Positions 1 to 64,000 of a stretch of DNA of 64,000 nucleotides are shown piece by piece (position 1 is the first letter of the stretch; every line of letters begins with the position of its first letter). Origin of the DNA: Streptomyces sp. MUM 178J (lineage in GTDB: Bacteria > Actinomycetota > Actinomycetes > Streptomycetales > Streptomycetaceae). The position numbers were made by a program, and so were the translations under genes. Under the pieces are notes generated by a model. The model was given only the letters and a program-made list of their open reading frames with translations. It did not search any database and was not told the origin of the DNA. Where the stretch lies: positions 42,855 through 106,854 of the forward strand of contig NZ_JADWYQ010000022.1 of the NCBI RefSeq assembly GCF_022414575.1, written 5' to 3'.

Positions 1-502
1 CGAAGGGGTGGATGAACACCGCCCCGGTCTCGCGCGCATAGCGCTGCGCCGCCGCCAGGGTGTCGTCGACGACATGGCCGACCATCCGCACATCGGCGCC
101 GTACTCACGGGTCGCCGCCACCTTGGGCAGCGGTGCGCCCACCGGCATGAAGACGGTGGACCGCACCCCGAGCAGGGACGACGCCAGCGCCACGCCCTGG
201 GCGTGGTTGCCCGCGGAGGCTGCGACGACGCCGGCCGCCCGCTCCTCCGGGGACAGCCCGGCGATCCGCACATACGCCCCGCGCAGCTTGAAGGAGCCGG
301 TGCGCTGGAGGTTCTCGCACTTCAGATGGACAGGGGCGCCCACCAGCTGCGACAGATGCCTGCTGCCCTCCATGGCGGTGACGCGGGCGACGCCGGTGAG
401 CATCTTCTGCGCCCCCTTGACGTCGTCCAGGATGACGGCCGGGGCACGGCCGCGCCCGCGGGCGCCGGAGGGGAGAAAGGGGCCAGGCCTGCTCACACTC
501 AT
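1..502 (-). CDS. ilvA: Threonine ammonia-lyase (threonine dehydratase), N-terminal part, cut by window edge
   Basis: PLP enzyme that deaminates threonine to 2-oxobutanoate, the first step of isoleucine synthesis. The reading frame runs from an ATG at 502 off the left edge, giving about 167 residues. It starts MSVSRPGPF and contains the CENLQRTGSFKLRGAY block, in which the Lys of SFKLRGA binds PLP. The substrate loop ASAGNHAQG follows. These motifs are diagnostic of fold-type II threonine dehydratases. The C-terminal half is outside the window, so I cannot tell whether an ACT-type regulatory domain is present. It is divergent from a MarR gene. A catabolic (tdcB-type) role is the main alternative. 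Confidence 0.93.
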   Translation of the reverse strand, partial: MSVSRPGPFLPSGARGRGRAPAVILDDVKGAQKMLTGVARVTAMEGSRHLSQLVGAPVHLKCENLQRTGSFKLRGAYVRIAGLSPEERAAGVVAASAGNHAQGVALASSLLGVRSTVFMPVGAPLPKVAATREYGADVRMVGHVVDDTLAAAQRYARETGAVFIHPF

Positions 503-646
503 GACGCAAGTCTCGCAGCTCACGCCCCAACCGTCCCACCGCCTCCAGGGCTTCTCATGGGTTTACCCAGGGCCGGTACGCACGGGGGCGGGGCCGCGTA
601 CTCTGTCCCCCACCAACCGACCGACGCACGAGAGAGCCCCGCTGCC

Positions 647-1159
647 ATGCCCACCTCTCAGGACATGACGAGTCATCTCGACCACGGCCTCCTCGATGCC
701 CTCCAGCACCAGGTAGCCGTCTTCGCCCGCCGCGCGGAGCAGACCCGGCTCGGCGGAGTGGGCCAGGTCCGCAACTCCATGGACCGTGCCGCGTATCTGC
801 TGCTCAACCGGCTCGACCAGGAGGGGCCGATGGGCGTCAAGGCGCTCGCCGCCGGCATGGGCATCGACTCCTCGACCGTGACCCGCCAGGTCGCCCCGCT
901 CGTCGACACCGGTCTGGTGAAGCGGACCTCGCACCCGGAGGACGGGCGGGCCGTCGTGCTGCAGCTCTCCCCGCGCGGGCAGGCCAGGCTGGAGGAGGTG
1001 CGGGCCTCGCGCCGCGAGCTGATGGCGCAGGTCACGGAAGGCTGGACGGAAGCCGAGCGGGACTCCTTCTGCACCCTGCTGACCCGCTTCAACGGCGCAC
1101 TGTCGGCGCGCCAGGCGGGGCTGCCGGCGGCGGACCCGGAGTCGCCGCACCCCCAGTGA
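647..1159 (+). CDS. MarR family winged-helix transcriptional regulator
   Basis: Predicted 170-residue dimeric DNA-binding regulator. The start MPTSQDMTSHLDHGLL was chosen because residues upstream in the open frame are Gly/Pro/Arg-rich shadow sequence. The winged helix covers roughly residues 50-125, with GVKALAAGMGIDSSTVTRQ as the recognition helix region and a wing around RTSHPEDGRAVVLQLS, the usual MarR D-x-R-G type wing. It is divergent from ilvA with 144 bp between starts. The ligand is unknown. Control of ilvA is possible from position only. Confidence 0.9.
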   Translation: MPTSQDMTSHLDHGLLDALQHQVAVFARRAEQTRLGGVGQVRNSMDRAAYLLLNRLDQEGPMGVKALAAGMGIDSSTVTRQVAPLVDTGLVKRTSHPEDGRAVVLQLSPRGQARLEEVRASRRELMAQVTEGWTEAERDSFCTLLTRFNGALSARQAGLPAADPESPHPQ

Positions 1160-1263
1160 CCGAACGCGGACGCACCGAGGGGCCGGCGTCCCCCGCCCCC
1201 GGGCAGGCCCCGACCCCGGGCCGGATCGGCCGGATCCCGGCTTGACCGGCCCTTGCCGACCCC

Positions 1264-1300
1264 TTGACCGGGCCGCACACGCTGGCCCTATATGAGGACG
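1264..1300 (+). promoter_or_regulatory. Candidate promoter of the sigma-like gene
   Basis: TTGACC at 1264-1269 and TATATG at 1289-1294 lie 19 bp apart, and the proposed GTG start is at 1300. This would fit a leaderless or near-leaderless transcript. The -10 lacks the final T of the consensus, so support is modest. A second TTGACC lies at 1242. Confidence 0.3.
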
Positions 1301-1848
1301 TGAGCGATCGGCAGACGGCAACGCGGCGTCGCCGTGCCCGGGAGTTCGAGGCGTTCGTCGCGGGCGCGGCGCCGCGGCTGCTGCATGCCGCAACGCTGCT
1401 GACGGCCGAGCCTCCCACGGCCAATCCGCACGCGCAGCGGCTGCTGACCGCGGCCCTCGCCCGCACCTACGCGGAGTGGGACCGGCTGCGCGGCGAGGAT
1501 CCGTACGACCGCACCCGCCAGGAACTGGCCGCCCGTTTCGCCCGCGCCGCCCGTCGGCACTCCCGCCCGCGGGGCGGACTCCTGGACCGGCTGACGTCCC
1601 AGGAGCGGCTGATTCTCGTGCTGCGGCTGTACGAGGGGGTCGCGGAGGAGCAGACGGCGGCGCTGGTGGGCCTGCCGGAGGAGCGGGTTCGGGCGATCTG
1701 CGCACGGGCGGTCGCGGCAATGCGGGACACGGCAGTGCGGGAGACAGCGGCGCGGGTCATGACGGTGCAGAACGCGACGGTGCAGGACGCAGCGGCGCGG
1801 GACGCGGCGGGCACGGCGGCGGACGCGCGCGGCGCGAGGACGCCGTGA
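1300..1848 (+). CDS. ECF sigma factor-like protein (SigE-like, weak region 2)
   Basis: 182-residue protein from GTG 1300. A TTG at 1264 is an alternative start, but it coincides with a -35 box. The C-terminal half carries LTSQERLILVLRLYEGVAEE and a following helix-turn-helix, GLPEERVRAICARAVAAMR, typical of sigma-70 region 4. Region 2 is poorly conserved. The tail is Ala/Asp/Thr-rich and low in complexity. Its stop overlaps the start of the next gene by one base (TGATG), so the two are probably translationally coupled. It is probably a sigma factor or a degenerate relative regulated by the membrane protein encoded next. Confidence 0.75.
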   Translation: MSDRQTATRRRRAREFEAFVAGAAPRLLHAATLLTAEPPTANPHAQRLLTAALARTYAEWDRLRGEDPYDRTRQELAARFARAARRHSRPRGGLLDRLTSQERLILVLRLYEGVAEEQTAALVGLPEERVRAICARAVAAMRDTAVRETAARVMTVQNATVQDAAARDAAGTAADARGARTP

Positions 1849-2144
1849 TGAGCCTCCCGGACGGGCCCGCGGACCACCGCCGCCACCACCACCGCCACCG
1901 CAAGGAGGACAAGGAGGACGAGGTCCGACGGATGCTGCAGACGCCGCATCCGTCCGTGCCCGCCGATCTGTGCGACCGGGCCGCCGCCCACGGCGCCCGG
2001 CTGCTGCGCCGGCGCCGGGCGCTGCGGCGGACCGGTTGGCTGCTGCTGACCGCCGCGGCGCTCTGCCTCACGGTCTGGGCCTCGGCGACACAACCCTGGG
2101 ACCCGCCGCCCGCGGACCGCACCCCTCCGCTGATCGGCTGGTGA
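1848..2144 (+). CDS. Small single-pass membrane protein coupled to the sigma-like gene
   Basis: 98 residues. The N-terminal cytoplasmic part is His/Arg/Glu-rich (HRRHHHRHRKEDKED), followed by a short helical region (VRRMLQTPHPSVPADLCDRAAAHG). One transmembrane helix (GWLLLTAAALCLTVWASA) spans about residues 62-80, and a short Pro-rich extracytoplasmic tail follows. The TGATG overlap with the preceding sigma-like gene and the topology suggest an anti-sigma-like anchor or partner. No zinc-binding HxxxCxxC motif is visible, so it is not a standard ZAS anti-sigma factor. Function is inferred from context only. Confidence 0.75.
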   Translation: MSLPDGPADHRRHHHRHRKEDKEDEVRRMLQTPHPSVPADLCDRAAAHGARLLRRRRALRRTGWLLLTAAALCLTVWASATQPWDPPPADRTPPLIGW

Positions 2145-2499
2145 TCCTCCACCCGGGCTGGTCCGGGCCGCCGTCGACACGCGGTCTCCGTCCGCGGCCA
2201 CACCGGCGGACCGGAGCTGCGTTCCATGACCCAGAAGTCGCTTGAGGCCTTGAGGCCCTTGAGGCCCTTGAGGCCTTTGAGGACGAGAAGGTCAGATCAG
2301 CGCGTGGCGTCCCTCACGGCACAAGGGAGCCGTGGACACAACGGCTCACGGACACCAGAGGGCCGCGGACTCCAGAGGGCCGCGGACACGAGAGGACCCC
2401 GGACACAAGAGGACCCCGGACACAAGGGCTCACCTACGCAAGGGAGCCGGGGTCCGCCCCGGACCCCGGCCCCCAGCCGCACGGCGCTCGCCTCGACGC
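2145..2499. repeat. Gene-free stretch with short tandem repeats
   Basis: No convincing gene. Positions 2241-2283 hold four to five copies of a roughly 9-10 bp unit, CTTGAGGCC(C). Positions 2348-2436 hold degenerate direct repeats built on AGAGGGCCGCGGAC and GAGGACCCCGGACACAA. A terminator-like hairpin closes the stretch. Confidence 0.7.
2446..2470. terminator. GC-rich hairpin downstream of metB
   Basis: Perfect 11-bp stem GCCGGGGTCCG / CGGACCCCGGC with a 3-nt loop. It lies about 30 bp past the metB stop and after the convergent sigma-like operon. There is no T tract, as usual in Streptomyces. Confidence 0.6.
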
Positions 2500-3654
2500 C
2501 TAACCCAGCGCCTGCCTCAGATCGGCCAGCAGGTCGTCCGCCGACTCTATGCCGACCGACAGCCGCACCAGATCCGCCGGCACCTCCAGCGGGGAGCCCG
2601 CGGCCGAAGCGTGCGTCATCCGACCCGGGTGCTCGATCAGGGACTCGACGCCGCCCAGGGACTCGCCCAGGGTGAACAGCTTCGCCCGGTTGCAGACCTC
2701 GACCGCCGCCGCCTCGCCGCCCGCGACGCGGAAGGACACCATCCCGCCGAACGCCTTCATCTGCTTGGCTGCCAGCTCATGGCCGGGGTGCTCCGGCAGC
2801 CCCGGGTAGAGCACCTGCTCGACCTTGGGATGGCTGGTGAGCATCTCCGCGATCCGCGTCGCGTTCTCGCTGTGCCGGTCCATGCGCACCGCCAGCGTCT
2901 TGATCCCGCGCAGCACCAGCCAGGCGTCGAACGGGCCGGCCACCGCGCCCATCGCGTTCTGGTGGTACGCCAGCTCCTCGCCGAGTGCCGCGTCCGCAGC
3001 GACCAGCGCACCGCCGACCACGTCGGAGTGGCCGCCCATGTACTTGGTGGTGGAGTGCACCACCACATCCGCGCCCAGTGCCAGCGGCTGCTGAAGGTAG
3101 GGGCTGGCGAAGGTGTTGTCGACCACCAGCCGGGCGCCCGCGCCGTGCGCCACCTCGGCCAGGGCCGTGATGTCGGTGATGCCGAGCAGCGGGTTGGACG
3201 GGGTCTCGACCCAGATCACCTTCGTACGGTCGGTCACCGCGGCCCGTACGGCGTCCACGTCGGAGGTGTCGGCCACCGAGAAGTCCACGCCCCACCGCTG
3301 GACCACCTTGGCGAAGAGCCGGAAGGTGCCGCCGTACGCGTCGTTCGGGATCACGACATGCGCGCCGGGATGGAGCACCGCACGCAGCAGGCAGTCCTCG
3401 GCGGCAAGGCCGGAGGCGAAGGCGAGCCCGCGACGGCCGCCCTCCAGCGCCGCCAGGTTCTCCTCCAGCGCGGTGCGCGTCGGGTTGGCGCTGCGGCTGT
3501 ACTCGTAGCCGCCGCGGAGTCCGCCGACGCCGTCCTGCTTGTACGTGGACACCTGGTAGATGGGCGGAACGACCGCGCCGGTCAGCGGGTCCGCCGTGTT
3601 GCCCGCATGGATGGCGCGGGTCTCGAAGCTCTGCTCACTCTGGTCGTCGCTCAT
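2500..3654 (-). CDS. metB: Cystathionine gamma-synthase
   Basis: PLP enzyme of the Cys/Met metabolism family that joins an activated homoserine to cysteine in transsulfuration. A gamma-lyase activity cannot be excluded by sequence. 384 residues from ATG 3654 (MSDDQSEQSF). An in-frame codon 33 nt upstream is rejected because a TACGCT -10 box (3661-3666, minus strand) lies 6 nt from the ATG, indicating a leaderless start. The YSRSANPTR block (about residues 52-60) and the PLP-lysine motif HSTTKYMGGHSD (K204) are intact. The C-terminal substrate loop ESLGGVESLIEHPGRMTHAS is present. Full family length. Confidence 0.95.
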   Translation of the reverse strand: MSDDQSEQSFETRAIHAGNTADPLTGAVVPPIYQVSTYKQDGVGGLRGGYEYSRSANPTRTALEENLAALEGGRRGLAFASGLAAEDCLLRAVLHPGAHVVIPNDAYGGTFRLFAKVVQRWGVDFSVADTSDVDAVRAAVTDRTKVIWVETPSNPLLGITDITALAEVAHGAGARLVVDNTFASPYLQQPLALGADVVVHSTTKYMGGHSDVVGGALVAADAALGEELAYHQNAMGAVAGPFDAWLVLRGIKTLAVRMDRHSENATRIAEMLTSHPKVEQVLYPGLPEHPGHELAAKQMKAFGGMVSFRVAGGEAAAVEVCNRAKLFTLGESLGGVESLIEHPGRMTHASAAGSPLEVPADLVRLSVGIESADDLLADLRQALG

Positions 3655-3660
3655 GGTCCG

Positions 3661-3666
3661 AGCGTA
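3661..3666 (-). promoter_or_regulatory. -10 box of leaderless metB
   Basis: TACGCT on the minus strand, 6 nt before the metB ATG. It fits the TAnnnT actinomycete -10 and a transcript beginning at the start codon. No ribosome-binding site is visible. Confidence 0.45.
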
Positions 3667-3746
3667 ATCCGCAGGTCCGAGGTTCACCGCATGCCGATCG
3701 TTTCCGGTGGTCCCGCCCGGCCGTCCGCGTCCGGGACAATGAGGCC

Positions 3747-4847
3747 ATGGAGATTCTCTGGTTCCTGGCCGCGATGGCGATGTTCGCCGCGGTCCTCATG
3801 CCCTTCCTGCGCCGCCGGGCCGGCATCCGCCAGGTCGCGCCGGGCTCGCCCGACGCCGCCGACCCGGACGCCTACGGCTTCGTCCGCCAGGAGGAGCTGG
3901 ACATCCGGCTGCCCGGACCGGACCAGGACCTCCTCGACGTGCTCGACCTCGTCCAGCGCACCCAGGACTGGCGGGCCGCCGCCCAGCTGCTGGCCGGCAC
4001 CCCCAAGGAGGGCGAGGTGCGCTGGCAGCGCGTCCAGGCCTTCGCCGGGGCCGCGTCGCTGGAGCTCCGGCAGGCCCCCGGCGTCGGCGGGGCCTGGCTG
4101 CGCGACTGGCGCTCGCAGGCCCCGAAGGACGCGGGCGGCGCGCAGGTGCACGCCGAGTTCCTGGTGCAGCAGGCCTGGCGGTCCTCCTCCGCGGGCGCGG
4201 ACGACTTCCGGATCATCCTCGAAGAGGCGCGCTCGGTCTGCGCCGAGGCCGCGCTGCTGGCCCCGGGCGACCCGGTCCCGTACATCGTCGAACTGTCCGC
4301 AGCGCGCGGACTCGGATACTCCCCCGAGCAGTTCGACCAGGTGTGGGCGAAGGTCATCGACCGCGCCCCGGCCCACATGGGCGCACACCTGGCCGCCCTG
4401 CACTACTGGTGCGAGAAGTGGCACGGCTCCCGCGAGGAGGCCGACCGCTTCGCGACGGCGGCCGCCGCCCGCGCCCCGCAGGGCTCCCTGCTGGCCGCGC
4501 TGCCGCTGTTCGCGGTGTACGAGCATCTGCCCGAGGTCAACATGGTGCGGGGCTTCTACGAGAGCGCCGTGGTGAAGACCGCGATCGAGGGCGCGCTGTT
4601 CGCGGTGCACTCGGCCCGCCCGGACGACCCGATGCTCGCGCACGTACGGCATCTGCTGGTCCTCTTCCTCGTACGGGCGGAGCGCTGGACCGAGGCGATG
4701 CACCAACTGGTCCGGGTGGACGGCCACATCGGCGCCCTGCCGTGGACGCACAGCGCCGACCCGGCGGCGGAATACGCGGTGTACCGGGCGCTCGCGGTGG
4801 CGGGCTACGAGGCGAACGGCGGCAGCCCGGCGACCCTGCCGCGCTGA
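3747..4847 (+). CDS. Conserved actinomycete TPR-like protein with N-terminal membrane helix
   Basis: 366 residues. The N-terminus MEILWFLAAMAMFAAVLMPFL is a single membrane helix followed by RRR, so the rest should be cytoplasmic. The remaining 330 residues are predicted helical hairpins of alternating Ala/Leu-rich helices (LVQRTQDWRAAAQLLAGT, LEEARSVCAEAALLAPGDPVP, LAALHYWCEKWHGSREEADRF), which resembles a TPR-type solenoid. I know such proteins as unnamed conserved Streptomyces genes and assign no activity. It is divergent from metB with 92 bp between. Confidence 0.85.
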   Translation: MEILWFLAAMAMFAAVLMPFLRRRAGIRQVAPGSPDAADPDAYGFVRQEELDIRLPGPDQDLLDVLDLVQRTQDWRAAAQLLAGTPKEGEVRWQRVQAFAGAASLELRQAPGVGGAWLRDWRSQAPKDAGGAQVHAEFLVQQAWRSSSAGADDFRIILEEARSVCAEAALLAPGDPVPYIVELSAARGLGYSPEQFDQVWAKVIDRAPAHMGAHLAALHYWCEKWHGSREEADRFATAAAARAPQGSLLAALPLFAVYEHLPEVNMVRGFYESAVVKTAIEGALFAVHSARPDDPMLAHVRHLLVLFLVRAERWTEAMHQLVRVDGHIGALPWTHSADPAAEYAVYRALAVAGYEANGGSPATLPR

Positions 4848-5069
4848 GAGTTCCCACGCATCCTCCCTGGCTAGCAGAGCCCCGACCCGGCCGCCCGCGG
4901 CCCGTAGGCGCATAGCCGAAGCGCCGCGCCCGCTGCTGGAGCTCTCCCGCCGGGGGCTGCGGGGGCTACCGGTCCTGCGCGGCCTGCGCGGGCTGCCGGG
5001 CCCGCGGAATCTCCTCCGCCCTCCGTACGTTCTAAGTGAAGCAGCCCGACCGCCGAGGAGACCCACCCC

Positions 5070-5783
5070 ATGTTCCTGTCCCGCCGCACCCCCCAGCTCC
5101 CCGCCCCGGAGGAGGCCCTCCCCGGCCGCCCCACCCCCGACTTCGACGTCCCCTCCCGCCACACGGTCCTCGGCACCCCCCTCGCCGGCCCATACCCCGA
5201 CCACCTGGAGACGGCGGACTTCGCCCTGGGCTGCTTCTGGGGCGCAGAGCGGAAGTTCTGGCAGACCAAGGGCGTCTGGACCACCCTCGTCGGCTACCAG
5301 GGCGGCCTCACCCCGAACCCCTCCTACGAGGAGGTCTGCTCCGGCCTGACCGGCCACACCGAGGTCGTCCGCGTGGTCTTCGACCCGGCCGTCGTGTCAT
5401 ACGAGACCCTCCTGAAGGTCTTCTGGGAGTCGCACGACCCCACCCAGGGCTTCCGCCAGGGCAACGACGTCGGCACCCAGTACCGCTCGGCGATCTACAC
5501 CCACTCCCCCGCCCAGACGGCCACGGCCGAGTCCTCCCGCGACTCCTACCAGCGCGCCCTGTCCGCCGCGGGCCACGGCACGATCACAACGGAACTCCTG
5601 CCCGCGGAAGGCCGCCCCTTCTTTCCCGCCGAGGCGTATCACCAGCAGTACTTGGACAAGAACCCGGCGGGCTACTGCGGCATCGGCGGCACGGGCGTCA
5701 AGCTGAGTGACCCGTTCGAAACGAACTGGGGCCGCTCCTGCCCGACCGGCATCGCTTCTGTGCCGGAGGTCACGGACAAGTAA
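5070..5783 (+). CDS. msrA: Peptide-methionine (S)-S-oxide reductase MsrA
   Basis: Repairs oxidised methionine by reducing Met-S-sulfoxide. 237 residues. The active-site motif GCFWG lies at residues 54-58 (catalytic Cys55), followed by [12 protein letters not shown] and EVVRVVFDP. The [21 protein letters not shown] block is typical of MsrA. A second cysteine in [12 protein letters not shown] (about residue 208) can act as the resolving residue. A GAGGAG ribosome-binding site lies about 10 nt before the ATG. It carries the roughly 40-residue N-terminal extension usual for Streptomyces MsrA. Monocistronic. Confidence 0.96.
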
Positions 5784-5918
5784 GCCCGTGTGAGCCCGGT
5801 TCTCGAAGAGGCCCGCCGTGCGCCGACAAGCGCACCGTGCGCCGGCGCGCCCTCTTCACAAGGCACGATGGTCGAAAATCACTGTCCGCCTGCTCCGGCA
5901 GGCACCACCCTGTACGCC

Positions 5919-6512
5919 ATGGAAGAACCGCAACGCGTGATCCGTGCGGCCTATGCCGAGTCCACGATCACCGTCTACCAGGCGTACTCCCCGGAGATAG
6001 GCCTGCCCGCCGCCCGGGAGGGCCGTTTCCCCTCCGTATGGAAGCGGGACAGGATGACGTGGATCAAGCCCTCGTTCCTGTGGATGATGTACCGCTGCGG
6101 CTGGGCCGCGAAAGCCGGGCAGGAGACCGTCCTCGCTGTCGAGATCGGTCGTGACGGCTTCGAGTGGGCGCTGCGCCACGCGTGCTTGTCGAGCTACGCC
6201 CGCGGGGTACACCCCGACCGAGCCACTTGGCAGCGTGAGTTGAAGCGTGCGCCTGCTCGCGTGCAGTGGGACCCCGAGCGGAACCTGCACCTTCAGCCGC
6301 TGCCATACCGATCCCTGCAACTCGGCCTCGCCGGTGAGGCCGTACGACGCTACGCAGACGAATGGACGGTCAGCATCCGCGATGTGACGCCACTCGCCCA
6401 CGAGATCCACGCCCTCGTCAACGGTGGTGACCTGGACTCCGCCACCCGACTGCTGCCCCAGGAACGCCCCTACCCCATTGGAGACGAGCTTCTTGCTCAC
6501 CTACGCGGATAA
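5919..6512 (+). CDS. DUF4291 domain protein
   Basis: 197 residues from ATG 5919 (MEEPQRVIRAAYAESTITVY). In-frame starts at 5790 and 5868 would add non-conserved residues. Family hallmarks are YQAYSPEIGLPAAREG, WKRDRMTWIKPSFLWMMYRCGW, VQWDPERNLHLQPLPYRSLQ and the C-terminal VSIRDVTPLAHEI. DUF4291 proteins are widespread in bacteria and their activity is not established. There are no membrane segments. A decayed second copy of the central motif lies 140 bp downstream. Confidence 0.88.
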   Translation: MEEPQRVIRAAYAESTITVYQAYSPEIGLPAAREGRFPSVWKRDRMTWIKPSFLWMMYRCGWAAKAGQETVLAVEIGRDGFEWALRHACLSSYARGVHPDRATWQRELKRAPARVQWDPERNLHLQPLPYRSLQLGLAGEAVRRYADEWTVSIRDVTPLAHEIHALVNGGDLDSATRLLPQERPYPIGDELLAHLRG

Positions 6513-7020
6513 CGGACCGCTCCACCCGGCAGCCCGCTCCGGCTCATGGGTCACATGGCAGCACATGCTCATAGGCACGGGCGTGAGCTGCCCGATCGGC
6601 ATCGTGCCCGTCGACGACTCGGCGCACCGGCCCTGACGCGTTCGAAACTCACTCCCCGAATCTCGGCCTGCCCGCGGTCCGGGACAGCCGCTTCCCGTCC
6701 AAGTGGAAGCGGGACCGGATGACGTGGGTCATCAAGCCGCGTTGACGGTCTCTTTCCGTAGCGGAAGCCGACAGGAACCTGCAGCCAGAGGCCCGGTCAC
6801 GGCGGTCCGGCGGAGGGTTCCACCAGGTGCCGCCGTGGTGTGCGGAGCAGGGGTGCCCGCACATCTCCGGTGGGCTGACCGGTCGGCGTGGGAAATTGCC
6901 CGGGTCAGCACGACCCGACATGATCGTTTCCCGAGTCGCGGAAGTGCTGAATCGGACGAGCCCGGCCGCATCCGCAGAGGGATGTGGCCAGGTGTTGCCG
7001 CTGTGCAGGAGGAGGGCTAG
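6513..7020. other. Gene-poor stretch between DUF4291 and alpha/beta hydrolase genes
   Basis: No intact gene recognised. It contains the DUF4291 relic at 6653-6745. The remaining bases show no strong hairpin or repeat and no frame with recognisable protein motifs. Confidence 0.5.
6653..6745 (+). pseudogene. Fragment of a second DUF4291 gene
   Basis: Translating from 6653 gives SPNLGLPAVRDSRFPSKWKR followed by DRMTWVIKPR and a TGA at 6743. This matches SPEIGLPAAREGRFPSVWKR DRMTWIKP of the intact gene at 5919-6512 almost residue by residue, with one inserted residue (V before IKP). Neither the N-terminal nor the C-terminal part of the domain is found around it. It is a truncated duplicate or a remnant of a recombination event. 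Confidence 0.8.
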
Positions 7021-7953
7021 ATGCTCGGTGTGTGCAGCGGCTTCGTCACCATGAACGACGGCGTACGGCTGCACTACCTCGAGGCCGGCAGCGGCCCGGA
7101 CATGCTTCTCGTCCCCGGCTGGTCGCAGACCGCCGCGCAATGGAGGCACCAGATCGACGACTTCGCGCGCACACATCATGTGATCGCGATCGACCACCGC
7201 GGCCACGGCGGATCCGACAGGCCGGATCACGGCTACCGGGTCGCTCGTCTGTCGACGGACCTCCATCAACTCATTCATCTCCTGGACCTCACCGAGGTCG
7301 TCTGGGTGGCCCACTCCATGGGCTGCGCGCTGGCGTGGTCCTACTGGGACCTGTTCGGTGGGGACCGGCTGGCGCGCCTGGTGCTGTTCGACGAACCCGC
7401 CGTTCTGGTCCGCCAGCCGTACTGGCCGGACGGCCTGGCCGAACACCTTGGCGCGTTGTACGGCCTCGGACAGGTCGCCGATGTCGTCGCGGGACTCCGC
7501 GACCCGCTCTCGGATGCCGAGATTCTCAGTGCCGAGTTCCTCAATGCCATGTGGACTCCGGCCGCCGACGAGGGGGACCGCCAGTGGGTTCTCGCCCAGA
7601 ACCTGCTCCTGCCCAGGGAGTACGCCGGCAGACTACTGCTGGACAACGTCATGCAGGACTGGCGTGACGTCCTGCCCAGGATCACCGTTCCGACACTGGT
7701 CATCGGGGGGAACGACAGCGTGATCCCCTCCGCTGCCGCGCGGTCAGTGGCCTTGGCCATTCCCGGGGCCGTCGTGCGGATCCTCCGCGAGCGTGCCAGC
7801 CACTTCGCATTCTGGGAGAACCCCGTCGCATTCAACCGGGAGGTCCGGGCCTTCCTCGACATGCCCGTCGACGCCGACGGGCACCTGGTGTCGGCCGGGC
7901 GGGCGCACAACGATGCGGCAAGCCCGCAGGAAGGGTCTGCGAACAAGGCTTGA
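7021..7953 (+). CDS. Alpha/beta-fold hydrolase
   Basis: 310-residue cytoplasmic hydrolase. The nucleophile elbow VAHSMGCA has Ser99, the acid is Asp232 in IGGNDSVIP, and the histidine is His261 in ERASHFAFWENP. The oxyanion segment LVPGWSQTAAQW (residues 30-41) and IDHRGHGGSDRPD are typical of epoxide hydrolase/haloperoxidase-like members. There is no signal peptide. The last 30 residues extend past the domain and are low in complexity. The substrate is not predictable. A GGAGG ribosome-binding site (caggaggagggctag) ends just before the ATG. Confidence 0.9.
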   Translation: MLGVCSGFVTMNDGVRLHYLEAGSGPDMLLVPGWSQTAAQWRHQIDDFARTHHVIAIDHRGHGGSDRPDHGYRVARLSTDLHQLIHLLDLTEVVWVAHSMGCALAWSYWDLFGGDRLARLVLFDEPAVLVRQPYWPDGLAEHLGALYGLGQVADVVAGLRDPLSDAEILSAEFLNAMWTPAADEGDRQWVLAQNLLLPREYAGRLLLDNVMQDWRDVLPRITVPTLVIGGNDSVIPSAAARSVALAIPGAVVRILRERASHFAFWENPVAFNREVRAFLDMPVDADGHLVSAGRAHNDAASPQEGSANKA

Positions 7954-8024
7954 CGCCTGGACGAAGCCCACGCGGCCATCGGCCTCCCGGCCCGGTGGGC
8001 AGGCTGAGCTACGCGGCCGCGTTT

Positions 8025-8038
8025 GAGTAGCAGTACTC
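8025..8038. promoter_or_regulatory. Inverted repeat upstream of small membrane protein
   Basis: GAGTA-GCAG-TACTC, perfect 5-bp arms with a 4-bp spacer, about 120 bp before the membrane protein start. It could be an operator; no regulator is known. Confidence 0.3.
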
Positions 8039-8160
8039 TCACGCGGCCGTGCGGGCGGGACCACGATGACGGTCACACGGCCCGGACAGCGGGCCCACCA
8101 GCACGACGGCCACGGGCAGGCCATGTGGCCGGCGCGGGTCCGTCGGCGTCGAGGAGCACC

Positions 8161-8517
8161 ATGCGTTCTACGTTGCGCACCATCGCGAGCCTCACCTTCG
8201 GCAATTGGCTCTCAGGCACCTACCTCGGCCTCGCCGGTTTCCTGCTCCTGGCGGGCGCTGGTGAAGACGGCAGCCTGGGCGCCGGGCTGTTCGCACTGTT
8301 CCTTGCGGGGCCGACAGGCGCAGCACTGCTCTCCGTCGCCAACACTGCGGGCACCTGGGCGCAGACCGATGCGACGGTGTGGTGCATCCTCCTGTTCTCG
8401 TACGCCTTCCAGGCATTCCTCCTGGGGGTGCTCGTTCGCGCCGTTCGGCGGTTCGTGGAAAGCGGCCGGACCGCCTGCCCCGCCGGGGACGAACTGTCGA
8501 CTACTTCGCGCCTGTGA
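8161..8517 (+). CDS. Small multi-pass membrane protein (possibly SCO4225-like)
   Basis: 118 residues from ATG 8161, preceded by GAGGAG 5 nt upstream. Three hydrophobic segments are visible: around residues 15-32 (LSGTYLGLAGFLLLAGAG), 42-60 (LFALFLAGPTGAALLSVAN) and 70-92 (TVWCILLFSYAFQAFLLGVLV), then a basic tail. The layout recalls the SCO4225 family of actinomycete membrane proteins, but I assign that only tentatively. The open frame upstream of 8161 is Arg/Pro-rich and was excluded. Confidence 0.75.
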   Translation: MRSTLRTIASLTFGNWLSGTYLGLAGFLLLAGAGEDGSLGAGLFALFLAGPTGAALLSVANTAGTWAQTDATVWCILLFSYAFQAFLLGVLVRAVRRFVESGRTACPAGDELSTTSRL

Positions 8518-8652
8518 CCGGGTGAGACGTCCCACGGGCCTCGTCCCGCCGGTCCGTCCGGGTGGCCTGGATCGCCTCCGCCGACGGCGCTAAGTCGGGG
8601 AGCGGACCCGGTCGAAACTCGTCGTGACGGTGCGAAGCAGCACAAGGGGGGT

Positions 8653-9123
8653 GTGTCGGGCGACGTCTACGCCTGGGAGAGCAGCCACTGGGCCGTGATA
8701 TTCCACAGCTGCGGCTGCTGCAACCCGCTCGTACGGGCCGCCGCGTACGAGAAGTGGTGCCGGCTCGTCGAGCGCCGCGAGGAGTCCACCCGCCGTCGGC
8801 GGCGTGAACGGCTTGCGCGGGACCCCATACGCCTGGGGCCCGCCCGCAAGGCCGTACTCCTGCGCAGCGGCGGGCACTGTGAGAACCCCGCCTGCGCGGG
8901 GCAGCCGGCCGACGTCACGGACCGGGGTGAGCCGATACTCGAGGTGGACCACATCGTGGAGATCACCCGCGACGGCCCCGACCACCCGAGCCAGATGATC
9001 GCGCTCTGCCCGAACTGCCATGCCGTCAAAACCCGTGGGCGGAGCCGGGATGCTCTGCGCAAGACCTTCCTCGAGGTCGCTCTGGAGCGGCACCGGCAGA
9101 TGAACAGAAGTTTGGACGGCTGA
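8653..9123 (+). CDS. HNH endonuclease domain protein
   Basis: 156 residues from a GTG. The C-terminal half is an HNH/McrA-like nuclease domain. LEVDHIVEI carries the catalytic His, and CPNCHAVKT carries the N-H part. The cysteine pairs GHCENPAC and CPNC form a zinc site. An extra Cys cluster at the N-terminus (FHSCGCCNP) is unusual. The position of the start is uncertain because the frame is open upstream. It resembles stand-alone HNH proteins that follow defence or mobile genes. Its last 98 bp overlap the convergent kinase gene. Confidence 0.82.
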   Translation: MSGDVYAWESSHWAVIFHSCGCCNPLVRAAAYEKWCRLVERREESTRRRRRERLARDPIRLGPARKAVLLRSGGHCENPACAGQPADVTDRGEPILEVDHIVEITRDGPDHPSQMIALCPNCHAVKTRGRSRDALRKTFLEVALERHRQMNRSLDG

Positions 9124-9670
9124 GGGGGGCGAGTGCCGTCGCCGCCAGGACGGCGTCCACCGTCTCGGCGGCCGACTGTGGAGCGTTGTCGATCCACGCC
9201 CCCTCGTCGGCGAGTTCCTCGCGGGCCGCCGCGTCCAGCGGTGCCCAGTTCGTCGTCAGCGTCTTGTCACGCGCGAGGTTGCGCTGCCAGGCCGTGTCCG
9301 GGCCGGGGGCCAGGACGATCACATGGAGCGGGCGGGTGACGAGCGTGCGGCGGTAGAACGCCAGATGGGAGCGGCGTACGACCACGTCGTCGATCACCGG
9401 AAGGAATCCGGCGGCGGCGAAACTGTCCGCCAGCAGACAGGCGTTGCGGGCGCGCAGGAGGATCTGGCGGTCGGCCTCCCGGTCCCCCTCCGGTGTGGGA
9501 TGACGCCCGCCGGAGACGATCATCTCTTGGAGGCGGTCGACCTCGATGTGCGCGGCCTTCGGGAAGCATGCCGCCAGGGCGGCGGCCACCGTGGACTTGC
9601 CGCTTCCGGGGATGCCGGTCAGCAGGACCGCCCCGGCGGCCGGTTCGGTGTCGACGGGGGTGGGCTCCAT
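9026..9670 (-). CDS. P-loop small-molecule kinase (chloramphenicol phosphotransferase/AAA-33 type)
   Basis: 214 residues from ATG 9670 (MEPTPVDTEPA). The Walker A motif GIPGSGKST lies at residues 19-27. LPVIDDVVVRRSHLAFYRR and HVIVLAPGPDTAWQRNLARDK form the Walker B and lid region seen in CPT-like and zeta-like kinases. The upstream in-frame extension to 9871 is rejected as intergenic. The C-terminal roughly 30 residues overlap the HNH gene on the other strand and are Arg/Ser-rich, so the true domain probably ends near residue 180. Substrate unknown; cytoplasmic. Confidence 0.82.
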   Translation of the reverse strand: MEPTPVDTEPAAGAVLLTGIPGSGKSTVAAALAACFPKAAHIEVDRLQEMIVSGGRHPTPEGDREADRQILLRARNACLLADSFAAAGFLPVIDDVVVRRSHLAFYRRTLVTRPLHVIVLAPGPDTAWQRNLARDKTLTTNWAPLDAAAREELADEGAWIDNAPQSAAETVDAVLAATALAPLSRPNFCSSAGAAPERPRGRSCAEHPGSAHGF

Positions 9671-9956
9671 GGCGCTCCGCTCACGCTCGGGGTCGAAGAC
9701 GTCGATTGTCCCTGCCGCCGCGTCGCCGGCGAACGAACGGCCTCTCCCCGAAGCCGAGCCGGGAGCAAGCCTCCGGACCGCGTAATGCCTTCGGCCGTGT
9801 CCTCGACACGGTGCGGCCTCAGAATGAGCAACCAGGCGTACTGGGCGTGCTGGGTGTGACGGCTGTTTCAAGCGCCGGAGCGGCTGGAAGACGCAGCGCT
9901 TCCGGGGCTTGAGGAACAGGGTCCGGGGCGGCGCCCCGCCCCCGCTCCCGCTCCTG

Positions 9957-11033
9957 TCAGATCGTCGCCGCGTCGATCACGAAGCGATAGCGGACGTCAC
10001 TCGCCAGCACCCGCTCGTACGCCTCGTTGATCTGGTCCGCGCGGATCAGTTCGATCTCCGCGCCCAGGCCGTGCTCCGCGCAGAAGTCCAGCATCTCCTG
10101 GGTCTCGGGGATGCCGCCGATCGCCGAGCCGGCGAGGGTCTTGCGGCCGAGCATGAGGGAGAAGACGTTGAGCGAGACGGGCTCTTCGGGTGCGCCCACG
10201 TTCACCAGCGCGCCGCCCGTCTTCAGCAGGCGGAGATACGCGTCGAACGGCAGCGGGGCGGAGACCGTGGAGACGATCAGGTCGAAGTGGCCGGCCAGCT
10301 TCTCGAAGGTGGTCTCGTCGCTGGTCGCGTAGTAGTGGTCCGCGCCCAGCCGCAGCCCGTCGTCCTTCTTGCGGAGCGACTGGCTGAGGACACTCACCTC
10401 GGCCCCCATCGCATGCGCGATCTTGACGCCCATGTGGCCAAGGCCGCCGAGGCCGACGATCGCGACGCGCTTGCCCGGGCCCGCCTTCCAGTGGGCGAGG
10501 GGCGAGTAGAGGGTGATGCCGGCGCACAGCAGCGGTGCGGCGACGTCCAGGGGCAGTTGGTCGGGGATGCGCAGCGTGTACTGCTCGTCCACGACGATGT
10601 GCGTGGAGTAGCCGCCGTACGTGGGGTCGCCGTTCCTGTCGAGCCCGTTGTACGTGGCGACGCTGCCGCCCGTGCAGTACTGGTGGAGGCCGGCCCGGCA
10701 GTTGTCGCACTCGCGGCAGGAGTCGACCATGCAGCCCACGCCCACCCGGTCGCCCACGGCGAACCTGGTCACGCCGGGGCCGACCTCGGTGACCACGCCC
10801 GCGATCTCGTGGCCGGGGACCATCGGGAAGATGCCCTCGGTCCAGCCGTCGCGGGCCTGGTGGATGTCGGAGTGGCAGATGCCCGAGTACTTGATCTCGA
10901 TCAGGACGTCATGCTCGCCGACCGGACGGCGGGGGATGGCGGTCCGCTCCAGCGGCGCCTTGGCGGAGGGAGCCGCGTACGCGGGAACGGTGCTGTGCTG
11001 GATGTCGGTCTGGGAGGTGATCTGAGAGGTCAT
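9957..11033 (-). CDS. Zinc-dependent NAD(P) alcohol dehydrogenase (AdhC/YahK-like)
   Basis: Medium-chain dehydrogenase of 358 residues from ATG 11033 ([10 protein letters not shown]). Catalytic zinc ligands are C53 (GICHSD) and H75-E76 (PGHEIAGVV). Structural zinc cysteines are C106, C109, C112 and C120 ([15 protein letters not shown]). The Rossmann motif GLGGLGHMG is at about 194-202. The [20 protein letters not shown] segment matches the cinnamyl-alcohol-dehydrogenase/YahK aldehyde reductase group, so NADPH-dependent aldehyde reduction is likely. It is divergent from an XRE regulator that may control it. Confidence 0.93.
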
Positions 11034-11117
11034 GGGCATCAGCCTGCGACCCTGCGACGCTGCCACCCAGCCCTCTGTTCTGCGTACGACCTGGGTGCGT
11101 ACCACCGGCGTGCCTAC

Positions 11118-11128
11118 CACTGGCAGTG
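11118..11128. promoter_or_regulatory. Palindrome in the adh/XRE divergent promoter region
   Basis: CACTG-G-CAGTG, a perfect inverted repeat 49 bp from the XRE start and 85 bp from the dehydrogenase start. It is a plausible operator for the adjacent regulator. Confidence 0.4.
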
Positions 11129-11176
11129 ACAGGTTCCCGCGCCCCCGTCCGGTCGACGCCCGTAATACTGGCTGCT

Positions 11177-12043
11177 ATGGACCAGCGTGCCGAACTCAGC
11201 GAATTCCTCCGCTCCCGCCGGGCCCGGCTGCGCCCCGAGGACGTGGGCCTGCCGCAGTTCGGCAGGCGCCGCCGGGTGCCGGGGCTGCGCCGTGAGGAGC
11301 TGGCGCAGCTGGCCGGTGTGTCCGTGGCGTACTACACCCGTCTCGAACAGGGCCATGGCCGCAATGTCTCGCTGGAGGTGCTGGACTCCATCGCCCGGGC
11401 CCTGCGGCTGACCGACGCGGAGCGGGACCACCTCACCCACCTGGCGAAGCCCAAGCAGCAGAAGAAGCACCGCCGGCCGACGTCCCGGCCGCAGCAGATG
11501 CGTCCGGCGCTGCAGCAGCTGCTGGACGCCATGGAGACGGTTCCCGCCTACGTCCTGGGGCGGCGGCTGGACATCGTGGGCTGGAACCGGATGGCCCGTG
11601 CCCTGCTGGGCGACGTCGCCGCGCTGCCCGCCAAGGAGCGCAATATGGCGTGGCAGGTCTTCCTCGACCCCAACGCCCGCGATCTGTACGTGGACTGGGA
11701 GGGCAAGGCGAGGGACGTGGTGAGCTTTCTGCGCATGTACGCGGGGTGCTCGGCCGACGATCCGCTGCTGCCGGGGCTGATCGGCGAGCTGTCGGTGCGG
11801 AGCGAGGAGTTCCGGACGCTCTGGGCGGCGCACACCGTGCAGGACAAGTGCTTCGGAACCAAGGTGCTGCGCCATCCGCTGGTGGGCGAGCTGACCCTGT
11901 CGCACGAGACGTTCCAGCTGCCGGAGGACCATGATCTGTCGCTGGTGACGTACCACGCGGAGCCGGGGACCCGGTCGGCCGAGTCGCTGCGGCTGCTGGC
12001 GGGCTGGGGCGTGGAGGAGGTGCAGGAGCGGCAGCAGGACTGA
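11177..12043 (+). CDS. XRE-family regulator with MmyB-like C-terminal domain
   Basis: 288 residues from ATG 11177. The N-terminal HTH (GLRREELAQLAGVSVAYYTR then LEQGHGRNVS) is preceded by the signature LRPEDVGLPQFGRRRRVPGLR. From about residue 110 the PAS-like MmyB domain begins (YVLGRRLDIVGWNRMARAL, RNMAWQVFLDPNARDLYVDW), ending with the typical LVTYHAEPGTRSAESLRLL. In Streptomyces such regulators usually sit next to and control a divergent oxidoreductase, here the alcohol dehydrogenase; MmyB-type domains have been reported to bind fatty acids. No clear ribosome-binding site is seen. Confidence 0.92.
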   Translation: MDQRAELSEFLRSRRARLRPEDVGLPQFGRRRRVPGLRREELAQLAGVSVAYYTRLEQGHGRNVSLEVLDSIARALRLTDAERDHLTHLAKPKQQKKHRRPTSRPQQMRPALQQLLDAMETVPAYVLGRRLDIVGWNRMARALLGDVAALPAKERNMAWQVFLDPNARDLYVDWEGKARDVVSFLRMYAGCSADDPLLPGLIGELSVRSEEFRTLWAAHTVQDKCFGTKVLRHPLVGELTLSHETFQLPEDHDLSLVTYHAEPGTRSAESLRLLAGWGVEEVQERQQD

Positions 12044-12080
12044 GCGGGGCGGCCGGGTGGCGCGCGCACAGGGGAATGTC

Positions 12081-12205
12081 CGCGGACCGCAGACGGCAGA
12101 CCGCGGACGGCAGCACAGACCGCGGGACCGCAGACGGCAGACGGCAGACGGCGGACCGCAGACGGCAGAGGGCGGACCGCGGACCGCGGACCTCAGCGGC
12201 GAAGG
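12081..12205. repeat. Degenerate tandem repeats (GCAGACGGCAGACCGCGGAC type)
   Basis: At least seven imperfect copies of CCGCAGACGGCAGA/CCGCGGAC motifs lie end to end between the XRE stop and the terminator. No coding potential is recognised. Confidence 0.65.
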
Positions 12206-12213
12206 CGGCAGAC

Positions 12214-12255
12214 GTGAAGGCGGCGTCCCCCGGAGCAGGGGGACGCCGCCTTCAC
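12214..12255. terminator. Strong bidirectional terminator hairpin
   Basis: A perfect 18-bp inverted repeat (12214-12231 with 12238-12255) has a 6-nt loop, GGAGCA. It lies between the convergent XRE and L,D-transpeptidase genes and 17 bp past the stop of the latter. Confidence 0.85.
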
Positions 12256-12271
12256 ACGGTGGTGACGGCCG

Positions 12272-13531
12272 TCAGACCGCGGAGCCGGCCTTCCAGTCGG
12301 CCCAGCTCATGTTCCAGCCGTTGAGGCCGTTGTCCGGCTTGATGGTGGTGTCCTTGGAGTTCATGACGATCACCACATCGCCGACGATCGAGTTGTCGTA
12401 GAACCACGCGCCGGGCTGGTTGGGGTCGTTCGCGCCCTGAGCGTCGTTCAGGCCGACGCAGCCGTGGCTGGTGTTGACGTTGCCGAAGATCGAGTCGGCG
12501 CCCCAGTAGTTTCCGTGGATGAAGGTGCCGGACGTGGACAGCCGCATGGCGTGCGGCACGTCCTTGATGTCGTACTCGCCCTTGCCGTCGTCGTCCGTGA
12601 AGCCGACGGTCGCACCGTTCATCCGGGTCTCCTTGAACTTCTCGGAGATCACCATCTGACCGTTGTACGTCGGGGTCTCCGGCGAGCCCGCGGAGATCGG
12701 GATCGTCTTGACCGTCTTGCCGTCCTGGGTGACCGTCATGGTCTTGGTCTCGGCGTCGACGGTGGAGACCTGGTTGCGGCCGATCTTGAACGTGACCGTC
12801 TTCTTCTGTACGCCGTAGACGCCGTCCGCGCCCTCGACGCCGTCCAGCTCCATCTTGAGCGTGACGGTGGAGCCTTCCTGCCAGTACTGGTCGGGGCGGA
12901 AGTCCAGGCGCTTGGAGTTGAACCAGTGGCCGACCACCTCCTGCCCGCTGGTGGAGCTCACCGTGATCGCGGACTGCACGGCCTTGCGGTCGTTGATCTC
13001 CTTGTTGAAGTTGATCGACACCGGCATGCCGACGCCGACCGTGGAGCCGTCCTCCGGCGTGAAGTAGCCGATGAAGCTGTTCTCGGGCGAGACGGTGGTG
13101 AAGGAGGCGTTCTCGTGGGCCTCCAGGCCGTCGGCGTCCTTGGCGGTGGCCGCGATCTTGTACGTGGTGGAGCGCTCCAGCTGGTCGTCCGGCTTCCAGC
13201 TCTTGCCGTCGGCGGCGAGCGTGCCCTGGACGGACTGGCCCGCGGCTGTCGTCAGGACCACCTCGGTCAGGGTGCCGTCGGCTACGGTGACCTTGGCGTC
13301 GTCGTTGATGCCCACGTTCGTCGCGCCATTCTTGGGCGAGATCGTTATTCGGGCCTTCGACGTCTCCTTCGCCGCCGCCTCGTCGACCTGGGCCTGCGAC
13401 TTCTTGGAGCCGTCGGCGCCGCCGCCGCTCTTGGCGCTGTCACCGTCGCCGCTGCAGGCCGACAGCACCAGCACGCCGCCGAGCACCGCGGACGCGACCA
13501 TCAGGCCTCTGCGCCGCTTGCCGTCCGTCAT
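12272..13531 (-). CDS. L,D-transpeptidase (YkuD) lipoprotein with Ig-like domains
   Basis: Forms 3-3 peptidoglycan cross-links outside the membrane. 419 residues from ATG 13531, chosen for the GGAG motif 9 nt upstream; ATG 13546 is an alternative. A KRRR-hydrophobic signal ends in lipobox LSAC (Cys26). Two Ig-like repeats follow (RITISPKNGATNVGINDDAK and ENSFIGYFTPEDGSTVGVGM), as in mycobacterial LdtMt2. The catalytic domain has HGNYWGADSIFGNVNTSHGC with nucleophile Cys at about 358. The C-terminal Trp-rich tail (NGWNMSWADWKAG) is typical of actinobacterial Ldts. Confidence 0.95.
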   Translation of the reverse strand: MTDGKRRRGLMVASAVLGGVLVLSACSGDGDSAKSGGGADGSKKSQAQVDEAAAKETSKARITISPKNGATNVGINDDAKVTVADGTLTEVVLTTAAGQSVQGTLAADGKSWKPDDQLERSTTYKIAATAKDADGLEAHENASFTTVSPENSFIGYFTPEDGSTVGVGMPVSINFNKEINDRKAVQSAITVSSTSGQEVVGHWFNSKRLDFRPDQYWQEGSTVTLKMELDGVEGADGVYGVQKKTVTFKIGRNQVSTVDAETKTMTVTQDGKTVKTIPISAGSPETPTYNGQMVISEKFKETRMNGATVGFTDDDGKGEYDIKDVPHAMRLSTSGTFIHGNYWGADSIFGNVNTSHGCVGLNDAQGANDPNQPGAWFYDNSIVGDVVIVMNSKDTTIKPDNGLNGWNMSWADWKAGSAV

Positions 13532-13810
13532 CACACGCTTCTCCATCGTCGCCGAACCCCTGACAACCATCTGTTAGGACAACACGCATTCCGGGCCATC
13601 CGGTTCCACACCTCTCGGGATGTGGGAAACAACACTCAACGGTCCCGGCCACTGACAGACGTCGGCGGGGCCCGGCCGGTTGCACCGGGCCCCGCAACGC
13701 GTCCGCACTGTGACCGGGGCCCCGCCCCGGGCCCATGAGCAGGCCCCTGACCCGGGGCGCGATCTGGACTGTGACCTGGACTGTGACCTGGGTCGTGGCC
13801 AGAGCCCTTA

Positions 13811-14185
13811 CTAGTGCCGCGCGAGGTCCTCCTCCTGCTCGCCGGCCCCCTCGTCCGACTCCTCGTCCCCGTCCTCCTCGTCGTGCGCCAGCTCCCAGTC
13901 GTCGGCGTCCGGGTCGTAGTCGATCTGCTCGCTGCTCCAGGACGCCTGCGCCAGCTCCACCCCCGGCACCTCCGCGACGAGGTCGAACGGGTCCACGAGA
14001 TACGCGAGGGCCTCTGCCTCGTCCTCGCCGACCGCGGACTCGGCGTGGGTCCGCTCCTCGTCCGGCATGAATTCGTCCGCCGCGATCCGGTCGAGGGCGC
14101 CGCCGATCAGCTGCTCCGCGTCATGGACTTCCAGCACCAAATCCACCTGGAGCCGTACATACCTAGATGTTTCAGAAGCACTCAT
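13811..14185 (-). CDS. Acidic conserved Streptomyces protein
   Basis: 124 residues starting MSASETSRYVRLQVDLVLEV. The first half is a compact alpha/beta-like region (DAEQLIGGALDRIAADEFMPDEERTHA). The second half becomes strongly acidic (DYDPDADDWELAHDEEDGDEE). No family is recognised, and no membrane or signal sequence is present. The open frame continues upstream to 14806, but that part is repeat-derived Arg/Cys-rich shadow. It is divergent from the LAXTG protein gene with 114 bp between starts. Confidence 0.7.
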   Translation of the reverse strand: MSASETSRYVRLQVDLVLEVHDAEQLIGGALDRIAADEFMPDEERTHAESAVGEDEAEALAYLVDPFDLVAEVPGVELAQASWSSEQIDYDPDADDWELAHDEEDGDEESDEGAGEQEEDLARH

Positions 14186-14299
14186 ACGACGGAGGGTAGA
14201 GCGCCGCACCCCGCCACCCTCGACTTTCCCGCGGCGGGGCGCGTTCACTAGCATCGGCGCACCCACCCAAGTCGAGGATGCCTCAAGGGGGATCGAGCC

Positions 14300-14635
14300 G
14301 TGTCCGCCGCACGTCGACCGCTGCTCACCGCCACTGCCGCAGGGACGCTGCTGTGTGCGCTGTCCTTCGTCCCCTCGGCCAACGCCACCGCCGAGCAGGA
14401 GGCACGGGAGGCGGCGGCACAGCGGCAGAGCGCCGCCGCCCCCCTCCAGGCCCGGGCCGACGCCGGGTCGCAGGCTCAGGCCCAGGAACGAAACCTGCGG
14501 CTGGCGGACACGGGGAGCTTTGACACCACCCCGTATCTGCTCGGCGGCACCGCGCTGCTGACCGTCGGCGTGGGTCTGGTGACGTACTCGGTGCGCCGCC
14601 GCCCCGGTACGCCCGGCGGCACTCCGTACGCCTGA
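14300..14635 (+). CDS. Small LAXTG cell-wall-sorted protein (sortase substrate)
   Basis: 111 residues from GTG. An N-terminal signal peptide (RRPLLTATAAGTLLCALSFV, cleavage near SANA-TA) precedes a short Ala/Gln-rich coiled region (EQEAREAAAQRQSAAAPLQA). The C-terminal sorting signal is LADTG at about residues 68-72, then a hydrophobic stretch (YLLGGTALLTVGVGLVTYSV) and RRR. LAXTG is the class E sortase motif used for long chaplins in Streptomyces, so the mature product is a short peptide of about 40 residues anchored to the wall. No chaplin domain is present. Confidence 0.8.
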   Translation: MSAARRPLLTATAAGTLLCALSFVPSANATAEQEAREAAAQRQSAAAPLQARADAGSQAQAQERNLRLADTGSFDTTPYLLGGTALLTVGVGLVTYSVRRRPGTPGGTPYA

Positions 14636-14676
14636 GGGCCTTCCCCGGCCTTCCCTGTGTCTGAAGGCTTTGCCGA

Positions 14677-14790
14677 CGCCCGGCCGCCGCAGCACGCACG
14701 GCGGCACCCCTGCGCCCGGCCGCCGCAGCACGCACGACGGCCTTCCCCACGCCCGGCCGCCGCAGCACGCACGGCGGCACCCCTGCGCCT
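14677..14790. repeat. Three direct repeats with a 24-bp identical core
   Basis: The same 24-bp core, beginning CGCCCGGCCGCCGCAGCACG, occurs at 14677, 14713 and 14750 (spacing 36 and 37 bp). The flanks (GCGGCACCCCTG / ACGGCCTTCCCC) are only partly conserved. Confidence 0.75.
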
Positions 14791-14836
14791 GAGGAGCCTG
14801 CCGCATGCCCCCGGGCCCGTACGCCCGGGACGCGGC

Positions 14837-16414
14837 TCAGCCCAGCGGGCCCGTCACCGGTTCCACGGCCTCGATCAGCCGGCCCTCCCGCACGAACGCC
14901 TCCGCGGCCTGTAGATCCGGCGAGAGGAACCGGTCCGGCCCCGGGCCCTCCACGCCGGCCGCACGCAGCGCGGCGATCGCGGCGCGTGAGGCGGGGGCGG
15001 GGGTCAGCCCCTCGCGCAGTTCGACGGCGCGGGCCGCCGCGTACAGCTCGACCGCGAGGATGCGGCTCAGCCCGGCGACGGCGGTGCGCAGCTTCCGGGC
15101 CGCGGACCAGCCCATGGAGACATGGTCCTCCTGCATCGCGGAGGAGGGGATCGAGTCGGCCGAGGCCGGTACGGCGAGCCGCTTGAGCTCGCTGACCAGG
15201 GCGGCCTGCGTGTACTGGGCGATCATCAGTCCGGAGTCCACGCCCGGGTCGTCGGCGAGGAAGGGCGGCAGCCCGTGGGAGCGGCTCTTGTCGAGGAGCC
15301 GGTCGGTGCGGCGCTCCGCGATGGAGCCGAGGTCGGCGGCGGCGACCGCGAGGAAGTCGAGGACGTAGGCGATGGGCGCGCCGTGGAAGTTGCCGTTGGA
15401 CTCGACCCTCCCTCCCCCAGGGCCTTCGGCCTGGGAGGCGCCCCCAAGGAGGACGACCGGGTTGTCGACGGCGGCGGCCAGCTCCCGCTCGGCGACCAGA
15501 CGGGCGTGGGCGAGGGTGTCGCGGCCCGCGCCGGCGACCTGGGGGGCGCAGCGCACCGAGTACGCGTCCTGGACGCGGGGGGCCTCGTCCTGCTGGAAGT
15601 GGCCGACGAGCCCGGACCCCTTGAGCACCGCGCTCATGTTGGCGGCGGCGACGGCCTGGCCGGGGTGGGGGCGGATGGTGTGCAGTTCGGGGGCGAGCAC
15701 CCGGTCCGTGCCGAGCAGCGCCTCGAGGGTGAGGGCCGCGGTGATGTCGGCGGAGGTGTACAGGCGCTGGAGGTCGGCGATGGCCATGATCAGCATGCCG
15801 AGCATGCCGTCGGTGCCGTTGAGGAGGGCGAGGCCCTCCTTCTCGTGCAGCACGACGGGCTTGATGCCGTGCTCGGCGAGCAGCTCGCCTGCGGGGCGCA
15901 CGACGCCGTCCGGGCCCTCTGCGTCGCCCTCTCCCATCAGGGTGAGGGCGCAGTGGGACAGCGGGGCGAGGTCGCCGGAGCAGCCCAGAGAGCCGTACTC
16001 GTGGACGACGGGGGTGATGCCGGCGTTCAGGACGTCCGCCATGGTCTGCGCGACCTCGGGGCGTACGCCGGTGCGCCCGGAGGCCACGGTCTTCAGCCGC
16101 AGGAACATCAACGCACGGACCACCTCGCGCTCCACGCGCGGGCCCATGCCCGCGGCGTGCGAACGGACGAGGTTGCGCTGGAGCTGGGTGCGCAGATCGT
16201 GGCTGATGTGGCGGGTGGCGAGCGCGCCGAAGCCGGTCGACACGCCGTACACAGGCTCGGGCTTGGCGGCCAGCGCCTCCACGATCTCCCGCGCGGCCGT
16301 GAGCGCGGCCAGCGCCTGCTCGGACAGCTCGATCCTGGCGTTTCCGCGGGCCACGGCGATGACGTCCTCGGCGGTGGTCCCGGACGTCCCGACCACCACA
16401 GTGTGCATATCCAT
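14837..16414 (-). CDS. hutH: Histidine ammonia-lyase
   Basis: Deaminates histidine to urocanate, the first step of histidine utilisation. 525 residues from ATG 16414 (MDMHTVVVGTSGTT). The MIO electrophile forms from Cys145-Ser-Gly in GSLGCSGDLAPLS, the CSG variant known in streptomycetes. YGVSTGFGALA, the FQQDEAPRVQDAYSVRC block and ESNGNFHG are present. A TAGGCT -10 (16422-16427, minus) 7 nt before the ATG suggests a leaderless transcript. Residues about 324-335 (GGASQAEGPGGG) are an in-frame insertion made by a palindromic DNA element. Confidence 0.96.
   Translation of the reverse strand: MDMHTVVVGTSGTTAEDVIAVARGNARIELSEQALAALTAAREIVEALAAKPEPVYGVSTGFGALATRHISHDLRTQLQRNLVRSHAAGMGPRVEREVVRALMFLRLKTVASGRTGVRPEVAQTMADVLNAGITPVVHEYGSLGCSGDLAPLSHCALTLMGEGDAEGPDGVVRPAGELLAEHGIKPVVLHEKEGLALLNGTDGMLGMLIMAIADLQRLYTSADITAALTLEALLGTDRVLAPELHTIRPHPGQAVAAANMSAVLKGSGLVGHFQQDEAPRVQDAYSVRCAPQVAGAGRDTLAHARLVAERELAAAVDNPVVLLGGASQAEGPGGGRVESNGNFHGAPIAYVLDFLAVAAADLGSIAERRTDRLLDKSRSHGLPPFLADDPGVDSGLMIAQYTQAALVSELKRLAVPASADSIPSSAMQEDHVSMGWSAARKLRTAVAGLSRILAVELYAAARAVELREGLTPAPASRAAIAALRAAGVEGPGPDRFLSPDLQAAEAFVREGRLIEAVEPVTGPLG
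15407..15446. repeat. Palindromic element inserted in-frame in hutH
   Basis: CCTCCCCCAGGGCC-TTC-GGCCTGGGAGG forms an imperfect stem-loop. It encodes ASQAEGPGGG just before the conserved RVESNGNFHG of HutH. Conserved lyases have only a short turn here. Confidence 0.55.
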
Positions 16415-16421
16415 ATTCAGC

Positions 16422-16427
16422 AGCCTA
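16422..16427 (-). promoter_or_regulatory. -10 box of leaderless hutH
   Basis: TAGGCT, 7 nt before the hutH ATG on the minus strand, with no ribosome-binding site. Confidence 0.4.
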
Positions 16428-16446
16428 CGGACTGAATCGCAACCTG

Positions 16447-17610
16447 TCACCGGGGGGATTCGGGCGGCCCGTCCTGCGGACGTGCGGCGCGGAAGCTACG
16501 GCGCTCGCCGGGCGGGCGCGGCGGGGCGTCGGCGAGCCGGAGGACCGCGCCGTCGCGGCCGGCCACCACGGGCTTCAGGGAATGCGCGGCCTTCGCCCGG
16601 TACTGGGCGGCGTCGGCGAGCCGGAACAGGCGGCGGGCGGAGCGGACCTCGCCGATCGGATCCCCGGTGGAGGCGACCCCGCAGGCGACGCCCTCGCCCA
16701 GCTCCAACTCCGCTGCCCTTCTGCAGAGTTCGTCGGCCACACGGACCACGTCGTCGGCGGTCGGGCCGAGGGCGACCAGGCAGAACTCGTCCCCGCCCAG
16801 ACGGGCGGCCAGCGCTCCGGGAAGCATCGCGCCGCAGAGGGACAGCACGGAGCCGAACCGCTCCAGCAGACGGTCGCCGACGGCGTGGCCGAGGGTGTCG
16901 TTGACCTGCTTGAGGCCGTTGAGGTCGCAGACCACGAGGCTGACGACGTTGCCGTCGGCGCGGTGCCGCTCCAGCGCCTCGTCGAGGCGTGCGTCGACGG
17001 CCCGGCGGTTCGCCAGCCCGGTGAGAGGGTCGGTGAAGGCGAGCCTGCGGACCTCTTCCAGGCGCTCGGTCTGCGCGATGCCCGCGGCGACGACCGAGGC
17101 CAGAACGGTGGCGAAGTCGGCGTCCTCGCGGTCGAAGACGGGGGCGCGGAGGGGGCGGGCGACATAGAGCTCGCCCCAGGCGCGGCCGTGCAGCACGATA
17201 GGCGCGACGACGCAGCAGCCGCGGCCCCGGCGGCGGAGGGCGGCCACCCGCTGGTGGCAGTAGCCGTGGCCGTCCTCGGCCGGGCCGTCGACGGTCTCCA
17301 CCCACGCGTCGGGCTCGCCGCCGCCCGCCCATCGCTCGTGCAGAAATTCGGCGATTTCCGGGAAGTTGTGAACGGGGTAGGTCTCCGACTCCGGGAACTC
17401 CTCCTCGCCGTCGGCCAGTGCGCCCACGTTGACGAGCACCCTGAGCCGCCCCAGGTCGCGCTCCCACACCGAGAGCGCCGCGAAAGACCCGCCGAGCGCC
17501 TCGCGGGCGCCGTGGGCGGCGGCGCGCCAGGAGTCGCGGGGGGTCTGGGCGGCGGCCATGCTCTGCGCGAGGGCGACCACGGTCCGCAACCGCCGATCCT
17601 CAGCCATCAT
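16447..17610 (-). CDS. GAF-GGDEF diguanylate cyclase (CdgE-like)
   Basis: 387 residues. A GAF-like domain covers about residues 10-180 (GGSFAALSVWERDLGRLRVL, APIVLHGRAWGELYVARP). A GGDEF domain follows from about 190 (FTDPLTGLANRRAVDARLDE) with the intact active site GGDEF at 272-276, so c-di-GMP synthesis is expected. No RxxD inhibitory site is visible five residues before GGDEF. The architecture and the position next to hutH match what I recall of S. coelicolor CdgE (SCO4931). Soluble; no membrane segments. The start MMAEDRRLRT overlaps no neighbour. The C-terminal 40 residues are Pro/Arg-rich. Confidence 0.9.
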   Translation of the reverse strand: MMAEDRRLRTVVALAQSMAAAQTPRDSWRAAAHGAREALGGSFAALSVWERDLGRLRVLVNVGALADGEEEFPESETYPVHNFPEIAEFLHERWAGGGEPDAWVETVDGPAEDGHGYCHQRVAALRRRGRGCCVVAPIVLHGRAWGELYVARPLRAPVFDREDADFATVLASVVAAGIAQTERLEEVRRLAFTDPLTGLANRRAVDARLDEALERHRADGNVVSLVVCDLNGLKQVNDTLGHAVGDRLLERFGSVLSLCGAMLPGALAARLGGDEFCLVALGPTADDVVRVADELCRRAAELELGEGVACGVASTGDPIGEVRSARRLFRLADAAQYRAKAAHSLKPVVAGRDGAVLRLADAPPRPPGERRSFRAARPQDGPPESPR

Positions 17611-17662
17611 CCCAGCCTATGCCGTTCTGCCCGCATCCGGTCACCGATCGTGACGCCCTGGG

Positions 17663-17775
17663 GCCTGCGGACCACTCGCGGCACAGGCAGCACCCCCGGG
17701 GCCTGCGGACCACTCGCGGCACAGGCAGCACCCCGGGACCTGCGGACCACTCGCGGCGCAGGCAGCACCCCCGGG
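17663..17775. repeat. Three tandem copies of a 38-bp unit
   Basis: The unit begins GCCTGCGGACCACTCGCGGC and ends CAGCACCCCCGGG. Copies start at 17663, 17701 and about 17738, with one or two changes each; a further degraded copy runs on to about 17810. Located between the GGDEF gene and the enoyl-CoA hydratase stop. Confidence 0.75.
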
Positions 17776-17819
17776 GCGCGAGGACTACCCGTGGCGCGAA
17801 GGCTGGACCCCTGCGCCGC

Positions 17820-18680
17820 TCACTCGCCCGGCCATTGCGGCGCGCGCTTCTCGTTGAACGCCGCCACACCCTCCGCACGGTCCCCCGAGAACGCCGTCGC
17901 ACGCCACGCCGCGTCCTCGACGTCGAGGCCGGCCCGCAGGTCCAGGCCGTGGCCCAGCCGCATGGCCCGCTTGGCCGCGCGCAGCCCCACCGGGGAGTTC
18001 ACCGCGATCCGGGCGGCAAGCGCCAGCGCCTCGGCGCGCGCATCCTCCGCCAGGATGTCCACGAGGCCCAGCTCGCGCGCCTCCGCGGCGTCCACGCGCC
18101 GCGCCGTGAATACCAGCTCCGCCGCCCGTGCCGCCCCCACGCGCCGCGGCAGCAGCTGGGTGCCGCCGCCCCCGGGGATCACCCCGACCGACACTTCCGG
18201 CAGCCCCACCACGGAGGTCGCGTCCGCGACGATCACGTCGCAGGACAGGGCCAGCTCGAAGCCGCCGCCCAGGGCGAAGCCGTGCACCGCGGCCACCGAG
18301 GGCATCGGCAGCTCCAGTACACCCGTGTACGCGGCGCGTGCGGTCGGCCGCTGCCGCACCAGCTCCGCGTCGGTGAAGGAGTTGCGCTCCTTCAGATCCG
18401 CCCCCACGCAGAACGCGCGGTCATGCGTGGAGGTCAGCACCGTCACCCGTACGTCCCGGTCCGCGCCCAGCGCCTCGCACGCGGCCGCGATCGACCGCGC
18501 CATCTCAGTGGAGACCGCGTTCATCGCCTTCGGACGGTCGAGCACCAGTTCGGCGACCCGGCCCTGCTCATGCCTGCGGACGGCGACGAACTCGCCGAAA
18601 CGCACTTCGGACGCGGACGTGGATGTGGCCCCGGGCCCGGACCCGGACGTGGATGTGGACCCGGACGTGGATGTGGACAT
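17820..18680 (-). CDS. Enoyl-CoA hydratase/isomerase family protein
   Basis: 286 residues of the crotonase fold. Oxyanion-hole segments are RAFCVGADLKE and HGFALGGGFELALSCD. The catalytic glutamate region GLPEVSVGVIPGGGGTQLLP is present. C-terminal NEKRAPQWPGE resembles ECH members that end in this way. The first 25 residues (Ser/Thr/Gly repeats) are encoded by a tandem DNA repeat, so the native start may be internal near SEVRFGEFVAVRR; no ATG/GTG is available there and the repeat may be a recent expansion. Likely fatty-acid or branched-chain CoA metabolism. Confidence 0.9.
   Translation of the reverse strand: MSTSTSGSTSTSGSGPGATSTSASEVRFGEFVAVRRHEQGRVAELVLDRPKAMNAVSTEMARSIAAACEALGADRDVRVTVLTSTHDRAFCVGADLKERNSFTDAELVRQRPTARAAYTGVLELPMPSVAAVHGFALGGGFELALSCDVIVADATSVVGLPEVSVGVIPGGGGTQLLPRRVGAARAAELVFTARRVDAAEARELGLVDILAEDARAEALALAARIAVNSPVGLRAAKRAMRLGHGLDLRAGLDVEDAAWRATAFSGDRAEGVAAFNEKRAPQWPGE
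18614..18676. repeat. GGACGTGGATGTGG repeat in the 5' end of the hydratase gene
   Basis: Exact 14-bp copies at 18615, 18645 and 18663 (spacing 30 and 18 bp) encode the Ser/Thr-rich N-terminus. All spacings are multiples of 3, so the frame is kept. Confidence 0.7.
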
Positions 18681-18742
18681 GCGCGCACCCTCCCAGAGAC
18701 GATCGCAGGTTAACGACCGTTATCACAGCGGTACGGGCGATC

Positions 18743-19909
18743 CTAGACCTCTCGCCGCGCCAGCAGCCACGGCTCCACCACGCCCAGCCCGCGCACCGGC
18801 CGCTGCCACATCGGCTGAAGCTGGAAGCGGTACTTCGCCAGGGCGGCCGGGTCCTCGTCGGCCTCCGCCTTGGGCGCGTCCCCGTTCCGTACGATCTCCT
18901 CCGCGAACGCCCCGTCCACCAGCACCGCGTCCCTGGGCGCTATCGAGGTGAGCCGGCTGGCCAGGTTGACGGTCGTGCCGAAGACATCGCCCATCCGTGT
19001 GGTCACGGTCCCGAACGCGATGCCCACCCGCAGCGCCGGCATCGCCTCGTCGTCGGCCATCGTCTCGATCAGCCGGAGCGCGATCTCCCCGGCCGTGCCC
19101 GCGTCGTCCGCGGCGTACAGCACCTCGTCGCCGAGGGTCTTGATCAGCCGTCCGCCGTGCGCGGCGACCAGATCGGCGGAGGTGGTCTCGAAGGCCTCGA
19201 CCAGCTCGCCGAGTTCTTCCTCCTCCATCCGCCGGGTCAGCCGGGTGAAGCCGACGAGGTCCGCGAAGCCGACCGCCAGCCTGCGGTCCACCATCTCCTC
19301 GTCGTCGGCGGCCTGCACGACCCGTCCTGTGGCCGCGGCGAGCTGCCGCCGCCACACGTACACCAGGAACTCCTCAAGTTCCGGCAGCAGCAGCTCGACC
19401 AGCGGATAGGTGACCTCGGTGCGGGTCATTCCGGGCTCGGGGGGCTCGGTGAGGCCCTCCAGGAAGGAGTCGATCTGCCATTCGGCGAGCCGGGCGGTGG
19501 TCTGCCCGGTCGAACGGGCCACCTGCACCGCCATGGGCTCGCTGAGCAGCCCGGCCTCGACCAGGCCCGCGAGCCGCCGCAGCGCCAGCACATCCGCCTC
19601 GGTGAGCGCCTTGGCCTGCCCGATGTCGGCGAAGCCCATGGCCCGCCAGAAGCGGGAAGCCAGGTCCATCGACACCCCGGCCGTACGGGCCGCCTGGAAG
19701 GCGGTGTAACGGCGCTCCGCCCCGAGGATGAGCTGTTCGAGGCGGATGGCCAGCGGGTCGTCGGTCGGCTCCGCGGTGTGGTCCACCTCGTGGTGCGGCG
19801 TCGGATGCACGGACGACGCCCCCGAAGAAGCCGCGGAGGCCTCGGAGCCCGACGAGGAGCCCGACGGCGGCTGCGCACCCGCGCCGGAAGTGGTGTCGTC
19901 GACGGTCAC
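18743..19909 (-). CDS. cya: Class III adenylate cyclase
   Basis: Makes cAMP, which in Streptomyces influences germination and development. 388 residues from GTG 19909. A low-complexity Ser/Gly/His N-terminus of about 50 residues precedes a helical regulatory region (GAERRYTAFQAARTAGVSM, MerR/HTH-like helices). The cyclase domain lies at about 205-388. Metal aspartates are D217 (GFADLVGFT) and D261 (KTLGDEVLY), with substrate lysine K257. The transition-state motif VNLASRLTS is intact. No membrane segment, so this is a soluble cyclase. It lies next to the enoyl-CoA hydratase on the same strand with 62 bp between them. Confidence 0.93.
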   Translation of the reverse strand: MTVDDTTSGAGAQPPSGSSSGSEASAASSGASSVHPTPHHEVDHTAEPTDDPLAIRLEQLILGAERRYTAFQAARTAGVSMDLASRFWRAMGFADIGQAKALTEADVLALRRLAGLVEAGLLSEPMAVQVARSTGQTTARLAEWQIDSFLEGLTEPPEPGMTRTEVTYPLVELLLPELEEFLVYVWRRQLAAATGRVVQAADDEEMVDRRLAVGFADLVGFTRLTRRMEEEELGELVEAFETTSADLVAAHGGRLIKTLGDEVLYAADDAGTAGEIALRLIETMADDEAMPALRVGIAFGTVTTRMGDVFGTTVNLASRLTSIAPRDAVLVDGAFAEEIVRNGDAPKAEADEDPAALAKYRFQLQPMWQRPVRGLGVVEPWLLARREV

Positions 19910-20079
19910 CAGCCGCCTCCTGCCCGTTCCCTGCGCACTGCCCTGCCGATCTGTCGCTCGATCGCCTCAACGATACGTCAGGTGTGCCGTAGCTCACGTC
20001 CCGGAGGACGGGCCGAGCGCCGGCTCACCGGCCCCTGAGGCCCGGACCCGAACCTCGCGGACCCGCTCAGGCCCCGGCC

Positions 20080-20165
20080 CGGGCCTCGCAGACCGGTTCA
20101 GGCCCCCCGGGCCTCGCAGGCCGGCTCGGGCCGCGCGGGGGCCTCGCAGACCGGTTCATGCCAGG
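20080..20165. repeat. Three tandem copies of a ~29-bp unit
   Basis: GGGCCTCGCAGACCGGTTCA-type units begin at 20081, 20109 and about 20139, between the cya start and the birA stop. No gene is seen in the interval 19910-20176. Confidence 0.7.
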
Positions 20166-20176
20166 TTCAGCCCGGA

Positions 20177-21085
20177 TCAGGACCCGGCCGGCCGCAGATG
20201 CACGATGTCGCCGGCCCCGACGGCATGCCGCTCCCCGCCGTCCTCGGCCACCACCAGACGCCCCTCGCCGTCCACAGCCACCGCCTCTCCGGTCAGACTG
20301 CGCCCGCCGGGCAGCTCCGCGCGCACCGCGCGCCCGAGGGTCGCGCAGCCCGCCGCATATGCCTCCTGGAGGCCGGAACCCGCCGGATCTCCGCCCAGCG
20401 AGCGCCACCGGCGGTACCACTGCTCCAGGGAGCGCAGGATCGCGCGCAGCAGCGGGTCGCGGTCGGTGGAGACCGCATTCGCCAGGGCGAGGGAGCCCGC
20501 CTCGGGAACGGGCAGCTCATCGGGCCGCAGCGTGACATTGAGCCCGATGCCGACGACGACTGCGTCCTCGGTGACCCGCTCCGCGAGGATGCCGCCGGCC
20601 TTCCGCTCCTCCGTGCCGTTCGCCCCCTTCACCATGACCAGCAGGTCGTTAGGCCATTTGAGGGACATGTCGACGCCTGCCGCCCTGGCCAGGGCACTGG
20701 CCGTCGCCACTCCGGCCAGAAGCGGCAGCCAGGCCCAGTGGCGCACGGGCACGCCGTCGCCGGGCCGCAGCAGCACGGAGAAGAACAACCCGGAGCGGGC
20801 GGGGGCCGTCCAGGTGCGGTCCAGCCGGCCGCGCCCGGCCGTCTGCTCCTCCGCGACGAGCACCGCGCCCTCGGGGAGAGCGGCGGCGCGCCCGCCGAGG
20901 TCGGTGTTGGTGGAGCCGGTGGAGGGCACCACGTCGAGCGAGGTCCACAGCCCGCCCTCGATCAGCAGGGCTCGGCGCAGCGCGGTGACGTTCAGCGGGG
21001 GCCGGTCCAGATCGGACCAGCGGCTGCCGGATGCGGTACCCGGCTCATGGTCAGGGGTGTGCTCAGGCGCATTGTCTGGCGTCAT
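20177..21085 (-). CDS. birA: Biotin--[acetyl-CoA-carboxylase] ligase (monofunctional BirA)
   Basis: Activates biotin with ATP and transfers it to the BCCP lysine, here most likely that of AccA2 encoded 4.4 kb away. 302 residues. The ligase core has STGSTNTDL, the biotinyl-AMP loop GRGRLDR (84-90), KWPND (143-147), GGIL and the C-terminal SH3-like domain (LTGEAVAVDGEGRLVVAED). There is no N-terminal DNA-binding HTH, so it is not a repressor. It is divergent from pccB. A TAACCT -10 (21093-21098, minus) 7 nt before the ATG indicates a leaderless start. Confidence 0.95.
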   Translation of the reverse strand: MTPDNAPEHTPDHEPGTASGSRWSDLDRPPLNVTALRRALLIEGGLWTSLDVVPSTGSTNTDLGGRAAALPEGAVLVAEEQTAGRGRLDRTWTAPARSGLFFSVLLRPGDGVPVRHWAWLPLLAGVATASALARAAGVDMSLKWPNDLLVMVKGANGTEERKAGGILAERVTEDAVVVGIGLNVTLRPDELPVPEAGSLALANAVSTDRDPLLRAILRSLEQWYRRWRSLGGDPAGSGLQEAYAAGCATLGRAVRAELPGGRSLTGEAVAVDGEGRLVVAEDGGERHAVGAGDIVHLRPAGS

Positions 21086-21092
21086 GCAAGCC

Positions 21093-21098
21093 AGGTTA
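21093..21098 (-). promoter_or_regulatory. -10 box of leaderless birA
   Basis: TAACCT on the minus strand, 7 nt upstream of the birA ATG. No Shine-Dalgarno sequence. Confidence 0.45.
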
Positions 21099-21219
21099 GG
21101 TGTGGTAAACGCCGCACTGCCGAACGGTATCCACGCCGATACGCTACGAGTCAGTAGCCAGCCACCCCGTCCCCTTGAGTCCCCCGTCCCCCCGTGACCA
21201 GGCAGGGAGCCGCATCCCG

Positions 21220-22812
21220 ATGTCCGAGCCGGAAGAGATCGACATCCACACGACCGCGGGAAAGCTCGCGGATCTGCAGCGCCGGATCGAGCAGGCGACC
21301 CACGCCGGCTCCGCGCGCGCCGTGGAAAAGCAGCACGCCAAGGGCAAGTTGACCGCCCGGGAGCGGGTCGATCTGCTGCTTGACGAGGGGTCGTTCGTCG
21401 AACTGGACGAGTTCGCGCAGCACCGCTCCACCAGTTTCGGCCTGGAGAAGACGCGCCCGTACGGCGATGGCGTGGTCACCGGGTACGGCACGGTCGACGG
21501 CCGCCCGGTCGCCGTGTTCTCGCAGGACTTCACCGTCTTCGGCGGCGCCCTCGGCGAGGTGTTCGGTCAGAAGATCATCAAAGTGATGGACTTCGCGCTG
21601 AAGACCGGCTGCCCGGTGATCGGCATCAACGACTCCGGCGGCGCGCGCATCCAGGAAGGCGTGAGCGCCCTCGGCATGTACGGCGAGATCTTCCGCCGCA
21701 ACACGCACGCCTCCGGGGTGATCCCGCAGATCTCGCTGATCGTGGGGCCGTGCGCGGGCGGCGCGGTCTACTCCCCCGCGATCACCGACTTCACGGTGAT
21801 GGTGGACCAGACCTCGCATATGTTCATCACCGGGCCCGACGTCATCAAAACGGTGACCGGCGAGGACGTCGGCTTCGAGGACCTGGGCGGCGCACGCACG
21901 CACAACAGCACCTCGGGCGTGGCGCACCACATGGCGGGCGACGAGAAGGACGCCGTCGAGTACGTCAAGTCGCTGCTGTCCTATCTGCCCTCGAACAACC
22001 TCTCCGAGGCGCCGGCCTTCCCCGAGGAGGCCGATCTGACGCCGACCGGCGAGGACCTCGAGTTGGACACGCTCATCCCGGACAGCGCGAACCAGCCGTA
22101 CGACATGCACTCCGTCATCGAGCACGTGCTGGACGACGGCGAGTTCCTGGAGACGCAGTCGCTGTTCGCGCCGAACATCGTCACCGGCTTCGGGCGCGTC
22201 GAGGGCTATCCGGTCGGCATCGTCGCCAACCAGCCGATGCAGTTCGCCGGCTGCCTGGACATCGACGCCAGCGAGAAGGCGGCCCGCTTCGTACGCACCT
22301 GCGACGCCTTCAACGTCCCGGTGCTGACCTTCGTCGACGTCCCCGGCTTCCTCCCCGGCGTCGACCAGGAGTACGGCGGGATCATCCGGCGCGGAGCCAA
22401 GCTGATCTACGCCTATGCGGAGGCGACCGTCCCGCTGATCACGGTGATCACCCGCAAGGCGTTCGGCGGCGCATACGACGTCATGGGCTCCAAACACCTG
22501 GGCGCGGACCTGAACCTGGCCTGGCCGACCGCCCAGATCGCGGTCATGGGCGCGCAGGGCGCGGTGAACATCCTGCACCGCAGGACGATCGCCGAGGCCG
22601 CGACCGACGAGGAGCGCGAAGCCACCCGGGCGCGGCTGATCCAGGAGTACGAGGACGCACTGCTGAACCCGTACACGGCGGCGGAGCGCGGCTACATCGA
22701 TGCGGTGATCATGCCGTCGGACACCCGTGCGCAGGTCGTCAAGGGCCTGCGCCAGCTGCGGACGAAGCGGGCGAGCCTGCCGCCGAAGAAGCACGGCAAC
22801 ATCCCCCTGTAG
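21220..22812 (+). CDS. pccB: Propionyl/acyl-CoA carboxylase beta subunit
   Basis: Carboxyltransferase that carboxylates propionyl-CoA to methylmalonyl-CoA using biotin on AccA2. 530 residues from ATG 21220 ([19 protein letters not shown]), the same length and beginning as I recall for S. coelicolor PccB. Oxyanion and CoA-binding signatures include [56 protein letters not shown] and [16 protein letters not shown]. It ends [14 protein letters not shown], typical of this family. It is followed 36 bp later by the epsilon subunit. An upstream in-frame codon at 21175 was not used. Confidence 0.96.
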
Positions 22813-22848
22813 GCACCCGTGCAATCCTCCGCAGGAAAGGAATCAGCG

Positions 22849-23058
22849 GTGATCAAGGTCGTACGGGGCAACCCGACACCGGAGGAGCTGGCCGCCGCGC
22901 TCGCGGTGGTGCGGGCACGCGCCGCGGCGACGGCGGCGGCTGCCGGGGAGGGCGCGCCGCTGCCGCCGGAGGGGTGGTCGGATCCGGCGCGCATCGCCCG
23001 CATGCGCAGGCCGGTGCCCGGGCCGCGCTCCTGGGCACGCACGTACTGGCCGCTCTGA
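22849..23058 (+). CDS. pccE: Acyl-CoA carboxylase epsilon subunit
   Basis: 69 residues from GTG 22849, selected because GGAAAGG (22834-22840) sits 8 nt upstream; GTG 22819 has no such site. The sequence IKVVRGNPTPEELAAALAVV with a C-terminal basic, Trp-containing region (RPVPGPRSWARTYWPL) is the conserved pattern of actinomycete epsilon subunits. These hold the alpha and beta subunits together and raise activity. Cotranscription with pccB is expected from the 36-bp spacing. Confidence 0.92.
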   Translation: MIKVVRGNPTPEELAAALAVVRARAAATAAAAGEGAPLPPEGWSDPARIARMRRPVPGPRSWARTYWPL

Positions 23059-23596
23059 CCGGCCCGGGGACGTAACAGGGGCTCCGCCCCGGACCCCGTT
23101 TCGAGGGCTCCGCCCCCGTACCCCCGCGCCTCAAACGCCGGCGGGGCTGAAATGTGCGAGCCCCGCCCTCAAACGCCGGCAGAGCCGGGTTTCCGGCTCC
23201 TGCGCCCCACACGAGGCAGGGATGCACGGGCCCCCGCCCTCAAACGCCGGCGAGGCTGGGATGTGCGGGCCCTCGCACCTCAAGCGCCGGCAGGGCCGGA
23301 TTTTCCGGCTCCTGCGCCCCACACAAGGCAGGGATGCGCGGGCCCTCGCGCCTCAAGCGTCGGCGGGCTGAATGGGGCCGCCAACGCCGGCGGGGCTGGG
23401 ATGTGGCTGAGCCGGATCCCAGCCCGTCCGGCGCTTGAGGACACGGCCGAAGGCCGTACAGGGGGTCCGGGGCGAGGCCCCGGTTACGGGAAGGGGTGGG
23501 GCAGGGGAGAAGCTCCCCCCCGGACACGGCCTGTGGCCGGGTCTCCTGAGTACCCGTACTCAGGCGCGGCACGAGCCGCCGCAGCAGGATCGAAGG
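23059..23596. repeat. Gene-free stretch full of CAAACGCCGGCGGGGCTG repeats
   Basis: TCAAACGCCGGC or TCAAGCGCCGGC units occur at about 23132, 23169, 23240, 23280 and 23353, with an inverted copy (GTCCGGCGCTTGAGG) at about 23425. Segments 23169-23279 and 23280-23390 are a diverged roughly 112-bp tandem duplication, both containing CCGGCTCCTGCGCCCCACAC. The stretch ends with a GGTCCGGGGCGAGGCCCC module at 23464-23511. No gene seen. Confidence 0.8.
23464..23511. repeat. CCCCGGTTACGGGA module, copy 1
   Basis: CCGGGGCGAGGCCCCGG followed by TTACGGGAAGGGGTGGGG and GCAGGGGAGA. A close relative lies at 34561-34607. Confidence 0.6.
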
Positions 23597-23725
23597 ATGC
23601 TGTGGTCCGACCCAGACGACGAACCCCCGGAGGAACTGCGCGCCACGCAGGCGATGATGCGGCGCGCAGGGGTGGTGCTGGCGGTGGCGATGCTGCTGGC
23701 GATGCTGGTGGTCGGCCTGCACTGA
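23597..23725 (+). CDS. 42-residue single-pass membrane protein (MmpB-like)
   Basis: Starts [20 protein letters not shown] and ends with one transmembrane helix ([19 protein letters not shown]). GAAGGA lies just upstream of the ATG. It is placed between the carboxylase epsilon gene and maf. I recall a short morphogenic membrane protein, MmpB, annotated at this locus in streptomycetes; the beginning and size fit, but this is memory and not a search. If correct it would affect development at the membrane. The acidic N-terminus should face the cytoplasm. Confidence 0.72.
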
Positions 23726-23811
23726 CGCACCGGCCCCACCAGCATCGGACACCTGCCCGCGCCGCTGCGCGAGATGACGGGACGGCCGGCCACGGGCCCC
23801 CGCCGTCCGCC

Positions 23812-23817
23812 TACGAT
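23812..23817 (+). promoter_or_regulatory. -10 box of leaderless maf
   Basis: TACGAT, 6 nt before the maf ATG at 23824. Confidence 0.4.
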
Positions 23818-23823
23818 GAGCGC

Positions 23824-24429
23824 ATGAACGCTCCCCGCCGCCGTCTCGTCCTCGCGTCCGCCTCCCCCGCCCGGCTCGGGCTGCTGCGGCAGGCCGGCCT
23901 CGCCCCCGAAGTGATCGTCAGCGGGGTCGACGAGGACGCCCTCAGCGGGGCCACCCCGGCCGAGCTGGCGCTCGTCCTCGCCGAGGCGAAGGCCGCCGCC
24001 GTGGCCGGACGTCCCGAGGCGGCGGGCGCGCTGCTGATCGGCTGCGACTCGGTCCTGGAGCTCGACGGACAGGCACTGGGCAAGCCGGCGGACGCCGAGG
24101 AGGCCGTCACCCGCTGGAAGGCGATGCGCGGCCGTGCCGGGGTGCTGCAGACGGGCCACTGCGTGATCGACATGGCGACGGGCCGCCGGGCGTCGGCGAC
24201 CGCCTCCACGACCGTCCGGTTCGGCGACCCCACGGACGCGGAGATCGCCGCGTATGTGGAGAGCGGTGAACCGCTGCGTGTGGCGGGCGCGTTCACGCTG
24301 GACGGGCGGTCCGCTCCGTTCATCGACGGCATCGAGGGCGACCACGGCAATGTCATCGGCCTCTCGCTGCCGCTGCTGCGCCGGCTGCTGGCGGAGCTGG
24401 ACGTCCCGATCACGGAGCTGTGGAACTGA
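23824..24429 (+). CDS. maf: Maf-type nucleoside triphosphate pyrophosphatase
   Basis: House-cleaning NTP pyrophosphatase of 201 residues. The N-terminal signature is [20 protein letters not shown]. The catalytic Asp region is [22 protein letters not shown]. The conserved region [20 protein letters not shown], then [15 protein letters not shown], is complete. It probably hydrolyses non-canonical or methylated nucleotides. The open frame upstream is repeat-derived. The ATG is supported by the -10 box TACGAT 6 nt upstream. Confidence 0.94.
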
Positions 24430-24603
24430 ACGAAGGCGTAGCTGCGAGAGGGACTGCGAGGAGCGCCGCGAGAGGGGCCTGACACCGGCTCAGGCGGAGC
24501 GTCAGGCAGGACCCCGGGGCGGGAGCTCAAGCGGTGACCTCAGGCGGGACCCCGGGCAGAGGCCTCAGGGCGGGACCTAGGGCAGGGGGCTCAAGCGGTG
24601 GAC

Positions 24604-25071
24604 TCAGGCGGGAGCGGCGCCGTTCGCGGAAGCGTCGGCGGCATCCGCCTCCGCCCCCTCCGGCGGAGCCTTCGCGCCGTGCTCCTCCCCGTACGCCACC
24701 AGCGTCAGCACGATCAGCCCCAGGACGAACGTCAGGAAGGCGAACGCGCCCCAGCCCACGAGCCCCACCGTCACCGCGGACAGCACCCCGTGGGTGATCG
24801 CACAGGTGACCAGCAGGATCCGCGCGGCGCGCCCCGGCGCACGGTCCCGCACCCCGGCGAGCAGCGACACCGCGGCGCACGCCGCCAGATAGAGCCCGAA
24901 GGCGATGCCCATCGCCCAGGTTCCGGTGACCATGGCGTCCGGGTCGAGCCCGGCCAGCGACATGGACTGGCCGTCGGCGAAGGTGGCGAGGATGCCGTTG
25001 ATCGCCACGATGCCGACGGCCTCCGCCAGCAGTACGAGTGCCGTCACCACGGCTGCCGGTCTGCGCACCAC
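24604..25071 (-). CDS. Four-helix membrane protein
   Basis: 155 residues from GTG 25071. Transmembrane helices are near residues 5-28 (AAVVTALVLLAEAVGIVAI), 48-70 (TGTWAMGIAFGLYLAACAAV), 84-104 (ILLVTCAITHGVLSAVTVGL) and 106-126 (WGAFAFLTFVLGLIVLTLV). The charged Glu/Ala-rich tail is cytoplasmic. No family assigned. It sits between maf and accA2 as in related genomes, so it may be a conserved membrane partner, but no role is indicated. Confidence 0.8.
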   Translation of the reverse strand: MVRRPAAVVTALVLLAEAVGIVAINGILATFADGQSMSLAGLDPDAMVTGTWAMGIAFGLYLAACAAVSLLAGVRDRAPGRAARILLVTCAITHGVLSAVTVGLVGWGAFAFLTFVLGLIVLTLVAYGEEHGAKAPPEGAEADAADASANGAAPA

Positions 25072-25448
25072 GGCGCCCCCAACCCTCAGTCACTCGATTA
25101 CCGGAAGTACGTACGACAGCGCGAACGCTACTGACTGGTAAACCCTTGGACAAGATGTAGGACCAGATGCTCGGCGGGCCGCTCCACCGGGCAGACAATG
25201 ATTGGGCCATTCGTAGGGACTCCACAAAGAAACCCATTCGGCCGCTGGACCCCTGAACAGAGACCTTGACCACATCACAGGTCTACTGTGCGAGGGGGGA
25301 ACCCGTCGTACCTTTGGTGCGACAAGGGATTTCGCAGTCTGGGCGAGCCTCGAATCACGCTCCGTGTGGGCAAGCTCACCATTGGGGACGGGTCGATAGG
25401 CCGTGTCGGCAGTCCCTAAACTCAGCTTGTTTCAAGGAGGGAGCCATC
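25072..25448. promoter_or_regulatory. Upstream region of accA2
   Basis: No gene seen; less GC-rich than its surroundings. TAAACT at 25417-25422 is a candidate -10 for accA2. AAGGAGGGAG at 25434-25443 is an exceptionally strong ribosome-binding site. TCGTACC-TTT-GGTGCGA (25306-25322) is a near-perfect inverted repeat that could be an operator. Confidence 0.45.
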
Positions 25449-27203
25449 GTGCGCAAGGTGCTCATCGCCAACCGTGGCGAAATCGCTGTACGCGTCGCCC
25501 GAGCCTGCCGGGATGCCGGGATCGCGAGCGTAGCCGTCTACGCCGACCCGGACCGGGACGCTCTGCATGTCCGCGCGGCCGACGAAGCGTTCGCCCTGGG
25601 CGGTGACACCCCGGCCGCCAGCTATCTGGACATGGCCAAGGTGCTGCAGGCCGCCAAGGATTCCGGAGCCGACGCCGTCCACCCCGGCTATGGCTTCCTC
25701 TCCGAGAACGCGGAGTTCGCGCAGGCCGTCATCGACGCCGGGCTGATCTGGATCGGCCCGCCGCCGCAGGCGATCCGGGACCTTGGCGACAAGGTCGCCG
25801 CCCGGCACATCGCCCAGCGCGCGGGCGCGCCGCTGGTGGCCGGCACCCCCGACCCGGTCAACGGCGCGGACGAGGTGGTGGCCTTCGCCGAGGAGCACGG
25901 CCTGCCGATCGCGATCAAGGCGGCGTTCGGCGGCGGCGGTCGCGGTCTGAAGGTCGCCCGCACCCTGGACGAGGTGCCCGAGCTGTACGACTCCGCCGTG
26001 CGCGAGGCGGTGGCGGCCTTCGGCCGCGGCGAGTGCTTCGTGGAGCGCTACCTGGACAAGCCGCGCCATGTGGAGACCCAGTGCCTGGCCGACCAGCACG
26101 GCAACGTCGTGGTGGTCTCCACCCGTGACTGCTCGCTGCAGCGCCGCCACCAGAAGCTGGTCGAGGAGGCCCCGGCCCCCTTCCTGAGCGTCGAGCAGAA
26201 CGCCGAGCTGTACCGGGCGTCCAAGGCCATCCTCAAGGAGGCCGGCTACGTCGGCGCGGGCACCGTGGAGTTCCTCGTCGGCCTCGACGGCACGATCTCC
26301 TTCCTGGAGGTCAACACCCGACTCCAGGTGGAGCACCCGGTCACCGAGGAGGTCACGGGCATCGACCTCGTACGGGAGATGTTCCGCATCGCCGACGGCG
26401 AGGCGCTCGGCTACGACGACCCGCCGGTGCGCGGTCACTCGTTCGAGTTCCGCATCAACGGCGAGGACCCCGGCCGCAACTTCCTTCCGGCCCCCGGCAC
26501 GGTGACCGCGTTCACCCCGCCGACCGGCCCGGGTGTGCGACTGGACGCCGGCGTGGAGTCCGGCTCCGTGATCGGCCCGGCCTGGGACTCGCTGCTGGCC
26601 AAGCTGATCGTCACCGGCGCCAGCCGTGAGCAGGCCCTGCAGCGCGCCGCCCGCGCGCTGGCGGAGTTCACGGTCGAAGGCATGGCCACCGCCATCCCCT
26701 TCCACCGCAAGGTGGTCGCCGACCCCGCCTTCACCGCCAACCCGTTCCAGGTCCACACCCGCTGGATCGAGACGGAGTTCGTCAACGACATCGCGGCCTT
26801 CGCCGCCCCGGCGGACGCCGAGGCCGAGGAGGAGGCGGACCGGGAGACGGTCGTCGTCGAGGTCGGCGGCAAGCGCCTGGAGGTCTCGCTGCCGACCTCG
26901 CTGGGCATGAGCCTGGCCCGAACCGGGCTGGCCGCGGGCGCGAAGCCGAAGCGCCGCGCCGCCCGCAAGTCCGCCTCCGCGGCGTCCGGCGACGCCCTCG
27001 CCTCCCCGATGCAGGGCACGATCGTCAAGGTGTCGGTCGAGGAGGGCCAGGAGGTCAAGGAAGGCGATCTGATCGTCGTCCTCGAGGCGATGAAGATGGA
27101 GCAGCCCCTCAACGCCCACCGCTCCGGCACCGTCAAGGGCCTGTCCGCCGAGGTCGGCGCCTCGCTCACGTCCGGCGCGGTCATCTGCGAGATCAAGGAC
27201 TGA
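25449..27203 (+). CDS. accA2: Acetyl/propionyl-CoA carboxylase alpha subunit (biotin carboxylase + BCCP)
   Basis: Carboxylates biotin with ATP and bicarbonate and carries it to a beta subunit such as PccB. 584 residues from GTG 25449, behind AAGGAGGGAG. The biotin carboxylase N-domain ([15 protein letters not shown]), ATP-grasp ([35 protein letters not shown]) and C-domain occupy residues 1 to about 450. An Ala/Lys-rich linker ([15 protein letters not shown]) leads to the biotinyl domain with EAMKMEQ; the biotinylated Lys is K549. The long actinomycete form serves both acetyl- and propionyl-CoA carboxylases. Confidence 0.96.
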
Positions 27204-27271
27204 GGACTCAAGGCCCACGGACCGGCCTCAGGGGCCGAGGCGCGAGGTCCGCGGCCTCGACGACCCGGGGC

Positions 27272-28684
27272 TCAGCGACCGGCGTCCGCCGTCCGTTTCC
27301 GGTGTGGGGCCTGACCGTGAGCTGAACGGTCAGGCCCCACCCGTGTGTTCAGTACGAGGACGAGCGCGGCGGCCAGGAAAACGGCGGCCGCCCCGAGTCC
27401 GGCGGCGCTGTCCGTGCCCCGGACCCCGCCCCCGTACACCGTGACGACCAGCACGGACAGTCCCAGCGCACCGCCGATCTGCTGCACGGTCTGCATCGTG
27501 CCGGAGGCCGCGCCCGCGCGGGACGGGTCGACGCCGCTGAGGATGAGCGCACTGAGCGGCATGAAGACAAGACCGACCCCGAGGCCGTTCAGCGCGAGCG
27601 GGACGGCCAGCGCCCACTGCCCTTCCCCGGCCGCGGCCGCCGCTGCCTGGCCCAGCACACCGGTGATCGCGAGCGTGAGCCCGGTCCCGGCGACCCTCTT
27701 GAGGCCGTGCCGGGCGAGCAGCCGCCCGGCGAGCACGGAGGCGGCGAAGAGGCCCGCGGCGAGCGGCAGAAAGGCGAGCCCCGCGTGCAGCGGGCCGTAG
27801 CCGCGTACGACTTGCAGATGCCGTGTGTCGACGTACAGAACCCCGAACATCGCGGCGGGTGTCAGCAGCATCGCCCCGTAGGCGAGCACCCGGTTCCGTA
27901 CGGCGAACAGGGCGAGCGGAACGACCGGCTGGGCCGCCCGGCGCTCGATGTGCACGAAGACCGGCAGCAGGACGAACGCGGCGGCGAGCGAGGGGGCGAC
28001 CTGACGGTCCGCCCAGCCGTGGTCGGCGGCGCGGATGAAGGCGTAGACGAGGGCCGCGACCGCGCCCGTGCCGGTGAGCGCGCCCGCGAGGTCGAAGCGG
28101 GCGGGCCTGCGGGGCGTCTCGACGAGGGCGAACGGCAGCAGCGCGGCGACGGCGAGCCCGACGGGCACGTTGATGAACAGCGTCCAGCGCCAGGAGCCGA
28201 GGCCGGTCAGCAGCCCGCCGAGGACCATGCCGATCGCAGACCCGGCCGCCGCCATGGAGGTGAACAGGCCCAGCGCACGGTCCCGTTCGGGCCCTTCGGG
28301 GTGGATCGTGGCGACGAGTGCGAGCGCCGACGGCGCGGTCACGGCGGCGGCCGCCCCCTGGGCGGCGCGGGCGAGCAGCAGGGCGGGCGCGTTGTCGGCG
28401 AGGCCGCCGAGGAGCGAGGCGACGCTGAAGGCGGCCGCCCCCGCGACGAGGGTGCGGCGACGTCCGAACAGGTCGCCGATCCGGCCCCCGACGAGCAGCA
28501 GCCCGCCGAAGGCCAGCGTGTAGGCGTTCAGGACCCAGGACAGGCCCGCGGGGCTGAAGCCCAGATCGGCGCCGATGCCGGGGAGGGCGATGTTCACGAC
28601 GGTGGCGTCGAGCATCAGCATCATCTGACAGCCGAGGATGAGCGCGAGTGCGAGCGCGGGCCTGCGGGATGCCACGGTGTTCAC
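27272..28684 (-). CDS. MFS drug exporter, DHA2 family
   Basis: 470-residue proton-driven exporter from GTG 28684 (VNTVASRRPALALAL). GGGGAGG lies about 10 nt upstream. Motif A is GGRIGDLFGRRRTLV, and motif D1 (LDATVVNIALPGIG) is diagnostic for EmrB/QacA-type transporters with 14 predicted helices. It is divergent from a TetR gene, the standard arrangement for inducible multidrug efflux. The last 20 residues are hydrophilic and are encoded by a terminator-like hairpin, so the original stop may have been lost. The open frame beyond the GTG is repeat shadow. Confidence 0.92.
   Translation of the reverse strand: MNTVASRRPALALALILGCQMMLMLDATVVNIALPGIGADLGFSPAGLSWVLNAYTLAFGGLLLVGGRIGDLFGRRRTLVAGAAAFSVASLLGGLADNAPALLLARAAQGAAAAVTAPSALALVATIHPEGPERDRALGLFTSMAAAGSAIGMVLGGLLTGLGSWRWTLFINVPVGLAVAALLPFALVETPRRPARFDLAGALTGTGAVAALVYAFIRAADHGWADRQVAPSLAAAFVLLPVFVHIERRAAQPVVPLALFAVRNRVLAYGAMLLTPAAMFGVLYVDTRHLQVVRGYGPLHAGLAFLPLAAGLFAASVLAGRLLARHGLKRVAGTGLTLAITGVLGQAAAAAAGEGQWALAVPLALNGLGVGLVFMPLSALILSGVDPSRAGAASGTMQTVQQIGGALGLSVLVVTVYGGGVRGTDSAAGLGAAAVFLAAALVLVLNTRVGPDRSAHGQAPHRKRTADAGR
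27304..27340. terminator. Perfect 15-bp hairpin inside the MFS 3' end
   Basis: GTGGGGCCTGACCGT / ACGGTCAGGCCCCAC with a 7-nt loop. It lies 100 bp past the accA2 stop and inside the last codons of the convergent exporter gene, so it probably terminates accA2 transcription. Confidence 0.65.
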
Positions 28685-28711
28685 AGCGCGTGGGCCTCCC
28701 CGTGCTCGGAT

Positions 28712-28726
28712 GGCATGCTGGATGCC
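28712..28726. promoter_or_regulatory. Inverted repeat between MFS and TetR genes
   Basis: GGCAT-GCTGG-ATGCC in the 70-bp divergent interval; candidate operator of the adjacent TetR regulator. Confidence 0.45.
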
Positions 28727-28754
28727 GGGGGCGGACTCAGGGAGGACAGCGGAG

Positions 28755-29459
28755 ATGGCGACCACGTCGGCGGGGTCCGAGCGGCCGATGCGGTCCGAGC
28801 GGCCGCGGTTCGCGCAGCAGCGGCCCGGGCGGCCACGGTCCGAGCAGACGCAGTCCGAGCAGACGCGGTCCGAGCAGACGCGGTCCGAGCAGACGCGGTC
28901 CGAGCGGCCGATGCGGGCGGATGCGCGCCGCAATCACGCCCGGCTGGTGACCGAGGCCAGGGCCGTCTTCGCGGAGCGTGGCACCGATGCATCGCTCGAG
29001 GAGATCGCACGGCGCTCGGGGGTCGGTATCGGAACGCTGTACCGGCATTTCCCCAACCGCCACGCCATGATGAACGCCGTCTTCCAGGACGCGCTGGCGG
29101 CGCTGCTCGAGCGCTCCCGCGAACTGGCGGACGCGGAGGAGCCATGCACGGCGCTCGTCGACTGGCTGCGGGCGATCATCACCCACGCCGGTGAGTACCG
29201 GGGGCTGGCCCGGGAGCTGATGTGCGCCTCCGGCGACGAGAGTTCGGCGCTGGCCCGGTGCAGCGGGGAGCTGCGCGAGGCGGGCGAGGTGCTGCTGCTG
29301 CGAGCGCAGCGGGGTGGTGCGGTGCGGGCGGATGTCTCGATCGGGGACCTGCTGCAGCTGACGAACGCGATCGCCCTCGCCTCGGAGCAGTCACCGGAGG
29401 ATCCGGGCCTCCCGGACCGGCTGCTTCGGCTCACGCTGCGGGGGCTGCGGGCGATGTGA
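28755..29459 (+). CDS. TetR family regulator with repeat-extended N-terminus
   Basis: 234 residues from ATG 28755, with GGAGG 9 nt upstream. Residues about 29-50 are four copies of SEQTR/Q encoded by a 15-bp tandem repeat, followed by the TetR HTH (RLVTEARAVFAERGTDASLE, EIARRSGVGIGTLYRHFPNR) at about 58-105. The C-terminal ligand domain resembles TetR_C_33 SbtR-like members (RAIITHAGEYRGLARELMCA). It should repress the divergent DHA2 exporter. Normal TetR proteins have no such extension, so it is dispensable or modulatory. Confidence 0.92.
   Translation: MATTSAGSERPMRSERPRFAQQRPGRPRSEQTQSEQTRSEQTRSEQTRSERPMRADARRNHARLVTEARAVFAERGTDASLEEIARRSGVGIGTLYRHFPNRHAMMNAVFQDALAALLERSRELADAEEPCTALVDWLRAIITHAGEYRGLARELMCASGDESSALARCSGELREAGEVLLLRAQRGGAVRADVSIGDLLQLTNAIALASEQSPEDPGLPDRLLRLTLRGLRAM
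28838..28897 (+). repeat. 15-bp repeat x4 within the TetR gene
   Basis: GTCCGAGCAGACGCG units at 28838, 28853, 28868 and 28883; the first differs in one base. A partial fifth unit and degenerate GTCCGAGCGGCC relatives flank it. The unit length keeps the reading frame. Confidence 0.85.
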
Positions 29460-29491
29460 CCGCGCCCCCGGGAAGCCGACGGCGCGGCGCA

Positions 29492-29520
29492 CCCCACGGG
29501 GGCGTGGGGGCGATGCCCCC
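29492..29520. terminator. Two overlapping hairpins between convergent TetR and DeoR genes
   Basis: CCCCACG/CGTGGGG (29492-29509) and GGGGGC-GAT-GCCCCC (29506-29520) share four G residues, so only one can form at a time. Likely a bidirectional terminator region. Confidence 0.5.
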
Positions 29521-29529
29521 GCAGAAAGC

Positions 29530-30501
29530 TCACCGGCGGCGGAGGTCCGCCATACGCGTCGGCCGGTCCCGCTCCGCGGGCTCCGCCGTCAGCGGCGAGG
29601 GGCTGCGCAACGGGCCTGGAGCACTGCGGGTGCGGCGTTGTCCGGGCAGCGGGACCTCACGGCGGGGCTGCCGCCCCGAGGGTCCCGAGGGCACCCCGTC
29701 CTCCGCCACAGGCCCCGCACCCGCACCCGCGACGGCGATCTGGACGCCCTGGTCGGCCAGGGCCTGCAACTCCGTGGCGGCACGGTCGTCATGCGCCGGC
29801 GGCTCATCCGTGACCAGTCGGGTGATCACGTCCGTCGGCACCGTCTGGAACATCGTGTCGGCGCCGAGCTTGGTGTGGTCGGCGAGCACGACCACCTCCG
29901 CCGCCGCCTGCACCAGCGCCCGGTCGACGCTGGCCGACAGCATGTTGGACGTGGACAGGCCGCGCTCGGCCGTCAGCCCGCTGCCGGACAGAAACGCGCG
30001 CGAGACGCGCAGTCCCTGGAGCGACTGCTCCGCGCCACTGCCCACCAGTGCGTAGTTGGTGCCCCGCAGCGTGCCCCCGGTCATCACGACCTCCACGCGG
30101 TTGGCATGGGCCAACGCCTGGGCCACCAGCAGGGAGTTGGTGACGACTGTCAGCCCGGGAACCCGCGCGAGCCGGCGGGCCAGCTCCTGCGTCGTCGTTC
30201 CCGCACCGACCACGATCGCCTCGCCTTCCTCGACGAGGCTCGCGGCGAGATCGGCGATGGCCGTCTTCTCGGCGGTCGCGGACAGGGATTTCTGCGGAAA
30301 GCCGGACTCGCGGGTGAAGCCGCCCGGCAGTACTGCACCGCCGTGCCGGCGGTCGAGGAGTCCTTCTGCCTCCAGTGCCCGCACGTCCCGCCGTACGGTC
30401 ACTTCGGAGGTCTGGACGACGCGGGCGAGCTCACGGAGCGAAACCGCCCCGTTGGCCCGCACCATTTCGAGGATCAATTGGCGACGTTCTGCAGCGAACA
30501 C
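29530..30501 (-). CDS. DeoR/GlpR family transcriptional regulator
   Basis: 323 residues from GTG 30501. The N-terminal DeoR HTH is FAAERRQLILEMVRANGAVS, LRELARVVQTSEVTVRRDVR, with LLDRRHGGAVL in the wing. The sugar-phosphate sensor domain follows (GAGTTTQELARRL, LTVVTNSLLVAQALA, ADHTKLGADTMFQT). The last 65 residues are low-complexity Arg/Pro. A TACTGT -10 lies 7 nt before the GTG, giving a leaderless transcript. It is the DNA-binding protein nearest to the nucleoside genes at 33-38 kb and a candidate for their control, but this is positional inference. Confidence 0.92.
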   Translation of the reverse strand: MFAAERRQLILEMVRANGAVSLRELARVVQTSEVTVRRDVRALEAEGLLDRRHGGAVLPGGFTRESGFPQKSLSATAEKTAIADLAASLVEEGEAIVVGAGTTTQELARRLARVPGLTVVTNSLLVAQALAHANRVEVVMTGGTLRGTNYALVGSGAEQSLQGLRVSRAFLSGSGLTAERGLSTSNMLSASVDRALVQAAAEVVVLADHTKLGADTMFQTVPTDVITRLVTDEPPAHDDRAATELQALADQGVQIAVAGAGAGPVAEDGVPSGPSGRQPRREVPLPGQRRTRSAPGPLRSPSPLTAEPAERDRPTRMADLRRR

Positions 30502-30508
30502 GAAACTG

Positions 30509-30552
30509 ACAGTAACCCCATCGCCCGATAGTTTTCAGCACTATGCACTGAA
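30509..30552 (-). promoter_or_regulatory. Promoter and possible operator of the DeoR gene
   Basis: TACTGT (30509-30514, minus) is the -10, 7 nt from the GTG. Upstream, TTCAG-N9-CTGAA (30534-30552) is an inverted repeat near the -35 region, suited to autoregulation. Confidence 0.45.
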
Positions 30553-30646
30553 TAGACGAAGTTGCGGACACATGGAGCCCCGGAGTGGTATGGGCTGCCC
30601 CGAGTTGTTCGCCCGAACATCCCAGGCAGGCGGCCTGAACGGCCGG

Positions 30647-32086
30647 TTACAGCTCGGCGGTGGCCTTCCGGGTGTGCAGCTGCCGTGCGACTTCCGCGAT
30701 CGACCCCGACAGAGAGGGGTACACGGTGAAAGCATTTGCGATCTGCTCCACCGTCAGATTGTTGTCGACCGCGATCGAGATCGGATGGATCAGTTCGCTC
30801 GCGCGCGGCGCGACGACGACTCCGCCGACCACGATCCCGGTGCCGGGACGGCAGAAGATCTTGACGAAGCCGTCCCGGATGCCCTGCATCTTCGCGCGCG
30901 GGTTGCGCAGCAGCGGCAGCTTGACGACACGGGCGTCGATGACCTCGGCGTCCACGTCCGCCTGCGTGTAGCCGACGGTCGCGATCTCGGGGTCGGTGAA
31001 GACATTGGAGGACACCGTCTTCAGGTTCAGCGGGGTCACCGCGTCGCCCAGGAAGTGGTACATCGCGATCCGGCCCTGCATCGCCGCGACCGACGCGAGG
31101 GCGAAGACGCCCGTGACGTCGCCGGCCGCGTACACGCCGGGCGCGCTGGTGCGGGACACCCGGTCGGTCCAGATGTGGCCGGAGTCCTTGAGCCGTACGC
31201 CGGCCTCCTCCAGGCCCATGCCCGCGGAGTTGGGGATCGCGCCGACCGCCATCAGGCAGTGCGTGCCGGAGATGACCCGGCCGTCGGAGAGGGTGACCTC
31301 CACCCGGTCGCCCACGCGCTTGGCGGACTCGGCGCGCGAGCGGGCCATCACGTTCATGCCGCGGCGGCGGAAGACGTCCTCGAGGACGGCCGCGGCGTCC
31401 GGGTCCTCGCCGGGCAGCACCCGGTCGCGCGAGGAGACGAGGGTGACGCGGGAGCCGAGCGCCTGGTACGCGCCGGCGAACTCCGCGCCGGTGACGCCGG
31501 ACCCCACCACGATGAGCTCTTCGGGCAGGACGTCGAGGTCGTACACCTGCGTCCAGTTCAGAATGCGCTCCCCGTCGGGCTTGGCGTCCGGGATCTCTCG
31601 CGGGTGCCCGCCGGTGGCGATCAGCACCGCGTCCGCGGTGAGCCGCTCCTGAGTGCCGTCGGCCGCGGTGACCACGACCGTGCGGGAGCCGTCCATCGCC
31701 TGCTGGCCCTCCAGCCGCCCGCGGCCGCGCATGACGCGCGCCCCCGCGCGGGTGACGGAGGCGGTGATGTCATGGGACTGCGCGAGGGCGAGCCGCTTCA
31801 CCCGTCGGTTGACCTTGCCGAGGTCCACGCCCACGACACGGGCGGAGTGCTCCAGCGGCGGGGTGTCGTCGGCGACGATGATGCCGAGCTCCTCGTAAGA
31901 GGAGTCGAAGTTTGTCATCACCTCGGCCGTGGCGATCAGGGTCTTGGACGGCACGCAGTCGGTGAGCACCGACGCCCCGCCCAGGCCGTCGCAGTCGACG
32001 ACGGTCACCTCCGCGCCGAGCTGGGCGCCCACCAGGGCCGCCTCGTAGCCGCCGGGTCCGCCGCCGATGATCACGATCCGGGTCAC
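30647..32086 (-). CDS. LpdA-like NAD(P)H-quinone dehydrogenase (flavoprotein disulfide reductase family)
   Basis: 479 residues from GTG 32086 (TRIVIIGGGPGGYEAALVGA); the upstream frame to 32257 is intergenic. It has the FAD-binding GGGPGGYEAA, second dinucleotide motif VVGSGVTGAEFAGAY, the FAD motif VYAAGDVTGVFALASVAAMQ and a C-terminal dimerisation domain. The normal redox disulfide CxxxxC is missing its first cysteine (GGASVLTDCVPSKT). This is the signature of the mycobacterial LpdA (Rv3303c) group, reported as a quinone reductase rather than lipoamide dehydrogenase. A GAGGCGGA ribosome-binding site lies upstream. Confidence 0.92.
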   Translation of the reverse strand: MTRIVIIGGGPGGYEAALVGAQLGAEVTVVDCDGLGGASVLTDCVPSKTLIATAEVMTNFDSSYEELGIIVADDTPPLEHSARVVGVDLGKVNRRVKRLALAQSHDITASVTRAGARVMRGRGRLEGQQAMDGSRTVVVTAADGTQERLTADAVLIATGGHPREIPDAKPDGERILNWTQVYDLDVLPEELIVVGSGVTGAEFAGAYQALGSRVTLVSSRDRVLPGEDPDAAAVLEDVFRRRGMNVMARSRAESAKRVGDRVEVTLSDGRVISGTHCLMAVGAIPNSAGMGLEEAGVRLKDSGHIWTDRVSRTSAPGVYAAGDVTGVFALASVAAMQGRIAMYHFLGDAVTPLNLKTVSSNVFTDPEIATVGYTQADVDAEVIDARVVKLPLLRNPRAKMQGIRDGFVKIFCRPGTGIVVGGVVVAPRASELIHPISIAVDNNLTVEQIANAFTVYPSLSGSIAEVARQLHTRKATAEL

Positions 32087-32297
32087 GAAAAAGTCCGCCT
32101 CGCATGTCGTTCCCGGCCTGCCTGCCCGCCCGACCGGGGGTCCGGGGCCTGGCCCCGGGGAATGCAGTACGTACTTCATTGTCCCGCACGGCACGGGCTT
32201 CTCTCCCCGCGGGGCCCCGATACGGCAGCCGGACAGCGGCCAAACGGCCGCACTCACGTGCCACAGGCCATATGAGCGGCTCCAGCCTTCCCTCCCG

Positions 32298-32303
32298 TAC
32301 CCT
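32298..32303 (+). promoter_or_regulatory. -10 box of leaderless gamma-glutamylcyclotransferase gene
   Basis: TACCCT, 7 nt before the ATG at 32311; supports that start over the ATG at 32272. Confidence 0.45.
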
Positions 32304-32310
32304 CGATCTC

Positions 32311-32748
32311 ATGTCGCTCTACGCCGCGTACGCCGGCAACCTCGACGCGCGGCTGATGTCCCGCCGCGCACCGCACTCCCCGCTGCGCGGCACCGGCTGG
32401 CTGAACGGCTGGCGGCTGACCTTCGGCGGGGAGCAGCTGGGCTGGGAGGGGGCGCTGGCCACGATCGTGGAGGCCCCGCGCTCCCAGGTCTTCGTCGCCC
32501 TGTACGACATCGCGCCGATGGACGAGGAGGCGATGGACCGCTGGGAGGGCGTCGGACTCGACATCTACCGGCGGATGCGGGTCCGGGTGCACACCCTGGA
32601 CGGCGAGGAGCCCGCGTGGGTCTACGTCCTGAACGCCTACGAGGGCGGTCTGCCGTCGGCCCGCTATCTCGGTGAGCTCGCGGACGCGGCGGAGTCGGCG
32701 GGCGCGCCGCACGACTATGTGATGGAGCTGCGCAAGCGCCCCTGCTGA
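32311..32748 (+). CDS. Gamma-glutamylcyclotransferase family protein
   Basis: 145-residue AIG2/GGCT-fold protein. The N-terminal YAAYAGNLDARLMSRRAPHS carries the substrate-binding YGxNL-like motif (YAGNL). The acidic core is FVALYDIAPMDEEAMDRWEG, where the glutamate of DEEAMDRWEG fits the catalytic position. C-terminal YVMELRKRPC is family-typical. It probably converts gamma-glutamyl compounds to 5-oxoproline. It is divergent from the LpdA-like gene. A 15-bp tandem repeat begins 12 bp after its stop. Confidence 0.88.
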   Translation: MSLYAAYAGNLDARLMSRRAPHSPLRGTGWLNGWRLTFGGEQLGWEGALATIVEAPRSQVFVALYDIAPMDEEAMDRWEGVGLDIYRRMRVRVHTLDGEEPAWVYVLNAYEGGLPSARYLGELADAAESAGAPHDYVMELRKRPC

Positions 32749-32760
32749 GGATCGGGCAAT

Positions 32761-32850
32761 CACCGGCGGCGGGTTCACCGGCGGCGGGTTCACCGGCGGC
32801 GGGTTCACCGGCGGCGGGTTCACCGGCGGCGGGTTCACCGGCGGCGGGTT
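32761..32850. repeat. Six perfect 15-bp tandem repeats upstream of pnp
   Basis: CACCGGCGGCGGGTT repeated exactly six times. It lies between the cyclotransferase stop (32748) and the pnp promoter. No mismatch in any copy. Confidence 0.95.
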
Positions 32851-32897
32851 CGTCGGAAACGACAACACAACGATCCGAACACCGTGAGCTGAGTCAT

Positions 32898-32909
32898 CTA
32901 CGCGCGTAG
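32898..32909. promoter_or_regulatory. Nucleoside operator palindrome, site 1 (pnp)
   Basis: CTACGCGCGTAG, perfect 12-bp palindrome, 25 bp before the pnp GTG. Identical sites precede deoC (37316) and add (50274). Confidence 0.75.
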
Positions 32910-32921
32910 GGAATGCTCGGC

Positions 32922-32927
32922 TACTCT
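32922..32927 (+). promoter_or_regulatory. -10 box of leaderless pnp
   Basis: TACTCT, 7 nt before GTG 32935 and 12 bp after the palindrome, so a bound repressor would cover the -35 region. Confidence 0.5.
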
Positions 32928-32934
32928 CGACGAC

Positions 32935-33777
32935 GTGAACGCATCTGTGAATCCCGAGCTCCACGGCGCTGCCGCCGATCCCCAGTCCGACCCGCACGGC
33001 ACCGCCGACGCCGCGGCCGCACGACTGCGCGAACTGACCGGCGCCGAGGCCCACGACGTCGCACTTGTGATGGGCTCCGGCTGGGCCCCGGCCGTCGACG
33101 CGCTCGGCGCGCCCGAGGCGGAGTTCCCGGTCACGGAGCTGCCGGGCTTCCCGCCCCCGGCGGTCGAGGGCCACGGCGGCAAGATCCGCTCGTACCGCGT
33201 CGGCGACAAGCGTGCGCTGGTCTTCCTGGGCCGTACGCACTACTACGAGGGCCGCGGCGTCGCGGCCGTGGCGCACGGCGTGCGCACGGCGGTGGCCGCG
33301 GGCTGCAAGACCGTCGTCCTGACGAACGGCTGCGGCGGTCTGCGCGAGGGCATGCGTCCCGGCCAGCCGGTGCTGATCAGCGACCACATCAACCTCACGG
33401 CGACCTCCCCGATCGTCGGCGCGAACTTCGTCGACCTGACGGACCTGTACTCGCCGCGGCTGCGGGCGCTGTGCAAGGAGGTGGACGAGACCCTCGAGGA
33501 GGGCGTCTACGTCCAGTTCCCCGGCCCCCACTACGAGACCCCGGCCGAGATCAACATGGTCCGCGTGCTGGGCGGCGACCTGGTCGGCATGTCCACGGTC
33601 CTGGAGGCCATCGCGGCCCGGGAGGCGGGCGCCGAGGTCCTCGGCATCTCCCTGGTGACCAACCTGGCGGCCGGTCTGACGGGCGAGCCCCTGAACCACG
33701 AGGAGGTCCTCCAGGCGGGCCGCGACTCGGCGGCGCGGATGGGCGAGCTGCTGACCCGGGTGCTGGCGCGGATCTGA
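32935..33777 (+). CDS. Purine nucleoside phosphorylase (trimeric type)
   Basis: Cleaves purine (deoxy)nucleosides with phosphate to base and (deoxy)ribose-1-phosphate. 280 residues from GTG 32935, supported by the leaderless promoter. The phosphate loop [13 protein letters not shown], the [11 protein letters not shown] segment with phosphate-binding His, [20 protein letters not shown], and the base-binding [20 protein letters not shown] are all present. [19 protein letters not shown] contains the Asn of hexameric/trimeric PNP specificity for 6-oxopurines. It starts the nucleoside zone; the sugar product feeds the mutase encoded next. Confidence 0.95.
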
Positions 33778-34651
33778 CGGCCCCTGAGGGATGTTCTCGC
33801 AGGCCGCGACCCCGCGCCCTGCGCGCCGGGACCCGACGGCCCCTGACGGTCCCCGGCCGAATCGCCGCATGGGGCCCGCCGGGAAGAACCTCACCGGCCG
33901 CCACCCGAGCGATACGGGCGCACCGCCCTCCCGCACCCGTATGCGAGCCGGGGACGGAACTCCCGGAACGCGCCGTCCCCACCGCACCTCCGTGCACCCC
34001 GGGGACTGCGGCGTCACCCCCCGGCGCCCCGCACCACCTGCACCACCTGCACCACCCGAGCGGACGCCGGAGCGACACCCGACGCCGCTCCCCCCGCGCA
34101 GCGCCCCGGGGGACTGCCGTCGCGCGGGAGGAGGCGCGTGGCGGCGGCCCCCGGGGGCGCACCCCGCGGATGCCGGGAACGGCGGGGAACCCCCGCCACC
34201 CCGGCAGCGACGCGGAACGACGCCCCACCCGCATGCCGCGGCACAAAGCAGCCGCCTTGCCGGGGCAGGCTCCCCGGAAGGGACGGGCCGGGCAGGCACC
34301 CAGGGAAGGAAGGGGCCGGGGTAGGCGCCCAGGAGAGGAAGGAGCCGGGGCAGAACCTCCGGACGGCGAGAACGGCGGGAAGCCCTCGCCGCACCCCGCA
34401 CCCCGCACCCCGGCAGCGGACACCGCACCCGCACACCGGCCCGGGAACCCGCCGACCGCGAAGCCGCGCCCGCCCGCGCGGTGCGCAGCAGACTCCCCGC
34501 CGAAGCCGTCACACGGCGGGCAGCCCCAGAAAACCGCCCGAAAACCTCCCCTGGGAGGGCCCCGGGGCGCATCCCCCGGTTACGGGAGGGGGCGGGGTGG
34601 GGGAGACAACCCCACAGACACCCATCAACCACCACGAGAGGCGACACCACA
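33778..34651. other. Long gene-free GC-rich stretch between pnp and the mutase gene
   Basis: No frame shows recognisable protein motifs; open frames are Pro/Arg/Gly-rich shadows. It contains degenerate direct repeats of GGAAGGGACGGGCCGGGCAG type (34270-34350), tandem CACCTG (34030-34050), CCGCACCC (34388-34410), and a second CCCCGGTTACGGGA module at 34561-34607. It looks like a decayed or repeat-expanded spacer. Confidence 0.55.
34561..34607. repeat. CCCCGGTTACGGGA module, copy 2
   Basis: CCCGGGGCGCATCCCCCGG, then TTACGGGAGGGGGCGGGG and TGGGGGAGA, matching the module at 23464-23511 in order and spacing. Confidence 0.6.
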
Positions 34652-36292
34652 GTGACCCAGGACCTCATCGCGCGAGCCAACGCCTGGCTGGCCGAGGACC
34701 CGGACGGCGAGACCCGCGAGGAGCTCGCGAAGCTCATCGAGTCACAGGACCTCGACGAGCTCGCCGCCCGCTTCGCCGGCACGCTCCAGTTCGGCACCGC
34801 CGGACTCCGCGGGGAGCTGGGCGCCGGGCCCATGCGGATGAACCGGGCCATCGTCATCCGCGCCGCCGCGGGCCTGGCCGGGTACCTCAAGGCCAAGGGC
34901 CGGGGCGACGGCCTCGTCGTCATCGGCTACGACGCCCGCTACAAGTCCGCGGACTTCGCCCGCGACACCGCCGCCGTCATGGTCGGCGCGGGTCTGCGCG
35001 CCGCCGTGCTGCCGCGCCCGCTTCCGACGCCGGTCCTGGCCTTCGCCATAAGGCAGCTCGGCGCGGTCGCCGGCGTCGAGGTGACCGCCAGCCACAACCC
35101 GCCGCGTGACAACGGCTACAAGGTCTACCTCGGCGACGGCTCCCAGATCGTGCCGCCCGCCGACGCGGAGATCGCGGCCGAGATCGCGGCGGTCGCGAGC
35201 CTGGACGACGTGGAGCGCGCCGCCGAGGGCTGGGAGACGCTCGGCGACGAGATCGTGGAGGCGTATCTGGCCCGTACGGACGCGGTGCTGGCGCCCTCCT
35301 CCCCCCGTACCGCCCGGGTGGTCTACACGGCCATGCACGGCGTCGGCAAGGACGTGCTGACGGCGGCGTTCGCCCGGGCCGGCTTCCCCGCCCCGGTGCT
35401 GGTCGAGGAGCAGGCGGAGCCGGACCCGGCCTTCCCGACGGTCGCCTTCCCGAACCCGGAGGAGCCGGGCGCGATGGATCTCGCATTCGCCGCCGCCCGC
35501 CGGGCGCAGCCGGACATCATCATCGCCAACGACCCCGACGCCGACCGCTGCGCCGTCGCCGTGCCGCACGAGGACGACTGGCGGATGCTGCGCGGCGACG
35601 AGGTCGGCGCGCTGCTCGCCGCCCATCTGGTGCACAAGGGTGCGACCGGCGCGTTCGCCGAGTCGATCGTCTCGTCCTCGCTCCTGGGCCGGATCGCGGA
35701 CGCCGCCGGACTGCGGCACGAGGAGACCCTGACCGGCTTCAAGTGGATCGCGCGTGTGGAAGGTCTGCGGTACGGCTACGAGGAGGCGCTCGGCTACTGC
35801 GTCGACCCCGAGGGCGTACGCGACAAGGACGGCATCACCGCCGCGCTGCTCGTCGCCGAGCTGGCGTCCGAGCTGAAGGAGCACGACCGCACGCTCACCG
35901 ACCTGCTCGACGACCTGGCCGTGGCGCACGGGCTGCACGCCACCGACCAGCTCTCCGTGCGGGTGGAGGACCTCAGCGTCATCGCCGACGCGATGCGCAC
36001 GCTGCGCGAGCAGCCTCCGGCCCGGCTCGCGGGGCTGCAGGTCGTCACCGCCGAGGACCTGACCCGGGGCACGGAAGCGCTGCCGCCGACGGACGGGCTG
36101 CGCTACTACCTGGAGGGCGAGTTCAAGGCACGCGTCATCGTCCGCCCCAGCGGCACCGAGCCGAAGCTGAAGTGCTACCTGGAGGTCGTGGTCCCGGTCG
36201 CGGACGCGAGTGAGTTGTCCACGGCACGGGAGAGTGCGACGCGGATCCTCTCGGCGATCAAGACGGACCTGGCGAGCGCGGCGGGCATCTGA
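34652..36292 (+). CDS. Phosphohexomutase-superfamily protein, likely phosphopentomutase or phosphomannomutase
   Basis: 546 residues from GTG 34652. Alpha-D-phosphohexomutase domains: LQFGTAGLRGELGAGPMRMN, the phosphoserine loop VEVTASHNPPRDNGYKVYLG (S147), metal loop IIIANDPDADRCAVAVP, sugar loop EEALGYCVDPEG and phosphate loop RPSGTEPKLKCYLEV. The long version is shared by PGM2-type enzymes, which use ribose- and deoxyribose-1-phosphate as well as glucose-1-phosphate. The position between pnp and deoC makes phosphopentomutase activity the attractive reading. No CTACGCGCGTAG site is found upstream. Confidence 0.93.
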   Translation: MTQDLIARANAWLAEDPDGETREELAKLIESQDLDELAARFAGTLQFGTAGLRGELGAGPMRMNRAIVIRAAAGLAGYLKAKGRGDGLVVIGYDARYKSADFARDTAAVMVGAGLRAAVLPRPLPTPVLAFAIRQLGAVAGVEVTASHNPPRDNGYKVYLGDGSQIVPPADAEIAAEIAAVASLDDVERAAEGWETLGDEIVEAYLARTDAVLAPSSPRTARVVYTAMHGVGKDVLTAAFARAGFPAPVLVEEQAEPDPAFPTVAFPNPEEPGAMDLAFAAARRAQPDIIIANDPDADRCAVAVPHEDDWRMLRGDEVGALLAAHLVHKGATGAFAESIVSSSLLGRIADAAGLRHEETLTGFKWIARVEGLRYGYEEALGYCVDPEGVRDKDGITAALLVAELASELKEHDRTLTDLLDDLAVAHGLHATDQLSVRVEDLSVIADAMRTLREQPPARLAGLQVVTAEDLTRGTEALPPTDGLRYYLEGEFKARVIVRPSGTEPKLKCYLEVVVPVADASELSTARESATRILSAIKTDLASAAGI

Positions 36293-36301
36293 CGCCCCCG
36301 G

Positions 36302-36331
36302 TGCGCCGCGCCCCGGCCGGGGCGCGGCGCA
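36302..36331. terminator. Perfect 30-bp palindrome after the mutase gene
   Basis: 15-bp arms beginning TGCGCCGCGCCCCGG, with no loop, 9 bp past the stop. Probable terminator. Confidence 0.6.
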
Positions 36332-36586
36332 GCCGTCCGTCCGCGCCGTGCCCGCCCGCACCGCCCGGACGCGGGAGACCACCGGCGTGCGCCGCCGGCC
36401 GGACGCCCACCTTCGAGGCCGCCCGGGCCACCGCCGACAGGCAGTCGGGCAGCGACTGCGCGCCCGACCATGCCCGGCGGGCACGCGGTGGGAGGCATGG
36501 CGCCCACGGCCCCCGACGCCTGGGCGAGGGGGCTGAAACGGGCTGCGCCGGCCGTGCCGGGCGAGGCGCCCTGAGAAGGGCGTGGC

Positions 36587-37222
36587 TCAGCCGGTCGCGA
36601 GCAGCACCGCCAGCACCACCGCGCCCGCCGCGGCCGGCGCCGCCACCTCGTAGGCCCAGCGGACCTGGGGCTCGCCCTGGGCGCCGGGAAGAGGCCCGCA
36701 GCGCTCGGCCGTCTCCCGCAGGTCGGCGATCGTCTGGTCGGCGGGGGCCAGCCGCGACTCCTGGTCGCGGACGTCTGCCGTGGCGGACGTCCGGCCGTGC
36801 GGATCGTCGTACGCAGCCTGCGCCTGCCGCCGCGCTGCGCGCTTGCGCTGCCGCAGCGATACGGGGATCGCCCAGAGCTGGTACTTGCGGCCGCCCTGGG
36901 TGAAGATCTCGCTCGAGTATCCGGCGCGCACATCGGCCACGGACCCCCAAGGCAGCACGATGTTGCGGAATGGGTTCCTGATGCGGATACGCTCGTCGTT
37001 GGCGAAGACCGCGGGCCGCACGGTGAACGCCACCACGAGCGGCACGACGAGCAGCGCCCCTGCCAGGGCGAGCCACGGGGTGCGGCCCTCGCCGCGGATC
37101 ACGGCGTCGCCGACGATCCACAGGATCAGCGCGAGCAGCAGCCCGCCGCCCACCAGTCCGCCGGTGGACCGGAAGACCCGGTCGGCGTAGGCGGGCTCGG
37201 CGGGCTGCTGGGGACTCGTCAT
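36587..37222 (-). CDS. PH domain-containing membrane protein
   Basis: 211 residues. Two N-terminal transmembrane helices (residues 22-42 GGLVGGGLLLALILWIVGDA and 52-70 LALAGALLVVPLVVAFTVR). A bacterial PH domain follows (FANDERIRIRNPFRNIVLPW, GSVADVRAGYSSEIFTQGGR). A charged segment and a third hydrophobic segment at the C-terminus (AAPAAAGAVVLAVLLATG) complete it. It is on the opposite strand to the flanking nucleoside genes, between the mutase and deoC, as in other streptomycetes from memory. Function unknown. Confidence 0.88.
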   Translation of the reverse strand: MTSPQQPAEPAYADRVFRSTGGLVGGGLLLALILWIVGDAVIRGEGRTPWLALAGALLVVPLVVAFTVRPAVFANDERIRIRNPFRNIVLPWGSVADVRAGYSSEIFTQGGRKYQLWAIPVSLRQRKRAARRQAQAAYDDPHGRTSATADVRDQESRLAPADQTIADLRETAERCGPLPGAQGEPQVRWAYEVAAPAAAGAVVLAVLLATG

Positions 37223-37315
37223 GCCTCCGATTCTGCCGCACGCGCCGGAGCGGCTCCCTCGCGGAGCCCGCAGGTCACGATCCGGCAGCGTCGCCTGCGT
37301 CCTCTGTACAGTCCG

Positions 37316-37327
37316 CTACGCGCGTAG
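37316..37327. promoter_or_regulatory. Nucleoside operator palindrome, site 2 (deoC)
   Basis: CTACGCGCGTAG, 13 bp before the deoC GTG and one base before its -10 box. Identical to the sites at pnp and add. Confidence 0.75.
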
Positions 37328-37328
37328 A

Positions 37329-37334
37329 TATGCT
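37329..37334 (+). promoter_or_regulatory. -10 box of leaderless deoC
   Basis: TATGCT, 6 nt before GTG 37341. Confidence 0.5.
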
Positions 37335-37340
37335 CCTCTC

Positions 37341-38288
37341 GTGACCATGCCCACCACTGCATTCGCTGACGTGACCGCGTCCGACAGCGCACTGCGCCGC
37401 TTCCTCCACGGCCTCCCCGGCGTCGACGCCGTGGGGCTGGAGGCTCGCGCCGCATCGCTCGGCACGCGCTCGATCAAGACCACGGCCAAGGCGTACGCCA
37501 TCGATCTGGCCATCTCGATGATCGATCTGACGACGCTCGAAGGCGCGGACACCCCGGGCAAGGTCCGGGCGCTCGCCGCCAAGGCCGTCCATCCCGATCC
37601 GACTGACCGCACCACGCCGACGACCGCCGCCGTCTGTGTCTACCCGGACATGGTCGCGACCGCCAAGGAGGCCCTGAAGGGGGCCGACGTCAAGGTCGCG
37701 TCCGTGGCCACCGCCTTCCCCGCCGGCCGCGCCGCGCTCGACATCAAGCTCGCGGACACCCGCGACGCCGTCGCCGCCGGGGCCGACGAGATCGACATGG
37801 TGATCGACCGCGGCGCGTTCCTCTCCGGCCACTACCTCAGGGTGTACGAGGAGATCCGGGCCGTGAAGGAGGCCTCCGGCCCGGCCCGGCTGAAGGTCAT
37901 CTTCGAGACCGGCGAGCTGTCCACGTACGACAACATCCGCCGCGCCTCCTGGCTCGGCATGCTCGCGGGCGCGGACTTCATCAAGACCTCCACCGGGAAG
38001 GTCGCGGTGAACGCCACTCCGGCGAACACCCTCCTGATGCTCCAGGCCGTGCGCGACTTCCGGGAGCAGACTGGAATCCAGGTGGGAGTGAAGCCGGCCG
38101 GCGGCATCCGCACCTCCAAGGACGCGATCAAGTTCCTGGTCCTGGTGAACGAGACCGCGGGCGCGGACTGGCTGGACAACCACTGGTTCCGGTTCGGCGC
38201 CTCCAGCCTGCTGAACGATCTGCTGCTGCAGCGTCAGAAGCTGGCGACCGGCCGCTACTCCGGCCCCGACTACGTGACGGTGGACTGA
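37341..38288 (+). CDS. deoC: Deoxyribose-phosphate aldolase
   Basis: Splits 2-deoxyribose-5-phosphate into acetaldehyde and glyceraldehyde-3-phosphate. 315 residues from GTG 37341, chosen because it lies 6 nt after the -10; ATG 37347 (MPTTAF) is the alternative. Class I aldolase motifs are AAVCVYPDMVATAKEAL, DEIDMVIDRGAFLSGHY, LKVIFETGEL and the Schiff-base region GADFIKTSTGKVAVNATP, with VKPAGGIRTSKDA near the C-terminus. The next gene starts 5 bp after its stop, so aldolase and aldehyde dehydrogenase are coexpressed and the acetaldehyde produced can be oxidised. Confidence 0.95.
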   Translation: MTMPTTAFADVTASDSALRRFLHGLPGVDAVGLEARAASLGTRSIKTTAKAYAIDLAISMIDLTTLEGADTPGKVRALAAKAVHPDPTDRTTPTTAAVCVYPDMVATAKEALKGADVKVASVATAFPAGRAALDIKLADTRDAVAAGADEIDMVIDRGAFLSGHYLRVYEEIRAVKEASGPARLKVIFETGELSTYDNIRRASWLGMLAGADFIKTSTGKVAVNATPANTLLMLQAVRDFREQTGIQVGVKPAGGIRTSKDAIKFLVLVNETAGADWLDNHWFRFGASSLLNDLLLQRQKLATGRYSGPDYVTVD

Positions 38289-38293
38289 GCCCC

Positions 38294-39754
38294 ATGAACC
38301 AGACATCCACACCCGCTTCCCCTTCCCCCTTCGAGTACGCGCCGGCCCCCGAGTCCCGCTCGGTCGTCGACATCGCCCCCTCGTACGGGCTCTTCATCGA
38401 CGGCGAGTTCGCCGAGGCCGCCGAGGGCAAGGTCTTCAAGACGATCTCCCCCGCCACCGAGGAGGTCCTCTCCGAGGTCGCCCGGGCGGGCGCCGAGGAC
38501 GTCGACCGGGCGGTGCGGGCCGCCCGCAAGGCGTTCGAGAAGTGGTCGGCGCTGCCCGGCGCCGAGCGTGCCAAATACCTCTTCCGCATCGCGCGGATCA
38601 TCCAGGAGCGCTCCCGCGAGCTGGCCGTCCTGGAGACCCTCGACAACGGCAAGCCGATCAAGGAGACCCGCGACGCGGACCTCCCCCTGGTAGCCGCGCA
38701 CTTCTTCTACTACGCGGGCTGGGCCGACAAGCTGGACCACGCGGGCTACGGGCCGAACCCCCGGCCGCTGGGCGTGGCCGGCCAGGTCATCCCGTGGAAC
38801 TTCCCGCTGCTGATGCTCGCCTGGAAGATCGCCCCGGCGCTGGCCGCCGGCAACACGGTGGTGCTGAAGCCGGCCGAGACAACCCCGCTGTCCGCGCTGT
38901 TCTTCGCGGACATCTGCCGCCAGGCGGGTCTGCCCAAGGGCGTCGTCAACATCATCCCCGGATACGGGGAGGCCGGCGCGGCCCTGGTCGAGCACCCGGA
39001 TGTGAACAAGGTCGCCTTCACCGGCTCCACCGCCGTCGGCAAGGCGATCGCCCGCCAGGTCGCCGGCACCCGCAAGAAGGTCACCCTGGAGCTGGGCGGC
39101 AAGGGCGCGAACATCGTCTTCGACGACGCCCCGATCGACCAGGCCGTCGAGGGCATCGTCGGCGGCATCTTCTTCAACCAGGGCCAGGTCTGCTGCGCGG
39201 GCTCCCGCCTCCTCGTCCAGGAGTCCATCCAGGACGAGCTGCTGGACTCCCTCAAGCGCCGGCTGTCCACCCTCCGTCTGGGCGACCCGCTGGACAAGAA
39301 CACCGACATCGGCGCGATCAACTCCGCCGAGCAGCTGGCCCGGATCACGGCCCTCGCCGAGGCCGGCGAGGCCGAAGGCGCCGAGCGCTGGTCCCCCGCC
39401 TGCGAACTGCCCTCCTCCGGCTACTGGTTCGCGCCCACCGTCTTCACGGGCGTCACCCAGGCGCACACGATCGCGCGCGACGAGATCTTCGGCCCGGTGC
39501 TGTCCGTCCTCACCTTCCGTACGCCGGACGAGGCGGTGGCGAAGGCCAACAACAGCCCGTACGGCCTGTCGGCGGGCATCTGGACGGAGAAGGGCTCGCG
39601 CATCCTGGCGGTGGCGAACAAGCTCCGCGCCGGAGTCGTCTGGGCCAACACGTTCAACAAGTTCGACCCGACCTCGCCGTTCGGCGGCTACAAGGAGTCG
39701 GGGTTTGGCCGCGAGGGCGGCCGCCACGGTCTGGAGGCGTACCTCGATGTCTGA
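38294..39754 (+). CDS. Aldehyde dehydrogenase (catalytic)
   Basis: NAD(P)-dependent oxidation of an aldehyde, most likely the acetaldehyde from DeoC. 486 residues. The N-terminal NAD domain has GQVIPWNFPLLMLAWK and KPAETTPLS. The NAD-site FTGSTAVGK and general base Glu in LELGGKGANIV (E266) are intact. The nucleophile is Cys300 in FFNQGQVCCAGS, followed by DEIFGPVLSVLTF. Its last 8 bp overlap the next ALDH-like gene, implying a fixed stoichiometry between the two proteins. Confidence 0.95.
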   Translation: MNQTSTPASPSPFEYAPAPESRSVVDIAPSYGLFIDGEFAEAAEGKVFKTISPATEEVLSEVARAGAEDVDRAVRAARKAFEKWSALPGAERAKYLFRIARIIQERSRELAVLETLDNGKPIKETRDADLPLVAAHFFYYAGWADKLDHAGYGPNPRPLGVAGQVIPWNFPLLMLAWKIAPALAAGNTVVLKPAETTPLSALFFADICRQAGLPKGVVNIIPGYGEAGAALVEHPDVNKVAFTGSTAVGKAIARQVAGTRKKVTLELGGKGANIVFDDAPIDQAVEGIVGGIFFNQGQVCCAGSRLLVQESIQDELLDSLKRRLSTLRLGDPLDKNTDIGAINSAEQLARITALAEAGEAEGAERWSPACELPSSGYWFAPTVFTGVTQAHTIARDEIFGPVLSVLTFRTPDEAVAKANNSPYGLSAGIWTEKGSRILAVANKLRAGVVWANTFNKFDPTSPFGGYKESGFGREGGRHGLEAYLDV

Positions 39755-40646
39755 TACTCCCGCACGCCTTGGCGTCTTCAAGACCTACAAGCTGTACGTC
39801 GGGGGCAAGTTCCCCCGCTCCGAGAGCGGCCGGGTGTACGAGGTGACCGACTCCAAGGACAAGTGGCTGGCCAACGCCCCACTCGCGTCCCGCAAGGACG
39901 CCCGGGACGCGGTCGTCGCAGCCCGCAAGGCGTTCGGCGGCTGGTCGGGCGCGACCGCGTACAACCGCGGGCAGATCCTCTACCGCATCGCGGAGATGCT
40001 GGAGGGCCGCCGGGACCAGTTCGTCCGCGAAGTGGCGGACGCGGAGGGCCTGTCGAAGTCCAAGGCCGCCGCCCAGGTGGACGCGGCCGTCGACCGCTGG
40101 GTCTGGTACGCGGGCTGGACCGACAAGATCGGCCAGATCGCAGGAGGGGCAAACCCGGTCGCGGGTCCGTTCTTCAACCTCTCCACCCCGGAGCCGACCG
40201 GCGTCGTGGCGGTCCTGGCCCCCCGGAAGTCGTCCTTCCTCGGCCTGGTGTCCGTAGTGGCCCCGGTGATCGCGACCGGGAACACGGCCGTCGTGATCGC
40301 CTCCGAGGAGTCCCCGCTGCCCGCGCTGTCCCTCGGCGAGGTGCTGGCCACCTCCGACCTGCCGGGCGGCGTGGTGAACGTCCTGTCCGGCCGCACGGCG
40401 GAGATCGCGGCCCCGCTCGCCGCGCACCAGGACGTCAACGCGATCGACCTCACGGGCGCCGCGGACGACGAGGCGCTGGCCAAGGAGCTGGAGACCGCGG
40501 CCGCGGACAACCTCAAGCGGGTGCTCCGTCCACAGGCTGTGGACTGGAACGAGACGCCGGGAACGGGCCGGCTGACGGCGTTCCTGGAGACGAAGACGGT
40601 CTGGCACCCGACGGGTTCGCTGGGTGCGTCGGGCTCCTCGTACTGA
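39747..40646 (+). CDS. Truncated, non-catalytic aldehyde dehydrogenase-like protein
   Basis: 299 residues from ATG 39747, overlapping the preceding ALDH. It aligns with the N-terminal coenzyme domain (YKLYVGGKFPRSESGRVYEV, VAVLAPRKSSFLGLVSVVAP, EVLATSDLPGGVVNVLSG). It stops near the point where the catalytic domain should begin, so the GQxC cysteine motif is absent, and the glutamate motif is not recognised. No frame remnant of a catalytic domain follows; a terminator comes 40 bp later, so this is a stable short form. The pair mirrors the catalytic plus pseudo-domain layout of ALDH16 proteins, but split. Role probably structural. Confidence 0.88.
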   Translation: MSDTPARLGVFKTYKLYVGGKFPRSESGRVYEVTDSKDKWLANAPLASRKDARDAVVAARKAFGGWSGATAYNRGQILYRIAEMLEGRRDQFVREVADAEGLSKSKAAAQVDAAVDRWVWYAGWTDKIGQIAGGANPVAGPFFNLSTPEPTGVVAVLAPRKSSFLGLVSVVAPVIATGNTAVVIASEESPLPALSLGEVLATSDLPGGVVNVLSGRTAEIAAPLAAHQDVNAIDLTGAADDEALAKELETAAADNLKRVLRPQAVDWNETPGTGRLTAFLETKTVWHPTGSLGASGSSY

Positions 40647-40686
40647 GCACCGGTCCCGAACGCGCCGTCCCCGAACGCTCCCGAGC

Positions 40687-40725
40687 CGAAGGCCCCGCCG
40701 CATCCCTCACACGGCGGGGCCTTCG
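40687..40725. terminator. Terminator of the deoC-ALDH operon
   Basis: 14-bp stem CGAAGGCCCCGCCG / CGGCGGGGCCTTCG with an 11-nt loop, 40 bp after the stop. Confidence 0.8.
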
Positions 40726-40776
40726 CCCGTACAGTCCGGTGTACGGGTCTTCGCCCGCACACCAAACTCGGCCGGC

Positions 40777-41130
40777 TCAGCCCGGCAGCAGCCCTGCCAC
40801 CTGCCCAACCAGCGGCAAAGTCCCCAGCGAACCGCCCTTGGCAACCGGGTCGGTGGCGAGCGCCGTGCTCACCGGGGGGAAGTCGGCGACCTGCGTGCCG
40901 ACGGCATTGTCGAGCGGGTCGACGCCCGTGTTGGCGAGCGGGTCGAGCTGCAGGCTCTTAACCGGGCCCAGCGCGCCCGGCAACGCGTGCGACAGCCCCT
41001 CGCCCACATCGGCCTGCGCGGCATGCGCGCCGCCGCCGGCGCCGAGGACCGCGCCCGCGGCCGCGGCGACGGCAAGTCCGGCGCACAGCAGGGCACGTCG
41101 CTGATTGCTGGGAGCTGCATGACGGGCCAT
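40777..41130 (-). CDS. Small secreted Ala/Leu/Pro-rich protein
   Basis: 117 residues. The signal peptide RRALLCAGLAVAAAAGAVLGAGGGAHA ends with an AHA-A cleavage site. The mature 80 residues repeat short PL/LP motifs (LPGALGPVKSLQLDPLANTG, VDPLDNAVGTQVADFPPVST, GTLPLVGQVAGLLPG) with no cysteine. The family is common and uncharacterised in Streptomyces. A similar protein is encoded at 48580-48975. Ribosome-binding AGGAGGTAGG lies just before the ATG. Convergent with the deoC operon. Confidence 0.82.
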   Translation of the reverse strand: MARHAAPSNQRRALLCAGLAVAAAAGAVLGAGGGAHAAQADVGEGLSHALPGALGPVKSLQLDPLANTGVDPLDNAVGTQVADFPPVSTALATDPVAKGGSLGTLPLVGQVAGLLPG

Positions 41131-41262
41131 GGAGCACCTACCTCCTCGAAATTGAACACTGCGTAATCAACTCTGCACCCAGAGTAGGGGAAACGGAATG
41201 CCGGAACCCACCGAAGGCCCGGGGGATCCCCTGCGCGGGTCAATGCCGCACACTTGTCTCCC

Positions 41263-41895
41263 GTGAGTTCCCATCCCATCCCGACGCGCGTCGTGCTGCT
41301 CGCCGGCCCCTCAGGTTCCGGAAAGTCGTCTCTCGCCGCCCTCGCCGGACTTCCCGTGCTGCGCCTTGACGACTTCTACAAGGAGGGCGACGACCCTTCG
41401 CTCCCTACGGTCGAGGGGAGCGAGGACATCGACTGGGACTCCCCCGGCTCGTGGGACGCGGACGCGGCGGTGGCGGCGATCGAGGAGTTGTGCGCCACCG
41501 GCCGTACGACCGTGCCGGTGTACGACATCGCGACGAGCGCGCGCGTGGGCCGTGAGCCCCTGGACTTCGGCACGACGCCGCTGTTCATCGCGGAGGGCAT
41601 CTTCGCGGCCGACATCGTGGCGCGCTGCGCCGAACTGGGCCTGCTGACCGATGCGCTGTGTCTGCGCGGCCGGCCCTCCACGACGTTCCGCCGCCGGCTG
41701 CTGCGCGATCTGCGCGAGGGCCGCAAGTCGGTCCCGTTCCTGCTGCGCAGGGGCTGGCGGCTGATGCGCGCGGAACGGGGCATCGTCGCCCGCCAGTCGG
41801 CCCTGGGCGCCCACCCGTGCACCAAGCCGGAGGCCCTGACCCGCCTCCGCACGGCTATGTCCGACGCCCACGACGCTTCCCGCGCACCTGCCTGA
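41263..41895 (+). CDS. Uridine kinase-like P-loop kinase
   Basis: 210 residues from GTG 41263; TTG 41254 is an alternative. Walker A is LLAGPSGSGKSSLAAL (GPSGSGKS), then LRLDDFYKEGDDPSLP (substrate Asp-Phe-Tyr motif of the uridine/phosphoribulokinase family), DIDWDSPGSWD, and IAEGIFAADI as Walker B. FRRRLLRDLREGRKS resembles the lid. It probably phosphorylates a nucleoside such as uridine. It fits with the nucleoside catabolism genes to its left, but lies in its own unit. Confidence 0.88.
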   Translation: MSSHPIPTRVVLLAGPSGSGKSSLAALAGLPVLRLDDFYKEGDDPSLPTVEGSEDIDWDSPGSWDADAAVAAIEELCATGRTTVPVYDIATSARVGREPLDFGTTPLFIAEGIFAADIVARCAELGLLTDALCLRGRPSTTFRRRLLRDLREGRKSVPFLLRRGWRLMRAERGIVARQSALGAHPCTKPEALTRLRTAMSDAHDASRAPA

Positions 41896-41923
41896 GCACA
41901 GGCGAACAGTGCGCGGCTTCCGA

Positions 41924-42310
41924 TCAAGGGCAGCGGCCCGCAAGGACGCAGAACTCGTTCCCTTCCAGGTCTGCGAGTACGACCCAGCTCTCATCGCCTT
42001 GACCGACGTCGACGTGTCGGGCGCCCAGGTCGAGCAGGCGGCGGACCTCCTCTTCCTGCTCCCTGTCGGTCGGGTTGACGTCGAGGTGAAGCCTGTTCTT
42101 GACGGTCTTGCCCTCGGGCACGTGCGCGAACGTCAACGTCGGCGGCACGGGGCCGAGGCGATTCTTGCCCTCGGGCACCACAGGGGAGCCGATGATGACA
42201 ATGCCGTCGCCTTCGTCTTGCACCTCGTAGTCAAGGACCGAGCACCAGAACCGGGCAAGACGGCGGGGATCGGCACAGTCGATCGCCAGCTCGGTGAACT
42301 TGCTGGTCAT
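41924..42310 (-). CDS. VOC family (glyoxalase-like) protein
   Basis: 128 residues from ATG 42310 (MTSKFTELAIDCADPRRLAR). VOC fold with FWCSVLDYEVQDEGDG, the metal-ligand type motif NRLHLDVNPTDREQEEEV and C-terminal VVLADLEGNEFCVLAGRCP, matching the glyoxalase_6-type actinomycete subgroup. Substrate unknown; possible dioxygenase or resistance function. Monocistronic and convergent with the uridine kinase gene, with 28 bp between stops. Confidence 0.88.
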   Translation of the reverse strand: MTSKFTELAIDCADPRRLARFWCSVLDYEVQDEGDGIVIIGSPVVPEGKNRLGPVPPTLTFAHVPEGKTVKNRLHLDVNPTDREQEEEVRRLLDLGARHVDVGQGDESWVVLADLEGNEFCVLAGRCP

Positions 42311-42441
42311 GTCATGACCTCCCGGTCGCACAGCGGATGGCACGGTTGAGATGTTCGCACCTCAGCGGGTGTGGCGTCCCGGTCGTCTTATGCTGAAGTC
42401 GTCGCTTCCGTCCGCCCTTCGGCCCGTCAAGGAAAGTCCCG

Positions 42442-43050
42442 TTGACTCCGCATTCCCTCGCCTTCTACATGGACGTGGTCGCCTCCGGGGCGGTGCTCGG
42501 CGCCAAGCCGACGGACAGCCCCGGCCGGGTCACCGCGATCCTGGGTTCCGATTTCGCCGAGAACTCCTTCGATGACCACAGTATGTGGCGCGACTACGGA
42601 ATGGCCGAGTTCTTCTGGACACGTGAATCGCCGGACCATGCTTGGGAGGGTCACCACTTCACCCTGCAGGTACATCGGCTCGCGCACTGGGGCGGCAGCG
42701 TCGTCAACAGGGCGATTCGCAACCGGTACGGGCGCTTTGACCGCCATCTCCGGTTCGGCAAACTGGAACGGCTGCTGCGGAAGCGCGGCGTGCCTCTGGA
42801 AGATGTCCCGGACGTGAACGCTCCCGCCTTCACCCAGCACTGGCAGCCCGCTTCACAGGTGTCCGTGAGGGTGTTCCGGGCCCACGATGAATGGCGACAA
42901 CGTCGGCGCAGCGACAGCCGTATCGGAGATGTGCACGCCATCCACTCATCGGTGAGCGCCGAGGAAGTGGCATGGAGTAGGGAGCGCTACGGTCGTCAGG
43001 ACTTGATGAGCGGTGCGTCTCGTATGAACCGCGGGCACCCGACGCCGTAG
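42442..43050 (+). CDS. Uncharacterised Streptomyces protein
   Basis: 202 residues from TTG 42442, with AAGGAAAG about 7 nt upstream. Conserved-looking blocks are FYMDVVASGAVLGAKPTDSP, WRDYGMAEFFWTRESPDHAW, EGHHFTLQVHRLAHWGG and FDRHLRFGKLERLLRKRGVP. It resembles lineage-specific proteins I associate loosely with polymorphic-toxin immunity proteins, but I cannot name a family. No signal or membrane segment. The IS701 relic starts 35 bp downstream, marking this as accessory DNA. Confidence 0.7.
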   Translation: MTPHSLAFYMDVVASGAVLGAKPTDSPGRVTAILGSDFAENSFDDHSMWRDYGMAEFFWTRESPDHAWEGHHFTLQVHRLAHWGGSVVNRAIRNRYGRFDRHLRFGKLERLLRKRGVPLEDVPDVNAPAFTQHWQPASQVSVRVFRAHDEWRQRRRSDSRIGDVHAIHSSVSAEEVAWSRERYGRQDLMSGASRMNRGHPTP

Positions 43051-43085
43051 TACAGCTCGCGTCCCGTCGTGCCTGGCCGGGGCCG

Positions 43086-43350
43086 ATGCAGCGCCTGCTG
43101 GCTGCGCCACCTGGGACTCCGTTGCCGTCGGCGACGATGTCCATGCCCGCGCCGTCGAGCACCTCGGCGCCAGCGGAAGGGTTCCGGTCGTGGACGAGAC
43201 CCGCTTGGTGAAGAAGCCACGCGTCGGCGATTGTGCAGCAGCAGTACACGGGCACCGCAGGACGCATCGAGAACTCCCAGGTCGGGGTGTTCCTCGTCTA
43301 CGCCACCAGCCGAGGACGGGCGCTGGTCGACCGGCCGCACCGCAGAGACA
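43086..43350 (+). pseudogene. IS701-type transposase relic (frameshifted)
   Basis: Fragments in different frames line up with IS701-family DDE transposases: MQRLLAA (43086), then [30 protein letters not shown] (43109-43218), then after a further frameshift [32 protein letters not shown] (43233-43332). Functional members read [31 protein letters not shown] and GRALIDRELYLP. Both ends are missing and no terminal inverted repeats were identified. Confidence 0.88.
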
Positions 43351-43354
43351 GACG

Positions 43355-43395
43355 CGTGGGACCGGACAAGACCCCCCGGCCTGTCCGGTCCCACG
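43355..43395 (-). terminator. Terminator downstream of sigQ
   Basis: 14-bp stem CGTGGGACCGGACA / TGTCCGGTCCCACG with a 13-nt loop, about 137 bp after the sigQ stop. Confidence 0.65.
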
Positions 43396-43531
43396 ATCCC
43401 CCGTGTCCCCCGCGTCTCTCCCCCGTACCCGCGGTCCCCGTCTGCCAACGCGAGACCCTCGGGCCCCGGTCGGCAGCCTCCCCCGATGCCGCCGACCGAA
43501 GTCCCCCCGTTTTCCCCAGTCCCCCCGCCCC

Positions 43532-44278
43532 TCAGGCGACGAGTTCGCCGAAGGACTCCTCCTGGTCGCGGCCGAGGCTGAGGACCTCGTCGTCCCGCAG
43601 CCTGCGGAGCGAGCGCCAGATGCTGGACTTCACCGTGCCGACGCTGATGTCGAGGATCTCCGCGATCTCGGGGTCCGTACGTCCCTCGTAGTACCGCAGG
43701 ACCAGCATCGTCCGCTGCAGCTCCGGAAGCCTGGCCAGCGCCTGCCACAGCACCGCGCGCAGTTCCGTGCCCCGCATCGCGTCCGTGTCGCCGGCCGTCT
43801 CCGGCAGCTCTTCCGTCGGGTACTCGTTGAGCTTGCGCCGACGCCAGGCGCTGATGTGCAGATTCGTCATCGTGCGGCGCAGATACCCGCCGACCGCCGC
43901 CTTGTCGGTGATCCTGTCCCAGGCCCGGTATGTGGAGAACAGCGCGCTCTGCAGCAGGTCCTCCGCCTCGAACCGGTCGCCGGTCAGGTGGTACGCGGTC
44001 GCGTAGAGGGAGGCGCGGCGCTCCTGCACAAAGGCGGTGAACTCCGCCTCCGAGCAGATCTGCCGCTCCCCCGTCGCCTCCCCCTGCGCACTCCCGCCGC
44101 CCCCCTCGGGCGCGTCGACCACCGCCATGTACGGCGGCTTGTGCTGACGCCCGGCGCCGCGAACGCACCCCCGCCCGCTCACAGCGCCGGACTTCTTCTC
44201 ACTCACCCGGTCACTCCGGCCGATGTCGTGGAGCCGCGTGATCACCGCGCTCGAACCGGAGCTGTGCAGTGCGTTCAT
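43532..44278 (-). CDS. sigQ: SigE-family ECF sigma factor SigQ
   Basis: 248 residues from ATG 44278 ([10 protein letters not shown]). A variable 75-residue N-terminus precedes region 2 ([34 protein letters not shown]) and region 4 ([40 protein letters not shown]). It is divergent from afsQ1-afsQ2. In S. coelicolor SigQ is a direct AfsQ1 target that antagonises antibiotic production; the shared intergenic region with an AfsQ1 box here fits. No anti-sigma gene is adjacent. Confidence 0.93.
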
Positions 44279-44372
44279 CTCGCGCCCCCCTGTCGTGTGG
44301 AGTGTCTTCCGGGTGGTGTGTCCGTGTGCCAAAGAGCTTGCCCGGGCAGTTTCATCGCCCTGTCCGCCGACT

Positions 44373-44388
44373 GTCACAGCCGCGTCAC
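44373..44388. promoter_or_regulatory. AfsQ1 binding site between sigQ and afsQ1
   Basis: GTCAC-AGCCGC-GTCAC, an exact match to the published GTnAC-n6-GTnAC AfsQ1 consensus, 95 bp from the sigQ start and 105 bp from the afsQ1 start. Confidence 0.85.
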
Positions 44389-44492
44389 AGGGGACGTGGG
44401 CATGTGCGGAAAGTGTGGGGACGGGCCGCGGAGCCGGTCCACTGGTCGGCCAACGGTCGAACTCCGGCTCCCCCATAGGTCAGAATGACGCC

Positions 44493-45170
44493 GTGCCTTT
44501 CCTGTTGCTGATCGAGGACGACGACGCCATCCGCACGGCCCTCGAGCTCTCCCTGTCCCGTCAGGGCCACCGTGTGGCCACCGCGGCGACGGGCGAGGAG
44601 GGCCTCAAGATGCTGCGTGAGCAGCGGCCGGATCTGATCGTGCTGGACGTGATGCTGCCCGGCATCGACGGCTTCGAGGTGTGCCGCCGCATCAGGCGCA
44701 CCGACCAGCTTCCGATCATCCTGCTCACGGCGCGCAGCGATGACATCGACGTGGTCGTGGGCCTGGAGTCGGGCGCGGACGACTACGTCGTGAAGCCCGT
44801 GCAGGGCCGGGTCCTCGACGCCCGCATCCGGGCGGTGCTGCGCCGCGGAGAGCGCGAGTCGACCGACTCGGCGACGTTCGGCTCCCTGGTGATCGACCGC
44901 TCCGCGATGACGGTCACCAAGAACGGCGAGGATCTTCAGCTCACGCCGACCGAGCTGCGGCTGCTGCTGGAGCTGAGCCGCAGGCCGGGACAGGCGCTCT
45001 CCCGCCAGCAGCTGCTGCGGCTGGTCTGGGAGCACGACTACCTCGGCGACTCACGGCTGGTGGACGCGTGTGTGCAGCGGCTGCGCGCGAAGGTCGAGGA
45101 CGTGCCGTCCTCGCCGACCCTGATCCGCACGGTGCGGGGTGTTGGCTACCGCCTGGACGCGCCCTCATGA
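44493..45170 (+). CDS. afsQ1: Response regulator AfsQ1 (OmpR type)
   Basis: 225 residues from GTG 44493, the length known for AfsQ1. Receiver domain with acidic pocket IEDDD, phosphorylated Asp52 (LIVLDVMLPG), Thr in LLTARS and Lys in VVKPVQ. A winged-helix domain follows (LQLTPTELRLLLELSRRPGQ, DSRLVDACVQRLRAKVED, LIRTVRGVGYRLDAPS). It activates sigQ and antibiotic-pathway regulators in relatives, notably when glutamate is the nitrogen source. The stop overlaps a 19-codon mini-ORF leading into afsQ2. Confidence 0.95.
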   Translation: MPFLLLIEDDDAIRTALELSLSRQGHRVATAATGEEGLKMLREQRPDLIVLDVMLPGIDGFEVCRRIRRTDQLPIILLTARSDDIDVVVGLESGADDYVVKPVQGRVLDARIRAVLRRGERESTDSATFGSLVIDRSAMTVTKNGEDLQLTPTELRLLLELSRRPGQALSRQQLLRLVWEHDYLGDSRLVDACVQRLRAKVEDVPSSPTLIRTVRGVGYRLDAPS

Positions 45171-45226
45171 TCCCTGTGACGCCACTGCGCCGCGCGAGCG
45201 GAGACACGGACGGAAGAGCACATTGA
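45167..45226 (+). CDS. Possible 19-codon coupling ORF between afsQ1 and afsQ2
   Basis: ATG overlaps the afsQ1 TGA (ATGA at 45167-45170). The ORF reads MIPVTPLRRASGDTDGRAH and its TGA (45224-45226) overlaps the proposed afsQ2 TTG (TTGA). It could hand ribosomes from afsQ1 to afsQ2. There is no independent evidence of translation. Confidence 0.35.
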   Translation: MIPVTPLRRASGDTDGRAH

Positions 45227-46869
45227 GCGGTGCCGCAAAGCGCGCGATACTTTCCGGCCTTCGCCTCACCAGTCTCCGCGTACGTCTCGTCGTCGTCTTC
45301 GCCCTGGTCGCGCTGACCGCCGCCGTCTCCGCCTCCGGCATCGCCTACTGGCTCAACCGCGAGGCCGTGCTCACCCGCACCCAGGACGCGGCGCTCGACG
45401 GCTTCCGGCAGGACATGCAGAACCGGGCCGCCGCGCTGCCGCTGCGCCCCACCCAGTACGAGCTGGAGAAGACCGCCCAGCAGATGGCCGGCGGCGGCGA
45501 GGGCTACAACGTGCTGCTGATCGGTGAGCGCGCCGCGGGCAAGCCGATCGTCGGAGCGTCGAACCGGGACGAGTTCACGCTGGACGACGTGCCGCCGCGG
45601 CTGCGGGACGCGGTGGACAAGCGGCAGGATCTGAGCGCGGGCAACGCGGCCCCGTACCACCTGTACTGGCTGCGCACCGAGCGCGCCGGCAAGCCGTATC
45701 TGGTGGGCGGCACCAGGATCATCGGCGGCGGGCCGACCGGCTTTGTCTTCAAGTCGCTGGAGCAGGAGCGGCAGGACCTCAATTCGCTGGCCTGGTCACT
45801 GGGGATCGCGACCCTGCTGGCGCTGGTGGGCTCCGCCCTGCTCGCGCAGGCCGCGGCGACGACGGTGCTCAAGCCGGTGCACCGGCTCGGCGAGGCGGCC
45901 CGGCGGCTGGGCGAGGGCAAGCTCGACACCCGGCTGCGGGTCTCGGGCACGGACGAGCTCGCGGAGCTGGCGCGGACGTTCAACAAGACCGCGGAGTCGC
46001 TGGAGAAGAAGGTCGCGGACATGAGCGCGCGGGAGGAGTCCAGCCGCCGCTTCGTCGCCGATATGTCGCATGAGCTGCGTACGCCGATGACCGCGCTGAC
46101 CGCCGTGACCGAGGTGCTGGAGGATGAGGCGGACAGCCTTGATCCGATGATCGCCCCGGCCGTGCAGCTCGTGGTCAGCGAGACGCGGCGGCTCGGCGAC
46201 CTGGTGGAGAACCTGATGGAGGTCACCCGCTTTGACGCGGGCACCGCCAGGCTCGTGCTGGACGATGTGGACGTAGCCGACCAGGTCACCGCCTGTATCG
46301 ACGCACGGGCCTGGCTGGACGCGGTGGAGCTGGACGCCGAGCGGGGGATCATGGCGCGGCTCGATCCTCGGCGGCTCGACGTGATCCTGGCGAATCTGAT
46401 CGGCAACGCGCTCAAGCACGGCGGCTCGCCTGTGCGGGTGTCCGTTCGGCTGCTCGGTGGAGAGGGAGAGCCGGACGGCGCGGAGGAGTTGCTGATCGAG
46501 GTGCGCGACCACGGGCCCGGCATTCCCGAGGAGGTGCTGCCGCATGTCTTCGACCGCTTCTACAAGGCGAGCGCGTCGCGGCCCCGCTCGGACGGCAGCG
46601 GTCTCGGGCTGTCCATCGCGATGGAGAACGCCCATATCCACGGCGGCGACATCACCGCGTCGAACTCGCCGGACGGTGACGGTGCGATCTTCGCGCTGCG
46701 GCTGCCGCGCGACGTCTCGACGCTCCGCGAGGCTGCCGACGGCGGCGAGGACCGGCGCGGAGGCGGCCGGGACGGTCACCACGCCCGGGGTGACCGGGGT
46801 GGTCAGGGCGGCCGGGACGGCCGACGCGCCGACGGCCGGGACGGGGACGAGGGGGTGGACGCACAGTGA
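45223..46869 (+). CDS. afsQ2: Sensor histidine kinase AfsQ2
   Basis: 548 residues from TTG 45223. Transmembrane helix 1 is at about 20-42 (VRLVVVFALVALTAAVSASG), an extracytoplasmic sensor domain at 43-185, and helix 2 at about 190-212 (WSLGIATLLALVGSALLAQA). HAMP follows, then the H-box FVADMSHELRTPM (His283). ATPase boxes are NLIGNALKHGG (N), VRDHGPGIPEE (G1), FDRFYKAS (F) and GSGLGLSIA (G2). The last 45 residues are Gly/Arg/Asp-rich with no domain. Partner of AfsQ1. The GTGA overlap with the next lipoprotein gene shows an operon. Confidence 0.94.
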   Translation: MSGAAKRAILSGLRLTSLRVRLVVVFALVALTAAVSASGIAYWLNREAVLTRTQDAALDGFRQDMQNRAAALPLRPTQYELEKTAQQMAGGGEGYNVLLIGERAAGKPIVGASNRDEFTLDDVPPRLRDAVDKRQDLSAGNAAPYHLYWLRTERAGKPYLVGGTRIIGGGPTGFVFKSLEQERQDLNSLAWSLGIATLLALVGSALLAQAAATTVLKPVHRLGEAARRLGEGKLDTRLRVSGTDELAELARTFNKTAESLEKKVADMSAREESSRRFVADMSHELRTPMTALTAVTEVLEDEADSLDPMIAPAVQLVVSETRRLGDLVENLMEVTRFDAGTARLVLDDVDVADQVTACIDARAWLDAVELDAERGIMARLDPRRLDVILANLIGNALKHGGSPVRVSVRLLGGEGEPDGAEELLIEVRDHGPGIPEEVLPHVFDRFYKASASRPRSDGSGLGLSIAMENAHIHGGDITASNSPDGDGAIFALRLPRDVSTLREAADGGEDRRGGGRDGHHARGDRGGQGGRDGRRADGRDGDEGVDAQ

Positions 46870-47540
46870 GGCCGCAGGGATCGATGACGTCGTCCAGGAC
46901 GTCGAGGGGAGCAGCCCGCCGGGTCGCCGCCCTGCTGCTGGGCGCCGCCGTGCTGAGCGGCTGCGGCATCAGGACGACCCAGGTGCCGGTGGACGCCGGG
47001 ACTGCGCCGTCGCGCGTGCCGTGCGAGGTGTCCGGCGAGGACGCCGCCTCCGAGGCGCAGGCCGACAGCCTGTCGGTGCGGATCTATCTGATGTGCACCT
47101 CGCAGCTGGAACAGGTGGTACGCGTCGCGCAGATCCCCGAGGAGAAGGCGGCCGTCAGTCCGCTGCTGATCGCCAGGGCGCTGCTGGACGAGCTGGCCGA
47201 GCAGCCGTCCCAGGCGGAGCAGGAGGCCGGGTTCGCCACCCATGTGAACGAACCGATCGGGCTGAACGGCCCGCGTGCGGGCGACCCCGCGGGCACGCTG
47301 CGGCTGAGCCGGCAGCCGGAGGACCTCCCGGCGGGGGCGCTCGCCCAGATCGTGTGCACCTTCGCCGAGAACGGCGTCGCCGTGGCGGAGGACTCCGTGG
47401 TGCTGGGCGGCCCCGGGGAGTACGAGCCCCGGGGCTACCGGTGCGACACACGGGCCAAGGAACGGCCCGAGGGACCGATGCCGACGCTCTCGGCCCTGCC
47501 CCCGGCCGCCGTCTCCCCTTCCGCTTCGGCCTCGTCCTGA
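46866..47540 (+). CDS. AfsQ-operon lipoprotein
   Basis: 224 residues from GTG 46866, overlapping the afsQ2 stop. The twin-Arg-containing signal RRVAALLLGAAVLSGCG has lipobox LSGC (Cys about 33). The mature part has two conserved cysteines (PCEVSG, LMCTSQ), then IVCTF and YRCDT, perhaps forming disulfides. It probably acts on the outer face of the membrane as an accessory or sensing partner for AfsQ2, as the equivalent gene downstream of afsQ2 (SCO4905 from memory) is in the same transcription unit. No enzyme motif. Confidence 0.88.
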   Translation: MRPQGSMTSSRTSRGAARRVAALLLGAAVLSGCGIRTTQVPVDAGTAPSRVPCEVSGEDAASEAQADSLSVRIYLMCTSQLEQVVRVAQIPEEKAAVSPLLIARALLDELAEQPSQAEQEAGFATHVNEPIGLNGPRAGDPAGTLRLSRQPEDLPAGALAQIVCTFAENGVAVAEDSVVLGGPGEYEPRGYRCDTRAKERPEGPMPTLSALPPAAVSPSASASS

Positions 47541-47593
47541 CCTGTTCGCCCGGGTGCGGAACCGATTCACGCACGGTACGCGTCTAGGGGGGC

Positions 47594-48175
47594 GTGCAGC
47601 GTCAAGGTAAGGGCGGCAGCGCCGCCATCCGCTTCCGCGCGGCGGGAGGCGTTCTCCTCTTCGCGCATCTGCTGCTCGTCGCCTGGCTCACGCTGCGCCC
47701 GCGCGACGTGCTGTGGGTGACGGCCGCGAACTTCGAACCGCTGGCCGGGATCAGAGCGGATCTGGCGCTCGGCCCCGTGGAGGCGGCCCGCCGACTGGGT
47801 GAGGGCTTGATGCTGCTGGCCCCGCTGGGCGTGCTGCTGCCGATGGCGGGAGGCCGGCTGGATGTCTCCCCGTGGGGGTCGCTGGCCCGTACCGTGACCG
47901 CCGGGGCACTGCTGTCGCTGGGGATCGAGCTGCTGCAGACCGGTGTGCCCGGGCAGGTCGTCGATGTGGACTCGCTGCTGCTGAACACGGTCGGGGTGGC
48001 GCTCGCCCATCTGCTGGTGGTGCCCGTGGGACGGGCCAGGCTGCGCCGCAGACAGCCGGGCGCGGCGAGGAGCGGCGGCTCGGGGCGGGGCGGGGCGCGC
48101 CCCGGGACCGTACTGCGGGAGGAGTCGCCTCAGGGGCCGACCCCGACGATTACCAGGGTCGGGATCGCCCCGTAG
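47594..48175 (+). CDS. VanZ family membrane protein
   Basis: 193 residues from GTG. Helices lie near 14-36 (AAGGVLLFAHLLLVAWLTL), 72-90 (LGEGLMLLAPLGVLLPMAG), 100-116 and 128-146. The NFEPLAG and ELLQTGVPGQVVDVDSLLLN motifs are the VanZ-like signature. Members of this family occur with glycopeptide resistance genes, but most actinomycete copies stand alone. There is no van operon in the window. The C-terminal 40 residues are Gly/Arg-rich. It follows the lipoprotein gene by 53 bp and could be in the afsQ transcript. Confidence 0.88.
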   Translation: MQRQGKGGSAAIRFRAAGGVLLFAHLLLVAWLTLRPRDVLWVTAANFEPLAGIRADLALGPVEAARRLGEGLMLLAPLGVLLPMAGGRLDVSPWGSLARTVTAGALLSLGIELLQTGVPGQVVDVDSLLLNTVGVALAHLLVVPVGRARLRRRQPGAARSGGSGRGGARPGTVLREESPQGPTPTITRVGIAP

Positions 48176-48275
48176 AGGGACGCTTTGCCCCGCTGTTGCG
48201 GCCATGATGGAGTCATCGGGAGCACACGGAGTGACTCCCTCCGAGGACTGACCAGGACTCTCGAAGGAGCCCACC

Positions 48276-48479
48276 ATGGCCGCACTTGTCCGCCCCACTG
48301 AAGGACGCATGATCGGCGGAGTGTGCGCAGCGCTGGCCCGGCGCTTCGGCACCTCCGCGACGACGATGCGCGTCATCTTCCTGGTCTCGTGCCTGCTGCC
48401 GGGCCCGCAGTTCCTGCTCTACCTGGCCCTGTGGGTGCTGCTGCCGTCGGAGAAGAAGACGGCGAACACGGCCTGGTGA
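48276..48479 (+). CDS. PspC domain protein
   Basis: 67 residues, a single PspC domain: LVRPTEGRMIGGVCAALARR, FGTSATTMRVIFLVSCLLPG, then membrane segment PQFLLYLALWVLLPS. PspC proteins sit in the membrane and take part in envelope stress responses in enterobacteria; stand-alone short forms are common in actinomycetes. GAAGGAG lies 8 nt before the ATG. A strong terminator follows. Confidence 0.92.
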   Translation: MAALVRPTEGRMIGGVCAALARRFGTSATTMRVIFLVSCLLPGPQFLLYLALWVLLPSEKKTANTAW

Positions 48480-48497
48480 CGCGTGCTTGACGCATAT

Positions 48498-48531
48498 GTG
48501 GGGTGCCCGCCGGATTCGGCGGGCACCCCAC
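48498..48531. terminator. Terminator after the PspC gene
   Basis: 15-bp perfect stem GTGGGGTGCCCGCCG / CGGCGGGCACCCCAC with a GATT loop, 18 bp after the stop. Confidence 0.85.
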
Positions 48532-48579
48532 GTGTGCGTGCGGGCTGCGGTGTCGTACGCGCTATGTGGCGCAGAGCGG

Positions 48580-48975
48580 TCAGCCGAGGGGCGACGCCGG
48601 CAGTCCGCCGAGGAGCGGAACCCCGCCCGCGCCCTGGGAGACGGGGCCGAGGAGGCTGGAGACCGGGTCGTGGGCGTGGTCGGTCGGCAGGGTCCTGGTC
48701 GCCGCGGCTTCGGCGGTGGCTGGCAGGTTCATGGCGCTGTCCGCCAGGGCCTGCCCGCTGCCCGCGAGGGATTCGTTCGCACCCGCGGGGAGCTTCGAGG
48801 CGACCTCCTGCACCGGAGCGACCTCCCCGACCGGCAGCATCTTGGTGACGGTGTCCAGCGAGGTGGCGGAGTCCGGGAGCGCGGCGGGCTCGGCGGCGGC
48901 GGCCCCCGCGGCGGCAGCGGCGAAGGCGGCGCCGAGAGCGGCGACGCCGAGAGTCTTGGCGGCAGACTGCTTCAT
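48580..48975 (-). CDS. Small secreted Ala/Pro-rich protein
   Basis: 131 residues from ATG 48975 (MKQSAAKTLGVAALGAAFAA). A Sec signal peptide with cleavage near AAA-EP. The mature region is Ser/Leu/Pro/Ala-rich without cysteine, with helical segments (ATSLDTVTKMLPVGEVAPVQ, ESLAGSGQALADSAMNLPAT) and the C-terminal SSLLGPVSQGAGGVPLLGGL. This resembles in style the protein encoded at 40777-41130. No function is known. It is convergent with the PspC gene, with the hairpin between. Confidence 0.82.
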   Translation of the reverse strand: MKQSAAKTLGVAALGAAFAAAAAGAAAAEPAALPDSATSLDTVTKMLPVGEVAPVQEVASKLPAGANESLAGSGQALADSAMNLPATAEAAATRTLPTDHAHDPVSSLLGPVSQGAGGVPLLGGLPASPLG

Positions 48976-49102
48976 CAGGAGGAGTCCTTGAGGACGGGGA
49001 TATGAGCGGCTCCGCAAGCTATCCATGATCCGACACAAGCCGCAAACAGCGCGAAACGACCGGAAATTGACATCTCTGGCCGCTTCGCGATATGCGCTCC
49101 GC

Positions 49103-50257
49103 TCAGCCTTCGCGCACCGGGGAATCGCCGGTCACAGCGGTCTGCCGGAACAGCCATTCGGACTTCAGCTCGGCATAGCCGGGCTTGATCACGTCATTGA
49201 TCATCGCCAGTCGTTCATCGAAAGGAATGAACGCCGACTTCATCGCATTGACGGTGAACCACTGCATGTCATCGAGCGTGTATCCGAAGGTCTCGGTCAG
49301 CAGCTCGAACTCGCGGCTCATGCTCGTACCGCTCATCAGCCGGTTGTCGGTGTTCACCGTGGCCCGGAAGTGGAGCCTGCGCAACAGGCCGATCGGGTGC
49401 TCGGCGTAGGAGGCGGCGGCGCCCGTCTGCAGATTGGACGTCGGGCACAGCTCCAGCGGGACGCGCTTGTCCCGTACGTACGCGGCCAGCCGGCCGAGCT
49501 TCACACTGCCGTCGTCGGCGACCTCGATGTCGTCGATGATGCGCACACCGTGGCCCAGGCGGTCGGCGCCGCACCACTGGAGGGCCTGCCAGATCGAGGG
49601 CAGCCCGAATGCCTCGCCCGCGTGGATCGTGAAGTGGTTGTTCTCCCGCTTCAGATACTCGAAGGCGTCCAGGTGCCGGGTGGGCGGATAGCCCGCCTCC
49701 GCTCCGGCGATGTCGAAGCCGACGACCCCGGAGTCCCGGTAGCGGTTGGCCAGTTCGGCGATCTCCAGGGCGCGGGCGGCATGGCGCATCGCGGTCAGCA
49801 GCGCGCCCACCCGGATGCGGCAGCCGCTCTCGCGGGCCCGCCGCTCGCCCTCGCGGAAGCCGGCGTTGACCGCCTCCACCACCTCTTCGAGGGTGAGTCC
49901 GGACTCCAGATGCTGCTCGGGCGCGTACCGGACCTCCGCGTAGACGACTCCGTCCTCGGCGAGGTCCACGGCGCACTCGGCGGCCACCCGGAACAGCGCG
50001 TCGCGCGTCTGCATCACGGCGCAGGTGTGGGCGAAGGTCTCCAGATAGCGCTCCAGCGAGCCGGAGTCGGCGGCCTCCCGGAACCAGATGCCGAGTTTGT
50101 CGGGCTCGGTCTCGGGGAGCAGTTCGTACCCGGCATCCCGGGCGAGGTCGATGATCGTGCCGGGGCGCAGCCCGCCGTCGAGGTGGTCGTGGAGCAGCAC
50201 CTTCGGGGCGCGGCGGATCTGGTCCGCGGTAGGCAGGTTGGGTGTCTGGCTCGTCAT
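49103..50257 (-). CDS. add: Adenosine deaminase
   Basis: Deaminates adenosine and deoxyadenosine to inosine forms, which purine nucleoside phosphorylase can cleave. 384 residues. Zinc ligands are His23/His25 in [13 protein letters not shown], and His in [11 protein letters not shown] followed by Asp in [10 protein letters not shown]. The catalytic Glu is in [14 protein letters not shown] and [11 protein letters not shown] complete the active site. A leaderless promoter (TAGAGT -10, 6 nt from the ATG) follows the CTACGCGCGTAG palindrome, linking its expression to pnp and deoC 13-17 kb away. Confidence 0.96.
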
Positions 50258-50263
50258 CTGCGC

Positions 50264-50269
50264 ACTCTA
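50264..50269 (-). promoter_or_regulatory. -10 box of leaderless add
   Basis: TAGAGT on the minus strand, 6 nt before the add ATG. Confidence 0.5.
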
Positions 50270-50273
50270 GCCC

Positions 50274-50285
50274 CTACGCGCGTAG
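50274..50285. promoter_or_regulatory. Nucleoside operator palindrome, site 3 (add)
   Basis: CTACGCGCGTAG, 4 bp upstream of the add -10 box. Identical to the sites at 32898 and 37316. Confidence 0.75.
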
Positions 50286-50372
50286 AGACATCCCCCTTAC
50301 GACACCGGTCGATACGTAACAGTGACCGCGCGTACGGGTGGAGTACACACGGACTTCTGAGACTGTTCTGCC

Positions 50373-51266
50373 ATGGCACACCTCGCACTGCCCCGGTGGC
50401 AGGGACGACCGCCCCGGTGGCAGGGACGGCAGACGGCTCCGGCGGCACGCCCCCAGCAGCGAGGCGAAGCGTCCTCCACGGCCGCGGCCGGCCACCCCGC
50501 CGACGAGGCCCCGCGGGCACGCCTCAGCCGCGTGTCGGGCACGGGGATCGGCGTCGTCGCGGCGGACGCCGCCGTCGCAGCGGCCGTGCTCCTGCTGCCG
50601 AACGGAGAGCTCGAATCCACCCGCCGGCCCTCGTCCCTGGCCTACTCGGCCACCCAGCCGCTGGGGCGCATGCTGGCCAGAGCCGGCCGTCAGGAGGGGG
50701 TGGCCGTGCACACCGTCCAGTACCGCGTGCGCGGCTGGAACGGCGAGCGCGCGGACCTCGCGGCGGACGCGGCCTGGGCGGTGGAGGAGGTCGTGCGCCG
50801 CTACGGCGATGTGCCGGTGTGCCTGGCCGGCCACGGCATGGGCGGCCGGGCGGCGCTCAGGGCGGCGGAACATTCCGCTGTCACCTCGGTGCTGGCCCTT
50901 GCGCCGTGGCTGCCGGACGACGCGTCGGGGGTGGAGCCGCTGGAGCCGGTGGCGCAGCTCACCGGGCGGCGGGTGATGATCGTGCACGGCACGACGGACG
51001 CACGGACCGATCCGGAGCTGTCGTACCGGCTGGCGGGGCGCGTGAAGAAGGCGAACGCGGGCACGTGCCGGTTCGAGGTGCACTCCGACGGGCATGCGCT
51101 GCGCCAGCACCACGACGAAGTCCTGGCCCTGTCCGCGGACTTCGTCTTCGGCACGCTGTGCGATCGCGCCTACTCCCGCCCCGTCGCCGACGCCTTCGCG
51201 GCGCCGCCGCCGCTGGGGCTGCGGATGCCCCTGGCCGCGGGCTTCGGCCGCGCGCTGCGGCCGTAG
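50373..51266 (+). CDS. Alpha/beta-hydrolase-fold protein lacking the nucleophile serine
   Basis: 297 residues. The fold is visible from about residue 60 (GVVAADAAVAAAVLLLPNGE, VCLAGHGMGGRAALRAAEHS, VMIVHGTTDARTDPELS, and a C-terminal His in FEVHSDGHALRQHHDEV). The nucleophile elbow reads GHGMGG, not GHSMGG, so the serine is replaced by glycine while the Asp and His positions look intact. Codons are GGC CAC GGC ATG GGC GGC. The N-terminal 55 residues are low-complexity with a duplicated PRWQGR segment. Non-catalytic or unusual chemistry; otherwise resembles dienelactone-hydrolase-like proteins. Confidence 0.82.
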   Translation: MAHLALPRWQGRPPRWQGRQTAPAARPQQRGEASSTAAAGHPADEAPRARLSRVSGTGIGVVAADAAVAAAVLLLPNGELESTRRPSSLAYSATQPLGRMLARAGRQEGVAVHTVQYRVRGWNGERADLAADAAWAVEEVVRRYGDVPVCLAGHGMGGRAALRAAEHSAVTSVLALAPWLPDDASGVEPLEPVAQLTGRRVMIVHGTTDARTDPELSYRLAGRVKKANAGTCRFEVHSDGHALRQHHDEVLALSADFVFGTLCDRAYSRPVADAFAAPPPLGLRMPLAAGFGRALRP

Positions 51267-51271
51267 CGGGG

Positions 51272-52792
51272 TCAATCCGCGACGGCGGGGGCGGCGACGG
51301 CGGCGGAGGGCGCGAGCGGGCCGGGCGTGCACATGCGGGCGCACCGGGCGGCCTCGTGCACCCGCCCATCGGAGTGCAGTACATATATACGAGCGTCGAC
51401 GGCGAACGTCGCCAGCGGTGCGAGCCCCATCGCCATGGCCGCGATGTAGGAGCCGCCCACCCGGTGGGTGTCGCAGACGGTGCCGATCCGGAACAGATAC
51501 CGGGACTCCGACGTCACATCCTCGTCCCCGCCCGCCCGCAGCACGATCCGCTGGTCGGGGGCCACGGCCCGGGCCGCCACCGCCACGGCGATGTTCTCCA
51601 GCACGTCCGAGGCGGCGGCGACGATCGCCCGTGCACGGGGCAGCGCGAGCTTCCGCAGCAGGAAGCGGTCGCCCGCGCGCCCGAACATCACCGGTATGCC
51701 GAGCGACTTGGCCACCGGCACACAGGCCGCACGGGGGTCGCGTTCGACGGCAACCACCCCGATGCCGAGCCGTTGGAGCTCCAGGCAGAGCCGCAGCCCC
51801 ACCTGACCGAGCCCCACCACGATGACATGACCGCGCCGGGGCACCACCCGCGCGCCGACGAGGCCGGTCAGCCGGCCGGAGGTCATCCGGTCGACCAGAC
51901 CGGCGGTGAAGAGCGCGGAGAAGCCGAGGACGCACAGCAGGCTCACGGTGGACAGCATCAGATACCACGTCGGCGCGTGGCCGTCCGCCCCGCCCGCGTC
52001 CACCGTGGTCAGGACCATCGCCGAATGCCAGGCTGCGGCGACGAGGGGCTCACCCAGCACCAGCGCGCCCAGCACCGTGTCCAGCAGGAACACGAGGACC
52101 AGTCCGGCCAGCCCGACGAGCAGCGCGTTCGTACTGCCGTCCAGCGGTCTGACCTGGGCGTGCACCCGGTGCCAGAGCCTGCGCACCGCGCCGATCCTGA
52201 CCTCGGGCGACGACTCCACGCGCAGACCGTCCGGGATGCCGTCCGCGCCCTCTTCTCCCTCCTCAGCTCCGCCCGGGGCGCAGTCCAAAGTGCCGTCCGG
52301 GGCGCCGTCCGGGGCGCTCGCCACACCCAGCCGGTTCCCGTCGGGCGTGCGGCACAGGGTCACCAGGCGGTCCGCCACGCAGGGGCCGAGCAGAGCCGGC
52401 ACCAGTGCGTCCGTCATGCCGATCACCGTGCAGTTGGGGACCGAACGCACGACCTCGCCGGCCACCGTCCTGTCGAACAGCGTCACCAGCAGCCGTATCC
52501 CGGGGCGTGCGTGCTCGACGAGCAGTGCGTACCGAAGGGCCTGGATGTCCTCCCGCGAAACGACCACCACGACGTCGACGTCCGGCTCCAGCGCGGCGCC
52601 GAGCGCGTCTGCCGACGGCGCGGACAGCCGGCCGACCCGTGCACCCCACGCCGTCGCGTAGTCGGCCACGGCGGCCGTCAGCTCGTCGTCGCCGACCAGC
52701 AGCAGCCGCCCGCTCGGCGGATCGTCGCCCGGGCCGGCGGCGCGCGGATCGGCGCCCCACGGTTCGGGGACAGGTGGCTCGGGGACCAGCAC
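51272..52792 (-). CDS. Membrane protein with two NAD-binding (TrkA-N/RCK-like) domains
   Basis: 506 residues from GTG 52792, chosen for GAGGAG 5 nt upstream; the longer frame to 52972 is unlikely. First Rossmann domain (RLLLVGDDELTAAVADYATA) at about 30-150. Two or three membrane helices with a pore-like segment at about 225-330 (ALLVGLAGLVLVFLLDTVLG, MVLTTVDAGGADG, YLMLSTVSLLCVLGFSALFT). Second RCK domain (HVIVVGLGQVGLRLCLELQR) at about 345-470. The arrangement suggests a potassium channel or ion-transport regulator, but a TVGYG selectivity filter is not present. Divergent from the PucR gene. Confidence 0.85.
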   Translation of the reverse strand: MLVPEPPVPEPWGADPRAAGPGDDPPSGRLLLVGDDELTAAVADYATAWGARVGRLSAPSADALGAALEPDVDVVVVVSREDIQALRYALLVEHARPGIRLLVTLFDRTVAGEVVRSVPNCTVIGMTDALVPALLGPCVADRLVTLCRTPDGNRLGVASAPDGAPDGTLDCAPGGAEEGEEGADGIPDGLRVESSPEVRIGAVRRLWHRVHAQVRPLDGSTNALLVGLAGLVLVFLLDTVLGALVLGEPLVAAAWHSAMVLTTVDAGGADGHAPTWYLMLSTVSLLCVLGFSALFTAGLVDRMTSGRLTGLVGARVVPRRGHVIVVGLGQVGLRLCLELQRLGIGVVAVERDPRAACVPVAKSLGIPVMFGRAGDRFLLRKLALPRARAIVAAASDVLENIAVAVAARAVAPDQRIVLRAGGDEDVTSESRYLFRIGTVCDTHRVGGSYIAAMAMGLAPLATFAVDARIYVLHSDGRVHEAARCARMCTPGPLAPSAAVAAPAVAD

Positions 52793-53107
52793 CGGCGCTC
52801 CTCGAAGATCGTTGCCCAGCTCCCCTCGACGGTACGGAGCGCACCCTCGGGACTCTTTGTGCACATCTCCAGGGGCTCGCCTCCCGCCTTGGCCGATCGC
52901 ACGACAGTACGAGGCCCTCGCCGACGGTTGTATGTGCTCCTGCCCACCGAGTACCGTCGGTGCCACCGGCACGCCGCGGCGAGCGACATCACGCCCCGTG
53001 GCGGACGGTCACACGGTGAGGAAGTCCAGGCCGAGGGGTCCGCCCCGGCCTCTCCCCACGTGGATCTTGCCTGGCACATCCGCTCGTGTGCAGGACAGGT
53101 GGTCACC
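52793..53107. promoter_or_regulatory. Divergent interval between ion-transport-type gene and pucR
   Basis: No gene seen. TTGGCCGATC at 52889-52898 resembles the TTGGCC motifs upstream of the transporters at 54.9-60 kb. GTGCC-ACC-GGCAC (52960-52972) is a perfect short inverted repeat. Confidence 0.35.
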
Positions 53108-54766
53108 ATGGACGACACAGTCAGGCCGGCCGGCGCCGTCGTGCGGCAGCTGCTGCTCGCGCTCGGCGATCCGGTCATCGGGCTGGTCGCCGCGCCCGGA
53201 GGTCTCGACGTCGAGATCAACGACGTCGTCATTCTGGACGCCGACGACGAGCCGGACCCCTACCGCGGCGATCTGGTGCTGATCATCGGCGCGCGGGGCC
53301 GACGGGTCCACCGACTCGCGCGCGCCGCCGCGGGCCAGGGGGCCGCGGCGGTGGCCCTGAAGACGGAACACGGCGAGGACCTCGACGAGCTGAAGCGCAT
53401 CGCCGAGGACACCGGGATCGTGGTCCTCGGCGTGCGTCCCGAGGTCCGCTGGGCCCAACTCGACTCACTCGCCAGGGGTGTCGTTGCGGACGCGCGGGTG
53501 ATGGTGCCGGAAGCCGGGCGACAGGCCGACCTGTTCGCCCTCGCGCAGACGGTCGCCGCGCTCACCGGCGGCATCGTGAGCATCGAGGACAGCGCCAACC
53601 GCGTCCTGGCCTACTCGCGTTCCGACGACGAGGTCGACGAACTGCGCCGGCTGTCGATCCTGGGCTGGCAGGGCCCGGCCGACTACCTCGCCCTGCTGCG
53701 CGAGTGGGGGGTGTTCGACCGGCTGCGCGCCGGCGACGACGTGGTGCGCATCGACGAGCGGCCCGAGAGAGGAATCAGAAGGCGGCTCGCCATCGGCATC
53801 CGCGTCGACGAGCAGCTGCTCGGTTCCATCTGGGTGCAGGAGGGCCGCGAACCGCTGGCGGAGAACGCGGAGAAGGCGCTGGTCGGCGCCGCGCGGGCGG
53901 CCGCCTTGCAGCTCGTCCGGCGGCGTACGGGCGCCTCGCCGGACCTGGAGTTCGAACAGAGCCTGTTCCGCCGGGTGCTGGAGGGGCATATCGACCCCCG
54001 GACGTTCGCCGACAACATCGGGGCCGACCCGGACGAACCGGCGGTCGTGGCGGCGTTCACCCTCGACTCGGGGCCGGCGGGAGGCGGCGCGGGGGGCGAC
54101 GCCGGCCGTCCGGCCTTCGAGATGCGCAGGGCGACCATGGCGAGCCTGATCTCCGTGCACGCGGCCGCGTACCGGCGGCGGTCTCTGGTCACCGCCGCCG
54201 ACTCACGCGTCTATATGCTGCTCCCCGGCCTGCCCGAGCAGTCCGGGGAGAGCATCGCCTACGGGCTGGCGGGCGAGATCGTGCGGGCGGCCGGCCAGCG
54301 GATGCAGCTCGACGTACGCGCCGCCATCGGCTCGGTGGTCGGCGGACTGCACGCGATCGCCCAGTCGAGGGCGGAGGCGGACCAGGTGCTCGACATCGTC
54401 CTGCGCGGCGGCGGGCGACGCGTGGCCACCATCGCCGACGTACGCTCCGAAGTCCTGCTGAGCGAGGCCCTGGCGCTGCTGGAGCAGAACCCGCGCCTGC
54501 GTGACCCCCGCATCACCGCCCTTCTCGCCTACGAGGCCGAGCACGAGTCCGGTCTTGTGCCGTCCGTGCTCGCGTATTTGGGGACGCTCGGGAATGTGCG
54601 GGCGGCGGCACGGTCGCTGCACGTCCATCCGAACACCCTCCGCTACCGGCTGAAGCGGGCCGAGACGGTCAGCGGGATCGATCTCGCCGATCCCCACCAG
54701 TGCCTCTTCTCCCATCTGCAACTGCTGCTGGAGAACGGGTCGATGGCCGTGCCGCCCGGCAAGTGA
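53108..54766 (+). CDS. PucR family transcriptional regulator
   Basis: 552 residues from ATG 53108. The N-terminal PucR-like domain (LALGDPVIGLVAAPGGLDVE, INDVVILDADDEPDPYRGDL) extends to about 130. A GAF-like middle follows (AALTGGIVSIEDSANRVLAY). The C-terminal HTH_30 is LGNVRAAARSLHVHPNTLRY, RLKRAETVSGIDL, about 495-530. Related regulators respond to purine or amino-acid catabolic cues. It lies next to three Na+-coupled transporters whose upstream DNA shares TTGGCC motifs, so it is their probable regulator. A hairpin terminator follows immediately. Confidence 0.92.
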   Translation: MDDTVRPAGAVVRQLLLALGDPVIGLVAAPGGLDVEINDVVILDADDEPDPYRGDLVLIIGARGRRVHRLARAAAGQGAAAVALKTEHGEDLDELKRIAEDTGIVVLGVRPEVRWAQLDSLARGVVADARVMVPEAGRQADLFALAQTVAALTGGIVSIEDSANRVLAYSRSDDEVDELRRLSILGWQGPADYLALLREWGVFDRLRAGDDVVRIDERPERGIRRRLAIGIRVDEQLLGSIWVQEGREPLAENAEKALVGAARAAALQLVRRRTGASPDLEFEQSLFRRVLEGHIDPRTFADNIGADPDEPAVVAAFTLDSGPAGGGAGGDAGRPAFEMRRATMASLISVHAAAYRRRSLVTAADSRVYMLLPGLPEQSGESIAYGLAGEIVRAAGQRMQLDVRAAIGSVVGGLHAIAQSRAEADQVLDIVLRGGGRRVATIADVRSEVLLSEALALLEQNPRLRDPRITALLAYEAEHESGLVPSVLAYLGTLGNVRAAARSLHVHPNTLRYRLKRAETVSGIDLADPHQCLFSHLQLLLENGSMAVPPGK

Positions 54767-54816
54767 CCCCGGGGGCTCCGACACGTACGCACGCGCACCT
54801 GCCGGAGCCCCCGGGG
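54767..54816. terminator. Terminator of the pucR gene
   Basis: 14-bp stem CCCCGGGGGCTCCG / CGGAGCCCCCGGGG directly after the stop, with a 22-nt loop. Confidence 0.75.
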
Positions 54817-54888
54817 CCGTGGGACGTCGTCTCTGCCGTTTGGCGCCGTCCGGTCCGCTCTATGACGTCCTTGACCTCCTATGACGCC

Positions 54889-56505
54889 CTATGACGTCTG
54901 GTCGGCCGACTCCGGCCCGCCGCTCTGCCCGGCGGGCTCGCGGTCCCGCTCCTCGGGGGAGCGCAGCGCCGTGCGGAACCGGGCCAGTTCCCGCTTGACG
55001 ACCGGTGCGAGCAGATAGAGGCCGATGATGTTGATCAGCGCGAGGAGGAACAGCACGGCGTCGGTGAACGCCAGCACGCTGCCGAAGGTGAGAACGGCGC
55101 CGATGACGATGAACGTGCAGAACACCGTCTGGTAGACGCGCTCGCTGAGCTTGCTCCTCCCGAACAGGTGGCTCCACGCCTTCTGACCGTAGTAGGCCCA
55201 GGTGATCATGGTGGAGACGGCGAAGAGGACCACCGCCACGGTGAGGATGACCGGGAACCAGGGCAGCACCGTCTCGAATGCCGAGGAGGTGACGGTGACA
55301 CCGTCCACGGTGTTTCCGTTCGCCGCGTAGTGCGCCTTCGCGTCGTTCCAGAGCTGGGTGTCGGCGATGACGATGGTCAGCGCGGTCATGGTGCAGACGA
55401 CCACGGTGTCGATGAACGGCTCGAGCAGTGCGACCAGCCCCTCGGTCGCCGGGTAGCGGGTCTTCACGGCCGAGTGTGCGATGGGTGCGGAGCCCAGCCC
55501 CGCCTCGTTGGAGAACGCGGCTCGGGTGAAGCCGACGATCAGCGCGCCGATGGTGCCTCCGACGACGCCTTCCCCGGTGAACGCGCCGCGGAAGATCTCA
55601 CCGAAGGCCGCGGGAACGTCAGTGACGTTGAAGAGGATGACGATGAGGCAGCCGGTGACGTACACGATCGCCATGGCCGGCACCAGGCGGCTGGTCACAC
55701 GGCCGATGGACTTGATGCCGCCGATGATGACGAAGCCGACGACAAGGGCCAGCAGGACGCCGAGCGCCAGCGCCGAACCGTCGCCTGCCAGCGGGCCGTC
55801 GTCCCCTCCGGTGATGTCGCGGATCTGGATGACGGTCTGGTTGGCCTGGAACATATTGCCGCCGCCGATCCCGAAGAGCAGGATCATGACGGCGGCGAGC
55901 GCCGCGAGGGCCCGTCCGAGGAACCGGCCGGAGGATCCGGGCAGCCGCTCCGCGACTCCCTTGCGCAGGTACTGCATCGGACCGCCGGAGACGGTTCCGT
56001 CCGGGTGGTGGTCGCGGTAGCGGACGCCGAGGGTGCACTCGACGAACTTGGAGCACATGCCCAGCAGTCCGCAGAGCACCATCCAGAACGTGGCTCCCGC
56101 CCCGCCGATGGTGACGGCCACGCCGACGCCGGCGATGTTGCCCAGGCCCACCGTTCCGGAGACGGCCGAAGTCAGGGCCTGGAAGTGGGTGATCTCGCCC
56201 GGGTCTTCCTTGCGGCTGTGCCGGCCGCGGAGGATCTGCAGGGCCAGCCGGATCCCGCGGACCTGGATGAATCCGAAGTAGAGAGTGAAGACCGCGCCCG
56301 CGAGTACGAGCCAGGCCACGATCCAGGGAAAGCTGATCCCGAAGAGGGACACCTCGCCGAAGACGAAGTCTCCCAGCCCGGTGGCGATCGGATCGAATAT
56401 CGCGTTGATCTTTTCTTCCACGGTCCCGAGGAATCCGCTCTCCGCCCCTTGGGCGAGTGCGGGAAGCTCTTCGGGAGCGGCATGAGGATGGTGTGTCAGA
56501 GGCAT
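54889..56505 (-). CDS. Alanine/glycine:cation symporter (AGCS family)
   Basis: 538 residues from ATG 56505 (MPLTHHPHAAP), with AAGGGG upstream. A short soluble N-terminus is followed by about 11 helices. Family signatures are QALTSAVSGTVGLGNIAGVG (Na+ site), WMVLCGLLGMCSKFVECTLG, GGPMQYLR, GFTRAAFSNEAGLGSAPIAH and the C-terminal STMITWAYYGQKAWSHLFG. It imports alanine or glycine with sodium. It is convergent with pucR (122 bp between stops). A TTGGCCAAAGA motif lies 112 bp upstream of its start. Confidence 0.95.
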   Translation of the reverse strand: MPLTHHPHAAPEELPALAQGAESGFLGTVEEKINAIFDPIATGLGDFVFGEVSLFGISFPWIVAWLVLAGAVFTLYFGFIQVRGIRLALQILRGRHSRKEDPGEITHFQALTSAVSGTVGLGNIAGVGVAVTIGGAGATFWMVLCGLLGMCSKFVECTLGVRYRDHHPDGTVSGGPMQYLRKGVAERLPGSSGRFLGRALAALAAVMILLFGIGGGNMFQANQTVIQIRDITGGDDGPLAGDGSALALGVLLALVVGFVIIGGIKSIGRVTSRLVPAMAIVYVTGCLIVILFNVTDVPAAFGEIFRGAFTGEGVVGGTIGALIVGFTRAAFSNEAGLGSAPIAHSAVKTRYPATEGLVALLEPFIDTVVVCTMTALTIVIADTQLWNDAKAHYAANGNTVDGVTVTSSAFETVLPWFPVILTVAVVLFAVSTMITWAYYGQKAWSHLFGRSKLSERVYQTVFCTFIVIGAVLTFGSVLAFTDAVLFLLALINIIGLYLLAPVVKRELARFRTALRSPEERDREPAGQSGGPESADQTS

Positions 56506-56616
56506 TGCGGTCCCCTTCTTCCGGGCCGGGGACGACGACGCCGTCGAGACGTCCCGGACCCCGGATCGCCGTTCGGGGAACCGTAGGGCCGCCCCGCTCG
56601 GCTCGGTTTCGTGCAG

Positions 56617-56627
56617 TTGGCCAAAGA
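56617..56627. promoter_or_regulatory. TTGGCCAAAGA motif upstream of the AGCS gene
   Basis: Contains the perfect palindrome TTGGCCAA. Shares 10 of 11 bases with TCGGCCAAAGA at 58357-58367 upstream of the SSS/NSS pair. Candidate PucR operator. Confidence 0.45.
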
Positions 56628-56754
56628 ACCGGCGCAGAACCTGGTGACCTGGACCACGCCGCGGCCGCGGGGCCGGTCCGTTCAACAGGCACGCGGCCCG
56701 GGCCGTTCAACGGGCACGCGGAAACACGGACCGGACCGCGGGCGCCGTCGGCGG

Positions 56755-58287
56755 CTATGCGTGCAGTGCGCCCCTGCCTCTCCTCATCCGGTCTCCCCCG
56801 GGGCCGGACCAGGTGCGCAGGGGCGGGCGTCCGACGAAGCGGCCGAAGACCAGCGCGGCGATCGTCGCGGCGATCACGCCCGGCACCATTTCGTAGATGC
56901 CGGACTCGAACGGCCCGAGGAGCGGGTCGATGTCCTCCCACAGCACCACGGTGAGCGCACCGGCCACCATGCCCGCCATGGCGCCCGCCGCGCTCATCCG
57001 CGGCCAGTACAGCGACAGGACGATCACCGGGCCGAAGGCCGCGCCGAAGCCCGCCCACGCATAGGCGACGATGTCGAGCACCGCGCCCCCGTCGAGCGCG
57101 ATCCCATAGGCGACGACGGCGACGGTGACGACGGTGATGCGGCCGACCAGCAGCAGCACGGTGTCGGAGGCGCTGCGGTTGAGGAAGGCCCGGTAGAAGT
57201 CCTCGGTGAGGGCGGTGGAGGAGACCAGCAGCTGGCTGTCCGCGGTGGACTTGATCGCGGCCAGCACCGCGGCCAGCAGCAGGCTCGCGACCCAGGGGTT
57301 GAGCAGATCCACCGAGAGCCCGATGAAGACGGTCTCCGGGTTGGCCAGCGGTTCGTCGAGGAGGGCGATGCCGAGGAGCCCGACGAGCGAGGCGCCGGTC
57401 AGCGTGACCACCACCCAGCCCACCCCGATGCGGCGGGCGAGGGGGATGTCCTCCGCGCTGCGGATCGCCATGAAGCGGGCCAGTACATGGGGCTGGCCGA
57501 AGTAGCCGAGCCCCCAGGCCAGCAGGGAGATCACGGCTATCAGGCCCAGCGATCCGCCGTCCGTCCACCGGCCGTCCGCGAAACTGGCCTGCGCCCCCAT
57601 GTCCAGGAGTTCGGGGGACTTGCCTGCGAGGTCGTCGCCCAGCGCGCCGAAGCCGCCGAGCGCTCCGATGCCAAGCACCGGCAGCACGAGCAGCGCCAGG
57701 AACATCATGGTGCCCTGCACCGCGTCCGTCACGCTCACCGCCAGGAAGCCGCCCAGCAGCGTGTAGACGACGATCACCACGGCGGCCACGGTCAGGGCGA
57801 ACTCGTACCCGACCTCGAAGATCTCGTCGAACAGCAGACCGCCGGCGACCAGCCCCCCGGCGACGTACAGCGTGAAGAAGACGACTATGACCGTGGCCGA
57901 GACGATGCGGATCAGCCGGGTGCGGTCCTCGAACCGCTCCTCCAGATAGGCCGACAGCGTCACGGCGTCCCCGGCGCGTTCGGTGTACGTACGCAACCTC
58001 GGTGCGACGAAACGCCAGTTGAGATAGGTGCCGGCGGCCAGACCGACCGCGATCCAGGTGGCGCCGACGCCGGCCGCGTACACGGCGCCGGGCAGCCCCA
58101 GCATCAGCCAGCCGGACATGTCGCTGGCCTGGGCCGACAGCGCGGCCACCGGGGCGCGCAGCCTGCGGCCGCCGAGGGCGAAGTCGTGGTAGGTGCGGGT
58201 CTCCTGGTAGACCAGGACGCCGACGGAGACCATCGCCAGCAGATAGACCGCAAAGGTGATCATGGCGGGTACGGTCAGGAGCAGCAC
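56755..58287 (-). CDS. Sodium/proline symporter (SSS family, PutP-like)
   Basis: 510 residues from GTG 58287; GGGAGGA 5 nt upstream makes this start clear. About 13 helices (ITFAVYLLAMVSVGVLVYQE first). Signatures are FALGGRRLRAPVAALSAQAS, DMSGWLMLGLPGAVYAAG (sodium site), WRFVAPRLRTYTE, GYFGQPHVLARFMAIRS and STADSQLLVSSTALTEDFYR. These match PutP proline transporters, although pantothenate or other substrates are possible. Same strand as the AGCS gene with 249 bp between; divergent from the NSS gene with 233 bp between. Confidence 0.94.
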   Translation of the reverse strand: MLLLTVPAMITFAVYLLAMVSVGVLVYQETRTYHDFALGGRRLRAPVAALSAQASDMSGWLMLGLPGAVYAAGVGATWIAVGLAAGTYLNWRFVAPRLRTYTERAGDAVTLSAYLEERFEDRTRLIRIVSATVIVVFFTLYVAGGLVAGGLLFDEIFEVGYEFALTVAAVVIVVYTLLGGFLAVSVTDAVQGTMMFLALLVLPVLGIGALGGFGALGDDLAGKSPELLDMGAQASFADGRWTDGGSLGLIAVISLLAWGLGYFGQPHVLARFMAIRSAEDIPLARRIGVGWVVVTLTGASLVGLLGIALLDEPLANPETVFIGLSVDLLNPWVASLLLAAVLAAIKSTADSQLLVSSTALTEDFYRAFLNRSASDTVLLLVGRITVVTVAVVAYGIALDGGAVLDIVAYAWAGFGAAFGPVIVLSLYWPRMSAAGAMAGMVAGALTVVLWEDIDPLLGPFESGIYEMVPGVIAATIAALVFGRFVGRPPLRTWSGPGGDRMRRGRGALHA

Positions 58288-58348
58288 TCGTTCCTCCCTT
58301 GCCGTTCGAGAATCCGCGGAGTGTAAACGCAAGGGGCGCCCGGGGTCG

Positions 58349-58364
58349 TTGGCCAGTCGGCCAA
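58349..58364. promoter_or_regulatory. TTGGCC-AGTC-GGCCAA inverted repeat between SSS and NSS genes
   Basis: Perfect 6-bp arms with a 4-bp spacer, 62 bp from the SSS start and 157 bp from the NSS start. Its right half continues as GGCCAAAGA, matching the AGCS upstream motif. Confidence 0.5.
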
Positions 58365-58520
58365 AGATCTGACGGCGTCTCGTCTCTTCCTTCCGGCCCG
58401 CGCCCCGGATCGGCGGCCGGCTCGGCGGCGAGCTCGGCGGCCGGCTCGCGGCGGCCGAGCCGGCGTGCTAGCCAGTCAGTGCGGGCGGCGATCCGCACGA
58501 GGAGCGAGGAAGGTGCCGCG

Positions 58521-59981
58521 ATGGCAGCGAAGGAAGTGTTCGCAAGCAGGTTCACCTTCGTAGTCGCCGGCATCGGCATGGCCGTGGGCACCGGCAACAT
58601 CTGGCGGTTTCCGCGGGTCGCGGCCGAGTGGGGCGGCGGCGCGTTCCTCATCGCCCTGGTCGTCGCCAACCTGGTGTGGGCGATTCCCATCCTGATGGCC
58701 GAGTCCTACATGGGCTCCCGGAGCAGGCTGGGCACGGTGGGGGCGTTCCGCGACTTCATGGGCAGGAGGTTCGCCTGGCTCGGCGGCTTCATGGCCGCCA
58801 CCTCGCTCGCCATCACGTTCTACTACTCGGTGGTCTGCGGATGGACCCTGCGGTATCTGATCTATGCGCTCACCGGTACCTTCACCGCTGAGCGGGACAC
58901 CCAGGCGCTGTGGGACGACTTCACCGCGACGCCGTGGCAGACCGTCCTGTCCCATCTCGTCGCCATCGCGATCGTCGGCGCCGTCGTGGTCCGCGGCCTC
59001 AAACGCGGTTTCGAGAAGGTGCTCAAGTACGCCATCCCGCTGCTGTTCGCCATCCTCGTGGTCCTCGCCGTCCAGGCGCTGACGCTGGACGGCGCGACCG
59101 AAGGGCTGCGGCACCTCTTCACACCCGAATGGAGCAGGCTCGGCGACGCACAGCTGTGGCTCCAGGCATTCAGCCAGATGGCGTTCTCCACCGGCGCCGG
59201 ATGGGGCCTGTATCTCACCTACTCGGTGTATCTGCGCAGCAGGGAGGACTTCGGCCTCAACGCGACCGTGGTGTGCGGCGGCAACCTGCTGGCCTCCCTG
59301 CTCGCCGGCACAGCGGTCATCGTGACGCTGTTCGCCCTGGGCACGCAGGAGCAGATCGACAGCGCGACCGCGGGCAACGAGGGCCTGGCCTTCATCTTCT
59401 TCCCGCAGCTGCTCAACGAGATGCCCGGCGGGGCGTTCTTCGGCGTGCTGTTCTTCCTCGCGCTCGCCCTGGCGGGCATCTCCAGCCTCATCGCCATGGT
59501 GGAACTCGCCACCCGCAACGTCATGGACGCCGGCGTCTCCCGCCCGCGAGCGGTGGGACTCGTCGTCACGGTCACCGCCGTCGCCGGCCTTCCGTCCGCG
59601 TTCAGCCTGGACTTCCTCTCCAACCAGGACTTCGTCTGGGGCGTCGCCCTGCTGATCGGCGGGCTGCTCGCGGCCTTCGCCATGATGAAGTACGGACTCG
59701 AACGGGCACGAGCCGACCTCGACGCCGTGAGCGACCTTCCCGTCTGGGCGTGGTGGCCGTGGCTCATCCGGCTGTTCCCGCTGATGTTCGCCGTACTGAT
59801 CGGCTGGTGGATCCACCGCGCGATCACCGAGTTCGCACCGGACGACTGGTGGAACCCCCTGGTGGGCTTCAGCGCCGCGACCATGGTGCTCCAGTGGCTC
59901 GTCGTCCTGCTCGTCCTCCGTGCGCTGAACCGCTTCCTGGCCGACCGGATCGGGAGCGGCCCGATGACCCGGCTCGACTGA
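58521..59981 (+). CDS. Sodium-dependent transporter (NSS family, LeuT-like)
   Basis: 486 residues from ATG 58521, with GAGGAAGG 8 nt upstream. The LeuT-fold signature is SRFTFVVAGIGMAVGTGNIW, then RFPRVAAEWGGGAFLIALVV in TM1-2. FYYSVVCGWTLRYLIYAL is TM3, AFSQMAFSTGAGWGLYLTYS is TM6, and a C-terminal helix pair ends the protein. Imports an amino acid with Na+. Upstream codons in frame are intergenic. Together with the AGCS and SSS genes it makes three sodium-driven uptake systems in 5 kb beside a PucR regulator. Confidence 0.94.
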   Translation: MAAKEVFASRFTFVVAGIGMAVGTGNIWRFPRVAAEWGGGAFLIALVVANLVWAIPILMAESYMGSRSRLGTVGAFRDFMGRRFAWLGGFMAATSLAITFYYSVVCGWTLRYLIYALTGTFTAERDTQALWDDFTATPWQTVLSHLVAIAIVGAVVVRGLKRGFEKVLKYAIPLLFAILVVLAVQALTLDGATEGLRHLFTPEWSRLGDAQLWLQAFSQMAFSTGAGWGLYLTYSVYLRSREDFGLNATVVCGGNLLASLLAGTAVIVTLFALGTQEQIDSATAGNEGLAFIFFPQLLNEMPGGAFFGVLFFLALALAGISSLIAMVELATRNVMDAGVSRPRAVGLVVTVTAVAGLPSAFSLDFLSNQDFVWGVALLIGGLLAAFAMMKYGLERARADLDAVSDLPVWAWWPWLIRLFPLMFAVLIGWWIHRAITEFAPDDWWNPLVGFSAATMVLQWLVVLLVLRALNRFLADRIGSGPMTRLD

Positions 59982-60027
59982 TCGCCGCACGGCAGTCGGC
60001 GGCGGGACGGCCGGGGCCCCGGCGGAC

Positions 60028-60981
60028 TCATGTCGGCAGCAGGTGGCCCCGGCGGGAGAGCAGGAACTTCCTGAAGGCGGCCACCGGCGGGGTCTCGGGG
60101 TGACCGTCCAGCCAGGCGACGCCGATCTCCCGGACCGCCCGCGGGGCGGTGACCGTCAGTTCGACGACCCCGGGACGCGCCACGGCAGGCGGCGGGAGGA
60201 GGGCGACCCCCAGGCCCGCCGCCACCAGCCCGCGCAGGGTCTCCGCCTCCTCGCCTTCGAAGGCCACCCGCGGCTTGAAGCCCGCCTCGGCGCACAGGTC
60301 GTCCGTGATGCGCCGCAGCCCGTACCCCGGCTCCAGGGTGACGAAGGACTCCTCCGCCGCCTCCGCGAGCCGTACCCGCTTGCGTCCGGCCAGCCGGTGG
60401 TCGTCCGGCACGACGAGCCGCAGCCGCTGCTCGTCCAGCCGCCGGGCGATGAGGTCCGGCGCGTCCGGGACGGGCGAGGTGAGGCACAGGTCGAGCTCGC
60501 CGGCCCGCAGACGTTCGATCATCGCCTCGCCGTAGTTCTGGACGAGGGTGAACCGCACGCGCGGATGGTCCACCCGGAACGCCCGGATCAGTTCGGGCAC
60601 CGTCTCCCACCCCATGGTGTGCAGAAACCCGAACGCCACCTTCCCGCCCTTCGGGTCGGCGTCCGCCCGCACCGAGTCGGCCGCCCGCTCGACCTCCGCG
60701 AGCGCCCGCTCCACGGACGTCAGGAACGCCCGCCCGGACGGGGTGAGGGAGACCGTACGGCCCTTGCGGGCGAACAGCTCGACCCCCAGGTCCTCTTCGA
60801 GCCGGACCATCGCCCGCGAGAGCGTCGACTGCGGCACGCCCATCTCCAGCGACGCCCGCGTCACATGCTCATGGCGGGCCACTCCGGCGAAGTACGCGAG
60901 ACGCGGAGCGAGCAGCAGCGCGATGTCTTCTTCGTAACTACTCGGTGACAGCCGATGCTGTGAGCTGCGTTCATGCGCCAT
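60028..60981 (-). CDS. LysR family transcriptional regulator
   Basis: 317 residues from ATG 60981 (MAHERSSQHR). The N-terminal HTH is RLAYFAGVARHEHVTRASLE, MGVPQSTLSRAMVRLEEDLG. The substrate domain (KVAFGFLHTMGWETVPELIR, LDLCLTSPVPDAPDLIARRL) follows. GATAAT (60989-60994, minus) 7 nt before the ATG indicates a leaderless transcript. It is divergent from the MFS gene with a LysR-type T-N11-A box between, so it probably activates or represses that transporter. Confidence 0.93.
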   Translation of the reverse strand: MAHERSSQHRLSPSSYEEDIALLLAPRLAYFAGVARHEHVTRASLEMGVPQSTLSRAMVRLEEDLGVELFARKGRTVSLTPSGRAFLTSVERALAEVERAADSVRADADPKGGKVAFGFLHTMGWETVPELIRAFRVDHPRVRFTLVQNYGEAMIERLRAGELDLCLTSPVPDAPDLIARRLDEQRLRLVVPDDHRLAGRKRVRLAEAAEESFVTLEPGYGLRRITDDLCAEAGFKPRVAFEGEEAETLRGLVAAGLGVALLPPPAVARPGVVELTVTAPRAVREIGVAWLDGHPETPPVAAFRKFLLSRRGHLLPT

Positions 60982-60988
60982 GGGAACG

Positions 60989-60994
60989 ATTATC
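60989..60994 (-). promoter_or_regulatory. -10 box of leaderless lysR gene
   Basis: GATAAT (5 of 6 to TATAAT), 7 nt before the ATG. Confidence 0.45.
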
Positions 60995-61002
60995 CCCATT
61001 CC

Positions 61003-61017
61003 ATGCATTGGACGCAT
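61003..61017. promoter_or_regulatory. LysR box (ATGC-N7-GCAT)
   Basis: ATGCATTGGACGCAT has the T-N11-A layout bound by LysR proteins and lies in the 62-bp divergent interval, upstream of both -10 boxes. Confidence 0.6.
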
Positions 61018-61031
61018 GAAGTGCGGCGTTC

Positions 61032-61037
61032 TACTTT
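61032..61037 (+). promoter_or_regulatory. -10 box of leaderless MFS gene
   Basis: TACTTT, 6 nt before ATG 61044. Confidence 0.45.
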
Positions 61038-61043
61038 CGTTAT

Positions 61044-62327
61044 ATGCCTCCCGCCAGTACCAAGGCGTCCACCCCGGTGGACGCCCACCAGCTGTCCCCT
61101 GGTACCTCCGCCTACCGCCGGATGAGCCTCGCGCTCTTCGCGGCAGGCGTCGCGACCTTCGCTCTTCTCTACTCCACCCAGGCTCTGCTGCCCGCCGTCT
61201 CCACGGGATTCGGCGTCAGCGCCTCCGCCGCAAGCTGGACGGTCTCCGCCGCGACGGGCGCGCTCGCCCTCGCCGTACTGCCGCTCAGCACTCTCTCCGA
61301 ACGCTTCGGGCGGCGGCGGATGATGACCGTCTCGCTGGCGGTCGCCGTCGCCGTCGGACTGCTCGTACCGCTCGCGCCGAGCCTCGAATGGCTGGTGTCG
61401 CTGCGCGCCGTGCAGGGCGCCGCACTGGCCGGGGTGCCCGCCTCGGCGATGGCGTACCTCGCGGAGGAGGTGCGTCCCAAGGCGCTGGTGGGCGCGATCG
61501 GACTGTTCGTGGCGGGCAACAGCATCGGCGGCATGAGCGGCCGGATCACGGCCGGCTGGGCGGCCCAGCTGTGGGGCTGGCGCGCGGGCCTCGCCGCGGT
61601 CGGGGTGCTCGCGGTGGTCTGCGCGGTCGCGTTCCGGGCGCTGCTGCCCAGAGCCCGGCACTTCACCCCCGGTTCGCTGCGGCCGCGCGCGGTCGCCCGC
61701 ACCGTCCGCGGCCATCTGGCGGATCCGCTGCTGCTCCGGCTGTACGGGATCGGCGCGCTGTTCATGACCGTCTTCGGCGCGGTCTACACGGTGATCGGCT
61801 ACCGGCTGGCCGGGGAACCGTTCGGCCTCCCGCAGGGTGTGGTCGGCTCGATCTTCCTGGTCTATCTCGTCGGCACGGTCTCCTCGGCCGCCGCGGGCAA
61901 GCTGGTGGGCCGGATGGGGCGACGCGGAGCGCTCTATCTCGCCGTCGTCACCACGGCTGCGGGTCTGCTGCTGTCGCTGGCGCAGACGCTGACCGCGGTG
62001 CTGGCCGGCCTGGTGCTGATCACAGCCGGGTTCTTCGCGGGCCACGCGGTCGCCTCGTCCGCGGTGAGCCGCACTGCGAAGAGGGGACGCGCCCAGGCGT
62101 CGGCCCTGTACCAGTCCGCGTACTACCTCGGCAGCAGCGCGGGCGGCACGCTCGGCGCGGTCGCCTTCCACGCCGGGGGCTGGGCGGGAACGGTCCTGCT
62201 GGGGCTGGTGGCCGTCGTCGGCGTCGTCTCGATCACCCTGTACGGGACCCACTGCGCGCGTGTCGCGGAGCGCGCTGCCCGCACCGAGGTCCGGCGGCAG
62301 CTCGCGACGGCCGGCGCGCATATGTGA
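61044..62327 (+). CDS. MFS transporter (YnfM/DHA1-like)
   Basis: 427 residues, 12 predicted helices. A soluble 25-residue N-terminus precedes RMSLALFAAGVATFALLYST and QALLPAVSTGFGVSASAASW, the latter typical of the YnfM/CynX-like arabinose-efflux group. Motif A is PLSTLSERFGRRRMMTVSL. The second half begins PLLLRLYGIGALFMTVFGAV. Likely a proton-coupled exporter of a small organic molecule, controlled by the divergent LysR protein. Confidence 0.92.
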   Translation: MPPASTKASTPVDAHQLSPGTSAYRRMSLALFAAGVATFALLYSTQALLPAVSTGFGVSASAASWTVSAATGALALAVLPLSTLSERFGRRRMMTVSLAVAVAVGLLVPLAPSLEWLVSLRAVQGAALAGVPASAMAYLAEEVRPKALVGAIGLFVAGNSIGGMSGRITAGWAAQLWGWRAGLAAVGVLAVVCAVAFRALLPRARHFTPGSLRPRAVARTVRGHLADPLLLRLYGIGALFMTVFGAVYTVIGYRLAGEPFGLPQGVVGSIFLVYLVGTVSSAAAGKLVGRMGRRGALYLAVVTTAAGLLLSLAQTLTAVLAGLVLITAGFFAGHAVASSAVSRTAKRGRAQASALYQSAYYLGSSAGGTLGAVAFHAGGWAGTVLLGLVAVVGVVSITLYGTHCARVAERAARTEVRRQLATAGAHM

Positions 62328-62406
62328 GGCTGGTTGTCAGACCGTTCCGGTAGCTTCCTCATCGTCGGCGTGGACCAGCGTCGCGGGGCGAGTGGGGTGG
62401 ATCGAG

Positions 62407-63393
62407 ATGAGCGATCTGGCGACGACCGAAGACCTGGACGCACGGCTGGAGCAGCACCGCAGGGAGCTGACCGGCTACTGCTACCGCATGCTGGGCTCGT
62501 CCTTCGAGGCGGAGGACGCGGTGCAGGACACCATGGTCCGGGCCTGGCGGAACATCGGGAAGTTCGAGGGGCGCTCCTCGCTGCGCTCCTGGCTGTACCG
62601 CATCGCGACCAACGTCTGTCTGGACATGCTCAATGCGGGCAACCGCCGGGCGCGCCCGATGGACCTCACGGCCCCGACCCCGGTCGCGCAGGCGCAGCTG
62701 AACACCCGCCCCGAGGTCACCTGGCTGGAGCCGGTGCCCGACGGGCGGGTGCTGCCGTCCGCCGCGGACCCGGCGGAGACGGCGGTGGAGCGCGAGTCGA
62801 TCCGGCTCGCGTTCGTCGCGGCACTGCAGCATCTGCCGCCGAAGCAGCGGGCCGTGCTGATCCTGCGCGAGGTGCTGGCCTGGCGGGCGAGCGAGGTGGC
62901 CGAGCTGCTGAGCACCTCCGTGGCCTCGGTCAACAGCGCCCTCCAGCGGGCGCGGGCGACGCTCGCGGACTCCCCGCCGGCCGAGACGGCCGCGGACAAC
63001 CCCCTGGACGAGGAGCAGCGCAAGCTGCTGGACCGCTATGTGGCGGCCTTCGAGGGCTATGACATGGACGCGCTGACGGCGCTCCTCCACGAGGACGCGA
63101 CGCTGTCCATGCCGCCGTACGACCTGTGGCTCCGGGGCCACGCCGACATAGTCGGCTGGATGCTTGGCGTCGGCTCCGTCTGCCGCAACTCCCGGCTGGT
63201 CCCGACCGTCGCCAACGGCACCCCGGCCTTCGCGCACTACCACCGCAGCGACGACGGCACGGGATACACCCCGTGGGCGCTGATGGTGATCGAGATCGTG
63301 GACGGCCGGATCTCCGGAATCAACTCCTTCCTGGACACCACACGCTGGTTCCCCCTCTTCGACCTCCCGGAGCGCCTGGACGCCGACTCCTGA
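62407..63393 (+). CDS. ECF sigma factor with C-terminal SnoaL-like domain (SigG/TIGR02960 type)
   Basis: 328 residues from ATG 62407. Region 2 is YCYRMLGSSFEAEDAVQDTM, VRAWRNIGKFEGRSSLRSWL; region 4 is LQHLPPKQRAVLILREVLAW, RASEVAELLSTSVASVNSAL. After a linker, a SnoaL/NTF2-like domain occupies about residues 205-325 (LLDRYVAAFEGYDMDALTAL, LHEDATLSMPPYDLWLRG). In such ECF groups the fused domain takes over anti-sigma-like control and no separate anti-sigma gene is needed; none is seen here. The length matches the actinomycete SigG group. Confidence 0.93.
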   Translation: MSDLATTEDLDARLEQHRRELTGYCYRMLGSSFEAEDAVQDTMVRAWRNIGKFEGRSSLRSWLYRIATNVCLDMLNAGNRRARPMDLTAPTPVAQAQLNTRPEVTWLEPVPDGRVLPSAADPAETAVERESIRLAFVAALQHLPPKQRAVLILREVLAWRASEVAELLSTSVASVNSALQRARATLADSPPAETAADNPLDEEQRKLLDRYVAAFEGYDMDALTALLHEDATLSMPPYDLWLRGHADIVGWMLGVGSVCRNSRLVPTVANGTPAFAHYHRSDDGTGYTPWALMVIEIVDGRISGINSFLDTTRWFPLFDLPERLDADS

Positions 63394-63484
63394 GGCTCCG
63401 CGGAAGGCGCCGCAATCGGCCTTCCAACGTTGTGCGGGCCCATCGCGGCCGGTCGCCCGGTTCCCCGTACGCCGACACCTTCTC

Positions 63485-63517
63485 GGGGACTGCCGAATTT
63501 CCGGGGACTGCCGAACG
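63485..63517. repeat. Direct repeat GGGGACTGCCGAA x2
   Basis: Copies begin at about 63485 and 63503, between the convergent sigma factor and STAS genes. Confidence 0.5.
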
Positions 63518-63537
63518 GGGCGAGACCCATGGGCCGC

Positions 63538-63852
63538 TCAGCCCGGGCCCTGCCCCAGCCCGAACAGCTTCAGCAGCTCCCCCAGCTCCGGTCCCGCCCC
63601 CCGGAGCCTGAGCACCCCGCCCTCCCGCCGCACGGCCAGTCGCAGCCGCGCCACGGCGTCGACGGCGGCGAGCCCCGCGTACACCAGGCCACTGGCATCG
63701 CAGATCACCTCGGGGCCCGCGCCCCCGGGCCGGCGGTGTGCGAGCCGCTCGCTCAGCTCCCGGCAGAGCCGGAGCGGGTCGGCGGGTGTGAGCGTGCCTT
63801 CGAGGCGTATGACGATGGGCTGCTCGGCGTCCACATGTAAGTGGACGGCCAT
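63538..63852 (-). CDS. STAS domain protein
   Basis: 104 residues from ATG 63852; an in-frame GTG at 63861 is the alternative. The sequence IVIRLEGTLTPADPLRLCRE, CDASGLVYAGLAAVDAVARL and RREGGVLRLRGAGPELGELL matches the STAS fold of anti-sigma factor antagonists. The phosphorylatable Ser/Thr position (usually D-S/T-S-G) reads DASGLVYAG, so the usual serine context is altered. It might partner an anti-sigma factor elsewhere. It is convergent with the sigma factor gene, 144 bp away. Confidence 0.8.
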   Translation of the reverse strand: MAVHLHVDAEQPIVIRLEGTLTPADPLRLCRELSERLAHRRPGGAGPEVICDASGLVYAGLAAVDAVARLRLAVRREGGVLRLRGAGPELGELLKLFGLGQGPG

Positions 63853-63960
63853 GCGGTCCACAACTCATCGGTACGCGCCGGCCACGGAATGCACGCGCGA
63901 TCGGCCTCCGGCGGGCGGCCCGGGCACGGGGTGAGGTGCGCAGCGCCGCGCGGCGGGGCG

Positions 63961-64000
63961 GCGCGGGGCGGGTGCGGGACGGGCCGGCGCGGGGCGGGTG
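63961..64000. repeat. GCGCGGGGCGGGTG repeat at the window edge
   Basis: Identical 14-bp copies at 63961 and 63987 separated by CGGGACGGGCCG. The array may continue beyond the window. Confidence 0.5.

Follow-up and report, generated by a model that had tools for sequence, protein, structure and literature searches.

The locus examined here raises the question of whether a 12 bp palindrome that recurs in front of three genes of nucleoside breakdown is the operator of a common regulon, and which protein would bind it. A scan of the window (the whole stretch of DNA analysed, 64,000 nucleotides) places exact copies of the palindrome, CTACGCGCGTAG, at 32898–32909, 37316–37327 and 50274–50285, and no further exact copy was found elsewhere in it, in agreement with an earlier note on this DNA. 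The copies lie before pnp, encoding purine-nucleoside phosphorylase (32935–33777, plus strand; NCBIfam TIGR01698), deoC, encoding deoxyribose-phosphate aldolase (37341–38288, plus strand; TIGR00126), and add, encoding adenosine deaminase (49103–50257, minus strand; NF006847). All three products pass the equivalog cut-offs of these models, which bears out the nucleoside pathway that the note had proposed. Its promoter description also holds, in that each palindrome is followed by a predicted TAnnnT -10 box and then a start codon 6–7 nt further on: TACTCT at 32922–32927 (plus strand), 7 nt before the GTG of pnp; TATGCT at 37329–37334 (plus strand), 6 nt before the GTG of deoC; and TAGAGT at 50264–50269 (minus strand), 6 nt before the ATG of add. 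A perfect 15 bp tandem repeat, TCACCGGCGGCGGGT, is present in 6.1 copies at 32760–32851, just 5' of the pnp promoter.

Markov models of order 1–4 predict about 0.002 exact copies of CTACGCGCGTAG in the window. One other 12 bp palindrome, CCGCGGCCGCGG, which consists of G and C only, is likewise present there in three copies. With up to two mismatches there are 5 matches versus 4.34 expected from shuffled sequence, and thus only the exact copies in the window exceed chance. The whole host genome (6.63 Mb in 127 contigs) contains no exact match to the reversed control pattern and just three exact copies of CTACGCGCGTAG, all inside the window and before pnp, deoC and add; the random genome-wide scatter against which the note had cautioned is not seen. 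Allowing one mismatch adds 10 further places in the host genome versus 29 per strand for the reversed control, so that lone near-copies mean little without conservation. The pattern CTACGCGNGT places 9 of its 28 distinct host sites at nucleic-acid scavenging or related target genes, with the rest mostly intragenic, and its reversed control gives more matches in total (42 and 28).

Comparison with other genomes shows that the palindrome is a family-wide feature. At least one exact copy, and mostly three to five, is present in 199 of 200 Streptomycetaceae genomes, with 16 of 17 genera represented, and the reversed control across the 200 genomes gives 0–3 matches per strand. In the one remaining family genome, G069, deoC is marked by CTACGCGAGTAG and pnp by CTACGCGCGTTA in place of an exact copy. 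In a survey of 61 genomes (the host plus 60; 37 of the same genus and 24 of other families), all 37 same-genus genomes carry 3–6 exact copies, and 21 of the 24 from other families have none. The other three have a single copy each, two within one kind of gene, which we take to be guaB, and the third away from target genes. Among the same-genus loci (L017–L042), 22 of 26 are at pnp, add or an ABC ATPase gene, the remainder being two contig ends with no gene call, one HAD-like gene and one intragenic site. Similarly, 27 of 30 further family loci (L062–L091) are at pnp, add, deoC or an ABC ATPase gene, and the other three sites are intragenic; two of the ATPase labels and one pnp label were assigned by reading.

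The same picture emerges when orthologous genes are followed. A site within two mismatches of CTACGCGCGTAG is present at 26 of 26 pnp loci (19 exact) and 22 of 23 deoC loci (10 exact), an exact copy is present at all 14 add loci, a second add gene accounting for two of these, and 6 of 7 BMP loci have CTACGCGCGTTA, counts that include some loci chosen for carrying copies. In 20 loci chosen instead through deoR, the gene for the DeoR-family protein discussed below, sites within two mismatches are found at pnp in all 20 (13 exact), at deoC in 15 of 16 (3 exact) and at add in 6 of 6. The palindrome together with the deoC -10 box was found in at least 120 stretches of named genomes; the 80 matches listed are all from Streptomyces or Kitasatospora, and pnp has an exact copy as well in the 20 of these that cover its start. 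Outgroup pnp genes, called at 10 of 14 loci, have best matches with at least four mismatches in all 10 cases. Searching three genomes with CTACGCGHRTWR gave 23 of 36 sites at functionally related targets (two of them, in G013, by gene order only), the other 13 being intragenic or at genes with no evident link, and 1–6 matches per strand and genome for the reversed control. Conservation upstream of orthologues thus extends across the family, both in the 199 of 200 genomes and at the level of the pnp, deoC and add orthologues, and these conserved sites argue for the dedicated regulon that the note had suspected. The regulon is real, family-wide and functionally coherent.

It is also larger than the earlier note had envisaged. 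Near-exact copies of the palindrome, in the host, its relatives or both, accompany genes for a nucleoside importer, phosphoesterases, a nuclease, a permease, a lysozyme and purSQL. On host contig C37, CTACGCGCGTTA precedes a BMP (PnrA-like) receptor gene and CTACGCGTGTAG an ABC ATPase gene, from which the row continues through two permeases to cdd; CTATGCGCGTAG precedes deoA on the same contig. The predicted nucleoside transporter and thymidine phosphorylase members therefore have near-copies of their own in the host genome, and the predicted cytidine deaminase member, cdd, sits in the transporter gene row. The deoA site is absent from four relatives.

Conserved near-copies at genes for secreted nucleotidases, a nuclease, a lysozyme, a purine permease and purSQL show that the scope of the original proposal was too narrow. 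A secreted 5'-nucleotidase gene has a near-copy in the host (assigned by Pfam) and in G009, G013 and G138 (assigned by sequence), and a related secreted phosphoesterase gene has one in the latter three genomes and at three loci with CTACGCGTGTAG, with Pfam assignments for three of the proteins. The host also has a near-copy at a secreted nuclease of the Exo_endo_phos family (by Pfam); a partial relative in G013 (L248), matched by eye and without a Pfam match, has two sites. The gene for a purine permease (Xan_ur_permease), presumably AzgA-like, has CTCCGCGCGTAG in the host and in 6 of 6 relatives; the site lies in a promoter region that the gene shares with a divergent small gene. One-mismatch sites in four variants occur at a secreted GH25 lysozyme gene in 14 of 29 loci (Pfam confirms three of the proteins); no such site is present at four loci that do have the lysozyme, or at one that has a similar secreted gene. 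A further secreted protein, with no family above cut-off, has one exact copy and one near-copy in its promoter (L055 in G011).

The presence of purSQL, an operon of de novo purine synthesis, among the targets is unexpected, and it is the only place in that pathway at which a conserved site was seen. The purS site takes the form CTACGCGAGTAG in 12 of the 29 loci viewed, including the host, whose PurS was identified by Pfam; its conservation in this form is partial, since CTACGCGWGTAG is present at all in just 21 of 41 same-genus genomes. The gene divergent from purS is presumably lsr2. Several genomes (L174, L177, L189 and other purS loci) have a further CTACG half-site 5' of the purS site (tCTACGaatCTACGCGaGTAG).

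Other near-copies were seen in no more than one or two genomes, at genes for an SGNH hydrolase (L207, L209), a HAD-like protein (L033/L059, with the same place in G024), an acid phosphatase (L244 in G013) and a GmrSD_C nuclease (L264 in the host), at L182, beside what we take to be a ParB-like gene, and at host deoA. A site at a host nitrilase cluster, CTACGTGCGTAG, was dropped as a target and is not counted, because six relatives show this variant only twice, both times at the MarR/GH25 locus.

The position of the palindrome relative to the promoter is gene-specific and conserved. It lies 1 nt from the -10 box in 23 of 23 distinct deoC promoters (with 6 nt from there to the GTG), 4 nt in 22 of 22 add promoters (6 nt to the start) and 12 nt in 32 of 35 pnp promoters (then 6–7 nt), counts for which the search pattern itself demanded TAnnnT. 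When it is not demanded, TAnnnT is in place at 22 of 22 deoC loci with a site, at 12 of 14 add loci (both of the others being the second add gene) and at 19 of 26 pnp loci, where the seven without it come from genera g15, g17, g18 and g23. The conserved spacing from -10 box to start codon is consistent with promoters of the leaderless type, as had been suggested. The second adenosine deaminase gene, present in three genomes (L026/G007, L057/G033 and L058/G026), carries an exact palindrome within codons 3–7, an arrangement that fits a repressor and not an activator, and the range of site positions, from -35 into coding sequence, likewise fits a repressor.

We consider it very probable that CTACGCGCGTAG and its near-copies form the operator of one Streptomycetaceae-specific repressor with a shared regulon, and repression is, to judge from the placement of the sites, the most likely mechanism. 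The earlier note had named the DeoR-type gene (29530–30501, minus strand) as the closest candidate by position. Its product has both an HTH_DeoR and a DeoRC sensor domain above the Pfam cut-offs and matches a solved fragment of a deoxyribose operon repressor (7l6l; E 3.7e-7). It falls below the E. coli DeoR model NF007961 (72.2 bits versus a cut-off of 244), and its best NCBIfam model is AgaR (184 versus 260), no equivalog cut-off being reached. Orthologues with at least 71% identity are present in 34 of 34 family genomes tested, and the best identity in 13 genomes outside the family is 44%. The distance from deoR to pnp is 2.2–3.1 kb in 23 of 25 loci and 7–8 kb in the other two. The HTH averages 99.8% identity, the sensor domain 86% and the tail 46% across 40 distinct sequences from the 34 genomes, a few of which are truncated at locus ends. 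Measured against the window proteins, identity is 98% for the deoR HTH (the loss being mainly at the start codon), 72% for the lysR HTH and 93% for the afsQ1 DNA-binding domain, the last of which indicates that high HTH conservation is not unique to deoR.

The phylogenetic distribution of the gene parallels that of the palindrome. A sister-family genome (G037) keeps the gene order from lpd to deoC and is missing both deoR and the palindrome; deoR is also missing from three loci of another family, where the pnp or deoC promoters checked are without the motif. The common origin of deoR and motif counts as a single event in evolution, and any regulator specific to the family would show the same. 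The deoC promoter of G037 (L292) retains a TATGCT box and has a lone half-site, CGCGTAG, possibly an operator precursor or a chance occurrence.

Linkage, co-occurrence and the HTH make the DeoR-family protein the best candidate and not just the closest one, on circumstantial grounds and with no site of its own, and we lean slightly towards it as the regulator of the regulon. The same regulon could instead be controlled by another, unlinked family-specific protein, for example of the LacI, GntR or TetR type, with DeoR controlling something else, and we regard this as a serious possibility that falls somewhat short of an even chance. A perfect palindrome centred on CG is the kind of site that would suit a LacI-type protein, and the deoR locus is tied to the regulon just circumstantially. 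The note had also expected one regulator gene to have the palindrome in its own promoter, and no such gene was found among the loci viewed; upstream of deoR itself, the best match in all of 50 stretches from 34 genomes has at least three mismatches, and autoregulation of deoR through a site with two or fewer mismatches was rejected. The region upstream of deoR (30502–30600, minus strand) has a conserved sequence of its own, with a TACTGT-like box 7 nt before the GTG, and from this pattern deoR looks to be leaderless too, but under different control. Against an unlinked repressor, all 25 of 25 loci have deoR close to pnp, gene and motif occur together and are both missing from the sister-family genome, and the deoR HTH, unlike that of the lysR control, is almost invariant; the loci viewed show no other regulator gene with its own site.

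It is improbable that the palindrome works as an activator site or as part of the core promoter rather than as a repressor site. Its fixed position at each gene across the family would agree with such a role, but the distance to the -10 box varies between genes (1, 4 and 12 nt), the second add gene has the palindrome within its coding sequence, and the TATGCT of deoC is retained in the sister family with no palindrome beside it. Least probable is that the MarR-family gene adjoining the GH25 lysozyme gene is the autoregulated regulator: the one-mismatch copies do lie between these two genes, in four variants at 14 of 29 loci, but a divergent secreted gene is present at 14 of 14 site loci (GH25 by motif in 9 and by position in 5) and none of the 10 loci with no visible secreted gene, the host included, carries a site, so that the site tracks the lysozyme gene, and the MarR gene was rejected.

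The E. coli DeoR regulon comprises deoCABD, nupG and tsx and has a 16 bp AT-rich operator. The Streptomyces regulon would resemble it in placing nucleoside phosphorolysis, deoC and nucleoside uptake under a repressor, with a DeoR-family protein as candidate. The operator differs, the Streptomyces protein is below the E. coli DeoR model cut-off, and the Streptomyces set further takes in add, secreted enzymes, a purine permease and purSQL. E. coli CytR, a LacI-family protein that works with CRP, has a regulon that likewise joins cdd, phosphorylases and nucleoside transport; CytR is not of the DeoR family, however, and no CytR-like regulator was found in the Streptomyces loci. The PurR proteins of E. 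coli and B. subtilis are purine repressors, and the Streptomyces regulon resembles theirs in that it includes purSQL, from de novo purine synthesis, as well as a purine permease, but most of its members are scavenging and catabolic genes. We take SCO4920 to be the S. coelicolor orthologue of the DeoR-family gene. In the available portions of two papers, SCO4920 is the centre of an inferred network with no nucleoside genes in it (PMC3224704) and is included in a table of glucose-affected regulators (PMC4848846). AdeR, HpxR and UriR, as presented in the accessible part of PMC4052901, are LacI-family nucleoside regulators that similarly exert local control of nucleoside use; that part gives no link to the motif, and the regulator family here is only a candidate. 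Two papers were listed as containing the exact string. No description of the motif or regulon was found in the open full-text literature searched, nor is there an account of either in the available portions of PMC2276206, PMC13379591, PMC3224704, PMC4848846, PMC7244524, PMC6593405, PMC4052901 and PMC3840689. Both are thus provisionally new to the literature.

The most probable scenario is that the operator overlaps the -35/-10 region of leaderless-type promoters (in one gene it lies within the first codons), such that a bound repressor would block RNA polymerase. The targets would then lead stepwise from the remains of dead cells into central metabolism, beginning with secreted lysozyme and nuclease and secreted nucleotidases, passing through the BMP/ABC importer (with cdd in its row) and the purine permease, and continuing with add, pnp, deoC and, in the host genome, deoA; purSQL would also be included. 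The repressor would most likely be the DeoR-family protein, encoded 2–3 kb from pnp. DeoR-family sensors bind sugar phosphates, and our guess is accordingly that the repressor is released by a nucleoside breakdown product, with a pentose phosphate as the likeliest. More tentatively, and with rather less than even confidence, we propose that one DeoR-type, sugar-phosphate-sensing repressor, acquired at the base of the Streptomycetaceae, runs a necromass programme of cell-wall lysis, extracellular nucleic-acid digestion, nucleotide dephosphorylation, and nucleoside uptake and breakdown, and also sets de novo purine synthesis.

A 12 bp operator kept across a whole family provides a directly testable regulon, a candidate regulator and a list of secreted targets, together with an unexpected link between scavenging and purine synthesis and a few conserved promoters whose operator falls within the core promoter. 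In soil, streptomycetes are surrounded by dead cells, and they also lyse some of their own mycelium; no account of the control of nucleic-acid recycling in Streptomyces was found in open papers. If the proposed programme is correct, it would tie the recycling of lysed hyphae and other dead cells to growth and development.
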